Source: Membranipora membranacea
Taxonomy: Eukaryota; Bryozoa; Gymnolaemata; Cheilostomatida; Membraniporidae
Assembly (NCBI GenBank): GCA_914767715.1
Contig: OU612067.1
Location: 23,348,162-23,412,161, forward strand
Reading direction: 5' to 3'
DNA: 64,000 nucleotides
Part shown: in pieces, positions 1 to 64,000 of the stretch
Numbering within the stretch: position 1 is the first letter of the stretch
How the letters are laid out: each line of letters opens with the position of its first letter
Made by a program: the position numbers and the translations under genes
The notes under the pieces: model-generated
Databases searched by the model: none
Told to the model about the DNA's origin: nothing
What the model saw: only the letters and a program-made list of their open reading frames with translations

Positions 1-416
1 GACACACCCGGTTGACTATCATCATAACCTGAACTGTACCTGGTTGATTGAGGTGTCGTCCGACCAGGCTGTCAATCTGAGGCAAGTTTTATTTATGCTG
101 TTTGAACTATGAGCACAACAACACAAACATCGCAGTTTCTGGTTTTCTCTTTGAAGATTCCAAAGTAATGAAAAAGTTTCACATTTTAGATTTGAGGAGT
201 TTGATGTTGAATCAAGCGTTAATGGCAACTGCCAGTATGATTACCTAGCTGTATACGACGGTACAACTGTAGATTCGTCCAACTTGATTGGTCGATATTG
301 TGGTGACGTGTTACCTGACAACGTGAAGTCTACGTCTAACACCATGACCGTTCAGTTCAAAACAGATGGTAGTGTGGCAAAGGGTGGATTCAGGGCAGTC
401 TATCAGGAGACTCATG
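1..416 (+). CDS. CUB domain 1 (exons 1-81 and 190-416)
   Basis: The window opens inside the domain. The first exon shows NCTWLIEV, the usual CUB C-x-W core, and ends at base 81. The second carries CQYDYLAVYDG, then GRYCGD and GFRAVY, the standard second half. The join restores an Arg codon, as 2 nt plus 1 nt. The domain appears intact apart from the missing left edge and ends in a phase-1 donor at 416. The intron between the two exons has a GC donor. Confidence 0.85.
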
Positions 417-3400
417 GTAAGATATGATGCCAGAAATATAGAGGGCTACTTATGAGACCTGCATATCTACTTGTCACATTGACATACGATTTGGGAGTTA
501 CATAACCACTTTTCAATCTTCTGGTAGAAATGCTGTTGGAGCTTCAATGAAATTGTTGATCAGAAAAATTACAAAAGTGTTTTAAAAATTCATTGTGGCA
601 GATTTTTCCATGAACAACTTCATCAAATGAATCATCACATAGCTTAAACCACTGCTGCCACACAGCCAAATATGTGTTTATTGAATTATATATAGCTCAG
701 AACTAATAAATTGAGGCTGCTATTTCCCTATTGTGACCTAATGAGCGAATAATTTGCACAAACTGGTTGTCAAAATTAGGGTATGAAATTGATTATCTAC
801 TTATCTTATCTTATCTTACTGGTGGAAATTAATGACTTACTTCATCATCTTGTGCGTAAATTTCATGCCCTGATTTTGAAGATCAGTTTGTGCAAATTAT
901 TTGTCCATTAAGTGACAAATCCAGATTAAGTCTCAATTAGTTAATATGGAGCTATACAGAATTCGATGAGCACAAATTTGCCTGAGTGGCAGCAGTAGCT
1001 AAAGGGTAAATCGTTTGAGCATTAACATGTTACTGTTGTAGGCGAGGCTCAGGGATGCGGAGGTAGACTTAACAACACAAGTGGTACCATCACACCAGTA
1101 ATCGGCTCAGATAGCATGTACCTGCCAAATCTGGATTGTGTGTGGACTATTACTGTACCAGATAACAAGGTCATAGCTATTAACTTAACCCAGATTGTTA
1201 TAGAGTCTGGCAGTAGCTCTGATAGTGGATGTGAATATGATGGCCTTGAGGTGAGTTATTGTGACCAAGGATTCAGGCCATAAGCAGTGCTATAAGTGGA
1301 CTTTTTTCTTTGTGGGTACTCTAACTCTCTGGGTTAACAGTCTTTTTGAGAACTTTTTACTTTTTCAAACTATGCAGAAATATGGATATGTAATAGTATG
1401 ATTGGTTCCTGGTCCAAAGTGGCAACTGCAACACTGTTTTGTGCAGAATCCAGTGGGAACTGCGTTCTAAAGGTTCCCCTCCTATATTTTTCTGTTCTCA
1501 CCAGTTCCCACTCACTCAGAACGCTGTTCATAAGTCAAGTCGATTCAAGTAATGCTGTTGTAACTCATCACCAAGAGAATTTTATGCAATGATTGTTGAC
1601 TTGACGTTTTTAAAGACAAGTGAATTTGCTATGATTGTGTACACGATGAACAAGTTGCGCATGTATCTGCATACAAAGATTCCTGTGGCATAGCATATTC
1701 CTAACGTGACATCAATTTTATAATTCAATATTAGCTGTGAGATGGAATGACAGCACAAGATCAGAGGCTGACGACTAATATATGTGGTACTTCAGCAGAC
1801 AGATACTTCACCTCCTCTTCTAATATTCTCAGAGTCAGATTCTACTCAGATCCCTCCATATCTGGTTCTGGATTCAACTTTGCCTATTCTGCTGTGGATC
1901 GTGAGTAGTGGTTACTTATTTATCTGCTCAATCAGGGCAGCCACCAACTGCAGAACCGAATAACGCAAAAACACATTGTTACTGTCATATGCTAACCAGG
2001 ACATCATCTCTTACAAAGGATAGATTTTTACTCTTTTCTAAATTATTTTTACTGAATTTTAGAATATAATCTTTTTAAAACAAGGTGTCACTTCTTATGT
2101 AACAAGACTTTTAAAGGTTTAACACTCTGTGTGAAAATCACTAGTCAGAGTAAAGATAATAATGATATAAAATAATCGATGCTGAAAGTATATCTTTGGA
2201 TCAGCAAAGGTTATCACGTCTAGTATAACATCAAGTTGTTGTGTTGTAAACTTTCTGCTACCAGCTACCAGTAAAGAGTTTGTGTTAGAGAGTTAGCAGC
2301 CCTAACTTCATATACTGGACTTGCTCTATTGGGTTTCCTTGTTTAATTTATTGACTTATATTACAGCACTATGTGGAGGAATTAGAGAGGCATCGGTCAA
2401 TGCTTCTGGTACAATTCAGTCACCAAATTACCCACAAGGCCCTAGCGGTACACCTGTCAACTGTAGGTGGGTTATTGGAGCACCTGTTGGAAAACAAGTC
2501 AGACTTACAGTCACAAACATGGCCATAACTGGAGACTGTAAAGAGAATTATCTTCAGTTCAGAGATCAGCCTCTCACTACTCAGGTAAATATAAATATAC
2601 CTTTATGTTCACAAGTTGGAAGGCTTGAATGGAAAGACCTCAGTACATGAAAAAAGTAGAAATTTTATGAAAGAACCGTTTCCAAAAAATAGGGCTTTTT
2701 TGTTTCGCAGTTTCTGCTATCTATCACTGCCATGACTAAGTTGCCAATTTGAGTTGAACAATAACTGACATGAAAACTAGTGACATATGTATTCAGGTCA
2801 TAATTGATGTGAGCATTTAGCCTTGGTTGTTTTGAAACCCCTCAATCGGTTGTATATCTTAGGTTGGCACGGGGCCGAGTATTCCTCATTGTGGAACACA
2901 ACTCCCACAGTCTTTGGACTCATTTGGGAGAGAAGTGCAAGTCAACTTCAAGTATGGAGAGCTCTCATCTGGATTCACAGGATTCAGACTAGAGTATACT
3001 GTAGCAGGTAGGTTATAATGAGTTACCCATGTTCAAACTAAGGTTTCAGATTTCCTTTGATTGACAAATGAAAATACCAAATTATTTAGTATTGCATTTC
3101 AAGCATTAGTCTAGTTATAAAATGTTGTCAATTTCAGACTGTAATCGCCTGTTCACTCAGATGGATGGTAGAATCACTAGTCCTGGATGGCCTGCTAGTT
3201 ATTCTAGTAATGTAGACTGCTATATGAACATCAGCCTGCCAGCCAATTCCAACAACAGGATAGCTATCTACTTCAATGCCTTTAGTATTGAGGCTCATGC
3301 CAACTGTGAATATGATTATCTAGAGGTGAGTTGCAAAGCAGGACACTAGAGCTGTAGTATGTTATCTTCAGCTTCTTTTGGAGTGGGTCATCCCCTCATG

Positions 3401-5483
3401 AATGATGGGAAGATGTTTTCTAATAAGAAAATTTACAAATGGATAGTATTACAAAAATATCATGCGAGAAATATATACTGGTATCTTAGTTGGACGATGT
3501 GTTAGCTTCGATTAGCTCTGAATTCAAATCAGATAAAAGCAAAACCGTTGGCTAATCCTAGGACCATCTATTGATAGTTGATAGATTGATATTTATAGTT
3601 TTCTAAGAATTTATGAACTCATAATTGTTCAGGTGTTTGATGGACCGCTGCTATTGATGGTGCAAGAACAGGCAAGCACTGTGGCAGTAGCGTTCCAGGC
3701 CCACTGCTATCCACCGGAACAGATATGGTGCTGCATTTTGTGACTGATAGCAGCGTACATGTCGAGGGATTTGACATAACATATGTAGCGAGTCAGAGTG
3801 GATGCGGAGGAACAATAACTTCTATAACTGGAGGCTTTGCCAGTCCAACTGCCAGAGATCCTGGTAAGTTTTCACTTTCAACTTTAATTGGTGATAACGC
3901 TGCAGTGACCGTAACAGTAACATTCACTTATTGTCGTAATGTCTCACGGTCTGACTTAACTTTCAGCTAAGCTCATTGTAGAGTTGAGTCATTGCTAAGT
4001 TGAGTTGAGTCATCATTAGCTTGAGTGCGGTAAGGCTTTCTAGGTTATAGTAAAGGTCAACTAAGTAGGCTATGGTTTGCAAATTACCAGAGACTTCTAA
4101 GAGGAGTAATCAACGGAGCAGCTAGTACAATAAGTCAGACTGTCAGACTGTAACTGTCACTATCAGACACCAAATAACAATGGTAGTAGAGTAAATGTAC
4201 AAAAGAAGCAATTCCTAGGTCATCGAATCCAGTATGGAAATGAATCCATTTCAATACTGCTTTTTGCAGACTGTTTTTTTCCTTTCTTCTTTTGGCAAAT
4301 TATTATGATTATGATTATTATGATTATGATGCCAATAGAAGTATCAAACAAAAATCCAGAGCAGACCATTTAGCAATGATTATTGTCAGACAACTCCTCA
4401 CCTGTTAAACAAAGCCAGAGGTACATTGCAATATGTCGACATAACTCATCAATCACGTTGTTTGGTTTTAGCCACATGTGAATGGGTGATACAGCTACCT
4501 ACCAGGCTGCGGCCAGCTCTCGTCTTCAGTGTGATGGACTTGAGACAGAATAACACAGCATGTCCAACTTCATATGTAGAAGTTAGAAATGGTGGTACAT
4601 CCTCCTCCCCTCTCATGGGACGCTTCTGTAATGTGAGTATTATGACGATACTGTTCTCAGGAATATTGGCGACGCGCAATTAAGCTAGGGCCTGATGTTA
4701 CACTAGCTGTTTAGTTTGACACATTTTGCTCTACTTTTTTTGCAAAAACAAAAATTGTTGTCTAGACAGGCTGTCCTGGCTGTCCAAACAATTGGTGGGT
4801 CCTATCAGTATACATTGATGTCTGAATATTTCTATGTAATGTTGGTAATATTTGCTATTGATCTTTGCTTGTATGCTGTTATCTACTGTAGAAGTGTAAT
4901 GCTGCATGACATATGTGGGTTAATGTGGGTTAAAATCGCAAGTTTTTGTCTCTGTTCGAAGACTAAGAAATAAAAATGCCTTGAGGGCGCGGCCACCATA
5001 TTCGGCATCAAGTTGCTCTCAGTTTGTAAGCAGGTTGGAGAACACCTGAGGCGGGATTCAAACCGGAGACCTCTAAAGCTCGCTAGTCAGACAGCAGGCG
5101 CTACCAACCAACTGAGCTACCTCCTACTACTATGTTTTTGTTTCTGTTCTGGCTTTGTCATTGGCTGGTGTCACAATTTTGATTGGCTCCCAACAGCCAA
5201 TCAAATTTAAGGCCCAAATGTTTGGCCAAATGCCCAGACTATGTGTAAATGCATCCAAGGAGCACTTTATACCAAGCACCTCCATTATGTTATAACATCT
5301 GCCTTGTTTCATTTGCAGAATGATGTCCCACAGTTGACGGGTCAAAGTAACCAGTTATACGTCAAATTTGTCACAACACAAACTCTAGATAGCGAAGCTA
5401 AGTTTATAGCTTCATATACGTCAGCTGAGCAAGGCGGTGGGACATTCCGGCAGCCCCTCATACCATTAAACATCGGCAAATAG
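1..5483 (+). CDS. Multi-CUB-domain protein, 5' array (partial gene)
   Basis: Spliced gene entering from the left edge. I place exons at 1-81, 190-416, 1042-1250, 1735-1900, 2367-2584, 2863-3007, 3138-3325, 3633-3863, 4472-4632 and 5299-5483. Together they encode CUB domains, about 110-residue extracellular beta-sandwich modules with paired cysteines, C-x-W near the start and a YDYLE-like motif in the middle, known from cubilin, tolloid and complement proteases. Most domains take two exons with a phase-0 intron after the YDYLE motif; most domain boundaries are phase 1, so modules can shuffle without frame loss. Exons end at TAG 5481-5483, just after a sixth domain seems to begin. Two lesions are visible, a stop in CUB2 and a 1-nt loss in CUB4, so this may be a decaying gene or contain assembly errors. 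No signal peptide or membrane segment is in view. Confidence 0.8.
82..189 (+). other. GC-AG intron
   Basis: The donor reads AG then GCAAGT, the known consensus of the rare GC-AG intron class, and the acceptor is a T-rich tract ending TTTTAG. Only the cut at 81/82 keeps the reading frame between the two halves of CUB1, which supports a GC donor over any GT nearby. Length is 108 bp, short for this locus. Confidence 0.75.
1042..1900 (+). pseudogene. CUB domain 2 with in-frame TGA
   Basis: Exon 1042-1250 begins after a phase-1 acceptor with GCGG and carries LDCVWTI and CEYDGLE. Exon 1735-1900 continues with DGMTAQDQ, NICGT and GSGFNFAYS, a normal CUB end. The second codon of that exon, 1738-1740, is TGA where CUB domains usually have a charged or aromatic residue before DG. 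CGA (Arg) to TGA is the simplest origin. Both exon lengths fit the expected phases, so the only visible defect is this stop. Alternatives are an allele difference or a base error in the assembly. Confidence 0.7.
2367..3007 (+). CDS. CUB domain 3 (exons 2367-2584 and 2863-3007)
   Basis: Exon one starts with LCGG after a TTACAG acceptor and contains SPNYPQGP, NCRWVIGAPVG and an ENYLQFRD middle motif. Exon two continues from a phase-0 join with PHCGTQLP, VNFKYGE and GFTGFRLEY. Both lengths fit the phase pattern (2+216 and 144+1). The frame is open throughout and the domain looks intact. It has fewer of the usual acidic calcium-site residues than its neighbours. Confidence 0.85.
3138..3797 (+). 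pseudogene. CUB domain 4 with 1-nt frameshift
   Basis: Exon 3138-3325 is intact: SPGWPASYSSNVDCYMNISL, then CEYDYLE. Exon 3633-3863 starts in the right frame with VFDGP and then must lose one base near 3645-3647 to reach AIDGARTGKHCG, VLHFVTDSS and GFDITYV. The exon is 231 nt, where a phase-0 start and phase-1 end need a remainder of 1 after division by 3, so one missing nucleotide fits. No alternative acceptor in the exon restores the frame. It is a recent lesion or a single-base assembly error. Confidence 0.7.
3798..5483 (+). CDS. CUB domain 5 and C-terminal stub of a sixth
   Basis: CUB5 begins in the same exon as the end of CUB4 (SGCGGTITSITGG), so no intron separates these two domains, unlike the others. 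It continues in exon 4472-4632 (TCEWVIQLP, TSYVEVRNGG, GRFCN) and exon 5299-5483 (GQSNQLYVKF, KFIASYTS). The last exon then reads EQGGGTFRQPL, like the CGGTF start of another CUB domain with its cysteine lost, and stops at TAG 5481-5483. Either this is a real C-terminus or the sixth domain was cut off by a rearrangement. I see no AATAAA just downstream. Confidence 0.7.
4301..4330. repeat. TATTATGATTATGAT microsatellite
   Basis: Short run of alternating TATTATGAT and TATGAT units inside the intron between the exons at 3863 and 4472. No other function is visible. Confidence 0.8.
4950..5190 (-). mobile_element. tRNA-derived SINE or tRNA pseudogene
   Basis: On the minus strand the stretch has a pol III A box, TAGCTCAGTTGG (plus-strand 5108-5119), and a B box, GGTTTGAATCC (5054-5064), spaced as in a tRNA. 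The acceptor and T stems do not pair properly and the anticodon stem is poor, so this is not a working tRNA. A tRNA-headed SINE in the last CUB intron is the best reading. The outer limits given are approximate because no tail or target duplication is obvious. Confidence 0.65.
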
Positions 5484-7791
5484 TGGTCACCATCTCTGAC
5501 ATAGCTAGCATATTATAACAAAACTCTAATACTTCATATTAATCGTGCAATTTTAAAGAAGGTGCTCTCTTTTTTTCTTTTGATCCCATTATAGATAAAC
5601 AAAAAGGCAATGCATTTGACTAAAATCACAAAAGTTTTTCTGTTATTTGCTCATGATAAAGAGAAGATTTGTAAGTTATATCAGAACGACATGTTGGTCT
5701 CCCATGACAGGAGTGTGTGTGGTTCTTAAGTGCCAATTTCATGAATTCTTCTAGAGAAAAGCAATTTTTATATGTCACTTTTCTTACAGGCCATTACCAT
5801 AACTTGCACTTTAGCATGCACATTTGTAAGATTGTCTTCTTATGCTCCATAGTTGAGCACTGAGACAAACCTACCAACTCAAAAAAGTTATTTCGCTGAC
5901 TGATTTATCATTTATCGCTATTCCAGTCTTTTTCTGTAAATTTTCACCAATATGATATCATTACAAATATACATAGAAATATTTCTATATAAAATAAGTC
6001 TTGTGTCGGATAACCAACATACCAACTGGCCCCTCAGTTTAACAAATAGTAAGTAGGAAGCAAATATAGGGAAGAACTTGGCTATTTTAAGATAAAAAGT
6101 GCAGGTGATTGACATAGTTAGTGTTTAGTTTAGTTTAGTTCCATATTAGGAAAGGATGCATATGTTGTTGTGGGTTTGTATATTACATAATTTACTCTGA
6201 GATAAAAAGTATGATGATGTATGATCACTTTAAAAAGTAGATACTACAGAAAGGTGGTTTTTCATCAGAACTCCTATATGAAGAGGTAAAACTTGATAGA
6301 TGAAATGTACGATTATAGAAACGATGGATTTGTAATAATAATACTGCTGTGCTGTGGCAAAATAACACATAATGACACCACTTCTAATGTAGAGGAAGTT
6401 AGGTACTAGGGGGAAATCATGAGATCAAAATCATAATTCAATATACTGAGCAGTAATAGAATTACTCAAAGTTCTCCATGAATATTACATTTCACCTCAA
6501 CGAAGATACACATTGAGACCGCCATATTGAGTATTTGCGTCGCGACGCAATCTTTATATCAAAAGAGCTAAGAAGAAACATATGATGATTATGGATTACT
6601 TCTTAAGATAGGAGAGTATGTTTTATAGTATAAAGAAACCTTTGGACTCACAAAACTAAGACTTCAGGTTAAGTACACATTATAAGAAATCTGAACAATC
6701 ATCAGATATCCCAAACCCCGTGGATGCAGACCCCTCAATGAAAAGGTTGGGCACTCCTGAACTAAACAATAGTGATATGATTACAATGGACACCAAATAA
6801 CAATGCTACGATCTCAAACTATATGAAATTCAATATCTATCCCATCTAATCAGTCTCCAAAGTTGACATCACTCAAGACATACTAGGAATTATTAGCATT
6901 CTGACAGAGAGGGCAACTCCTAATATAATTGATACCAATGTTATTTATTAGTGGTGACGTGTAGCATTGGGTCTCCAACAGTAAATAACTAATTTGGAAG
7001 ATTATGACCTCAAGGGCACCCTATACCTATCAACCAATATATGATAATCTCAGGATCAATAAACTCATGTTAACTCATATCATATTTTTGTTTTTTCCAA
7101 AAGCCAAATAAGGCATCCCGAAGAACATTCCATCCACTGCAATCATCTATGTCAGTCTATAAATCTTGCTGATTGAGAGATTCTATAGTATGAAAATGGC
7201 CAAATTATTTCATTGTGACAAGTTGTCTTCTGTTTGATAAAGAAATGACAACTTCAATAAAAATAAACTGTTTGAAATTTTTGTAAATTTGCTTATAATA
7301 CGTTCCTATCACCAGCCTTTCCTATATCTGACTCTTTTTGCATTTGATTCCCACACATTAAACTGAGAATGCTCAGCAATTTTGTCATAGAATCAAGCTT
7401 TTGCCTGAAATTTGTACTGCCCAGCTCGGCTCACCCTCTCTGGTTGGAAAGGGAGGTCCACCAGGGGCAATGTTCGATTATAAGCCAAAATAAAATTAAA
7501 TTAAAGCCTACCACAGGGTGTGCTGCGCTAATGAACCCATCCAGATGCCTATCGGACAACCGCCGGATGTCCGCGTTGCATCCAGTGGTTGCCCATTTTG
7601 ATATATTATTTTTCAAGAGTGAGATTGAAAACTGTTTATGAATGGTACAACTAAAATGAAATAATATAAGCAAGATTCTAGTAGCCTAGACAATGTGTTG
7701 ACTCTTTCTGATCAGAACAAACACATTGGCTAGTCTAACATTGAGTTGTCTGATCAGTACTTATGAGAACATAACTCTAGTTGAATATTCC

Positions 7792-7822
7792 TTGGCCATT
7801 TTCATACACTGAAAATGGCCAA
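7792..7822. repeat. TTGGCCATTTTCA inverted repeat
   Basis: Perfect 13-bp arms at 7792-7804 and 7810-7822 around a 5-nt loop. The core TTGGCCATTTTC recurs in degenerate form at about 7905-7965, so this is probably the remains of a small foldback repeat. Confidence 0.6.
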
Positions 7823-8023
7823 AGCTCTGATTGGCTGAAATCTAGTTATTAGAATCAATCGGGATGATGAAAATTGACCTTGAACTTGGGACATTTTCAT
7901 TATGGTGGCCATTTTCTCACCTGGCCATTATAATTGTGGCCGTTTTCTTTCCTTGGCCATTTTCATATAGAATCGGATACACTGCTGCATCTATGTGTTT
8001 GACAATTCTTTCACAAGAAAATT

Positions 8024-8029
8024 TTTATT
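8024..8029 (-). promoter_or_regulatory. Possible poly(A) signal of the ROCO-caspase gene
   Basis: AATAAA on the minus strand, about 360 bp after the stop codon at 8388-8390. It is the first plausible one I found downstream of the stop. Position and hexamer are the only support. Confidence 0.4.
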
Positions 8030-8387
8030 TTCAATATTTTGAATAATAAAAAACACTCGTATATAATTATAGTTTAAATCAAATATGGGTGATGAGGATA
8101 GTGTAGTATGGAAATAGTGTGATAATTTCTTTCAACATTCTCAGGCTAACACAAAACCAAACTGTATCAGATTTGAGATGAATACTCTAACTAAAAGTGT
8201 CAGGCATATTTAAAGAGAACCCTGTGGTGGGCTTAATTCCACATGGATGGTTAGATATATGCCTTTGAAAAGTATAAAATGTATCAGTTCATAGGGGATC
8301 ACACAACATAAGGTGCAGAAACATCTTAATTATTGGGATACCTATTAGACTTATATATATTATTGTTCTGTAGTAGGGCATACGTGT

Positions 8388-10413
8388 TTAGCGACGTGGG
8401 TTGAAACCAGGGAACAGATACAGCTTTCTTCCCTTAGTCAAGGTTTTAAATGGTACAGCTGTTTGCCCTGAACAGCTATCAGGATATTTCTCTGCTAACG
8501 ATTTACTTTCTCGGCTTACTCTGTCCTGTACCTGCAATACAAAGTAGTAGCTTGTAGAACTATTGTGAATATAATAATTCACTTTGATGAGCTCTGATTA
8601 TCCATGACTAACGCCTAGTTTGATACCAAGATATTTTCCGGTGTGTCGTGCTAAGTTTGAATAACTTGCCTCTGTAACTTACCAATAACAACAAGAATCA
8701 AAAATGTCTCGCTTAGGCGCTATAAATAGTTAACATTGTCATACTGGAGAGGGGAATTGTCCACACTGCTGATTCGGATTAAATTTAACAGACGTGAGTG
8801 ACCCAAACTAACCGCCTGCTCATGTCATTCATAATATTGATTGGGAAAAAATACCATAATTTATCACATATGATCGTCATCATCAGCAGTAAGCGGAGAC
8901 GATAAGGTAGGTCACGGGTTTTTTTTGTTTTGTTATGTCGTAACTTCCTCTAGCGTCAGAACTAATATCACATATCTTTGGGAAAGAGTGAGCAAGTTAG
9001 TTAGTTAGTTAGAGTCCACTCACAATTTCAAAGAGACTGAAGAGATCTCTGTGACAGGCATGTTTAAGCAGTGTAGTGACAAGGCATCGTATCAGCAGTG
9101 AACCAGTTACTTCATTTCTCATAGACATATAGGCTACAATCATATGCAAACACTGTGTAAATCTAGTTGTATACATTCAAGAGGGAATAAGATGGCAATC
9201 AATGCCGCGATGTTTTAAACGTTAAATATACACTTTAATATATAAAACATGCCCTAAGATTATTCATTGTCGAATAATGTTCTTTGTGGGATTAGTGCCG
9301 TTGACCTTGTCTGCGAGGAATAAGTACTACATTATAATGGCAAAAATGATCTTGACTTCCTGACTCACATTCAAAGCTAGATTTGATCACCATTAGGTCC
9401 TCCGTATTGAGGTGGTCTATTTCTAGTGGTTGACTTCGATGTGATGGTTGCTCTACTTCTGAGGCAGCTGCTTGTATTGGCTTGTATATCTTTGGCTTCC
9501 ATTGATCATCAGTAGTCGACTGTTTTGCGGCACCAGCCTTTCCGAGATCTCTCTCAACTAATGAGCAGTAAATTTAAATATTGTGATGTGTGATGAATAG
9601 ACCAGTCAATTGCATCAAAACCCAATTGAACTTGGAGCTATGTTACCAAAATCAATGGGAAAACAGCCCCGAGTTATATTACTTGCCACAAATAACGACT
9701 TCAGGGTAGGCTCTTTCCGGGGAAATTTCATCTGATATAATATAAATTAACTGGTAATTTTTCCCAATAATATATGGACCAGCATTAATTCAGCACCAGA
9801 TATCATCATTGAAGTCTTGAGCAATTTTACATCCATACCTCCAGAGCAGGCTTGAACAACAATGACCTTGGGTTTGCCAGCCATGTTTGGAAAATTTGAA
9901 GAAGAGAGCAGGCTGTAAATGTCCTTTAGCTTGACGCCAACTTGATCTGAGGCCAGGATAACATCGTCTTCACATCCATGAGTCATCAGACAGAGAAAGA
10001 ACATGCCAAAGTCCTTGTGGTCAGCACGTTTGGTCTCGTCTTGCACTGCTTTGAGCATTTCCTATAAATTGAAACGTTCTGGAGTCACTAGCAAGTAAGT
10101 TAAAAATTTGACAAATCTATTTACCTGAGTCATATTTCATATCATTCGTCTTTTTTTCCATGGCAGCAAGAAACCTTATCAAAGTAGTTCGTTCCATTGC
10201 TTTTTTATCTTGTAAAACTTTACTACTCACCTCTGCAGTCACATCCTCAACGACATCTGCCAGCTCAAAATCGAGAGACTTCAGCATGTACTTCAGATTC
10301 TTCACATCCATGTCTGATCCTTTTCGTCTCATCTGTAGAGCTCCTCTACCATTAAAGTTCTCTATGTTGATTATTAGAGCTCTGGCTCTTCTACTTCTAC
10401 TCATCTTATATAT
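8388..10413 (-). CDS. Caspase domain of the fusion gene (five exons)
   Basis: Exon 10231-10413 holds the start of p20: RALIINIENF and the RRKGSDMDVKNL segment, which includes the Arg that lines the S1 pocket in known caspases. Exon 9839-10061 carries FFLCLMTHGCEDD (catalytic His) and VVQACSG (catalytic Cys; most animal caspases have QACRG or QACQG). Exon 9369-9557 is a polar p20-p10 linker ending in LMVIKSSFE. Exon 9024-9133 gives YMSMRNEVTGS, with the second pocket Arg, and ends LFSLFEI. Exon 8388-8531 gives VQDRVSRES, AVPFKTLTKGRKLYLFPG and the stop. Joins run in phases 0, 1, 1, 0 and all fit. Both catalytic residues and the pocket residues are present, so activity is plausible. Aspartates in the linker could be processing sites, but none is certain. 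Confidence 0.85.
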
Positions 10414-13400
10414 CTGTAAAACAAGGGGGGCAAGAGAGAGATAAGTAGAGATAGTGCACGCTACTGCATAGAGTATAATGTATAAACTATAGATGTGAAA
10501 AATAATAATGTTGTACACCAGGGTCGTAGTTTAGCAACAATGGTATTGGATGTGGAAATCCTTGAGGGTGCGAAGTAAAGGGTATTGTAAGCTCTTAAGG
10601 CTCCAAGGCGTTTTAATGATATAAGTAGCATAGGGATGTCCCAAATAAGCTGATACTGACACGGAATATTCAATTATGGCATTTTAAGGCCACTCCATTC
10701 AGCATTCTAGGGGAGGCGGAGAGCCCCAGCCTCCGCTAGAACTACGGATTCGCACACTCTCAAAGTAACTTGGTTCTACACTAATAACAAATTGTGAAGC
10801 TCATTGAATACTTTTACCAGACTAGTTTTGTTGAACAGTTCCTTTATCTCTGATTTCTCTGTTGGAGCTGGGCGTGGTCTGATCTCATGTAGATGTGTGT
10901 CTTCTGTAGAAGGTGAGAGATAACCTCCACCATCCTCAGATATAACACTGTCTGAGCGTCCTCTGGTCAAAGTTGCCTGCTCTGGTTCATTGTACTCCGT
11001 TGCTAAAACACAGCTTACCTCAGCTTGAGGCTGCAAATCTTCATTCTCTTCTTCACCTGGAAATCAAAATAATTAGACACGTACTGACTTGTTCTAGAAG
11101 AGTGGAAAATTCAGTCTATAAATCTCAGCCATTCCACAGTTAATATCGGGGTATGTGCCTAATCATTCAAGTCATATAAGAAAGTGATGTTGTAACGCTT
11201 ATTGAGGTAAACTCACTAGAGCTGTCCGGCACTGAATTAGTTGACACATATTCCTCAAGCTGTGATATTCCTGTTTCAGTGATGCTAAAACCTGTAAAAA
11301 ATAACAAAAAAAACATACAATTATACAATATTATGCATGTAAAAAAGTAGATTGCGAATTGTAAAACATTCATGTGCAATTTTATAGTAACATTGTCTTT
11401 TAGAAGTAAATTAATTCACTCACAGGGAAATCCGAAGGGTTTTGGGACAACAGATCCAGCCACTTTATCACATCGGCTTGTCTCGTCTCCGGTGTAGGCT
11501 GTGAGGCGAGAATTGAGGCGCTCATAGCTGTAGTGTGATTGGTTGACTTTCTTGAACCATTTGGGATTGACCAGAGTTGTTGGTAACTTTTGTTGAGTCA
11601 GCAGACAGTGAGAGCAGTAGAAGACATGTTCATAACGGACTCCTTTCCACACAGATTCTAGTTCAATTGTGAGCTGCTTCGTTGAATCTAACAGGCTCTT
11701 CCATGCATCACAAATTCTCTTAGCTGGTGTAAGAACTATCAGTGACACCTGTTTCTTGTTCTGGTCATGTAACAGATATCTCATTATTCCATTATCTTCT
11801 TGTACTTGAGCGCCGTTGCTACCTGCTGCAACTGTATTGGCTGGATTGATGTGTATGTCTAGAAACCCTGCAGCAATCAGGTCAAAGATGTACCCAGGTA
11901 CCGACATACCGTTGAGATACAGATCGATTTTCAGTGGAAATAGCTTTGGGCTAGGTTTAGCTGCAGATATGATTTGACTGCTGAAATAAGGAATGATGAA
12001 CTTCATGCTGTCATCTTCTCTCCCTATGGGCCCGCAAATCAGGTGGAATGTTTTCAGAAGTGTTACGCCCACCTCAGCTGGCAGCTCTGATTCAGATTTG
12101 AGCAGATTGTGAAGCAGGGCAGCATCGATGACCCCTGTTGCTTTGAAATCCTCCACCATTTTCACATACTCTCGTTTGTCAACATTTCTGTCATAGAATC
12201 GGTAGGGCACAAAGACCTCAATACGATCATCCCATGTTTGGTCAATCCGATGATCATACAGTGTCCCTATGAGAGAGACAAGAACATCAGGTCGGTGGAA
12301 TATATATTCACACAGCTTGTCATTGTTTTGATACCACATTATTCTGCCTATTTCATGAATGTATTGTAAGATATATCGTTTTCTGCTTTTACGGAAACCT
12401 TTCACAATGTCAGTAACCTTAATGAAAGGCCTGTCTGTCTGCACGGTAAGATCCATAAGTGTCTTATACCAGCTACCTGGTATCTCCGTCATAAGATGAG
12501 AACCGACTTCGCTAAGGGCCTTCTTAAGAGAATAAATAACAGTTTCAGTTGAAGTAGCAGATAACTCCAATACAATATTGATGAGGGACTTAGATTTGTC
12601 ACTGAAACTTGTCATAGAAAAGAACGGGCTTGTAGGGGAACCAGCGCTCTCTTCTGCCTCTATTATCTGGAGGCGCAGTTTTTCTGCTGTTGCAATAAGC
12701 TGCTGCTTTCTGATATTAAGCTGCTCTTCAGTAAGCTTATCAGTATGCGTGAGAACTAGCACTGGTTGACCAAGGTTAGGACGTGCTAAGTAGAAGTGAG
12801 ATATCCATCTCATACAAAGATCTTGTGTTGCAGCATCCTCTCCTTTATCAGTCACCAAACGGTCAAACTCTGCTATATCTATGACAAGAAGCGGGACAGA
12901 CTGAGTTTTAAATGTTAATTGGTGGGCAAAGTGATATACTTTATGCCCACCAAAGTCAATGAAAACCAGTGTAAATTTGTCATCCACTTCCGCTTCACAG
13001 ATATTGAATACTCGAGTTGCTTCATCCAGCTTGGAGTCTGTAGCAGATCGTTTTGTCAGCACCCGCTGGTTTTCCTGAACACTTCTAACCAGGCTTGTTT
13101 TTCCCGCTCCACTTTTGCCGAACACAGTTACTGGGATAAGTTTTACGTTGCTTTCTCGCTTGAACTTTAGATCATCTAGATACTTCTGTAGAGCTGCTCC
13201 ACCCTGTTTAATGACGGCGTAGGGAGGAGATAAAAGTGCCAGGCAGCCTTTATACTCGAAGTATCTAAGTGTTTTGTTGTTAAAGAGTCTCTCAGGTATT
13301 GATTTGAGTTTCTTGTTGTAGCTTACATCCAGATACAATAACTGTTTGAGGTACCCAAGGCTGTAAAAAATAACCATATTTGTTAGCTGTGGTATGAATT

Positions 13401-16400
13401 TTGCTTGTTTTGAGAAAATATTAATGATAAATTGTTAACTATTGTTGATTTAGCAATGGAAGTCTGTCTGTGTTTTGTGGTTTAGAGGTGAGTTGTTTGT
13501 TGGATCTTATATCTAGTGATTGTAAACTGTTCGAGCTTCCCAAGGCTGCCATAATCACCATATGTATAAGCTATGCTTTGTCTTTTGCTTGATCGGAGAA
13601 TATTAATTATTATTGTTGACCTATAAGCCTATAAACCTTTGGTCTAGAAGAATTGCAATAATGAAGAAAATCTTGGACAGATAATTGGCTGGATTGAATT
13701 TTGAATGCTTGGTTATATTCTTTGTGTATTGGGTCAGGATCTCTTCAACGACTCTTTGAGGAAATAACATTTATTATGTTTATTATGTCTATTTCTTTCA
13801 CTAAGACACAAAAATAGTGAAACAATATGGAAAGCAAAATACTGCATTGATGCGGAATAGGTTAGCCTGTTCATAATTAAAAGGCAGATATTGGTTTAAG
13901 CATTTATTTTGATGATGAAAGTGTTTTGATTATCGATGCTTATGATCAATTTTCGAGGGATTGCTATTTGATATTTGTTGTCAGGCTGCTATTTTGATAA
14001 ATTTCAGATCATCGAAAATCCCTAATTCTCGGCCACTTGCATCTAATGAGAAAATATTATTGCATCCGGACAAGACAAATGACTGATCAAACGAATGTTT
14101 TTATCTGGTAACATAAGTCTGTCTATATTTTTGTAGTTAACCGTGGGAAAGAGAATACGTGCTTTTTGAGCTCTTTCTCCCTAACCCATCTTTTGTTGAT
14201 AACTTAAAAAAACTTTAATTGCCGAATCACAATGGAGCAGCCATTCACTATGATCCCATTCGATTTTCCACTTTGAATTAAGTTGACCACTCTCAATTCA
14301 AATGGATTCCTAATACACTCACGATGATAACACTTGCCTGCCCGCCTGGTCGGGCCTCCTGGTTTTTAATTTTTTTTCATGTGTGTTTATTGCTAAAGAT
14401 AAAATTGATAATATATTTAGACAAAGTGAAATTGAGTGAGAGAAAGGCATAAGATTGAATCATCAAACGTAAATAGTTGCAATATAAATACGTAAAAATT
14501 AAAGGAACAGTCTAATAGCCTGCGGCTAGAGTGTAGACCGGCCAACTGTAAATCACAAAGGTAAAATACAAGACACACCGGCGAGGACGCGTAAGACGAG
14601 TGCCCCCACCAGCTGCAGTCACCACTGCCCCCACAGACTGGAAGCTAGGCTCGGCTAGGCTAGGAAGCTAGGTAGAAGTAATTTATTAATTGATCAACTA
14701 AACACTAAACACCTTGAATGCGGCCATTCAACTGACCTACTAATACCAATTTAAGTTAGTACAATTACATTCATGGTTTTTAAAGACAGGCAAATTCATG
14801 AAAATTACCTCATAGGAACATAAATGAATGTGAGTGTCTACAAAAATGAGTATAATCATCCTGTCTGAGAAACTAGTCAAAGTTCTGCAGATCAAAATCT
14901 AGTTTCCCTCAGTCACCTTACATTATTATTTATTTTCACATCACCACAACAACTTATTACTGGAAAATCCATATCATAATAACAATAAAGGATTTTATAA
15001 AGCTATACATACTGCTAATTTGGCGCACGAGTGGACCTACGGGCGTATGCCTAAGGTTAGCCGTGACTGCGTTGGTTAGATCTTTATGTTCCCTGGCCCA
15101 ATATCCCCCCCCCCCCGTCATATCACATAGACGTACTACAGCAAACTCACGAGGAGCAACATCAAGCTTGTCAACACCCCTACCCCAAACCCAGCGTCAA
15201 ACCCCCACTGCCATGCGTCACGATCAGATGCAGAAGATGATAGACAAACTCGATGCTAATAAAGCGTTTATGGAAGAAAGATTCAACAACATCTCCGAAG
15301 ATCTACTAAAGGTGCTGAATATAATTGATACCAGAGAAAGCAGAAAGAAACTGAAGATAAGCAGACCGAGATGGAAAAGTGCCTTAACTACTATGGTGAC
15401 GAGATCATGTCATTGAAAACAGAACTTGCAGCCATTAAAACGGAGAAGATGAAGGAAACGGAGGCAAGTGCGGTGAAGGTAAAACAGGACGACGAGATGC
15501 GGCAGCAAGTGAATAAGCTTCAACAAGATCATAACCTGAAACAATTGAGGATAACGGGAATACCCTTTACAACTGCTGAGAACCTGACACTGCTCATGGA
15601 GAAGCTGGCTGAACTGATGAAGGTCGGCAACTTTGCTAGAAATGATATTGATTTAGTCTACTGCGGAAAAGTGAACACCCTACCACAACCTCCTCCATCT
15701 TCATTCGATTCAAATCGCTAGCTATAAGAGATGAATTCAATGACGGACGTAAGCAGATTGGTCACCACAGCATCACGACTGACAGCCTGGGTATGTCAAC
15801 CAAATCCAAAATATTCATCAATGAGTATTTAAACCCGGCTGAGCAAAAACTCTTCTACCTAGCAAGACAGAATTGCGCTGAACTGTATTACAAGTATACA
15901 TGGACCTACCACAATCAAGTATTCATGCGTAAGAAGAAGTCGTCTGAGCTCATAAGAATTGTTGATGAAACAACGCTAGACAAACTGAAGTAAAAATGAT
16001 ACCACAAACTTAATATTATATTCTTTTAGTCTCTCTTTTTATAACCATAACCAAATGGCCAGTGCACCTGAACTAGAAGAACCATTTTTTGTAGAGCATT
16101 TTGCTAATAATTTACCATGTGAAGTAAATGAAAAGCTAGAAATCAGTGCCAGTCCTTATCAGTACTTCATTTAAACATACGTTGCCTAAGTCAGAAAATG
16201 GGACAGTTTGAATTGTTTGTAGCATCCCTTAATACAAAGTTTTCCTGCATCATTTTATCAGAGACATGGTTCACATGGTGGTACATTTTTACCTCAGTAT
16301 TATATCGATGGTTATAATTTGTTTTCCAATTCCAGATCCAACCGAAATGGAGGTGGCATTGTTATTTATGTGAGTCAGATGTTTGAGGCTAGTGTGACGG

Positions 16401-19400
16401 ACATCTCTTTGGCTGGTTGCGAGGCACTGCGCGTGCGGATTGGTGAGTCTGGGCGGGATGTGTGCACTGTGCTCGCTGTCTACCGGGTGCCCTCGGGCTC
16501 TTCGGCGGCTTTTCTTGGGGATTTACCTCTGGTTTTCCCCACTCTCCCCTCGAACTCACTTATTGTTGGTGACGTCAATATTGATTTAAATCCAGGAAAT
16601 TATTTGGACTCAGCTTCAAAAGACTATAGCGAGTTGATTCAAAGCCAATGTTTTTATAATCTTATTCAATCCCCAACAAGAATTGGCGAAACCAAAATAA
16701 GTATTTTAGATCACATTATTGTCAAAAATTCAAATCAGCACATAAAGTCGTGCACTCTAGATTTTGACATTTCAGATCATAAGCCGGTGTGTGCATCCTT
16801 TGTTTACAAAAAGCACAGCCACAATTTTAACAAAAATCCCTCACCAATGAGCATAGCTAACACAAATTATGTGTTATTACAAGACATTATACAGCAACAA
16901 AATTGGTCCCCCATTACAGAAATATCTGACACCAACACGCTTTTCAACTTTTCATTGCAAAACTAGGGCCAGGAAGCATCAACGTTCTACTTTCAAGAAA
17001 CCTTGGATGACTAAGCAATTATTTACACATACAAAAGAACGTACTAAGCTTCAAAAAATAAGCAAATTACAACCGTTCATTGGTGAACTACGAATGCGGT
17101 ATAGGAAATTCAGAAATCACGTAACAAACTGCTCAAACATGGCAAGGAAAGAGCATTACAAAGCTCAGTATGATAAGTGTTGTGGGAATACCAATGAAAA
17201 ATGGAGATTTGTCATGAGTTTTATTAAAAAAGATACCGATGGTTCAGATGAGAAAATTCATCTCGGACATGATGATGATCAGAGCATTTCTGTAGCTGAT
17301 AAATTTAATGATTTCTTTATCAATGTTCGTACTAATCTGGCAGAAAATCATCCAACCACTGCAACCAAATTTACAAAATATTTTCCTAAGATTGATAATG
17401 CTTTTGCAGCTGAATTTTCTTTCACTGGAATTGAGGCCTGATGAATACCATTGCAAGCTTTAAAAGATGATAAATTAACCCTGGCACCACTCTTAACATA
17501 CTTAGCCGACCTGATGATAAAAACCTCAATTTTCCCAGACTGCTTAAAAATTGCTCGTGTGAAACCACTTTTTAAAAAGGGAGATAAAACTAGATGTAAA
17601 AGTTACAGACCCATTTCAATTTTAAATTCGACATCGAAAGTTTTAGAAAAGCTCCTTTCAATGCAAATCAGAGAGTATCTGGAGTGCAGAGATTTACTCA
17701 CTAATTACCAATTTGGCTATAGATCACAGCGCAGTACAACTGACGCAAATAATATTATAATTGAACAACCTTACAACAATTTTAATGATAGAGGCATCAC
17801 CCAGGGTGTGCTTTTAGATTTTTCAAAAGCTTTTGATGCAATAAATCATGGCATTCTTATCAGAAAACTGAAATTTTTGGGATTTTCCTCTCCCTCTTGT
17901 CGACCTTTAGAAAATTATTTTTTAAACAGAAAACAATTTGTCTTGGTTAACGATGTTGAGTCAGGATTATTGCCAGTACAGATTGGTGTTCCCCAGGGTT
18001 CGGTTCTCAGGCTACTTTTATTTTTAATTTAAATTAACGACCTTTTAAATGCAGCACCTGATCTAAATTATATACTTTTTGCTGATGATACAAACATTTT
18101 TAGTACTCAACCTTTGATTAATGAATGGTGTATCACCAACCGTCTTGTTATTAACTATGAGAAGCTATAGAAGCTATAGACAAGACCCAAACAAAATTTT
18201 TAACCCTGAAGAATTCAAGCTCGAATTCGGGAACTCTATTTTAAAAGAAAAAGGAACCACCAAATTTTTGACTTTGACTTGAGTTAGACTCCAACCTAAC
18301 TTTCCATGAGCATTTTAAAAGCCTTAAAAAGTAATTAAATTTAACTCTGATGATCCGTCCGGCCATTGACAAAAGTCAATGGTTGACATATATTACAGCT
18401 TTTTTTGTCCTCATCTGATATACGGATTAGAGTTCTGGGGCCATGCAAGTGATAGCCAACTACGACCAATACAGACTCTACAAAAAATGCTCTGCCAATC
18501 ATTAAGGGAATTGGACCAGGGGCTCACATTTCTAGTCATTTTGAAAAACCAACAACAGGCGAGGAGAGAGGTCCTTGTTGAGCAATGGCATATCCTTGTT
18601 CAACAAGTGCCTTTCGGGAGTTTGGACGGGGCCAGGGTGCGATCTCACAGTTGGGCTGGCGGGGCGTCTCTGGTCGTGCGGTGGATAGCGGGTATGGTGG
18701 GCATGTTTTGTCTGGGCTTTTCATGATGTTTGTGTGGTGTTTTTGTAATTAGTTGGAGGGTTGGTCGTCCCTCTAGTCACAGACTATCTGGCTGACCCAT
18801 GTTTTTATTTACTTTCTTTGAACATTTATTTCTGATAATTTGCAATGTTTCTTTATAGCAAAATACAAAAAGAAAAAAATTATCCCAATGAACTGCCTGT
18901 AGGCCATCAGTCACAATAAACCGAACTAAATCAACAATACACCAGTGGTCAGTAAACAATACAACAATGAATAGAGAATCTCCAATCCTGGTGTTTAAAA
19001 AATGATTTGTCTTTTAAAAGGCTGCAAAAGATGATAGAGCAAATGAGATGTATCAAACTGGAAGGAATAATTATGTTTGACCCTGCTGATTTAGAATAAT
19101 ACCGATACAATTTCATTCCTTGATCTTTCCATATTAAAAAATACGATTACTGCTTGTGGTATTCGATAATTTGCAATGTGCATCCAAGTTTTATCTGCAA
19201 AATGCATTTACATTTGATTTATTTGTATATGATATAAATTGTACAGAATAAGATCATGTTGATGATACCATGTGATTTATCTGCACCTAATAGGTAATGA
19301 GGTAATTTCTTTAGACAACGGGCCTGGTGTGAGTTATTCTCTAATAGGTCTTTGTAGCAGAAACTAAAAAAAATATTGAGTTGCTCTGTTTATAGTGTCA

Positions 19401-22400
19401 TCTGATTGATATCTCCTAATCTGATAGTGAGTGCAATGGTGGTATTAAGGGATTGAGGCAAATGAACAACAGTTTTTCACAATTATTTATTTATTTTAAT
19501 TGTTTTATGTATGACAATCAGCAGTGTAATAGCCACTTCAATTTCCTTGGATGTATATTCAGTCATTCCATGTTTTGATATTATATTGATAGAGAACAAA
19601 GTGCTTTTAATAAGCAATAATATTTTTAGTATCACCTCAGGACTTCACATTAATCAACCCCTACCCACAGAGTGATGTGATAACTGACTGGATGTGATAT
19701 CACTTACCTAGCTGTAAGCATTGTCACTACTACTACCAAGTAGTTTGAGTAGGCCGTACTTCTAGAGTACACTGTGCAGATGAGCACAGTAGCTAAAAGT
19801 GTGTCAGGTGATGATTATTACATGGTGGTTTAAGGTTTTGCAGGTGAAAATCATGACAGAGCGCGGAAAATGTCTGAAGTTTTATTCACTGCGCAAGGCA
19901 TATTTGTTTCCCCATCACACCAGTCCCTGTATGAACTCATTTACACTTGAGTGTCATGGTGTGTTATATAATCACCAATTGGCTGCACCTATGATATTCA
20001 TGGTCCTAAATTATTAAGTGTGTTGTATGCTCTAGATATTACTTCATCCAGCATGGTCTCTGGATACAGCAGTTACAGTTAGTCTCAGTCAACCATGATT
20101 TCATTTGAGTATCTTGAAATTGCATGTTGATAACATTTTTGTGACAGTCACTGAGATAATGTTAGGTAGTAAAACATATCCAGAGGTAACTATGTAATGA
20201 TTAATGAGTAACACACACAAAAACGAAGAGCACTCATAATTTAATCTGTGTCTTTTGCAACAGCCGGTTGTTTTATCAGGGGTAGATGAGATGTCATGTA
20301 AAAGTATAGAAACGTCACAGGGACTACTGATAATAAGCATTCAGATTGGAAGTGATGACTTTTGGATGTCATAATTCTGACGACAGCTGCATGTGGCGAT
20401 TCCCAACTAAAATAAGGGTTGGTATTTCAGTGTAAATAGTCATTAAACCAAATCATCTTATACAAATTTGATGAAACCATTTTTAAAGCACTGTCCCAAA
20501 ATTTGTTAAAAGTTTTGTATATTTTGTGTTATATAATACCCAAGTGCAAGGTGTTAATACCATAATATTTAGACATTAATTTTGATGATCACACAAAAAA
20601 AGATGGAATGTGTTGTGGATTGAACAAAGCAGTTTTTGTATTCTCTTTGCACATAACCTAGTTAGAGTCAGCCGCTGGATGGATCCTAACGTAACAATAT
20701 TAACGTTAAATGATAAGTCAGCCGCCAGACAGACAAAGTCCTTTATGCCGTAATCTACCTGATTGTTCACCCTACACAAGAAAATGTTACATAAAACTGT
20801 AATTTTATAGTTCAACAAATCGTTTGATCCTTGGGTGCCAGATAGACAAAATCTCTTATTCCGTAACATATTACCTCTTATTTCACCCTCCACAAGAAAA
20901 TATTACATAAAACTTTGATTTTATAGTTCAACAAATAGCTTCATCCTTTTGATCTAAGCCGGTTTCCCGCCATAGAATTATGCTGTTATCGAACCATTAT
21001 GATCTTATCGGACTATTATATATGATTTGTACCTTTTGATCGTGTGTCCACGTAGACCTGGTGTTGTGACCGCTGCCTATATAAATGAGAACTTTGATAT
21101 TCATAAAGAGACGGTTAGTTGAGTTTTAAACTTATAGTTGAGTTTTGACTTATACAATTTTAACTGTGTTTTAACTTTGACTTTTAATAGACATAAAATA
21201 AAGTATCTTAGAGAGTTTTCAATATCTAGACTTATTAATTGTGCAGGTTGAGTTAATGGTAAATTTGGATATCTATTGAGTTAGTGGTAATTATGATATA
21301 AAACAGACAGTGAGTAATTGATATTGATATCTATCCCTTGTCTCTAAAAGGGGCTGCTCTGGTAGCGTCTACAAAAGTAGTCGTCATGGACGGTCACCTT
21401 TGTATCACCATGAGGTAAAACCAACAGAATGTTCACCCTCCTTGCAAACAACTGAATATACAGACAGGAATCCCAAGATACTGCTGAGTTGCCAGCAACA
21501 AGGCACAATAATAATGAATATGATAATATATTTTCTTACAAATAAACAGAGAGAGAAGACGATACAGTTACAGTATATAGTGAGTGATGGTAAGATAGAG
21601 GATATGACTCACCTTTCAGGTAGACTTCTCAAGTCACACCACCGCACAGATATTATCCTAAGTGACCTCATCCCTCCTAATCCTTCAGGTAATGTCTGTA
21701 GGTTCTGATTTTGGCTTATAGCTAACTCCTCCAGTTCAGTCAGTGAGCAAATGCTGTGGGGATAAAATGTAGAATAATAATTATATTAGTTTTCCGACTT
21801 TGATCCTATTACTGCCACTGACTGAGAAGAAATGTAACAAAAATTTTAATCACCGTATTATTAGTGTTTGGTAAAATAATTATATCTCAATTTTGCATAA
21901 CGGTACCACTAAAAAATTAGGTTGAGACTGGTGACAACCTTAATAAGCAAGCTTGAGAGCTTGTTGAAAGTGCAAGACATCAACTCTACCAAAAGAAACA
22001 AGAAGCAGCGGGACCTTTAGGTACACTTAATTACCAGCCCGCAGGCTCTCAGTATCAACAAGCCCAACTTAATCAACAATACACCAGTGGTCAGTTAGCA
22101 AATGGGACATATCAACCATCATGAAATAACAATATCTGACCATACAGATTCAAAATACTACCAATACGTTCTCATGTCTAAATTAAAATATGTTGGGAGT
22201 TATCCTATCACATAAATATAGAAGATAACTGCCTTTTGCGATATGTATCAAAGGTTAATTTGACAAGCAAAGATGCCTCTCTGAGAGAACCCTTGTAATT
22301 TGATTGCTGGTATAATATACATAAAGTACAGATTCAGTTCAGTACAAGATACTCTGTTAGCTATCTGCACCTGTCAGGTATAATTCTTTGTCAACAGGCG

Positions 22401-25400
22401 TTCGATATTCTGCTATATGACTTTGTAGCAGAAACTGACAAATATTGAGTCGTTTTGTTAATAGTGTTTGATGTGTCTAGTGATAGTGATAGTATATTAA
22501 CAAGAAAATATTAATCTATTTAGTTGTTCTTTAAGTTGTGACCAGCAGCTCAAATCACCGGAGTGATTATCCAGGGTTTTTGTCTGATGAGAACACATTC
22601 TGACAATTCTGACATTTAAATCCTAGTATAGAATTTTTGCTGGTTGCAAGGCACTGCGCATGCGGATTGGTGAGTCGCAGCGGGATGTGTGCACTGTGCT
22701 CGCTGTCTACCGGGTGCCCTCGGGCTCTGTGGGGGCTTCTCTGGGGGATTTAGTTCTGATTTTGCCCACTCTCCCCTCGAACTCACATGTTGTTGGTGAC
22801 ATCAATATTGATTTAAATCCAGAAAATTATTTGGACTCAGTTTCAGAAAACTAGAGCGAGTTGATTCAAAGCTAATGTTTTTATAACCTTATTCAATCCC
22901 AACAAGAATTGGCGAAACCAAAATAGTATTTTAGATTACATTATTGTTAAAGATTCAAGTCGTGCACTCTAGATTTTGACATTTCAGATCATAAGCCGGT
23001 GTGTGCATCCTTTGTTTACAAAAAGTGCAGCCATAATTTTAACAAAAATCCTTCGCCAATGAACATAACGAAAGCAAATTATGTGTTATTACAAGAAATT
23101 ATACAGCAACAAAATTGGTCCCCAATTACAAAAATATCTGACACCAACACAGCTTTTAAACTTTTCAATGAAATACTAAGCTCATGTGTTGATGATGCGA
23201 GCAACAAAATTAGTGCCAGAAAGCATCAACGTTCTACTTTCAAGAAACCTTGGATGACTAAGCAATTATTTACACTTACAAAAGAACGTACTAAGCTTCA
23301 CAAAATGAGCAAATTACAACCATTCAATGGTGAATTACAAATGCGGTATAGGAAATTCAGAAATCACGTAACAAACTGCGTAGCAAGGAAAGAGCATTAC
23401 AAAGCTCAGTATGATAAGCGTTGTTGGAATATCAATGAAAAATGGAGATTTGTCATGAGTTTTATTGAAAAAGATACCTATGGTTCAGATGAGAAAATTT
23501 ATCTCGGACATGATGGTGATCAGAGCATTTCCGTAGCTGATAAATTTAATGATTTCTTTATCGATGTTGGTACTAATCTGGCAGAAAACCTTCCAACCAC
23601 TGCAACCAAATTTACAAAATACTTTCCTTAAATTGATAATGCTTTTGCAGCTGAATTTTCATTCACTGAAATTGAGACCGCTGCTACTCTTAAAATAATT
23701 GATAGCTTCTCCAATAAGAAAGCTAAAGGACCTGATAGAATACCAATGCAAGCTTTAAAAGATAATAAATTAACCCTGGCACTACTTTTATCATACTTAG
23801 CCGACCTGATGATAAAACCCTCGATTTTCCCAGACTGCTTAAAAATTGCTCGTGTGAAACCACTTTTTAAAAAGGGAGATAAAACTAGATGTAATAGTTA
23901 CAGACCCATTTCAATTTTAATTTTGACATCGAAAGTTTTAGAAAAACTCCTTTCAATGCAAATCAGAGTGTATCTGGAGTGCAAAACTTTACTAACAAAT
24001 TACCAATTTGGCTTTAGATCAAAGCGCAGTACAACTGACGCAATTAATATTATAATGGAACAGCTTTACAAAAATTTTAATTATAGAGGCATCACCCAGG
24101 GTGTGTTTTTAGATTTCTCAAAAGCTTTTGATACAATAAATCATGGCATTCTCATCAGTAAACTGAATTTTTTTGGATTTTCCTCTCCCTCTTGTCGATT
24201 TTTAGAAAACTATCTTTTAAACAGAAAACAATTTGTCTTGGTTAACAATGTTGAGTCAGGGTTATTGCAAGTCAAGATTGGGGTTCCCCAGGGTTCGGTT
24301 CTCAGGCCACTTTTATTTTTAATTTATATTAACGACCTTTTAAATGCAGCACCTGATCTAAATTATATACTTTTTGCTGATGATACAAACATTTTTAGTA
24401 CTGAACCTGAAGTTATGAAAAGAACTTTACCTTTGATTAATGAATGGTGTATCACCAACCGTCTTGTTATTAACTATGAGAAAACCTTTCAAGATCTTTT
24501 TAAAGCCCCAAACAAAATTTTTAACCCTGAGGAATTCAAGCTCGAATTCGGGAACTCTATTTTAAAAGAAAAAGAAACCACCAAATTTTTAGGACTTGAG
24601 TTAGACTCCAACCTAACTTTCCATGAGCATTTTAAAAGCCTTAAAAGAAATTAAATTTAACTCTGATGATGATGCAAGCACTCCGTCCAGCCATTGACCA
24701 AAAGTCAATGGTTGACATTTACAACTTTTTTTATCCTCATTTGATATACGGATTAGAGTTCTGGGGGCACGCAAGCGATAGCCAACTACGACCAATACAG
24801 ACTCTACATAAAATGCTCTGCGAATCAATAAGGGAATTGGACCAGGGGGTCACATTTCTAGTCATTTTGAAAAACCAACAACAAGCGAGGAGAGAGGTCC
24901 TTGTTGAGCAATGGCATATCCTTGTTCAACAAGTACCTTTTTGGAGTTTGGACGGGGTCAGGGTGCGATCTCACAGTTGGGCAGGCGGGGCGTCTCTGGT
25001 CGTGCGATGGATAGCGGTTACTGTGGGCATGTTTTGTCTGGGCTTTTCATGATGTTCGTGTGGTGTTTTTGTAATTAGTTGGAGGGTTGGCCGTCACTCT
25101 AGTCACAGACTATCTGGCTGACTCATGCTTTTATTTACTTTCTTTGAACATTTATTTCTTATAATTTACAATGTTTCTTTATAGCAAAACACAAAAAAAA
25201 AATTATCCCAATGAACTGCCTGTAGGCCATCAGTCACAATAAACCGAACTAAATCAACAATACACCAGTGGTCAGTAAACAATAAAAACAATGAATAGAA
25301 TCTCCAATCCTGGTGTTTAAAAGATGATTTGTCTTTTAAAAGGCTGCAAAAGACGATAGAGCAAATGAGATGTATCAAACTGGATGGAATAATTATGTTT

Positions 25401-28400
25401 GACCCTGCTGATTTAGAATAATACCGATACAATTTCATTCCTTGATCTTTCCATATTAAAAAATAAGATTACTGCTTGTGGTATTCAATAATTTGCAATG
25501 TGCATCCAAGTTTTATCTGCCAAATGCAATTACATTTGACGTGTTCGTATATGATATAAAATGTACAGAATAAGATCATGTCGATGATACCATGTGATTT
25601 ATCTGCACCTAATAGGTAACGAGGTAATTTCTTTAGACAACAGGCCTGGTGTGAGTTATTCTCTAATAGGTCTTTGTAGCAGAAACTAAAAAAAATATTG
25701 AGATGCTCTGTTTATAGTGTCATCTGATTGTTATCTCCTAATTTGAAAGTGAGTGCAATGGTGGTATTTAGGGATTGAGGCAAATGAACAACAGTTTTTC
25801 ACAATTATTTATTTATTTTAATTGTTTTATGTATGACAATCAGCAGTGTAATAGTCACTTCAATTTTCTTGGATGTATATTCAATCATTCCATGTTTTGA
25901 TATTATATTGATAGAGAACAAAGTGCTTTTAATAAGCAATAATATTTTTAGTATCACCTCAGGACTTGACATTAATCAACCCCTACCCACAGAGTGATGT
26001 GATGACTGACTGGATATGATATCACTTACTTAGCAGTAAGCATTGTCACGACTACTAGCAAGTAGTTTGAGTAGGCCGTACTTCTAGAGTACACTGTGCA
26101 GATGAGCACAGTAGCTAAAAGTGTGTCAGGTGATGATTATTACATGGTGGCTTAAGGCTTGTCAGGTGAAAATCATGACAGAGCGCGGAAAATGTCTGAA
26201 GTTTTATTCACTGCGCGAGGCATATTTGTTTCCCCATCACACCAGTCCCTGTATGAACTCATTTACACTTGAGTGTCATGGTGTGTTATATAATCACTAA
26301 TTGGCTGCACCTATGATATTCATGGTCATAAATTATCAAGTCGCTTTTTTTTTATGTGATATAATTTTGACCAAAGCGTGGTAATTTCTATGATATTACT
26401 TCATCCAGCATGATCTCTGGATACAGCAGTTACAGTGGGTCTCAGTTCAAATCATGTTTTCATCCCACATATTTGGATTACTATGTAATGATAAATGAGC
26501 AACACAAAAAGAGGTCTCATTATTTAATCTGAAGAATTTACATGAGCTGGGAGTATTGTTGGTGAAAGATGAGATGTCAGTAAAAGTACAGAAATGTGAC
26601 AGGGGCTACTGATAACTAGCATTTTGATATGGCAATTATGTCATTTGGATGTCATAATTTTGACAACAGCTTTATTTGGCGATTGCTATCTTAGATAAGG
26701 GAAGATAAATTTCAGTATAAATGGTCATTAAATCAAATCATCTTATAGAATTTGGTGAAACCATTTTTGAAGCACTGTCCCAAAATTTGCTGCAAATTAT
26801 CTATAGTACAATATCATGTAATATATGATACCCAAGTGCAAGGTTTTTATACCAAAATATTTTTTACAAAAATCATTTTTATTACGGTAAAAAAGATAAA
26901 ATGTTCACCTCTTTTGTAAATCATATAAAACAACGGATCATAAGCTTTGCACCGATTGTATATCACAGGCCAATATACATCTAACTGGGTGTCTGTTTTG
27001 AAGGATACGTAATGAACCGTAATGAACCGGCAGACTTCTCAAGTCACACCCGGACACTTGTATATTCCTAGGTGACCTCATCCCTCCCAATCATGTAGGT
27101 AATGCCTGTAGGGTCTCATTATAGCCTAAGTATAACTCCTCCAGTTCGGTCAGTGAGCAAATGCTGAGGGAACAAAAATTTCATCCAATAATTATATATA
27201 GTTTTCCAACTTAGATTTTATTGCTGCCACTGACTGAAAATGAACAACAATGATAATCACAGGATTTCTAATGTTTGGTAAAATAATTTTAAATTGAATT
27301 ATGTCCAATTTTGAATACCAGTACCTCTACGAAAAAGTAGGCTGAGACTTCGGACAACCTTAGTTACCAAGTTTTTGGGGCCTGTTAAGAGTGTGAGGCA
27401 CTTTCTTTAACAAAAGAGACGAGAAGCAAAAGAGACGAAAAGCAAAAGAGACGAGAAGCAAAAGAGACGAGAAGCAAAAGAGACGAGAGGCAGTGACACC
27501 TTAAAGGGGCACCTATCAGCCTATAGGCTCTCAGTATGAACAAACCTAACTAAAACAACAATACACCAGTGGTCAGTAAGCAATACAAACGGTAAATAGA
27601 GAATCTCTTTATCCTGCATTTTAAAAAAACAAATTTTCTGATCAGGATGTAAATGCTTGGCCATGCTGATTATGAATACTACCGATAGGTTCCCATTTCT
27701 AAATTTCAATATGAGGGGAGTTATCTTGTAATATAAATAGAGTAGATAACTGCTTTTTACCATGTGTATCAAAGGTTTTTTTTTACTAGTTCAGTACATG
27801 ATACTCTGTTATCTATCTGCACCTGACAGGTACATATTTTTTGTCAACAGATGTTAGATATTCTGCTATAAGACTTTGTAGAGAAAACTGACAATAATAT
27901 TGAGTTGTTTTGCTTACAGTGTTTGGTGTGTCTTGTAGAATATAAACATTTATTGGCTGCAGTTACGATATTTTTGGTCAAAAATTATGGATTTGTTCGA
28001 TTTTTTGTGTGATGATATTTTCACCCAGTGTGGTATGGTCTATGGTATAACTTCATCTAGCATGGTCTCTGAATACAGCAGTTACAGTTAGTCTCAGTCA
28101 ACCATGATTTTATTTGAGTTTCGTAAAATCACATATTGATAACATTTTTGTGACAGTCACTGAGATATTGTTAGGTAGTAAAACGTTTGAAAAGTTTTTT
28201 TTTCTGATGAGAAAATATTTCTCCTCTAAAAGACCACGCTTCATTGTTTTCTGGCATTAAAATCTTAGTAATGAACTAGTACTGTAACAAAACTATTCAG
28301 GGATTAATCGACGTCCTCTCATCAACACTTTAATAAGCAGACCGGAATCCTAAGATACTGTTAAGTTGCCAGCAACACCCCTAAATGATAGTAATTATGA

Positions 28401-31400
28401 TAATGTATTTTGTTACAAATAAACACAGTGAGAAGTAGATACGGTTACAGTATATGATGCGTGGTGGTAAGAAAGATGATATGACTCACCTCTCGGGTAT
28501 ACATCTCAGGTCACAGTAATTCACATTTATCTTCTTAAGGGACCTCATCCCTCCTAGTCCTTCAGGTAATGTCTGTAGGTTCATATTAACGGATATATCT
28601 AACACCTCCAGTTCAGACAGTGAGCAGATGCTGAGGGAACAAAAGTTTCATTCAATAATTATATATAGTTTTCCGACTTAGAATTTATTACTGCCACTGA
28701 CTGAGAAGAAAATTAAGAACAATGATAATCACGGGATTTCTAATGTTTGGTAAAATAATTTAATATTAAATCATATCCAATTTTGCATACTAGAACCACT
28801 AACAAAAACTAGGTTGAGACTTTGGACAGCCTTGATAAGCAAGCTAGGGGGCCTGTTACAAGTGTGAGGCATCTTCTCTAACAAAAGAGACAAGAAGCAA
28901 AAGAGACGAGAGGCAGTGGCATGTTAAAGGGGCCCTTATCAGCCTGCAGGCTCTCAGTATCAATAAACCTAACTAAAACAGCAATACGACAGTGGTCAGT
29001 AAGCATAACAAACAGTTGATAGAGAATTTCTTATCCTAGTGATTTAAAAATAAGGATTTTTTTATCAGGATGTAAAATTAACTAAGCTTGACCATGCATA
29101 TTCAGAATACTACCGATACGTTCTCATTCCTAAAATTAAATATGTTGGGAGTTATCCTGTCATATAAATAAAGAAGATAACTACCTTTTGCCATGTGTAT
29201 CAAAGGTGAACTTGACACCAAAATATTGCCTTTCTGAGAGAACCCTTGTATTTGTATCATTAGTATAAGATGTATAAAGTACAGATTCAGTTCAGTACAT
29301 GAAACCCTGTTATCCATCTGCACCTGACAGGTACATAATCTTTGTCAACAGGTGTTAGATATTCTGCTATAGGACATTGTAGCGGAAACTGACAAATATT
29401 GAGTTGTTTTGTTCATAACGTTAAAATGTGTTTTGTTAAATGTAAGCACTAATTGGGTGCAGTTAAGTTTTCCTTGGTCCAAAATTCTGGAGTGTCTCAG
29501 TTTTTTTTGTCATGTAATTTTCACCCGGCGGTATGCTCTACGATATTACTTCATCCAGCACAGTCTCTGGATACAGCAGTTACAGTTAGTCTCAGTCAAC
29601 CATGATTTCATTTGAGTATCTTGAAATTGCATGTTGATAACATTTTTGTGACAGTCGCTGAGATATTGTTAGTTAGTAAAACATATGCAGAGGTAACTAT
29701 GTAATGATTAATGAGTAACACACACAAAAACGAAGAGCATTCATTATTTAATCTGTGTCTTTTGCAACAGCAGGTTATTTTATCAGTGATAGATGAGATA
29801 GCATGTAAAAGTACAGAAATGTGACAGGGAATACCGATAACTCGCATTCTGATATGGCAGTGATGACTTTAGAATGTCATCATTCTGACGACAGCTTCAT
29901 GTGGCGATTGCCAACTATAATAAGGGATGATAATACAGTATAAATGGTCATTAAACCAAATTATCTTACACAAATCTAGTGAAACCATTTTTGATGCACT
30001 GTCCCAAAGTTTCTTGCAAGTTTTCTGCCTCATTTCCTCCCTTTAATGACACAACGTCATCGAATCAAGTTTTTGTTCAGGTATTCATTTTCAGCAGCTC
30101 GGCAGCTTTCCAACGGTATATGATATGTCGATATTCGGATTGGTCTTTGATATTACCTTAACAATAATTTTGATAGTCACAGAAGAAAAATATGAAATGT
30201 TCACCCCTTTTTAAAAATAATATAATAAAATAAGGGTTGGTTTTTCACTGTAAATAGTCATTAAACCAAATCATCTTATACAAATTTGATGAAACCATTT
30301 TTAAAGCACTATTCCAAAATTTGTTAAAAATTTTGTATATTATGTGTTATTTAATGCCCAAGTGCAAGGTGTTAATACTATAATATTTAGACATTAATTT
30401 TGATGCTCACACAAAAAAAGATGGAATGTTCACCCTCCTTGCAAACAACTGAATATACAGACGGGTATCCCAAGATACTGTTTAGTTGCCAGCAACAAGG
30501 CACAATAATAATGAATATGATAATATATTTTGTTACAAATAAACACAGAGAAGAGACGATACTGTTACAGTATATGATGAGTGATTGTAAGATAGAGGAT
30601 ATGACTCACCTCCCTGGTAACCTTCTCAGGTCACAGAGAGACACTTTTATATTCTTAAGTGACCTCATCCCTCCTAATCCTTTAGGTAATGTCTGAAGTC
30701 TGGGATTACGGTGTGTATCTAACACCTCCAGTTCAGATTTGATTACTGTCATTGACTGAGAAGAAAATTACCAACAATGATAATCACGGGATTTCTAATG
30801 TTTGGTAAAATAACTTTATATTGACTCATATCCAATTTTGCATACCAGTACCACAAAGAAAAAGTAGGTTGAGACTTTGGAAAACCTTAACTACCAAGTT
30901 AGGAGGCCTGTTAAAAGTGTGAGGCACTTTCTTTAACAAAAGAGACGAGAAGCAAAAGAGACGAGAAGCAAAAGAGATGACAAGAAAAAGAGACGAGAGG
31001 CAGTGACACCTTAAAGGGGCACCTATCAGCCTATAGGCTCTCAGTATGAATAAACCTAGCTAAAACAACAATACACCAGTGGTCAGTAAGCAATACAAAC
31101 GGTAAATAGAGAATTTCTTTATCCTGCATTTTAAAAAACAAATTTTCTGATAAGGTTGTAAATGCTTGGCCGTGCTGATTATGAATACCACCGATAGGTT
31201 CTCATTTCTACATTTCAATATGATGGGAGTTATCTTGTAACATAAATAGAGTAGATAACTGCTTTTTATCATGTGTATCAAAGGTTATTTTTTACTAGTT
31301 CAGTACATCAATGAGCTCCCAAGTGTTTAATAACGCAAACCTCCATGGATGAACAAGTGGTAAATTCACACAGGTAGGGGTAGGGGTTTTGCAGGTATAA

Positions 31401-33247
31401 TTTTTTCCTGCAAAACCAAGATACCTAACTTGACCCTGAAAAACCGTCTTCCCCAAAACTTGCCAAGGTCTCAACAATTTATCGCAATATGTCACAAAAG
31501 CTACATTGTGCGGATCTCTGAGATTGCATTCTATATAGTGATGTTTTAAAGTAGATATTAAAAAATGTATCTCATTAAACAGTCATATTAATATAAATTT
31601 TAGAGAAGATCTCTTTCTCTTTACCTCCTGCATGATAAATAACCGATAAGCTAGACATAATCGAATATGAAAACCTGAAAAGAGGTCACCCAGGGACAGG
31701 ACACATCATATATAACCGGTGCACAATATATACACTCAATATATTTCTATAAATTGGGTGGTGGAAAATGTATAGAAATGCCAGCGCATGGTGAATTATC
31801 ACAATAGCTCAAGGTCGGTTAGCGTAATGGCCACGTATTTAATTTCTTTCTTCTAATCTTCCAGATTCACTTAACTCATGTCTCAGATCTCTAATCGCAA
31901 ATATAACTACTATGTAGTAACCAGGTGTGTCATCTATTTTGAACCCAAATAGCCTGTTATTGCCAAAACTTTACTTCTACACATATTTTGTTTTTCACCA
32001 TAAGACTTTTTCAGGGATGCTTTCTGGTTCCAGAACCCCGATAGTTAGGTTACATCAGGAAATCTGCTCAAGCTTAAAGGGATGATAACTCCAGCGATAT
32101 ATAATTTATTTTGAATGACTGAATTTATATCACCTGACTTTGGCTTTCCAACTTAATAACTGAATAACACATTAAACATTTCTTTGTTCGAAACAAACTT
32201 GCAAATGTCATTGCACCTCAAATATATGGTACCACTAACCGTTCTAACTGATCTGAGTGTGGTGTGTTTCTGAGTTTGAGTTGTTTCAGATGCGGAGCTA
32301 TCTCATGTAGATTAGGAGGGATATTACCTCTGATCATTATTTGTGTGATTTGTATTCTCTGTGATGCCTCTGTCAGCTCTTGTAATGTCATCGACTTTAC
32401 TGACACATAATAGGGAATCCGGTCAGGTTGAGGTTGCCCAGCATGTCTGTACCAGATGCGATAACCTAAAAGGTGATCGAGTAATTACAGAAAACATTTG
32501 AGTTCTGTCTTTACGGTTGTTTTAGTTTTCTGTGCTCACATTTGAACTACAATAAGGACGATCTCGATTTATAGAACATGATTTAGAGGCATAACCACAT
32601 GTATTCCACAGTGAAGTGATCCATATGAGACCCAATACACTTTTTAAGTTCTAAAACACTTCTGTAACAAGTAGATAATCGAGAAGACAATCAATAATCA
32701 CAGAACATTAATATGCATACTACATTTACTTTTACTTTTTACTTTTTACTCCTTACTTTCATTTTCATTGGTATGCTGTAGGCATAGTTGACCTTACAAA
32801 AACAGACACTCAAACACCATATATATTATGTTTCCTGTGCCTTGAATGGATTTCATGAACTGGAGAAGGAACAACAATAATAATTATTCCAGGAGTCAGT
32901 TGTTGATTAAGAAAACAATTTGCACGCTTTACAAGTTTGTAATTTGACTTGACTATGTTTATTATAAACTAGCCTATACTCAGTATCACGCCAAAGGTGA
33001 GATTCTTGGAAAGAGAATCAAGTGTGTATGCCAATAAATCAAGGGTACGAGTTACTTCCTTCACAATCATGTACTCTGCTCTTTCATTTATATCAACACA
33101 GCCGCAAAATTTAGAAAACTGGTTGCTATCAACAGAGGTATTTATAGTTTTATGAGTCTCACCTTGACCTTCTTCCTCAGTGTTTCTCCTCAGCTCACTC
33201 TCCCTAGCACTGTCTGCCCCACTAGGATCCTCATTCTGTGATGTCAT
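8388..33247 (-). CDS. LRR-Roc-COR-caspase fusion protein (ROCO-caspase)
   Basis: Minus-strand gene that I assembled from splice sites and phases. Exons in coding order: 33163-33247 (ATG at 33245-33247), 32240-32465, LRR exons 28490-28630 and 21613-21753, 11424-13360, 11217-11291, 10782-11056, 10231-10413, 9839-10061, 9369-9557, 9024-9133, 8388-8531 (TAA). Lengths total 3729 nt, exactly 1243 codons. The product has a polar N-terminus, LRRs to about residue 235, a Roc GTPase (GKSGAGKTS near 279-287, DFGGH, THTDK), a COR region, an acidic linker and a complete caspase domain from about 961, with His in MTHG (~1049) and Cys in QACSG (~1093). Likely cytoplasmic. ROCO proteins are GTPase switches and caspases are cell-death or inflammatory proteases; coupling the two is inference. 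The weakest join is the GTGTAG donor after 10782. No lesion was seen in the chosen exons. Confidence 0.78.
10782..11291 (-). CDS. Acidic linker between COR and caspase (two exons)
   Basis: Exon 11217-11291 encodes FSITETGISQLEEYVSTN and a Ser-rich end. Exon 10782-11056 encodes an acidic, Ser/Thr-rich stretch and then an amphipathic segment, EIKELFNKTSLVKVFNELH, just before the caspase. I recognise no CARD or death domain. The second exon also has a good in-frame GTAAGC donor about 46 nt after its start, which would give a shorter phase-0 splice form. The frame stays open past it, to a weaker GTGTAG donor, so alternative splicing could set linker length. Confidence 0.6.
11424..13360 (-). CDS. 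Large exon: last LRR, Roc GTPase and COR
   Basis: One 1937-nt exon. It opens with LGYLKQLLYLDVSYN and LKSIPERLFNNKTL, the last LRR, joined in phase to the 141-nt LRR exons. The Roc domain follows: P-loop GKSGAGKTS, G3 DFGGH with the DxxG pattern, and G4-like THTDK in place of NKxD. A COR region of about 400 residues follows, with PGSWYKTLMDL, the usual COR opening, and a Cys-rich patch, FYCSHCLL. MFHAS1 and LRRK proteins share the LRR-Roc-COR order. No kinase follows. The exon ends in a phase-1 GTGAGT donor after FGFP. Confidence 0.88.
13460..13546 (-). pseudogene. Relic duplicate of the last LRR exon start
   Basis: About 190 bp upstream (in gene sense) of the large exon is a diverged copy of its first 70-90 bases, including the acceptor: LGKLEQ, then LDIRSNKQL after a frameshift, against LGYLKQ and LDVSYNKKL. 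Neighbouring intron sequence also matches. It has stops and cannot be used as is. Confidence 0.5.
13547..14999. other. Intron sequence, no recognised element
   Basis: Intron of the ROCO-caspase gene between the LRR array and the Roc-COR exon. AT-rich, with a small GGCTAGGCTAGG-type repeat near 14.65 kb. I found no exon or transposon signature before the LINE begins near 15.0 kb. Confidence 0.5.
15000..18780 (+). mobile_element. Non-LTR retrotransposon (LINE), copy 1, defective
   Basis: Nearly full-length LINE in the ROCO-caspase intron, in opposite orientation. ORF1, about 15212-15993, is broken by frameshifts and encodes a Glu/Lys-rich coiled coil and a basic C-terminus. ORF2 runs from about 16053: an AP-type endonuclease (GDVNIDLNP, then SDHKPV) near 16.3-16.8 kb, then a reverse transcriptase with SYRPISIL, GVLLDFSKAFD, GVPQGSVL and FADDTNIF. 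There are several frameshifts, a TAA just after VPQGSVL where copy 2 has TAT, and a small deletion after the FADD motif. The C-terminal LIYGLEFWG is typical of CR1/Jockey-like elements. Start and end are estimates; a run of 12 C lies at 15105-15116. Not mobile in its present form. Confidence 0.85.
18781..22073. repeat. LRR-exon tandem unit 1
   Basis: First of a family of tandem units in the ROCO-caspase gene. Shared landmarks are AATACACCAGTGGTCAG (18930), a segment with GGATACAGCAGTTACAG (20063), an LRR exon (21613-21753) and GTTTGGTAAAATAATT (21868). The stretch 18.72-20.1 kb is nearly repeated at 25.05-26.4 kb, together with the LINE to its left. Apart from the LRR exon I see nothing coding. 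Confidence 0.75.
21613..21753 (-). CDS. LRR exon (intact), unit 1
   Basis: 141 nt, exactly 47 codons, coding ICSLTELEELAIS, LQTLPEGLGGMRSL and CDLRSLPE: two leucine-rich repeats of the cytoplasmic type. The acceptor is CCCACAG and the donor GTGAGT. It starts after two codon bases and ends with two, so any number of such exons can be added or removed without frame change. It joins in phase to the large Roc-COR exon. Confidence 0.85.
22627..25110 (+). mobile_element. LINE copy 2, 5'-truncated
   Basis: Begins abruptly in the endonuclease domain, at the sequence matching 16.41 kb, and follows copy 1 to its end and beyond into flanking DNA. The reverse transcriptase part (23746-24654) is more complete than in copy 1: GVFLDFSKAFD, GVPQGSVLRPLLFLIYINDL and FADDTNIF are uninterrupted. 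The endonuclease part has frameshifts and a stop near 22853. Shared 3' flanks show that this copy arose by DNA duplication of the region, not by a new insertion. Confidence 0.85.
27028..27163 (-). pseudogene. LRR exon copy, unit 2, broken
   Basis: Matches the intact LRR exons (ICSLTELEELYL, LGGMRS, CDLRSLP) but has an in-frame TGA after LPT and its donor is replaced by a CCGTAATGAA direct repeat near 27008-27028. The acceptor side is preserved. Probably skipped or degraded. Confidence 0.75.
27412..27491. repeat. 16-bp minisatellite, five copies
   Basis: Unit AAAAGAGACGAGAAGC repeated five times with single changes. The same unit occurs twice at 28883-28914 and four times at 30938-31001, once per LRR tandem unit, so copy number varied after the units were duplicated. 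Unit 1 has a single degenerate copy near 21980. Confidence 0.9.
28490..28630 (-). CDS. LRR exon (intact), unit 3
   Basis: 141 nt, same phase as the exon at 21613: ICSLSELEVLDIS, LQTLPEGLGGMRSL and CDLRCIPE. The acceptor is CCTCAG and the donor GTGAGT. It differs from the unit 1 exon mainly at the exposed positions between the leucines, as expected for diversifying repeat faces. The phase fits after exon 32240-32465. Confidence 0.85.
28883..28914. repeat. 16-bp minisatellite, two copies
   Basis: Two copies of AAAAGAGACGAGAAGC-like sequence at the equivalent place in unit 3. Confidence 0.8.
30610..30737 (-). pseudogene. LRR exon copy, unit 4, 5' end deleted
   Basis: Retains SELEVLDTHRNPRLQTLP, LGGMRSLKNI and the GTGAGT donor, with an open frame, but its first bases and acceptor are gone: exon sequence runs straight into what is downstream intron sequence in the other units. 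The deletion joins the two sites near 30737. Confidence 0.75.
30938..31001. repeat. 16-bp minisatellite, four copies
   Basis: Four copies of the AAAAGAGACGAGAAGC unit, the third degenerate, at the equivalent place in unit 4. Confidence 0.85.
32240..32465 (-). CDS. Second coding exon of the ROCO-caspase gene
   Basis: 226 nt. It encodes YRIWYRHAGQPQPDRIPYY, then LQELTEASQRIQ and a first leucine-rich repeat, LHEIAPHLKQLKL. The acceptor is CTTTTAG and the donor GTTAGT. It starts in phase 1, matching exon one, and ends in the phase used by all LRR exons, which ties the LRR array to this N-terminus. Confidence 0.7.
33163..33247 (-). CDS. First coding exon of the ROCO-caspase gene
   Basis: Starts with ATG at 33245-33247 and encodes a 28-residue polar, Glu-rich N-terminus (MTSQNEDPSG...) with no signal peptide, which fits a cytoplasmic protein. 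The donor is GTGAGA, phase 1, joining exon two to form a Gly codon. I chose this start because it is the only ATG in the open stretch and the phase fits. Any 5' UTR exon or promoter further upstream is not recognisable. Confidence 0.6.
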
Positions 33248-33800
33248 TTCTGCGATACATAAAGTGTTTATTTGGCATATTATAAATGGTGAGAGAATAT
33301 ACCCACTTATATATATTATTTGCAGTATTGAGCTTCACAACTTCTCTGCAGTTTACTAACAGTTTCTTCACCATGTGGCAAAAAACTTGAGTTGTAGATT
33401 AGAGAAGCTTTAAAAATAGAACAATACCAATACGTCTGTCTTTGAAGCGTTGGAGGTGAATAAAAAAATTCCCACAATGCAATCTTAGCCTGGAGTTCCT
33501 GTAAAAATCAGTTTCATTATTGACCTGGGAAGGGGGAGGGGTGAGTAGAATGATGTTTTGTGTTTGGAGGTTTGTGTTTGGAAAGATAACATAACTAATG
33601 GCATGGGAGGCAGAGGGAGGCAAACTCGAATAAAACATTAAAGATTAAAATTGAAAATAATTATTTTCAGAGGCATGAACTATTGTGTATCATTTGCCTG
33701 TGGTGTAGCTTTGCACAATGGCTTAGAAGTAATGATGGCTCTTGTGAGAGCTTCATGCCCTCAGCACAGAGATGAAGCCCAAATGATAGGACTAGCTGAT

Positions 33801-33888
33801 CTAGACCAAGTTTGGTCGATTTGCCTGCACTCGGAGTTGCTCTTGATCCACTGGTCACGCCACGTGACCAGTTGAAGGGAGCAACTCG
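33801..33888. repeat. Foldback repeat with GTCACG hairpin
   Basis: CTGGTCACG (33851-33859) pairs with CGTGACCAG (33863-33871), and GAGTTGCTC (33834-33842) with GAGCAACTC (33880-33888). The same motifs make up a larger hairpin at 41.47-41.66 kb, including the CTAGACCAAGTTTGGTC edge, so this is a small dispersed family. Confidence 0.7.
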
Positions 33889-34752
33889 AACTGATCGGCT
33901 CTACAAATATCCTTTACAACAGCTAACAGGTTATTACATCACTAGAACGGTTGTTCCCTCTATTGATGTTGCGGGATATTTAAAAAGCTGTGTATCAAGG
34001 GGCCTCAATACTCGACTTTTTGTAATATCACTCCTCAACCACAGAGGGAACAAACTTGTTCTAGTACAATAGTGAGTAGACGATTGCCTCCTTCATTCTG
34101 GCGGTATCAGAAAAGTAATACTTAGATAGGATGTCATCAAGCATAATGCAACAGCAATACACCAGGTGCAATGACACAGCTGAAAATACCACCTCACAGT
34201 GCACCAGGCCCTAAATGCCGATTGTACAGCTTATCAATTGTGTCATAATGCCACGCCAGGTTGAGCCAAATACATTTCAGGCCTACATCCCATATCCGAA
34301 AATGCCATTGCCCATATATCAGAATGCCAAAAAGCATAAGAATCACAAGGAAGATGACTCTCAGATTGGATAGGACATGCTTTGTATATGATGTTCTAAT
34401 GGGACTACGTTCATAATGGACCGAATGGTCATAGGAAGATGGATAGGTAAGGGAAAATAACATGCTACTTTAAAATTAACCCCACAGTCGGTATCATGTA
34501 ACTGGACTGCGTTTATAATAATCATAACTCATCACACCACAAATGGCAATACTCCTGTCACAAGTAGAACTCCTCACTACCATATTAATTGAGTTGGCGG
34601 CTGGTTAAGTTCTGCCCATAACGGTGAGGATTTGTCTATTATGTGACTGGGGTGGTAAAAGTGTCAGGACTCAGCACACAGTGAACATCAGTGGTACTTT
34701 TGTACAGTCAGTAAGTGGAGCTCAGCTACACTTGGTTATAAACACCCTTCTT

Positions 34753-34775
34753 GAAGTGGAGCTGAGCTCCACTTC
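34753..34775. repeat. Perfect 23-bp palindrome
   Basis: GAAGTGGAGCT, one central G, then AGCTCCACTTC. A partial third copy of the arm lies about 40 bp upstream (AGTGGAGCTCAGCT). No function is apparent. Confidence 0.7.
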
Positions 34776-37449
34776 AATTTTGTTTATTCCCTGGATAAGC
34801 AGGGCTCTCAGCCTGGGAGGATTCAAAACCTGAGTTTTGATATTAGCATGTTGCATAGTGGTATTTTAAAGGTGTAAAACGCCCTGAGCATAAACAGCTG
34901 AGGGTACGTCTGAGATGGCACTGAACTGAAATATTGTTGGGTGAAACACCTGAGATTTGAAGATTATGTGCAAAGAATAGCTGGCAAAGCAAGTCAAAGA
35001 ATGTATGTTGTTAAAAAAATGTTGCATCTAAGTTTAAAGCCATTAGCTTTCATGATGTTCAAAAGTTGTGTAGTTTCCCTCTTTATGTATTTGTTGTCTG
35101 CCTGATTTGCACACGAGCATAATTATGTACCATAGACAAGAAATTACTAAGGAAAGTTTTTAATTTAATTGTTAAAGACAACTCCTTGATCACATCATAC
35201 ATAATTTGCTAGAGCGATGCCCTCAAATGCAAGTTCCATACTCTAGTAGCAAGTTCCTTTATTGACAAAGTATATGCATCCTTTTCTCGCAACATTTCCT
35301 GTTTGTGATAGCAAGTAAATCAATAAAAACCTAGAGCATTTCTTGTAAACATAAAATCGTAAATAATTTTAGATTTGATCCAGATGAACCAATTCATATG
35401 GACTAACCAAGGCCGTCGCCACTGGTGAAAATGAATCCATATGATGCTAAAATATGTCTGTAAAAATATTGATTTGAAGGCGCCAGTATGAAAGGCATAA
35501 CTAATGTAATGTGATGCTATTGAAATCATTGCCTGGATGATCACTGGATCACTAGTCATATTCAATGCTTTACTTTATTTGAATATAGAGAGCGCTGTTT
35601 GTGATTAAGTATTTCGCAAGAAGGAAGTTCTTGATGGTTTCATTTATATCAGAATGGCATTTCAAAGTATCCTAAACAATGTATTATATTGGCACATTGC
35701 CAGAGGGATTGTACGAATATGGCACAGTACTCTGTGTGATGTAACCAAAGATTATTACTAAAATGTCATGACTCATGTGGAGGAACTCGTAGGAACTAAC
35801 TCTGTATAAGATATTATCGTACTCCCACTTTATGTGATCTTTTATCCTTGGCTCATAACAAAATATATTACAGAATCAAATCGGTACTAGGTCAAAATAA
35901 GAAGACAAATGGCAATTGGCATTGTTCTATTCTGACTCCAAGATGGCCCCTCACCACTGAGCTAACTCTTGTCCCATTGTCCTTGACCATCACACACTTG
36001 AGCGGTAACCAGTTGATCGTCAACACTTAGGGTGTTGTCGCTCTGACCTGATCAAACGGTGGCTACAGGTAACTGGTACTAGTCATATCGATATACAATC
36101 AGTAATATAGGCTCACCTGGAATCAAGATTACACCTATCTAACTTGCTTGAGCACAATCCGCTTCGGTATAGAGCTATCCATGCAGCACCAAGTCCTCTC
36201 TCCTAGCAGCCAGCCTCTACGGTAAAAGTAATAAATTCCTCAATGGAGCCTGCTGTAATATTCTATATTTGGGACTAACTGCCTAACTATGAAATGCCCG
36301 TGGGTAGACGTTTCTGAGAGAATTATCGCAAAGCGCCCTGGAGTTTTTGCAAGAAAATTTCCAACGCTCAATGACAACAATTGTCTGCCTGAGTGGATTA
36401 CCTGATACCTGACCAGTAGGTTCAGTTGTTATATCCCAATCACTGGTGGTTACTGTCTCTTCTACACTGCCTTTCTTATCCAGCTAGCTTTAGCGTGTTG
36501 TGAGGTTTCCTTAGCTCAAAGTAATCTATGTACACTCTTCCAACATTGACTCCAGTTGCTTCTCTCTTCGCTGTCACGGTTATGAGAAATCAACATTACT
36601 GAGTTACATTTATGACCTATGACCTTTAAAATAGTGAAGCAGGATGACTGGGCTTTCAAAATATATTGAGGGGTGTAACTGGACTGTATACCGTATACCG
36701 TGAGCCGTCTCAATCCTGCGATATCCATTTCTATAAGCATCAGTATTACTATCAAAACATTAAACTATACATCAACTTGTTTTTGACAGGGATAAGGCCT
36801 TAGCTAGTTAAAAAAAATCATATTATTAGGGATGAATGCTTGATACGGCCCTAGCTAACAACGTTAACTAAACAGATACAATCACTTGGGAGTGTGCCAA
36901 CAACATGAACAGCGAGGAATGATTTGTCAGCTAAGGAATGCTATTCATTTATCATTACCAGGAAATTTGAATTGTGACACAGAAATAAGTGTTCTCGCAA
37001 TAGCATAATTTTTCCTGTACCCATCAGATCTGAATGACGAAAACAAACACATCTTAATGTAAATAGATAGCTTCTCGTGAACCATCTTTACATCAAATCG
37101 AATCAAGAAATTAGCTCCAACTTGTACACGGTCACGTTGCACCGGCGGAAGGAGAGCAAAAGGGTTGCAGGCAAACTGGATCGAGCTTGATCTATATTAT
37201 AATACACAATACGGAATAAATACACAAATAATAAGGGCATAGGCCTGTGCAAATTGTCTTTAGCAAGAGACCTGTTCCATGCTTAGACAGAGGCTATAAT
37301 TGGGTTCATAAGCTTTTCGCACCTATCATATTGCATGAAAGAAAATGGTGCATTGCAGGCTGTTCTTGCAGACTTTGATTCAGGACTATTAACTTGAAGT
37401 GATCGCTGGGATGAAGCAATGGGTCCATATTTTATTTCCATTAACCTCT

Positions 37450-38545
37450 ATTTGCATATGATTGTAGCCTACATGTCTATGAGAAATGAAGTAACCGGTT
37501 CACTGCTGATACGATGCCTTGTCACTACACTACTTAAACATGCCTGTCACAGAGATCTCTTCAGTCTCTTTGAAATCGTGAGTGAGACTTTATCATAAAC
37601 TGTTATTTTCTGGAATTGAAGAAATATACGAAAGTGAAGTACATTACACGGCGCCAAAATATTATGAATATAGTTTCGTTGCGCAATGATTTTACTGGCG
37701 TTGCAAGGTTATTTTATTTCTAAAATATAACTCATAATAATATACTTGCGATCATAATTGACTCCTAATGGTTGTTAACGACCGACCGAGTGATGGTATA
37801 TTTCCCCAACAATTTATGAACCACATGATCTGGGGGGGGGGGGGGGAATTAGTTAAGATGAATCCCATATCTTATTTGATCATGACAACCTAGAATTTTT
37901 CTCCAACTTGTTTGTTTGGACCGCTAACAAAGTAACAAGGGAGGGACTTGTCTTAGTCATGAAGATCCAACAAATGTGAAATATCATATTCACAAATATA
38001 CTATTGAGACACTACTGTGTGTTGCAGGTACAGGACAGAGTAAGCCGAGAGAGTAAATCATTAGCAGAGAAATATCCTGATAGCTGTTCAGGGAAGAAAG
38101 CTGTATCTGTTCCCTGGGTTCAACCGACGTCGCTAAACACATATACCCTGCTACTGAACACTAATATAGAGAGGACTTATAGGTATTTACGATCAATTGA
38201 GATGTTACCACACTTTATGTTGTGTCCCTTATTCACTGGGACTTTTTATCTTTATCAAAGGCATATATCTAACCATCCATGTTGAAGTAAGCCCACCATG
38301 CGGTTCGGTTCCAATATGCCTAACACTTTTAGTTAGAGTATTCTTCTCAAAAACTGGCACAGTTTGGTTTTGTGTAAGCCTGAGAATACAGAAAGAAATT
38401 ATCACAGCTGTTTGCATACTACACTATCCTCATCACCCATATTTGATTTAAACTATAATTATATATATACCAGTGTTTTTTATTATTAAAAATAGTGTAA
38501 ATAAACTTTTCTTGTGAAAGAATAGTCAAACACATAGATGTGGAA
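37450..38545 (+). pseudogene. Inverted duplicate of the caspase gene 3' end
   Basis: This stretch matches the reverse complement of about 7985-9150. It holds a full copy of the p10 exon (37468-37577, with GATTGTAG acceptor and GTGAGT donor) whose four visible differences are all silent, and a copy of the last exon starting at 38027 that has lost 35 bp between two GGG triplets. That deletion shifts the frame before the C-terminal beta strand. The intron holds unrelated sequence and a 15-G run. No p20 exon is present nearby, so it is the remnant of a second caspase copy, now on the plus strand. Confidence 0.85.
37832..37846. repeat. Run of 15 G
   Basis: Uninterrupted G tract inside the inverted caspase copy. 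Such tracts can form quadruplexes and are often misassembled. Confidence 0.9.
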
Positions 38546-38764
38546 GTGAAAAACGTGGCGCTTACTCAACTTCACCATTATGAAATGTGCAGCTGAGTCA
38601 TCTAGAGTTACACCCTGCTAGTGGTTAGACTGTAATAATCATGTATAGATAAGCTCCATACACTGCTAAAGTCTGCCTAATCCTAACTCATAGTGGTGCC
38701 TGCTACAGATCTCATACAGCCTGGAGCTGCATAGTTACGAGTTACATCCTTAGTCTTATAAAGA

Positions 38765-38955
38765 TCAGCTCTGATCACTGCTCGGGTCTGTTTGTGAGGC
38801 TGATGGAGCTATAGAGTTTATCTGTGTCTGAAGATGCTGCTTTTCTAATAAAAGTCTCTCTTTAGTAATCTTATTCTGTTCCAGTTTGTTAGTCAGTGAC
38901 CTCATCAATGGTGTCACTAAAGTATCTAGTATATGGCAGACGCTGGCTGAGTAAA
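38765..38955 (-). CDS. BRCC3: C-terminal exon of the BRCC36-like locus
   Basis: Encodes VCHILDTLVTPLMRSL, then a Glu/Gln/Leu-rich helix (NKLEQNKITKERLLLEKQH) matching the BRCC36 C-terminal coiled coil that pairs with ABRAXAS-type partners in known complexes. TGA stop at 38765-38767. It lies 220 bp from the inverted caspase remnant, tail to tail. Confidence 0.8.
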
Positions 38956-40961
38956 CTGAAATAGAATAATCACAGATACCTGTTACTCTTAATTCTTATG
39001 GTCTTGCTTGACAGGCCCACAAAATGCTTGGAATTGTGATATGCGAGGCTACACACACCCACTTTCCATACCTTGTGCAAACATTGCTAAGTGACTGAGC
39101 AATGAGTAAGGACCAATGACCGATCAAATGTGCTGCATTGAACCAACTGGCCAATGACAGAAGCGTAGGTTAAAATGCTAATTCACAACACCAATATGAT
39201 GGTCTCTGAAAATACGCATCGTTAGCGCACCCAACGGCGTTGCTCGGCATTGAACTGAGGAAGACAATTCCACGCATTTAGTTGGCCTGTGGCCTAGGAG
39301 CAGCTTCTAGTGTATGATAGTCTATCTACTGAATAATCACAAGGTTATAACACCTCAGCAACAACGAGTTTTAGATGAAAATGGAAAAATGATGTGACAC
39401 CGAGGTTTTGGGGTATTGTGGAGAGTCGGAGGTATGGTCTGCTAGGTGGAGAATGCAGCGGGAATATCACTTGGGAGCTTTTTTTATCGTTCCAGCCTCC
39501 AGGCACCTTAGGTGTGTATTCTTCCATATAAACACAATTTTGAGTATGATATTTGAACTGTTCGCAGTACCATGCAACGAAAATCAAACCAACTACTTTC
39601 TTTTTGATAAAAACAATAGTCATGGGTATATCAGATATCACACTCACCTGAAGAGTTATAAACCTGTGTTACTAGATTACTATCTTTATCAGCTGGTATT
39701 GTGGAGCGGTAGGCTATACTCTCTTCTGTTAGTAAAACTTTAGGTAAGGAAATAAGGCTATGTAGATTATGTGCTTCATAAGTCAGTTTCTTGTCCACGT
39801 AGAGTGGTACTTCTTTTCTGTCAAACCTGAAAATAGAGAAGCTAAGTCCGGCATGTGTGTTTATGACTCATCAAACCAGTTCAATTCAATATTTCATTAG
39901 TGTTGGCAAAGTAACTTAGCTGTACGTTAAGTGCCGTTTTTTAATCAGAGATCGGCAACCCTAAATGTCTCACAATTCCTCAGAACCTCACAGCAAGAAA
40001 ATGTTACGAAACTTACTCATGAGGGTTACTCGTTTTCTGTACAGACTGAAAACATGTCACCTGGATCTGTGATTCCTAAAACAGAACCATCTCTTATTAC
40101 AGGTAGGTAAGTAATGGATATCTGAGCATGTCATGTAAGAGTCGCACTCCCAGCTGAAAGTGAGTAATTGAGGTATAAGAGCTCATCTTATGCTGGGTCA
40201 GAAAAAAAACCCTCACTAAACCGACAAATAACGTAACACGAAAAGTAGTCTACCTGTGTGGTTTTATCGATATTAAATACTGAAAAGATAACTCCAACAA
40301 AACAAGGATCCATCATCTGATAGTCAGCCTGGGTTCTCACATCTACAACAAAAAGGCGGGTTCATATTTGACATCAAAAGTAGTGAGTAAGAGAGGTGAG
40401 TAAAACACACCACACTAGTCATGTTGTACAAATGTAGCCCAATGCTTTCGAACGAATCGAAGTATTACCAGTAACGTGTTGCAGAGAAGTATTAGTTATT
40501 CGAGTACAGATTTGCAAGAGAGCTCAGCTTTGACCAAGATAAAGTTTGTACTGATTTTGTTAAATGCCCATGGGCAGGCTTATCATACTAGTGGACCTAA
40601 TAAATAAGAGGATATCGTAAATTGGAGTTGTGTCCTCATTGAACCTTTTAGTCAAAAGACAGACAACTCTTGTTTGTAGTTCACTTCTAAAGCAGGAAGT
40701 AATGTGCCGGAAATTCAACCAGGTTGCAATTTATGTCATTTTATCATCAATCACATTTCACTTGATAATCCAATGCCACTGACAGCAAACCAGCACAATG
40801 GAGAAAGCACATAAGAGTTTCCCACAAAAATACAACTGAGAGTCACAGAATCTTTCGATGGAAATCATGTGGCCCTTTTATGTGTACCACACTAGTTGCA
40901 GACAGCTAACCTATGGCTAACTTAATATCAACATCACGTCAATAATCGCCATACAGCAGAG

Positions 40962-41060
40962 TATATATATATATATATATATATCATACATAAGTATAAA
41001 CATACATATAATTGAATATAAGTATATACATACATATAATTGAATATAATATATATATAG
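40962..41060. repeat. AT microsatellite and 35-bp tandem repeat
   Basis: (AT)n from 40962 to 40984, followed by two copies of a CATACATATAATTGAATAT-containing unit and another AT run. It lies in a BRCC36 intron. Confidence 0.85.
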
Positions 41061-41084
41061 AGTAGACATCAGATTAATAATTAC

Positions 41085-41172
41085 CGACATGAGAAGGCCA
41101 GACGATGATGTGTGGATGAGAGTGATACCATCCTATTACCCTCATTGGTCTCTTTAACTTCTGACCTAGACT
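41085..41172 (-). CDS. BRCC3: Catalytic JAMM exon of the BRCC36-like locus
   Basis: 88 nt encoding KRPMRVIGWYHSHPHI and VWPSHV; the Asp completes across the next splice junction. This gives the full H-x-H-x7-S-x2-D zinc-binding motif. Sequence and splice sites are intact (TTTCAG acceptor, GTAATT donor). Confidence 0.9.
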
Positions 41173-41467
41173 CTGAAATAGAAACATTACAAAGTAATCT
41201 AAACATTTGTTACTATGGCTTTTACCAAACTGGAACGAGAAATGATTGATATGTAAATATATATAAGGAAGCTATATATGAAATGTTTATAGCAAATAAA
41301 GACACTGAAGTTGTTCTAGAATTTAAGCGCATACGGTAAGAGACATCAGCTGTGATATCAAATGTTCCATGGATTCATCGAGATGCCCTCATAGGCTAGT
41401 GATAGAACAAGCAAAAATCTGAAAGGTTGCATAATCTACAGTCATAATTTCATGTCAGCCATAGAAC

Positions 41468-41660
41468 AAGTTTGATCCAATTTGCCTGCATTTCCCTTGC
41501 GCCCCTTTCACTGGTCACGCCGCAGGTCTTTTTGCCTGCGGCGTGACCAGTGGAGAGGGAGCAACTCCAAATGCAGGCAGATTGACCAATCTTAGCCTTG
41601 TCACGATTGGCTACTGACAGGGCTAAGCAAGGCTAGACCAAACTTGGTCCATGTCAGTCT
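41468..41660. repeat. Foldback element with 18-bp perfect stem
   Basis: Core arms CACTGGTCACGCCGCAGG (41509-41526) and its exact complement (41535-41552) around an 8-nt loop, with weaker pairing outward (TTTGCCTGCATTT with AAATGCAGGCA, and CAAGTTTGATC with the CTAGACCAAACTTGG edge). Related to the repeat at 33.8 kb. Probably a non-autonomous foldback transposon. Confidence 0.75.
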
Positions 41661-42655
41661 TGTTGTTGAAACATTATTTTTTCTGCACACCAAGGTAAGA
41701 AGTATTGATGCTCAACATACATCAGCATACATAGCAGCATCGCTGAGTTGTTCAGGTGATATCTCACATCTATCTTGTCATTTAATCTGATCTCTGTAGT
41801 ATCACCAACGCAGACACATGAGCCACAGAGTCATTATCTAACTGTAAAATAAATATCATATCTCCAACTATGATCTTGCAGTTGCTTCCATATTAGTGGG
41901 GGTCCAGGTGCCTAGTTCAACATGAAAAACGGAATGCCACTTACAAGTTTCTGATAATGAATTCTGACACACAGGCTAACCTATTCGTATACTATGTGTA
42001 ATACTTTTTCTATGCTCAGCGCTGAACCATCATCGCAGAGTAAGAGGGAGTCTATGTATGATGACAAAAGTTAGTGAAAGTCATGAATTCTCTCCTAACG
42101 TCACTTTATACATCCCATGTCTTCTACTGTATTTGTAATCTCATCATCTTAAAGGTGGAGAATTTTGATCGAAGCTAAGTTGCGAGTAAGTTCTCTTCAT
42201 CTGGTTTGTCAGGCAGTTTGAGATATTAGGTAGCCAATGTGTTGGCTCTGATAACTGATTTGCTGGGTGGAGTGAAAGAGCTAATGTCAGGTCATATCAC
42301 ACATATCATGTGTTATACCATTGCATGTACATCTCTGATCGACGGAGAGTGAACTAATTCACTTAGCATGAGTACCATCGGTGTGACGACCCAAGTTAAT
42401 TTTCATTAATTAGGAGTGGGTAAAGGTTAGGTACTCGTACTAAATTGGCTCTAATGATCAGAGATACACACGATGTCAGTGTGAGGTGATGTGGTACCTA
42501 TGACATTGTCTCTCTCCCTATTCAATCGGAGCTAACGCATTGGCTAGATATTGGGTATAGTAGCAAAATAGATAACATAGCCTACATCACCAATGAGGAG
42601 TCCCATAACCTCCTCTCTTTCAGTAGAACATAGACATCTGACGCTAACACACATC

Positions 42656-43907
42656 CACTAGCAGACATAATAACGCACTGCCAACTACTACCCTGCAACA
42701 AACAAAGATAACTCCCATGTATTATATAGCCGATCAGTTTACTGAACAAATAATGTACCTGTTAAAAAAGGGTGCAAATGAAAGTTTAAATTGATTATTT
42801 TTAGAGCATTTGAAAAAAATATTTGTACAGCTGACATGGTGCAACTCTCACTGAGGCCCGTGATTTGTTGATTTTACCCGTGACTCGTTGATTTTTCCCG
42901 TGATTCGTTGATTTTTAGACCTTTTTTGATACCATTTTTATTTTCAACCAATGGGACTTAAGCTAGAGAGTAGAGTAAAATAACCTCATATAAGTCTTGG
43001 TACAGTTATCGAGTGCCCCTGTGGCCGAGGCCTCAACGCACACAATTCTTTTACGATACATTACAAAATAAAGCACAGTTGTGCTGTAGTATGTTGGATA
43101 GGACCAGGGGAACAATGTCTGGGAACCTCTCCTCAGACATGTTCCAATACACCTATGAGACTTGTATAACAAAAGGCCTTTTGTACTTGAACTAAGGACA
43201 GTAGAGACCATAACTCTATGGTAGAGACTAGCTCCTTGCACTAACTTACTACTGAGTTGCCAGGTTAGGCCTATTATTATTATTATCATCAATGAAATTT
43301 GAATTGACAAATTCTTATTTCATTATATCATGACTTCAATATTATTTCACCTCAGGGCCTACTGTATTATACACGTTTACTACATTATTATCAGTTCAGA
43401 TCAAAATCATTCTAGTTCTCCTGTTTTAAATTACTGCTGTACTTACTAGTCTTAGACAATAATGTGTTGACACTGATTGAAGGCAACACATTGGCTTAAT
43501 GAATGAGTAAGAGGGACTTCTTGGCTTGGCTACATAATATTGTACTTACCTGGCTTTCCAGTTTCCACTTACTAGCAGAGCTAATATATATAGATAAAGG
43601 GACAGCTTTGCTTACTTACTTACAGCTTGCTTACTTGCTTACTTGCGTACAGCTTTGCTTACAATAGTTTGCTCTTTGAGACGATGATCTCCAATTATTG
43701 ACTAGGAAGTTCTCTTGAAAGCATATGAACACAAGATATAGAGATCAACCTAACAGGAAATAGTCACATTGATAGGCTGCACCCATGATTTAAGATTTTT
43801 CATATTGTAATATAATTTACCTGTAGTCTTTCAAACTGTAGACTATCTACAAAATCAAAACTAAACTAAGGAAGAAAGTGACTTTATTATTATTTATTTA
43901 CAAGGCT
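42656..43907. other. Region upstream of BRCC36 locus, no gene seen
   Basis: Includes a short tandem GTGATTCGTTGATTTTACCC-like motif near 42.86 kb (three degenerate copies) and a CTTACTTG-type repeat near 43.61-43.66 kb. No exon is supported. It ends at the target-site duplication of the LTR element. Confidence 0.5.
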
Positions 43908-43912
43908 AAGGG
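43908..43912. repeat. Target-site duplication, left (AAGGG)
   Basis: AAGGG directly precedes the TG of the 5' LTR and recurs directly after the CA of the 3' LTR at 52225-52229. Five base pairs is usual for Ty3/gypsy integrases. Confidence 0.9.
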
Positions 43913-44020
43913 TGAGGTAGTTTTGAGGCTATAAATAATGTAGCGAGCCCAGTAACACGCATTATTGAGGGGACAACTCTTGCTGTCTGCTATTATAATG
44001 GATGTATCATGCCTACTAAT

Positions 44021-44050
44021 TTTGAATATTCTAAATATAGAATATTCAAA
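44021..44050. repeat. Perfect hairpin in LTR
   Basis: TTTGAATATTCTA, loop AATA, TAGAATATTCAAA: 13-bp arms. The copy in the 3' LTR is at 51364-51393. It could be a protein-binding or RNA structure; no role can be read from sequence alone. Confidence 0.85.
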
Positions 44051-44225
44051 GTCAAACAGAGTCATTCTGATGTGAAAAGGGTTATCTACCCTGATTTAAA
44101 CTGGAACATATTATATTATCAATATCATGTAGACGGCTTCAACATATATATATTTATTGCAGAAGCAATCTCACGGACATCATAAATATATATTCTATAC
44201 ACATTTAATCTTAGCAATTATCGAC

Positions 44226-44459
44226 ATGGAACTCAATATTAAGACGGCTGCACCGTCTTACAGTATTATCACAGACAGTCTATCGCATTTCCAATATTAC
44301 TCCCAGGAAGTGCGTTTCAGTCTCCGGTCTGAATATATAGTCAATACACCTCATATAGCTAAGGCTACACAGTCCAGGTTCCGGGTGCGTCCCGCTCAAT
44401 CTGCTCAGAGGGCAAGGTCAGGGTACATCCCGCTTCGCAACGTATACTATCAGATCTAA
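44226..44459 (+). CDS. Small LTR-encoded reading frame, 77 aa
   Basis: ATG at 44226; it encodes MELNIKTAAPSYSI and then a basic, Arg/Gln-rich C-terminus. It is open from an upstream TTTATTGCAG sequence that resembles a splice acceptor. It is the same in the 3' LTR, but so is everything else there, so conservation says nothing about coding. No family recognised. It may be only leader RNA. Confidence 0.3.
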   Translation: MELNIKTAAPSYSIITDSLSHFQYYSQEVRFSLRSEYIVNTPHIAKATQSRFRVRPAQSAQRARSGYIPLRNVYYQI

Positions 44460-44502
44460 ATGCACCCGCTATAAGCTCCGCTTGTAAGCTACTCGAGACA
44501 CC

Positions 44503-44720
44503 AGCTCTGCTAGGTTGGCTTTGCCACCAGTACGACCCTCAGTAAACAGCTCTGCTAGGTTGGCTTTGCCACCAGTACGACCCTCAGTAAACAGCTCTGC
44601 TAGGTTGGCTTTGCCACCAGTACGACCCTCAGGAAACAGCTCTGCTAGGTTGGCTTTGCCACCAGTACGACCCTCAGTAAACAGCTCTGCTAGGTTGGCT
44701 TTGCCACCAGTACGACCCTC
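44503..44720. repeat. 45-bp tandem repeat in LTR, five copies
   Basis: Unit starts AGCTCTGCTAGGTTGGCTTT and is 45 bp, so it stays in frame (15 codons, ALPPVRPS... in one frame). Four full copies and a fifth cut at 38 bp; the third has CAGGAAAC instead of CAGTAAAC. The 3' LTR has the same array at 51846-52063. Confidence 0.95.
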
Positions 44721-44886
44721 TCTAGGCTGAAGATAGCTATCCAGGAATTCTCTACCCAGGAGTTATCCTCTCTCGGCTCATTCATGGTGAGTTTGTTTAG
44801 CTAGATACCGTTAGCTTGAGAACCAAACCCTAGCCAGGTAACGGCCAGGTGTTCCACCCTTTCGAGATTTCCCGTACCACAGCCTT

Positions 44887-44902
44887 TGGCGTCCTCGGGT
44901 GG
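44887..44902 (+). promoter_or_regulatory. Candidate tRNA primer-binding site
   Basis: TGGCGTCCTCGGGTGG, 5 nt after the 5' LTR. TGG complements the CCA end of a tRNA; the next base would pair with a G discriminator, as in Ser, Asn or Asp tRNAs of animals. I cannot assign the tRNA without the host set. Confidence 0.5.
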
Positions 44903-44969
44903 GCATAATTACAAAGGTACGGAGGTTATCGTTGGTGCGGACTCAGCAAAATCTAAAAGCAAACAAACA

Positions 44970-46271
44970 ATGGCATCAAATACAGATCGACCAGTTGCTC
45001 AAGGCCAGTCAGCACGGCCAAGAACTCAGACTACTAGAAGATCGCAGCCCGCTTGGCTTGCCTCAGCTCTGGAAAGAACTGAACAGGTTCAGATACCTAG
45101 TCATAAGCTTGCTGGGCAGAGGCAAGGTGCTAACGATACCCGCCCTCAGCCAGGTCGCTTATTCGAACAATCCACTACTGTCAGTTTGACGGACCTGTCA
45201 GACAATTTATCAGCTTCCATTGAGCGGAATCATGGCGAGATGATGGCGGCCATGGAAAGAAATAAGGCACATACAAAAGAAATACAGGAATACATGGATA
45301 GATGGATGACTGACCTGTCATCCATAGTATATGGGTTAGCTAGTGCTGACCATCAGCATCAGTCATCGCCTATACATAGAGAGCCTGACACCGTTTATCA
45401 GACTCTTGCACCTAGTTCTGCAAGTCAGCGTCCTGTGCCTGCTCCTAGGAGACGGCCATGTGAAATTCCAGTTGTTGACCTGCCAAGGAGAGCCAGAGCT
45501 TGTAAACCACTTGGCGACTTGCCTAAGTTTGATGGTTCTGGTGATCTCACCGTATTCAAACTGTTGTTTGCTGAATGTGTGGAGCTAAACGGCTGGGAGG
45601 ATGAGAAGATCATCACTCTATGGCTTAAACAGTGCCTAATTGGTGCTGCTAAAGAGTGTATCCTCTATGAGCAGGTCTCAGATTCCAGGACAGTATTTGA
45701 AAAATTAGAGAACAGATATGGTAACCATTTATTGGTGCAAAAATATACAGTGTTGCTAGATAGCCGGAAAAAGGGGCAGCATGAGTCCATCTCCGACCTA
45801 GCCAATGACATAAGGAAGATGGTAGAAGTTGTCTATCATGACTGTGACAAATTAACAAGGGAGAAAATTACCATCAGTAATTTCATTCGCTCCTTGCCCA
45901 GTGTCCATATCAAATATGAGCTGAATCGGGAGTGCCCGAAAACTCTTGAGGAGGCCGTACAGAGAGCTGCCATCCATGATGTATGGTACGGTCATGACTC
46001 GCCCTTCAGGCGTAGTCAGAGTCAAATATCTCAGCCTCCTAGATCCTCGCCAGTTGTGGCACTGTCTACAATAGAGCAAAAGAATGTATCACCTACTATC
46101 TCAACCGCTGGTACTCAACCGAGAATAACACGACCGTGTAAACACTGTGGTGCGGCTCATATGCCATATGTGTGTCAGCCTTGTCGACACTGTGGAGGCC
46201 CCCACTTTGATAACAAGTGTGACCGCCAGGGAAACGGGTTGCCCATTCCCGGACAATCAATCAGGCAGTAA
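44970..46271 (+). CDS. gag: Gag polyprotein
   Basis: Starts at the first ATG after the primer site (44970) and runs 433 residues to TAA 46269-46271. Basic, Gln/Ser-rich N-terminus; a helical segment with MAAMERNKAHTKEIQEYMDR; then the capsid-like core beginning DLPKFDGSGDLTVFK and including LIGAAKECILYE, LENRYGNHLLVQKY and IRSLPSVHIKYEL, as in retrotransposon Gag proteins. The C-terminus has two closely spaced zinc knuckles, CKHCGAAHMPYVC and CRHCGGPHFDNKC, both CX2CX3HX4C, one residue shorter than the retroviral CX2CX4HX4C. The knuckles would bind the element RNA. A frameshift site lies 36 nt before the stop. Confidence 0.9.
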   Translation: MASNTDRPVAQGQSARPRTQTTRRSQPAWLASALERTEQVQIPSHKLAGQRQGANDTRPQPGRLFEQSTTVSLTDLSDNLSASIERNHGEMMAAMERNKAHTKEIQEYMDRWMTDLSSIVYGLASADHQHQSSPIHREPDTVYQTLAPSSASQRPVPAPRRRPCEIPVVDLPRRARACKPLGDLPKFDGSGDLTVFKLLFAECVELNGWEDEKIITLWLKQCLIGAAKECILYEQVSDSRTVFEKLENRYGNHLLVQKYTVLLDSRKKGQHESISDLANDIRKMVEVVYHDCDKLTREKITISNFIRSLPSVHIKYELNRECPKTLEEAVQRAAIHDVWYGHDSPFRRSQSQISQPPRSSPVVALSTIEQKNVSPTISTAGTQPRITRPCKHCGAAHMPYVCQPCRHCGGPHFDNKCDRQGNGLPIPGQSIRQ

Positions 46272-46304
46272 TAGGGAATGGGACTCAGAAACATAAACTG
46301 TCTG
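46229..46304 (+). promoter_or_regulatory. Programmed -1 frameshift signal: slippery site and pseudoknot
   Basis: GGGAAAC at 46229-46235 reads G GGA AAC in the gag frame, an exact X XXY YYZ slippery heptamer. After a 6-nt spacer, CCCATTCCC (46242-46250) pairs with GGGAATGGG (46274-46282), a 9-bp stem. The loop segment CAGGCAG (46262-46268) can pair with CTGTCTG (46298-46304; one G-U), making an H-type pseudoknot. Pol is in the -1 frame and is open from just after a TGA at 46220-46222, so slipping here gives a continuous Gag-Pol. Confidence 0.85.
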
Positions 46305-49300
46305 AAAAGCCAACAAAGGAATTATTGAATCAACATGGCTATGATGTGACAAAAACTGATATGTTTGAGGTCACCTCACTGAAACCTGCTAACATTGTTA
46401 GAAGAGTTATACAGGTACTCACCTTGCCATATAGTGAACCAGCAATGGTTACACAGTTCTGTATTCCTAGTATACATGATACTTCAAAGACTCGATTAGT
46501 TGATCACAGTCTTGGTACTTCAGTATCTCAGCAGAGAGCTCAGTCTAAAAAGGTAAACATTGAACCGGCCATTGCTATGGTTAGTGAGATGGGATCTAAG
46601 CTAGCAGAATTAGAATTGGAGTCTAGCAACACAGGTCCATCTCCAGGTTATGTTATACCAGATAAGAGTGAATTACCTTCCGCAGAGCTATTGTATCAAA
46701 AAGGCTACGAAGTGACAAAAACTGATATGTTTGAGGTCACCTCAGTGAAACCTACTAATGTTGTTAAAAGAGTAATACAGGTACTCACTTTGCCTTATAG
46801 TGGTCCTGCAAAGGTCACCAGATTTCATGTACCCAGTATGAACGACTCTTCCAGTAGTCGATTAGTGGATCCTGATATGGATAACCCAGTAGTTCAGCAG
46901 CACGCTCAGTCTGACAAAGTAAACATTGAACCGGCCATTGCTATGGTTAGTGAGATGGGATCTAAGCTAGCAGAATTTGACTTGGAGTCTAGCAACACAG
47001 GTCCATCTCCAGGTTATGTTATACCAGATAAGATTGATTTACATGCATCAGGGTTACCTCTTGAAAAAGAGGAGACAACTCTGAACTTATTATTAGAAGT
47101 ATTACCATATCAGCAATCAGATCCTTCTGATGATCAATTAATCGATGTAAGAAGAATACGGCGATCAGATTTATACTCACCTTATGTACCGGTGGAGGTA
47201 AATGGGTACAAAACTGTGTTTTTGCTTGACACGGGGGCTACCACCTCCATATTGAGTAAAGTGCATGCTATCAAGCTAGGTATCCTAGATGGTCAGTGTG
47301 AACCTGGAAAACCGAAGGGTAAAACTGCAACTGGCAGTCCTATATCTTGTTATGGCAAGCATGAGGTGAATGTCAAGTTGGGCAGTGAAAACTTGCTAGG
47401 ACTTATAGAGGTGGCTGACATTACTGAAAATGGTTTCATTGGCATGGATTTTCTGGTGGCATTTGGATGTGTACTGGACCTCAATGAAATGAACCTCAGA
47501 ATGCTACAGCAATCTATACCTCTAGTGAACAGTAGTGGTGACAGGCTAGCGTGTGCATGCTACTCAGCTCGGTCAGTGACCATTGAGGCCTACTCAGAAA
47601 GAGTTATACCTATGTATGCTCACACCACCATAGAAGGCGGAGGACTCATAGAGCCAAACTTCAGAGTAGTCGATTCGTACAATCTAATTGCATCAAGATG
47701 CTACGTGAAAGAGTGTTTGGTACTCAGAGTTGCCAACATAACCGCAGAAGCCATCCACATTGCCCAAGACACCCCAATAGCTTTCCTCACTGATGGAAAC
47801 ATTATTGACATACATGAACCTGAGGTATTAGACTGGAATGGCACAACCATCCAGAATTGTGATGTCACCATTGACTCAGAATCGGTCTTGCCAGACCATG
47901 TCAAACCCCTATTCGACACCTTACCTGAATATATCTCAGTTGACAGTAAGTCAAAGATGAGACAACTCCTCGTCAAATATCAGGATGTGTTTTCCAAGGA
48001 TGCATATGACATGGGTTATTGTGATCTGGTTCCTCATGAAATCACGCTCAAACCTGGCACCCAACCAATCAGGCTTCCTCCATATAGAGTAGGATATCAT
48101 GCTAACCTAGAAATAGAAAAGCATGTAGATGAACTATTGAAAAAGGGCATCATTGAACGTACAGTGTCACCATATAGTGCTCCTGTTCTACTGAAAGATG
48201 GAACCAGTCGGTTTGTCCAGGACTACCGCAAGCTAAATAAAGCAACTTATATTCCATCACAACCCCTACCACGTATTGACGACTCACTAGAGGCACTGAG
48301 AGGTTCAACTCTTTTTAGCACATTTGACCTTTTATCTGGTTATTGGCAGTGCTCCTTAAGCCCTGACGCTAAGGAAATGGTAGCTTTTTGCACCAAAAGC
48401 GGAGTCTATACATGGCGTGTACTCGGTATGGGATTGTGTGGTGCTCCAGCCACCTTCGAAAGGTTGATGGAGAAAGTGTTACAAGGATTGCAATGGCAAT
48501 CACTACTAGTGTATCTCGACGACATAATTGTCTTCAGATCAGATGAAGAAACACATCTGACCAGGTTGGATACCATGTTAGAGCGGCTGCAAAAAGCCAA
48601 TCTAAAAATCAAAGTGTCTAAGACACATTTACTCAAACAGGAAGTTGAGTTTTTGGGCCATATCGTTAATCAGGATGGTATTCATACAGACCCAGCCAAA
48701 GTAAAGGCAATTCAGGAAGTGTCCACTCCTACCTGCATAAAAGAGCTGAGAAGTTTCCTTGGTCTCACAGGGTATTACAGGAAGTTTGTGGAGAGGTTTG
48801 CAGAGATTGCTGTCCCTCTGTTCGACCTGTTGAAAAAGAAAAACCAGTCAAGGAAACTCGCATGGAATGAGGAATGCCAAAATGCATTCCAGACCTTAAA
48901 GGACCATTTAGCGAGTTTCACATCTCTGTCATTCCCAGACTGGACAATACCTTTCATTTTGGACACTGACTGTAGTGGTGAAGCTATGGGAGCTGTACTG
49001 GCTCAGATTGATAAGGATGGGGATGAAAAACCCATTGCTTTCTTTAGTAAAAGACTCTCAGATAGTCAAAAGAAATATCCAGTGACTAAACAGGAAATGC
49101 TAGCACTAGTGTCTGCCGTAAGACATTTCCATACATACCTGTATGGGTCAGAGTTTGTATGTCGGGTTGACCATCACTCTCTGATATGGTTACACAATCT
49201 CAAGAATCCACAGGGAATTCTAGCCAGATGGTTGGAGGTCCTGGGCTCATATAAATTTGATGTGATTCATAGACCAGGTCGCCTGCACTCTAATGCTGAT

Positions 49301-50950
49301 GCTTTATCTCGACTCCCTTCAGCATCGCAGCAACCTCTCAGCGAGGAACCTGAGGATGAATGTGGTTTCACAGTCCGGTCAGTTGACTTCTCCGTTGGTC
49401 TATCCACGGATGAACTAGTGCTGGCTCAAGCTGAAGATCCACATCTCATGCCTATCATTCAGAGTCTAAAAGAGAATAAAAGTATATCACATAAGAACTG
49501 CAAGCATTTACCTCGAATTACTCGATTCTATATTGGTAAAATGCCCTCAATGAAATTCCAGGACGGTGTATTAATGATCACAACTCATCCTGAGAACGAA
49601 GATAAAATTTTGGTGCCGGAATATTACCAGGCAAAGCTGATAAAATCGTTCCATGAGATGGATCACAGTGGCATGGACAGGACGGAGTCAAGGCTCAGAT
49701 TATATTATTACTGGCATGACATGCAGTCTGATATCAGATTGTTTGTTAAATCATGTACCAGTTGCCAAATGAGTAAATTGACTAGAAACCGTGTCAACCA
49801 TCGGAATCTAGTAGTAGGGACCATTATGGATCAGGTGAGCCTTGATTTCATTGGTCCCCTACAACGGACAACTAATGAAAATACATACATATTAATGGCC
49901 GTCGAGCACTTTTCTCGTTGGGCAGAGGCATATCCTCTTGCCCAACCTGATGCTGAGTCCTGTGCTAAAAGTTTATACAAGGGCCTGTTTGCCAATTTTG
50001 GCTATAGCCGAGTACTGCATTCGGACCGTGGAAGCGCCTTTATCTCTGAGCTGATGAAAGAGCTGAGCAATCTGGGCCAGTGTAAACAAACATTCTCGGC
50101 AAGGTATCACCCAATGGGTAACTCCTATGCCGAACGAGTGATTGGGACGGTTACATCGCAGTTACGTACCTGTGTGGAGCATACCCAACTAGAGTGGGAT
50201 GATCTCCTAGATACTGTAATGTCCGCCTACAGAGCCACTCCTCACTCTGCTACAGGGTTCTCCCCGAACATGGTTATGTTAGGCAGAGAGGTGAGACTTC
50301 CAGCTGTGCTCTGTCCTCCAAGTGACAATATACCGGTAACAGATTACGTACGGAAGCTAAATGAAAAGATAAAGTATGTTTACAGCAAGTGTCTGGGGGC
50401 CCCGAACATACAAATGGAGGGTTATGACCACTTGATACACACCCCTCTAAAGGTCGGTGATAGAGTGTTGGTCAAAAAGATAAATCCCTCCAAGATGGAA
50501 ACAAAATTTAGTGGACCTCACTCTATCATTAAAGTACTAGATTTTGACACCTATGTACTATCAGAGAAGGGAAAGGAGGTGATAGAACATCACAGCAGAT
50601 TGAAATTATATAGTCCTAACCTGACTGAAGTTGAACCTGACCTGGGTGACTTCATGTCTCAGCATGGGATGGACCAATCAGATGATGATCTTATCCTAGA
50701 TCCAGATGATCTGGGTGATGACTTCATGACTACAACTACAACCCAAGATAGATATACTTACGACAATATGGTGTCCCCAAAGCCTATCATACAGCCTGAT
50801 GGGTCAGACGATAGCATTCCTCCTGACTTAGGTCAAAACAACACTTCTCAATCACACAATACTAGTCACCCTGATGGGCCTGCTGTAAGTGTTGGAAGAA
50901 GGAGAGAAAGGAGGCTGCCTTTAAGGTATCAAGATTATTTCATGGACTAG
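46235..50950 (+). CDS. pol: Pol polyprotein (PR-RT-RH-IN), expressed by -1 frameshift
   Basis: Open in the -1 frame from 46223 to TAG 50948-50950. After a duplicated N-terminal segment come an aspartic protease with LLDTGATTS (Asp codon at 47228), a reverse transcriptase with DYRKLNKAT, LLSGYWQ and YLDD (48512-48523), an RNase H with FILDTDCSG and VDHHSLIW, and an integrase. The integrase has the HHCC finger (about 49.65-49.77 kb) and catalytic Asp 49844, Asp 50024 and Glu 50132, the last two 35 residues apart as in the DDX35E rule. A GPHSII segment follows at about 50.5 kb. The tail is Asp-rich and lacks a chromodomain. No stop or frameshift seen. There is no ATG at the beginning of the frame, consistent with frameshift expression. 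Confidence 0.93.
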   Translation, partial: RVAHSRTINQAVIGNGTQKHKLSEKPTKELLNQHGYDVTKTDMFEVTSLKPANIVRRVIQVLTLPYSEPAMVTQFCIPSIHDTSKTRLVDHSLGTSVSQQRAQSKKVNIEPAIAMVSEMGSKLAELELESSNTGPSPGYVIPDKSELPSAELLYQKGYEVTKTDMFEVTSVKPTNVVKRVIQVLTLPYSGPAKVTRFHVPSMNDSSSSRLVDPDMDNPVVQQHAQSDKVNIEPAIAMVSEMGSKLAEFDLESSNTGPSPGYVIPDKIDLHASGLPLEKEETTLNLLLEVLPYQQSDPSDDQLIDVRRIRRSDLYSPYVPVEVNGYKTVFLLDTGATTSILSKVHAIKLGILDGQCEPGKPKGKTATGSPISCYGKHEVNVKLGSENLLGLIEVADITENGFIGMDFLVAFGCVLDLNEMNLRMLQQSIPLVNSSGDRLACACYSARSVTIEAYSERVIPMYAHTTIEGGGLIEPNFRVVDSYNLIASRCYVKECLVLRVANITAEAIHIAQDTPIAFLTDGNIIDIHEPEVLDWNGTTIQNCDVTIDSESVLPDHVKPLFDTLPEYISVDSKSKMRQLLVKYQDVFSKDAYDMGYCDLVPHEITLKPGTQPIRLPPYRVGYHANLEIEKHVDELLKKGIIERTVSPYSAPVLLKDGTSRFVQDYRKLNKATYIPSQPLPRIDDSLEALRGSTLFSTFDLLSGYWQCSLSPDAKEMVAFCTKSGVYTWRVLGMGLCGAPATFERLMEKVLQGLQWQSLLVYLDDIIVFRSDEETHLTRLDTMLERLQKANLKIKVSKTHLLKQEVEFLGHIVNQDGIHTDPAKVKAIQEVSTPTCIKELRSFLGLTGYYRKFVERFAEIAVPLFDLLKKKNQSRKLAWNEECQNAFQTLKDHLASFTSLSFPDWTIPFILDTDCSGEAMGAVLAQIDKDGDEKPIAFFSKRLSDSQKKYPVTKQEMLALVSAVRHFHTYLYGSEFVCRVDHHSLIWLHNLKNPQGILARWLEVLGSYKFDVIHRPGRLHSNADALSRLPSASQQPLSEEPEDECGFTVRSVDFSVGLSTDELVLAQAEDPHLMPIIQSLKENKSISHKNCKHLPRITRFYIGKMPSMKFQDGVLMITTHPENEDKILVPEYYQAKLIKSFHEMDHSGMDRTESRLRLYYYWHDMQSDIRLFVKSCTSCQMSKLTRNRVNHRNLVVGTIMDQVSLDFIGPLQRTTNENTYILMAVEHFSRWAEAYPLAQPDAESCAKSLYKGLFANFGYSRVLHSDRGSAFISELMKELSNLGQCKQTFSARYHPMGNSYAERVIGTVTSQLRTCVEHTQLEWDDLLDTVMSAYRATPHSATGFSPNMVMLGREVRLPAVLCPPSDNIPVTDYVRKLNEKIKYVYSKCLGAPNIQMEGYDHLIHTPLKVGDRVLVKKINPSKMETKFSGPHSIIKVLDFDTYVLSEKGKEVIEHHSRLKLYSPNLTEVEPDLGDFMSQHGMDQSDDDLILDPDDLGDDFMTTTTTQDRYTYDNMVSPKPIIQPDGSDDSIPPDLGQNNTSQSHNTSHPDGPAVSVGRRRERRLPLRYQDYFMD
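46337..47040 (+). repeat. Duplicated 122-residue segment before the protease
   Basis: Copy one 46337-46702 and copy two from 46703, 366 bp apart, both with VTKTDMFEVTS, VIQVLTLPYS and VNIEPAIAMVSEMGSKL. The second half (46551-46670 against 46917-47036) is nearly identical in DNA, with about three to five changes, while the middle (RLVD region) differs strongly. I do not recognise the domain. Confidence 0.85.
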
Positions 50951-51255
50951 ACTGAGTTGAACATATCTATATATATTACTATACATTCATGGCTATTTAT
51001 CCTTAGATTATTAGGCTATGACTATCTATCTCTCTGTCAGTCATTCAAATGTGTTGCTGAACACATGACACATAGAAAATATTACTCACCTTAGTTATTA
51101 TCAATTCCCACCAGACCAGTGACCCACAGGATTCACTTCAGCATGTACAGAGCCACAGTAATGGAATTGGTAGTTTATGATAGCCAAAGTTCTTATCTGC
51201 TGGGCATTAAAATAAAATATGATGTGTTTCACACATAATTTTATATTGAGGCAAC

Positions 51256-52224
51256 TGAGGTAGTTTTGAGGCTATAAATAATGTAGCGAGCCCAGTAACA
51301 CGCATTATTGAGGGGACAACTCTTGCTGTCTGCTATTATAATGGATGTATCATGCCTACTAATTTTGAATATTCTAAATATAGAATATTCAAAGTCAAAC
51401 AGAGTCATTCTGATGTGAAAAGGGTTATCTACCCTGATTTAAACTGGAACATATTATATTATCAATATCATGTAGACGGCTTCAACATATATATATTTAT
51501 TGCAGAAGCAATCTCACGGACATCATAAATATATATTCTATACACATTTAATCTTAGCAATTATCGACATGGAACTCAATATTAAGACGGCTGCACCGTC
51601 TTACAGTATTATCACAGACAGTCTATCGCATTTCCAATATTACTCCCAGGAAGTGCGTTTCAGTCTCCGGTCTGAATATATAGTCAATACACCTCATATA
51701 GCTAAGGCTACACAGTCCAGGTTCCGGGTGCGTCCCGCTCAATCTGCTCAGAGGGCAAGGTCAGGGTACATCCCGCTTCGCAACGTATACTATCAGATCT
51801 AAATGCACCCGCTATAAGCTCCGCTTGTAAGCTACTCGAGACACCAGCTCTGCTAGGTTGGCTTTGCCACCAGTACGACCCTCAGTAAACAGCTCTGCTA
51901 GGTTGGCTTTGCCACCAGTACGACCCTCAGTAAACAGCTCTGCTAGGTTGGCTTTGCCACCAGTACGACCCTCAGGAAACAGCTCTGCTAGGTTGGCTTT
52001 GCCACCAGTACGACCCTCAGTAAACAGCTCTGCTAGGTTGGCTTTGCCACCAGTACGACCCTCTCTAGGCTGAAGATAGCTATCCAGGAATTCTCTACCC
52101 AGGAGTTATCCTCTCTCGGCTCATTCATGGTGAGTTTGTTTAGCTAGATACCGTTAGCTTGAGAACCAAACCCTAGCCAGGTAACGGCCAGGTGTTCCAC
52201 CCTTTCGAGATTTCCCGTACCACA
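51256..52224 (+). repeat. 3' LTR
   Basis: Same length (969 bp) as the 5' LTR, and no difference noticed by eye, including the five-copy tandem array and the hairpin. Ends GTACCACA, followed by AAGGG (52225-52229). Confidence 0.95.
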
Positions 52225-52691
52225 AAGGGCTACAATATATCAGGAATAGATAGTTTGCTTTCATATACTGATTGTCAGCTTGAAACCTTCTTAGCATAAA
52301 TAGCTTGATGTGAGTCTGAGGCCCATCAGTAGGTTACCTTGGCCATTGCTAGAATAAATGCAATCTCTCTGCAGTCTCTGTCTGTCTGTTACACTCTGTT
52401 TGTCATTATGTCAATTATGAATTAGTTAGGTTTTTCAAGGAGTAACAGGTTTCTTCTGTGACTCCTTGGGTTAGTTGGGTACATACTAATTTAGGAATGT
52501 TGGAAATGAAGCGACCTGTCTGAAGGAGGATCAGATGGACTCAAACCAAGGAGTTTGACAACCATTGCATTGTACTTTCTCCTATATCTTCCTAGTGTTT
52601 GTTGGCTGTCTACCATAGCCAAGTGCTTGTCCTATATTGCCCGAGAGTTTATTGACTCATAATCATAGGTGTTATTTGTTTTTATTTGTAG
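52225..52691. other. Spacer between LTR element and second CUB array
   Basis: AT-rich sequence with no exon found. The first exon of the next array begins at 52692 in phase 1, so at least one upstream exon should exist; I do not find it here or just left of the LTR element. Confidence 0.5.
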
Positions 52692-53336
52692 AGTGCGGCG
52701 GTGAGTTGACAGGTGAGACGGGAAATTTCAGATTCCCACCTGCTCAGCATGATACCTATATCCGCATGGAGTTAGCTGTGCCTGGAGAATTGTCACCAGC
52801 CTGAATAAGGTAAACAAATACAGAGTTGTGTTCCCTGTGTCCATTTCTACAATACCTGTATCAAAATTGAAAATGATTTGCTTTCTGCAGTATTTTTGTC
52901 GCATAAGTTTATCTGTTACAGGGGAGACAACATGTAAAACAAATAACATGATAAAACATAGTTGGACATGATCTCCTAGAGATTACAAGCTAGAATTGCA
53001 TTGTGGGATAAGTGCTGCCATTACCTTTGGCATATAGACTAATTGATGTATAAACGTTGTGTTTTTGTGCTACCTTGTGGCATACATTTGTTGATGCCTA
53101 GATGTCCTCCGCTTATACAAGTAAAATTTTTTCATGGAGGATTTTTCTATTTTTTTCCTCAACCATTAGAAAATAACGTCACTTAGCAGATAAAAAGATA
53201 TTTGAACTTATGGATTTTTGTTTTCAGGGAGTTGATAACATCACCTCAACACACAACCAACTGTATTTATGGTTTAAGACTGACTCATCAGTGAGCGCAC
53301 AAGGGTTCGCTGTTGCATGGACCTCACAGACTCCAG
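52692..53336 (+). pseudogene. CUB module A, incomplete
   Basis: Exon 52692-52809 opens CGGELTGETGNFR and then needs one extra base near 52749 to read YLYPHGVSCAWRIVTSLNK, a clear CUB core; its 118-nt length is one short of the expected 119. Exon 53228-53336 has NQLYLWFKTDSS and GFAVAW, the end of a CUB. The middle part with the YDY motif and LLGRYCG is not found between the exons, so an exon seems lost. Confidence 0.7.
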
Positions 53337-56300
53337 GTGGGTCTAATTGATAATATCTAATGATGCAGTTTAACAGTGAATAATCAACAACTAGGAAACT
53401 AAGGGTGGAGCTAAGCCCACCTCTTGTGAATTCTAGGCATATGAGCTGCATAAAGATTGAATCAGGAAAGAGTCATGACTAGGACAGGTCTGGCTTGGTT
53501 GCCGGTGCAGGCTGTAGCTTTGCAAACTAGCAACTGGGTGGTCCCCACACTAGTAACAGACTATCTGACCAGTACACTCACCACGTCTTTCAAGCTCAGT
53601 TTTTTATGTTCCATTTTTTGTATTCATTTATGCAAACACAAATCATAAAAAAAAACTAACAAAAAAATAATTGTTTTGCTCGATTAAGAAAAGTCTTAAT
53701 TCCAATGCTTCCATTCAAGAGCACTTATCCAAGCATATATGCTACCACCAAACAAATTTTGATTATAAGCAATTGAAGAGATAAGAAATGGAAGGTCAGA
53801 TGTCACTTTTAAGTAATAGTTCTGAAATTGAACTATTTCTCTACTTTTCTTTTTGCAGTTTGCGGTGGTGATATTTGAGATGAGACCAGTTGTTCTATCT
53901 CGAGTCCAGGATATCCTGGTAACTACCCAATCAACAGAACATGTGTGTGGACTATACGCGTACCTGCTGGTAATAACATACATGAACACTTTGTTGGTGT
54001 GAATTTAGAAGCTCATTCTAACTGCAGCTATGACTATATTGAGGTAATGAAGTTTTCCACAGCTATTTATGAGGTTTCCCATAGTCATTTATGAAGTTTT
54101 CCACAGTCATTCATGAGGTTTTCCACAGCCATTCATGAGGTTTTTCTGACCCAATTTATGGGGGGAGGGTTTTTTTTGCAAGGATTGAAGTTTCACTTTG
54201 TATTCACAGATCCAGTTAGGTTAGCCCATATTTGTACTCTGCATGGGATACACTGATTCATTTTGATTAATAAGTTACAGTACAGATAATTTACAGAATT
54301 TCTCACTGCCAAAGAAACTATGATCCTCAAATGTTTCTACCAAGCCACAGCACCAATGTTCAGTGCTAAAGAATGATCCTAAAATATTATTTACTGTAAG
54401 TGAATTATGGCTGCATTGCTAATATAATCTTACTAATTTTATTGTTGTCTCCCCTGTTGATAGTTCAGGACAGGTTTGAGAGAGACAGACTCGCTTATCC
54501 AGAGATACTGTAACAATACCCCACCAGATAACATCATAGTCGAAGGAAATGAGCTCTACATCAAATTCAGCTCAGATATCAGCCTCCAATATAACGGGTT
54601 CATGGTCACCTGGAATGCTGTCCCATCTGGTAAGAAGCTAAGTTTTGCATGTTATAGACTGGTCATACTTCACAGGATGGCATTTATCCAACTGTTTGGT
54701 TGCAAGTGTCTTTAACAAAGAGCAGTAGCAGTATGATTTGGTGATTACATATATGCGGTATGGAACTCTATCAAGTTGAAGGATATATTTGTTGAAATTT
54801 GCCTGCAATTTTAGAAGCTAAGTTTTACAACTAGGTGGATCAATTTTATTCATGCATCAAATTATTCTCTGATTCTTCAGCTCCGTAATGATGTGCTTCT
54901 TTAGAAAATTGGTCCACTCTTAGTGCATTTTATATCTATCGCAGTAGAGGCCTTCCCGAAAACGCTCACATCAAGCCAGGCTAACGTTTCGTGAGGTCAG
55001 AGAGCTGTTTGAGTGATCAGCCTATTGTAAAATCAAAACAAACAGAGCTATCTTGTATTCAATACAGCAGAAAATCCATGGTGCTGATTTTCATTTTCCA
55101 CTATGAGCCTATGCACCCACATCTCAATTGCAACCTCATGGAAGGGCACTGGCATCCCCATCCCCAAATTTGAGATATGATGGTCTAAAAAGTCAGCTTA
55201 TTTGTGTGATTTCTGCAAATGTAGGTCAACACAGAGCACCAAACTAAGGCTATATTGTGTAGTAAGGTATTCCATGAATGGCCCCCATTGAATACAATAC
55301 TCCACTGAGATCCACTGGCTAAGTAAACAAACTTGGAATTTTATATTACAACAAGCACAGCGGTGTGTGTGTGTTCGATTGAGAATAAATGACACATACT
55401 ATAAAATGAGGTAAGATGCAGGTCAGATAATAAAATAATCCAGCGATAGCTGAGTCATCGGCTGCACGAAGTTAGTGAAAATAAGGCGAAGGGAAAGGAG
55501 ATCAAGAATTTTTAGACTTTAGCATTCCAATATGTTATAGCTTTAGACTTTAGATAAAGCTTTAGACATTAACTGTGTTACTGTTCTCATATTCTTGAAA
55601 CTGACCAGCTTATAGTATGCCTTATGTATAATTATTTGAACTTGACTAAAAACTTTCGGTGAGGACCTGCTGTTTGCCATCCATTGTATATTTATAATTG
55701 GAGATTTTTAATTGATAAAACTTTATCAGCAGACAAAAATTCTAGATGTGATGATAAAATTCTAAATAATGTGCTGGGTAGATGGCGAGCCGAGGTAAAT
55801 CCGAAAAATACTGTGCTGCGGCTAACTGTGACAAAGATTTTTGATTTTTTGTAAAAAATGGCAAGAACACAAAACATCAACCAAGACACAAATTTTTGCT
55901 GGTTATGTAAGTCAAAATCTATTTGTCATCAATTATTGTAATGCCCATTGAAATATTATTGTCATTCCGCTTGAGAAACAAGCCTACCTCTGCATGCATA
56001 TCCTCCACGGTCAGTTCTTGTGAAGAAACATATTCCTTCACCATCAGTTGCTTGCCCTATTCCCCTAGAATGGCCCCAGAAGCTCCATTTTCTGAATCAA
56101 CAGAACTTAGATAACATCAGTTATCTGACGACATTATTGCCATCGAAATATTTTGCCCAAAACTAAGGATCGTAAATTTAAGAGCGTGTGTTGAATAATG
56201 TTAGACAAATTGATCGTGGCTAATAAACTAACTCTGGCTATGTGAATTGGGGCCTGTATCATTCTATGGTCATGGATGTTTATACGATGAGCATATCACA

Positions 56301-59300
56301 GAGTAAGGATATATCCTTACTCTGTGAGCATATTTTGCAGTCATCGATGAGGTAGTTTATTATGAGCCCGCAATAATGTTTGTTTTGACAGCAATGTGAT
56401 ATTTTATGTGGGGAGAGCCTTGTCAAAGATTATAAAACATTGGCCATGTAGACATAACCACATCCACTAGGATACTGTGTGTAGTCAACAAAGATGTTGA
56501 TGCGTGACCTATTTAGCTAAAGTTGTTGAGGAATTTCTATCAACACAGCGCACTAACAGCTCTGTGACGTCAAATATCACACCCTTTTCAGGGTTAATTT
56601 TATGCGAGCGTTTTTAGGAAGGCCTCTACTGCGATAGATATATAATGCACTTAGAGTGGACCAATTTTTTAAAGAAGCATATCATTACGGAGCTGAAGAA
56701 TCAGAGAATAATGTGATGCATAAGTAATATTGAGCCACCTAGTGGTTTAACCCTTTATTATCATCCTGTTTACATTACAGCACCCAATTGTGGAGGAAAC
56801 CTCAATTTGACGGATGGAATTCTCATCTCTCCAAACTATCCTAATCACTACAATCACAACGGTGACTGCGTGTGGGTTATCTCGATCCCTGTCAATGAGA
56901 GAATTGCTCTTAACTTCACTGACTTTGCTATGGAATCGTCCGCTACTTGTGCTTTTGATTATATTGAGGTAAAAACACTGTCTATCCCACATTCATTCAC
57001 CAAATTTAGTTTTAGGATATTTTGAGAGATTGACCAGTGTCGTGCGATGTTTACTAGTGTTCATTAAAGAGAAAGTTTTCGATAGGATAAGCAAATATTT
57101 AGGTCCTCCCAAAACTAAACTGCCATGATTTGTGATGAGCATTGAGTTTTCTAATCAGAGAAATAATTTATTATGATCCAATGTATCTGTCAAAATAAAT
57201 AGCTCTGTTAAAAAGTCTTGATCGATATGGCCTTTCTTTTCTTAGTCTTAATTTGCCAAATTGTCTGCTAGTTTGCAAAGCTCTGTTCCTTCTCTGAGCC
57301 CCAAACCTAGACCAAAGCCAAGATCAAGTAAGGCATGGTTCATAGTGCTATGTTTGTTTTCTAGGTACATGATGGTACTGATGATACATCGCCACAATTT
57401 GGTAAGTTCTGTGGAACCTCCTTCCCTGCAATGATCACCAGCACTGTACCAAACTTGTATGTCAGATTCCATTCAGACTCCAGTGTGAACAACCGAGGGT
57501 TTAGAGCTACCTGGACTGTTGGTGAGTAATTTCATTCAATAAACCGGCAAGGGGGAACTTCCCGCATAAAAACTCACCGCTGTTACGATTTTTGGGGCTT
57601 ATTCATATAAAACTTAGCTGCAAGTGTTACAATTCTTCATGAATGTACAATCAGACAATGATGTACTGTGAATTCAAGTTGGTGGATTTTGTTCCATCTT
57701 TATTGTACAACTCAGTTCCTAAATATGTTTCCTGTTCTAAAGATTTCTACGAATCTATATGATCTATATGATCTATATGATTAAATCTTTGAATTCATGT
57801 TTGTCATACATTGCTTGGCCATTCACCCCAGAACTTATAAGTGAATGGCAGTTTTTGTGTATATTCTTATGTTGTTAGATGGTACATTTGAAATACCGAC
57901 AACAGTCATAAACAATCGCCACATCTGACTGACTTTTCTGAGAATCAACAACAATATAATAACTCAAAGGCCTTATAGTTCCTGGATTTGTGGTTGGTTG
58001 TCAGGTCAGGAAGCTCTTTGGTTTGACTTGACATAATCTTAATCCACTACTAAATACCACAAGCTGAATTAAAATAATTTGTAAATAGAATATCCAAAGA
58101 ATAGAAAACAAAATTTATACTTCTAGCCTGATTGGCACTTTCATAACAACAACAGTTATCTTGAGCTCATCACTATTTTTTTGATTTTTTCATTGTGCGA
58201 TGACAATGATGGATGAGATATGCAGTCTTTTTCAGATGAATATGTGACTTGGTCCAGATTAACTGACAACCAACTAGTTTTTGAATCTCCAACAGTCAAC
58301 CAAAATAATTAAATAAAGGGATATTGTTTATCATGGTTGATAACCTTTCTTGAATCATGGCTCACCAGTGTTTAATCATAATCTTTATCCTCCTTTATTT
58401 ATGTCACTATTAAGATATTTTCTCTGTTGTCAGCATGCGGAGGAATATTTACAGATCCCACAGGGGTGATAACTTCTCCCTACTGGCCTAGTCAGTATCC
58501 TCATTCTAAGACATGTAACTACCTGCTGACCGCTGCCGAGTATCAGAATATACAAGTTACCTTCACACAGTTCAGTATTGAGAGCCACACCTCCTGCATA
58601 TTTGATGGATTGTCAGTAAGTTAACGTTGCCTACTGTTTGTCAATTTCTTTACAATCCTTTGCAAAACGTACATGGCTTGTCTGATGTAGCCAATGTGTT
58701 GGCCGCTCTGATTGGCTTTATCCCACCCAACAGCAAATCATCTCAGAGCATAGAAATAGAGCCAATAGAAACCTAGACCGCTCTTGGGAGTCCTCCCACT
58801 TTTCGCCAATCGCCTGTATATAAGAAATCAGTGGTAGGTTTTCTTTCGAGAATGAAATTAATGGACTAGCTGAAAAACTAACCCGCTATCCTTACTACTA
58901 TCTGGGTGTAGCAGGAATCTTTTCTGGACATTGAAATTCATCAAGATAACAGGCTATCCCTACCACTGATTGTGTTTAACCAGTAATAACAAAAACTATA
59001 AATACTTGTTAGGCATCTATGTATCGATGTCTATCTCTCAGAGCCAACCAATTGGCTAGTCTTATGCCGCATATACTTTTTGCACCCGCAAAATGCTGAA
59101 ATAATCTAAGAAACTATGTTCGTACCAAAAACATATCAAAGCTTTCTGGTGCTGCCTGTTACAATAGCCTGAGAGAACTTCCCAATAAACACTTTTTTTA
59201 TGAATTTTGTAGGCATACAATGGTTCCAACTCAGAGGCACCGCTGATGAGACCCAAGATGTGTAATGATCAGATCCCACCTCCATTGATCTCCACAACAA

Positions 59301-62300
59301 ACAGCATGTTCCTGGTATTCGCTACAGACAGCTCAGTGAGTGATTTGGGATTTCGAGCTACTTATGAGTTCTAGAATAGGACAACTCCTGAGGAACCATC
59401 AGGTAAAGCTGTGAAATAGTAAATTATCCCACAATGCATTTACATGAAATTTCCTGTAAAATCGAGTAGATGTGAGCATTAATGAGTTTGACTTCAGTTG
59501 ACTGATAACTGCTGGTTTCAGTTAGGATGAAATGATTTCGGGTTTTCATTTACCTGGCAGAGTGTATTTTCTTCCCAATAAACTTCCAGGACCGCAATCC
59601 CACTGACATAATCTTTCTTTTAAAGATTCTCAATCACAAGAGTGAGGGATCGTGTTATTTCTCAATCAGTCCAGTCTTGTAAATAAATTGTGTGATCATT
59701 TTGCTTATTGTCATATCCCTTGAAACCTTAAAACCCTTGTAACTGCCACTAAAATGAATCATTTAAGTCATAAAACATTGATTACATTACATTAATTTAC
59801 CCTAACAGTATGCGGTGGTATCCTGTCTAACAGTACTGGTACAGTCAGAAGTCCAGGCTACCCGAGCTTCTATCCTCATGGTGTAGACTGTCTATGGGAG
59901 ATCAGAGTACCAGCAGGCCTTCAGATTCGTCTCTCCTTTGACACGTTCAGCATAGAGCAGACAGAGGGCTGTAACTGGGATTATGTACAGGTCGCTGAGA
60001 ACAGAACCAGTCTCAACAACACCAGGTAAGAATATCCCAATATACTATTGACATTTAGTTTAACGTGTTAAGTAAACTGAGCGTACACGAAGAATGGGAA
60101 TCTAGTTTTCTGTTTATTTATTGTTAAAGTTATAAAAGGGTTATAAAAGTGGGGGGGGGGTGCTATTTGTCGAATTTTTGCTTCAAAACCCATCTGCAGA
60201 GAGTCACTTGATGGGTTGTTCCTGCCCAGACACAGAAAAATCAATTCTTTATCAGTGTGTAGGGTTTAGGATATTGCTATCGAAGCCTCTTCTTCTTTTT
60301 ACATCCATACTTAAGTAGTATGGGAAGAGTTCTTCATGTATGGTTCGTTGGATTTGCTTGTGTTTCCTGTAAATAAAATTGAGGCTATACATCTATTTTA
60401 TAGCATTCAGATTAATTAATCTGTATTTTATATTGTATTTTAAACCCAAATTTTAATCCGCCACACAATAGAAATATAAATCAATATAATGTGGTAGCAG
60501 TTGCAGAAACACCATGCTCTTTTGGCATTTCTACCTGTTAGATATCTCACCCTCCTTGTTGCCAGCAATTGCTTAAGTATAATATGTTTATAGTAGTTGT
60601 TTTTGAGCAATGAGGGGACAACTTCTAATTAAATGACCATTCTTTTTACTACTTATAGAAAAAATAGATGCCTGATATTACGTAATCATCTTTGCTTCAA
60701 ATATTTGAATTAGGATGAGATGAATATTTCCATGTCATTTCAAGCAGTCTTCTAGTGAGAAACTAAAATTGTTTGTGCTATGTCTCAATCATTGTTTTGT
60801 TGCTTACAGGAATGGAGGTAACGAGTTGTCTCCCTTGATTGGAAAGTTCTGTGGAGCAAAAGTGGATTCACCAATCTTCTCTCACAGTAACAGGATGTGG
60901 ATCAAGTTCAAATCAGACGTCTCCAGCGCTGCTCCGGGTTTCAGAGTCTGGTATGAGGATGCTGGTGAAGGTAACTTCAATATGTTGTCAATTTTTATGA
61001 TATTTTCCACCTGAATTTTGAATCATTCAAAACTTGTTCAATATCAAATTGTTTACGATTCCATATTCCTATGGCTATTATATATTCCACATTTCACTAA
61101 CAGGTTGTGGCGCTGGGCTGTCTGGCCCAACTGGTAGATTTCTTGCAATCAACTCTATGTTACATTCAGATCGGACGCTTCCTTGGCCCAGAATGGTTTC
61201 AGGCTTGAGTATCTGACTATAGGTAAGTTTAAGAGTTCTACTGGTTTGCAATGCTAGGTCGCTTTTACTCGAAATGGCCATCATGATGGGACGCTCCTGA
61301 CTGGTCAGATTATTTGACCTACAGGCATTGGACACACATTTTCTGAATTCTGAACTTGGAACTTAAAAATTATTGATATCCTATGCTAGCATCATTCTCC
61401 CATCACTAAAAGGAGTATCCTATGAACCAGTAGCCAACTATACCATCTTTATCCATATGAACAAATAACCAAATATACTATCTCTGTCAGTGTCTGTATG
61501 GGCCCGCACAGAGATACCTTATAAAACATGTGAATATTTCCCGACCACCTATTTGTTTGCTACTACTAGAAAATCTAGGTGGATCTAATGATACAAACTC
61601 AAGTAATATTGGTAAGATTGTGTGAAAGCTTATCACCGATGTATTTTTAACAAGTCTTAACAAGCCACTATCATTGTTTGTGTAGATTCAAATGCCCACT
61701 CATGCTAAGAAATCTGTATACATGTGTAAAACTTTTTTGTCTAATAACACCATGTTGCGACAGCCTTGTCAAATCGCCTATCATAAAAGCTTAACCTATC
61801 TGTTAGAATGTCTGCAATATGCATGTTTGGTTACAAAGCAACATCACAATCTTACAGTGGTGTTTTTGTTAAAAGTATCCAAGTTAATAAAAGGAAGACC
61901 CAAGAAGAAAACCAAAATTCAATGTCGTCGGTGTTAATAAGTGTATGCGTTTGTCAATCCGGTGCAAGGGTTATAAGTATTTCATCTGTGTTTATGATTT
62001 TGCACAGTGTTATTCCTTTGTTTTTCGTATTCGCTAGGTTGTGGTGGAGACTTTAATGCAGAAACAGGACAATTCTCCAGTCCAGGATACCCTGGACCTT
62101 ACCCACACAACAGAGAGTGTATTTGGAGAATCACAGTACCTATTGGAAGACGCATCCAGCTGGATATAAACAATGTGAACCTCGAATATCACTCAAATTG
62201 TACCTATGACTTTATTGAGGTATAACAAACAGGTTCCGTTTTTGTTTGGAAACACAAATCATAAGCTAGAAAACATTCCAGTTTTGCAGAGAAAAATGTT

Positions 62301-63565
62301 TAGAAAGTAATCTCATGATGAGAGCAGAGACACATACTATTTAAAACCCACAACAACGCAAATAACTAGCCATTGAGATGCGATGTGCTCTTAGTCATCG
62401 ACCATCTGATCTTTTTTGTTGTGCCCCTCAATCAGCAACAAATCAATCTGCATTCTCTTTCCTGTAGGTTCTCGGTGGTCCCGATTCCAACTCCCCACAG
62501 CTTACTAAGATATGTCAGGATAGAAACCAGTCGAGCTCAGTCACCTCAACCGGTAACCAGATGTATGTTAGATTTAAGACTGATAGTTCATCTTCAGGCC
62601 TCGGCTTTTCTGCTAACTTCTCATCTGTTGACCAGGGTGAGTATGAGAGTGCAAAGAAGAACAGGCATGAGACTTCATAAACTATAAAAACATTTATTAT
62701 AATCCAATTTGCTGAAGTCATGTTGTTTGTACTAAAGCAACATAGCCAACAAATGATTGGCCAAGAACAAATTAAAGTATTGAAGAAAAAACGATTTAAA
62801 AATCGATATGACGAGGAATGCACTTTAAATTGCACATGAATGTAGTTTAAATCTAAATCATATTGTGAGTTTACAATTGAAAATATATAAATCTACATCA
62901 TTGTTTGAGTGATTTGTGAGCAAGACCCCCCCCCCCTAGCAGGTTTCAGCAATCAGATAGTCTTTGCTGTTTATAATTAAAAGACCTCCCTGGCTAACAA
63001 TTGTCTCTGAATCGATTTAGGCTGCGGAGGTGTGTTCACTACTCCTACTGGCAACATACAGTCCCCCGGCTACAATACCGGCTATCCACACAACACAAAC
63101 TGTGAGTGGAACATCACCGTGGCAGCGTTCCAGACAGTACAGATCACATTCAAGAACTTTGACCTTGAAGATCATGATGCCTGTATCTATGACTATGTAG
63201 CTGTAAGTACATAGAGTCATAGTAAATGCAGTTGAATGATGTAATGGAGAATTGTTATGGACACTCGAACTTAGATTGCAAGTCAAATACATCATGTTTT
63301 CAGTCATTTGTGTTTGAGTAGAGCCACCATATTGCGATTCAGTGTTGTTCGTTACACCTAACCAAATCAGATTCTGTACAACTGCCAATTGACTTGACAA
63401 TGGCTTTCTGGTGAAATGCTAGATTTGCGAAACATAACAAAAGTCGTTTACTTGTAGATCTATGATGGATTGCTGACTACTTCACCACAACTAGATAAAA
63501 TCTGCGGCTCTAATCTCACAAACCATACATATACTAGTAGCGGTAATACGCTTAGATTGAGAATG
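52692..63565 (+). CDS. Multi-CUB-domain protein, 3' array (partial gene, damaged)
   Basis: Exons 52692-52809, 53228-53336, 53859-54043, 54464-54629, 56781-56968, 57365-57521, 58434-58615, 59213-59402, 59809-60025, 60810-60970, 61104-61222, 62038-62219, 62468-62636, 63021-63202 and 63458-63565 encode eight CUB modules. Domain-boundary introns are phase 1 and middle introns phase 0 (phase 2 in the fifth module), the same plan as the array at 1-5.5 kb, and the strand is the same. The product would be secreted or on the cell surface. Four modules carry damage: a lost base and a missing middle exon, a TGA, a TAG, and an internal deletion. No start codon or stop is in view, so the gene extends both ways or is a remnant. 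It may be the continuation of the left array. Confidence 0.75.
53859..54629 (+). pseudogene. CUB module B with in-frame TGA
   Basis: Exon 53859-54043 reads CGGDI, TGA (53876-53878), DETS, then SSPGYPGNYPINRTCVWTI and CSYDYIE. Exon 54464-54629 reads FRTGLRETDSLIQRYCNN, ELYIKFSSD and GFMVTW. Lengths and splice sites are normal. A Gly usually found before the SPGYP segment is Cys here. The stop is the only truncating defect seen. Confidence 0.75.
54052..54161. repeat. 22-bp minisatellite next to a splice donor
   Basis: Four copies of GTTTTCCACAGYCATTYATGAG plus a degenerate fifth, starting 8 bp after the donor of exon 53859-54043. Each unit holds a CCACAG or CCATAG that resembles a weak acceptor. 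Confidence 0.85.
54831..56742. mobile_element. 1.9-kb DNA transposon with long terminal inverted repeats
   Basis: Terminal inverted repeats of about 150 bp: 54831-54985 begins CTAGGTGGATCAAT, and 56598-56742 reads, inverted, CTAGGTGGCTCAAT and continues through TTCAGCTCCGTAATGAT and ATCGCAGTAGAGGCCTTCC. The arms are roughly 90% alike by eye. The interior has no full transposase. At 55782 a short frame, MASRGKSEKYCAAANCDKDF, resembles the cysteine start of a THAP zinc finger and then stops, a hint of P-element ancestry. I could not find a convincing target duplication. It lies in the intron between CUB modules B and C. Confidence 0.8.
56297..56326. repeat. Perfect 30-bp palindrome
   Basis: CACAGAGTAAGGATA followed at once by its exact complement, 15-bp arms without loop, inside the DNA transposon. 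Confidence 0.9.
56781..57521 (+). CDS. CUB module C (intact)
   Basis: Exon 56781-56968: NCGGNLNLTDGILISPNYPN, CVWVISIPVN, CAFDYIE. Exon 57365-57521: VHDGTDDTSPQFGKFCG, LYVRFHSDSS, GFRATW. All cysteines and the acidic calcium-site residues are present and phases fit. Confidence 0.88.
58434..59402 (+). pseudogene. CUB module D with terminal TAG
   Basis: Exon 58434-58615: CGGIFTDPTGVITSPYWPSQ and CIFDGLS. Exon 59213-59402: AYNGSNSEAPLM, MFLVFATDSS, GFRATYEF, then TAG (59372-59374) and NRTTPEEPS up to a good GTAAAG donor. The stop falls in the linker after the domain; CAG to TAG is the simplest change. Alternatively this is a real alternative end. The exon length (190) fits continued splicing. 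Confidence 0.7.
58680..59070. repeat. Possible MITE in intron
   Basis: AATCAGTGGTAGG (58826-58838) recurs inverted at 58959-58971, and GTAGCCAATGTGTTGGC near 58698 recurs near 42232, together with a CCACCCAACAGCAAATCA-like stretch. Suggests a small dispersed element; limits are uncertain. Confidence 0.4.
59809..60970 (+). CDS. CUB module E (intact)
   Basis: Exon 59809-60025: CGGILSNSTGTVRSPGYP, CLWEIRVPAG, CNWDYVQV and a phase-2 end inside NNTR. Exon 60810-60970: NGGNELSPLIGKFCG, MWIKFKSDVS, GFRVWY. It differs from its neighbours in a later, phase-2 middle intron. Confidence 0.88.
61104..61222 (+). pseudogene. CUB module F, collapsed into one short exon
   Basis: Starts as a normal domain, CGAGLSGPTGRF, and ends, in another frame, as a normal domain, NQLYVTFRSDASLAQNGFRL, then EYLTI and a GTAAGT donor. 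About 70 middle residues and the middle intron are missing. The 119-nt length breaks the phase rule for this position. This looks like an internal deletion that fused the two halves out of frame. Confidence 0.75.
62038..62636 (+). CDS. CUB module G (intact)
   Basis: Exon 62038-62219: CGGDFNAETGQFSSPGYPGP, CIWRITVPIG, CTYDFIE. Exon 62468-62636: VLGGPDSNSPQLTKICQD, NQMYVRFKTDSS, GFSANF. Open frame and normal phases. Confidence 0.88.
63021..63565 (+). CDS. CUB module H, right end of the array in view
   Basis: Exon 63021-63202: CGGVFTTPTGNIQSPGYN, CEWNITVAAF, CIYDYVA. Exon 63458-63565: IYDGLLTTSPQLDKICGS, TLRLRM, then a GTAGGT donor. The end of this domain (the GF..Y strand) must lie in a further exon beyond the window or has been lost. 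Confidence 0.8.
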
Positions 63566-64000
63566 GTAGGTTATCCTGTCGGCCTAGAAGGCTCAAAACT
63601 TGCAGTGGGATATTAGTTAAGACTGAGAGCCAAGAACATGTTATGCTAACGCGAGGAATTTCTAATGGAAATATATCATATTAATTTAATACAATTGCTT
63701 GAGGTGAGAAATGTATTTGATTTCCATTTTAGGTGACCTTCTTGCTAACTTGAACAATTTGCTTTGTGTAGTAAGAGATCATGCTTATCACGAGAAATTT
63801 ATCACTTTTGAAATGATTAGGTTGCTATTGTGTACGTACAAGACACTGTATTGTGTAGGGTAATATATGCATTGGTCATGGCAATCATATGACTTGACTA
63901 AGATGGATGCCAAATACATGTTTGTAAGGAGTTGTCTCCACAACATCAAAGGGTACACAACTACAAAACAGTTTTATTCATTGTTTTTAAAAGATCATAA
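63566..64000. other. Intron or 3' flank, no exon seen
   Basis: After the last donor I find a TTTTAG acceptor-like site at about 63732, but the frame behind it (VTFLLT then stop) does not look like the end of a CUB domain. Nothing else is recognisable up to the edge. Confidence 0.45.

Follow-up and report, generated by a model that had tools for sequence, protein, structure and literature searches.

NLR inflammasome receptors and the CED-4/CED-3 apoptosome combine a sensor, a nucleotide switch and the activation of a caspase by proximity; in these systems a STAND ATPase serves as the switch, and a CARD, a PYD or an adaptor recruits the caspase, which is a protein of its own. The usual view of animal caspases is that they depend on adaptors to reach their sensors, and initiator caspases activate on being brought together.

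ROCO proteins are thought to be dimeric, with an assembly that follows the nucleotide state (PMC6337361, PMC4104024). The LRRKs end in a kinase and other domains, and the word caspase is absent from the main text of the Roco review that describes them (PMC6337361). In brown algae, LRR-ROCO candidate immune receptors form a large family whose LRR exons are of phase 2 and show diversifying selection, and one group, with three members, carries a C-terminal peptidase domain, IPR009003 (PMC11378527); the main text of that paper does not use the word caspase, the approximately 40 animal ROCO combinations of its Figure 2 lying outside this check. The nearest prior description of the genes reported here is that of the amphioxus 'LRRs-caspase' hybrid genes with a QACXG motif, listed in 2008 (PMC2575513); they are probably LRR-Roc-COR-caspase genes or of a related kind, and the main text of that paper uses neither of the terms Roc and GTPase. 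The chromosome paper on the bryozoan Flustra reports many species-specific duplications, and neither caspase nor LRR appears in its main text (PMC13326412). No description of a bryozoan ROCO-caspase family was found in the literature searched, supplements and subscription papers lying outside that search.

Gene model and domains of the window protein

The window, that is the whole stretch of 64,000 nucleotides analysed here, belongs to chromosome 3 (contig C3) of the sea mat Membranipora membranacea, a colonial cheilostome bryozoan and not the sponge assumed in the earlier note. The gene modelled on its minus strand encodes, in this order, an N-terminus, LRRs, Roc, COR, a linker and a complete caspase (Table 1). 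The twelve in-phase exons originally proposed were recovered when the model was rebuilt from the sequence, but the length of 1243 codons gave way to a probable product of 1230 aa. All 11 introns are GT..AG, there are no internal stops and the exon start phases are 0,1,2,2,2,1,1,0,0,1,1,0. Three LRR-like stretches considered as coding exons are out of phase, stopped or frameshifted and were omitted, so that the window model is in phase. An AG sits two bases ahead of the exon 1 ATG, and an additional 5' exon is therefore possible. The N-terminal motif in exon 2 is also present in the Watersipora proteins P0004, P0006 and P0034, in the last of which it was read in the sequence.

Table 1. Features of the ROCO-caspase gene, in window positions.
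Feature	Position	Strand	Basis
exon 1, 28 codons plus one base, with start codon and N-terminus	33163..33247	-	rebuilt model
exon 2, N-terminal motif GYRIWYRHAGQPQ, LRR region begins	32240..32465	-	model and Watersipora comparison
LRR pseudo-exon, out of phase	30609..30737	-	phase check
LRR exon, 141 nt, phase 2-2	28490..28630	-	rebuilt model
LRR pseudo-exon, in-frame stop	27028..27165	-	stop in frame
LRR exon, 141 nt, phase 2-2	21613..21753	-	rebuilt model
weak LRR-like remnant immediately upstream of the Roc-COR exon	13475..13546	-	tblastn E 0.15
exon with last LRRs, Roc (GKSGAGKTS, DFGGH, THTDK) and COR	11424..13360	-	model, Pfam, structure and profile matches
linker exon 1, 75 nt, phase 1-1, conserved motif ITETGISQLEEYVS	11217..11291	-	model and relatives
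linker exon 2, donor 10818 favoured over 10782	10818..11056	-	model and relatives
caspase exon A (starts IYKMS; RRKGSD)	10231..10413	-	model, structure matches, paralogues
caspase exon B, catalytic His (MTHG) and Cys (QACSG)	9839..10061	-	model, matches
caspase exon C, inter-subunit linker, small subunit begins	9369..9557	-	model, paralogues
caspase exon D, small subunit (YMSMRNEVTGS)	9024..9133	-	model, structure matches, paralogues
caspase exon E, C-terminus LYLFPGFNPRR and stop	8388..8531	-	model, paralogues

The revised length depends on linker exon 2, where three donors preserve the frame. The donor first proposed, 10782, gives exactly 1243 codons, stop included, and adds 12 residues relative to donor 10818 (CTG/gtaaaagt), which the relatives favour. 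With 10818 the junction reads LFNKTSL/IYKMS, and this donor is preferred because the stretch before the caspase then has the same length as in Watersipora P0004 (LFENTNEVYKMS) and P0007 (LYTNKDKVYQMS); the stretch is one residue shorter in P0006, P0008 and P0009. We consider 10818, with its product of 1230 aa, the most likely choice. A strong donor at 11019 is in phase but skips most of linker exon 2, and it may at best represent alternative splicing. Linker exon 1 measures exactly 75 nt also in the paralogue L027, and a structure model of a Watersipora protein predicts a helix at the place matching its motif. Both the COR-linker and the linker-caspase splices are predictions from sequence and homology.

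In this protein Pfam finds LRR_14 (E 2e-14) and, over positions 2-216 of 233, Peptidase_C14 (PF00656, E 4.4e-39). Roc (PF08477) scores E 8.2e-7 and 29.7 bits against a cut-off of 27, its G1, G3 and G4 motifs are in place, and the Chlorobium Roco structure 3dpu matches the same part (E 9.7e-8). COR-A stays under its cut-off in the window protein (E 0.0027, 18 bits, cut-off 35.3), as it does in P0014 and in the paralogue L041, and is absent from the rows of P0006 and P0034 at E 0.01. Since Pfam alone is insufficient here, the claim of a COR domain was made from a profile-profile comparison, in which a profile built from 20 of 21 bryozoan Roc-COR sequences matched one of 10 invertebrate MFHAS1-type sequences with probability 100 and E 3.1e-53 over 558 columns, the alignment extending through a C-terminal CSHC motif. 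COR is accordingly placed directly after Roc. No NACHT or NB-ARC row appeared in a Pfam scan of the protein up to E 1; one nSTAND1 row, itself under the threshold (E 0.19), coincides with the P-loop of Roc.

In the caspase part, large and small subunits are spread over exons A-E and both catalytic motifs are present. The solved structures that match this 3' part are caspases, including CED-3; a fold comparison had rows for caspases only, which limits it to this part of the protein, where a caspase fold is a candidate. The S1 pocket of caspases is formed by arginines and the Gln of QAC: the Q of QACSG and the R of RRKGSD align with the caspase residues at strong E-values, whereas for the R of SMRN the correspondence with SWRN is confined to a second, weak stretch (i-Evalue 12) and to an alignment with Branchiostoma caspases. 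The full LRR-Roc-COR-caspase fusion claimed at the outset is thus borne out by Pfam, by the profile-profile match, by the intact motifs, and by the paralogues and Watersipora relatives described below.

Other elements share the window with this gene. Two related non-LTR retroelement copies lie antisense in its introns (about 14900-18750 and 22570-25080, plus strand). CUB-domain exons flank it at 2306-2647 and 4339-4680 on the plus strand (Pfam CUB, E 2.1e-9 and 4.2e-9), with a third near 60900 (plus strand) recognised by eye, and a Ty3/Gypsy-like retroelement with protease, reverse transcriptase, RNase H and integrase occupies a long open frame at 46223-50947 (plus strand).

The family in the Membranipora genome

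The window gene sits within a tandem array of 11 copies. In the genome searched (339,339,785 bases, 18 contigs), a Roc-COR exon query gave 68 matches (the best 68 of 245 candidates) and a second Roc-COR query gave 71 (the best 71 of 245), which together define at least 77 loci: 55 on C3, 19 on C5, two on C11 and one on C1. Caspases were represented by 145 PF00656 matches (the best 140 of 515 candidates scored) and 150 matches to the diverged form called type C below (the best 150 of 267 scored), and all the former and 87 of the 150 latter, those on the same contigs, entered the pairing count. A caspase match follows on the same strand, -5 to 3141 bp downstream, in 76 of the 77 listed loci, and in the remaining one, L033, the caspase was read directly in the sequence; within 5 kb of the listed loci no caspase match was found upstream or on the opposite strand. 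Earlier pairing counts with typed subsets of caspases gave identical pairs, and the caspase stands after COR in all 20 loci that were read, as in the window.

Near-identical and diverged paralogues bear on the fusion in different ways. Six close copies (L021-L026) keep, together with the window gene, all eight 3' exons and have no internal stop, and because of this retention the arrangement in the window is not one of chance. Five of these seven copies have a 3-base intron deletion, and the exon A donor AG/GTGAGT was found in the three of them that were read. L027 has a caspase exon B with no more than 49% identity to that of the window gene, yet the two agree in the length and phases of linker exon 1 and in the phases of their caspase exons. 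In L036 a single exon encodes linker and large subunit, and since no methionine stands ahead of the first caspase strand, this exon requires another upstream. Finally, L041 (C3:14231400-14234700) has a single open frame of 842 codons that runs from LRRs and Roc through an incomplete COR into an incomplete caspase; COR lacks its end, the caspase its beginning, and the linkers are missing, and three sister copies are alike; it is probably a deletion derivative, and as such copies look like internal deletions, they serve only as support for one gene.

Of the caspase matches, 120 of 145 (PF00656) and 98 of 150 (type C-like) have no listed Roc-COR locus in their vicinity. With 120 of the 145 PF00656 matches away from these loci, most caspase matches of the genome lie in other or unexamined genes, among which there may be caspases without Roc-COR or parts of Roc-COR loci other than the 77 listed. 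Clusters of caspase domains with no listed Roc-COR nearby are found on C1 (33-37 Mb), C5 (29.6-29.9 Mb), C8, C9 (0.2-2.5 Mb) and C10 (22-24 Mb). A single-frame caspase match, L001 (C4:18270899-18271708), seems by eye to read FFDSSTG in the Cys region and is perhaps catalytically dead.

Three types of caspase can be distinguished in the loci: type A (QACSG) in the window gene and L021-L026, type B (QACAG) in L027-L033, and a diverged type C (MSHG, QACQ) in L034-L040, which in L036, with two exons joined, still gives a Pfam caspase match of E 1.9e-10 over positions 17-232 of 233. Four copies of the window array, L027-L030, have a Roc-COR 90-91% identical to that of the window and a caspase exon B only 49% identical; this exon is 82% identical to that of L031, in the C5 array, whose Roc-COR is only 57% identical. 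Between type A and the L027-L030 group, dS climbs from 0.01 at mid-COR to 0.68 towards the 3' end of the Roc-COR exon. Because a near-identical Roc-COR goes with a differing caspase and dS rises in this way, the simplest reading is that recombination near the end of COR has swapped the caspase halves.

Selection was estimated as NG86 mean dN over mean dS across pairs, and the ratios are rough since the pairs are not independent. In the seven type A copies the last LRRs together with Roc-COR have a dN/dS of 0.44 and the caspase one of 0.21; the linker, which holds very few changes, gives 0.94. Along the Roc-COR exon of 11 copies it is 1.12 at the LRR end, 0.92 in the next 34 codons, 0.21 in Roc and 0.22-0.27 in COR. 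Roc, COR and caspase are under purifying selection.

At exposed LRR positions, defined by the LxxLxLxxN consensus, the pooled dN/dS of the window array, whose last LRRs are hypervariable there, is 2.80 versus 0.58 for the rest of the same LRRs (entropy p 1.1e-5, 10 distinct copies), and that of the LRR units of L036 is 1.72 versus 0.25 (p 2.2e-5, five distinct). The repeats of L037 give 1.09 versus 1.06, which is not significant (p 0.13, 26 distinct), so that diversification is not uniform and is significant in two of the three sets; in these two the pattern is that of a fixed scaffold whose binding face changes. For L036 and L037 the variation had been viewed before the consensus set was chosen. 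A narrower exposed set, picked partly after viewing the variation, gave larger ratios and was discarded. L036 has six tandem LRR units laid out like the LRR exons of the window. Closely similar LRR units are spaced in L036 (277-2279) and form one very long open frame in L037 (722-5623), L038 and L039.

Relatives and origin of the fusion

The earlier note knew of no well-described animal protein with a full caspase after COR; public models in Watersipora subatra and Branchiostoma have precisely that order. A query of Roc-COR-linker-caspase retrieved 30 proteins at E 1e-5 or better (8000 candidates scored). Six Watersipora subatra proteins align over 86-100% of it with 26-32% identity. In Bugula neritina one protein is labelled for Roc, COR-A and caspase. 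Three further Watersipora proteins, P0010, P0011 and P0013, have 62-65% of the query aligned and no caspase label, and are either short models or caspase-free genes. With a Watersipora caspase region as query, all 14 matches (query included) were from Watersipora subatra. Of the 26 matches of a further search (query included), 13 are Branchiostoma proteins with the order LRR-Roc-COR-caspase; Pfam labels Roc in 12 of these 13, and COR-B and caspase in all of them.

Trees of chosen rows, both unrooted, were made for the two halves. In the caspase tree (38 rows), from which type C was omitted because of its long branch, 17 bryozoan rows fall on one side of a branch with support 100/100, and a topology that unites the ROCO-caspases of bryozoans and amphioxus is not rejected (p-AU 0.237). 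In the Roc-COR tree (43 rows), 21 bryozoan rows stand on one side of a branch (100/100), four of these 21 bryozoan-labelled rows (P0001, P0003, P0005, P0012) being Roc-COR pieces in which a caspase was not seen; the amphioxus caspase-bearing ROCOs are intermixed with amphioxus ROCOs without a caspase label. On Roc-COR, a topology that places the caspase-bearing ROCOs in one clade is rejected (p-AU 5e-6). It appears likelier that the bryozoan and amphioxus fusions arose separately, repeated loss of the caspase in amphioxus being a possible alternative.

Two observations on single proteins may be added. The N-termini of Watersipora P0006 (MGCSLSRR) and P0034 (MGAKSSK) look like putative lipid-anchor signals, and this resemblance hints that some members may be at membranes. 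Other sensor-caspase fusions, by Pfam label RIG-I-like helicase-caspase, LRRC8-type LRR-caspase and ankyrin-caspase, occur in P0050 and P0051 (Lingula anatina), P0060 (Paramuricea clavata) and P0052 (Haliotis).

Proposed function and comparison with known systems

We propose, with a probability of roughly 0.6, that the window gene encodes a one-chain intracellular receptor-protease in which LRR sensing and a Roc-COR switch activate a caspase, in immunity or self/non-self recognition. The short N-terminal motif and the variable LRR solenoid would bind a ligand or a product of a partner cell, freeing the Roc-COR module, which on its nucleotide cycle would dimerise or alter its dimer, as in known ROCO proteins. 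This change would bring two C-terminal caspase domains side by side, allowing activation by proximity like that of CED-3, caspase-8 or caspase-9. The active caspases would probably cleave their own linkers first and cellular targets afterwards, with cell death, in an immune or self/non-self response, as the most likely outcome. We infer a single mRNA, GTP control, dimerisation, proteolysis, a ligand, cell death and an immune role, the last from the pattern alone: the hypervariable LRRs and the size of the family suggest recognition of changing targets, and so immunity or colony recognition.

A rival to the one-chain reading is a pair of adjacent genes, in which a ROCO gene stops in the linker and a caspase gene starts from the ATG of IYKMS, the two being kept together by repeated tandem duplication. 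An in-frame ATG does lie in caspase exon A shortly before the first strand, tandem duplication copies neighbours jointly, three Watersipora ROCO models have no caspase label, and the fused gene is a model from genomic sequence. We nevertheless regard two genes as very improbable, because the Watersipora models are contiguous with a conserved linker, the phases are conserved across diverged paralogues, the L036 exon joins linker and large subunit with no methionine ahead of the first strand, and the amphioxus models show the same order.

If the fusion is real, its caspase half might have little protease activity and serve, in the way of cFLIP, as scaffold or regulator. The tryptophan of SWRN is M in the window and type C copies are strongly diverged, as such a role would allow; the retained catalytic His and Cys, the dN/dS of 0.21 in the caspase of the seven array copies and the keeping of HG and QAC by types A, B and C in the loci read make it unlikely. 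The family might instead serve development or tissue turnover, for example polypide regression, with LRR variation reflecting other partners and not immunity. Bryozoans undergo regular tissue regression, and the LRR variation of L037 is not significant, but relaxed constraint alone would not give the ratio of 2.8 versus 0.58 at the exposed positions of the window array, and large tandem expansion is typical of recognition genes; we think this use of the family improbable. The one-chain receptor-protease remains our preferred reading, and the window protein a strong candidate for a self-contained immune receptor.

The larger point goes beyond a single gene, to a family of at least 77 loci with diversifying LRR surfaces and exchanged caspase halves. 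Taken together, these loci might be the bryozoan equivalent of the NLR inflammasome: one-chain receptors, at least 77 of them, each with a fast-diversifying LRR surface, a Roc-COR GTP switch and a caspase in covalent linkage, whose caspase halves recombination near the COR-linker border would have swapped between members; this wider claim is tentative, and we put it a little below even odds. Such an inflammasome-like repertoire could work in innate immunity or in the self/non-self recognition that governs colony fusion. As sensor, switch and executioner are apparently in one chain and the family is large, whether a Roc-COR can switch an attached caspase becomes a testable question, and so does that of the genes underlying bryozoan immunity and colony recognition; the protein would offer a compact model of GTP-controlled caspase activation. 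Two probably independent origins, and an LRR diversification like that of the brown-algal ROCOs, suggest that ROCO proteins repeatedly turn NLR-like.

Among known systems, the Watersipora subatra proteins, annotated as uncharacterised or MFHAS1 homolog, have the same architecture, linker included, and in some cases the N-terminal motif, but are separate copies in the trees. The amphioxus LRR-Roc-COR-caspases, annotated as MFHAS1 homolog or SHOC-2, share the order, with the caspase after COR and several copies, and differ in that their Roc-COR groups with amphioxus ROCOs without a caspase label. Brown-algal LRR-ROCOs likewise have LRRs on separate phase-2 exons, of which the window has two (141 nt, phase 2-2), but their exons are of 72 bp with one LRR and the bryozoan ones of 141 bp with two; the bryozoan gene places a caspase after COR, and none is mentioned for the main brown-algal groups in the main text (PMC11378527). 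Human MFHAS1 and LRRK1/2 share the LRR-Roc-COR core, the bryozoan COR being of MFHAS1 type by comparison with invertebrate sequences, and have no caspase. With respect to the NLR inflammasome and the apoptosome, the predicted bryozoan protein would have Roc-COR in place of the STAND ATPase and a caspase covalently joined to its sensor.
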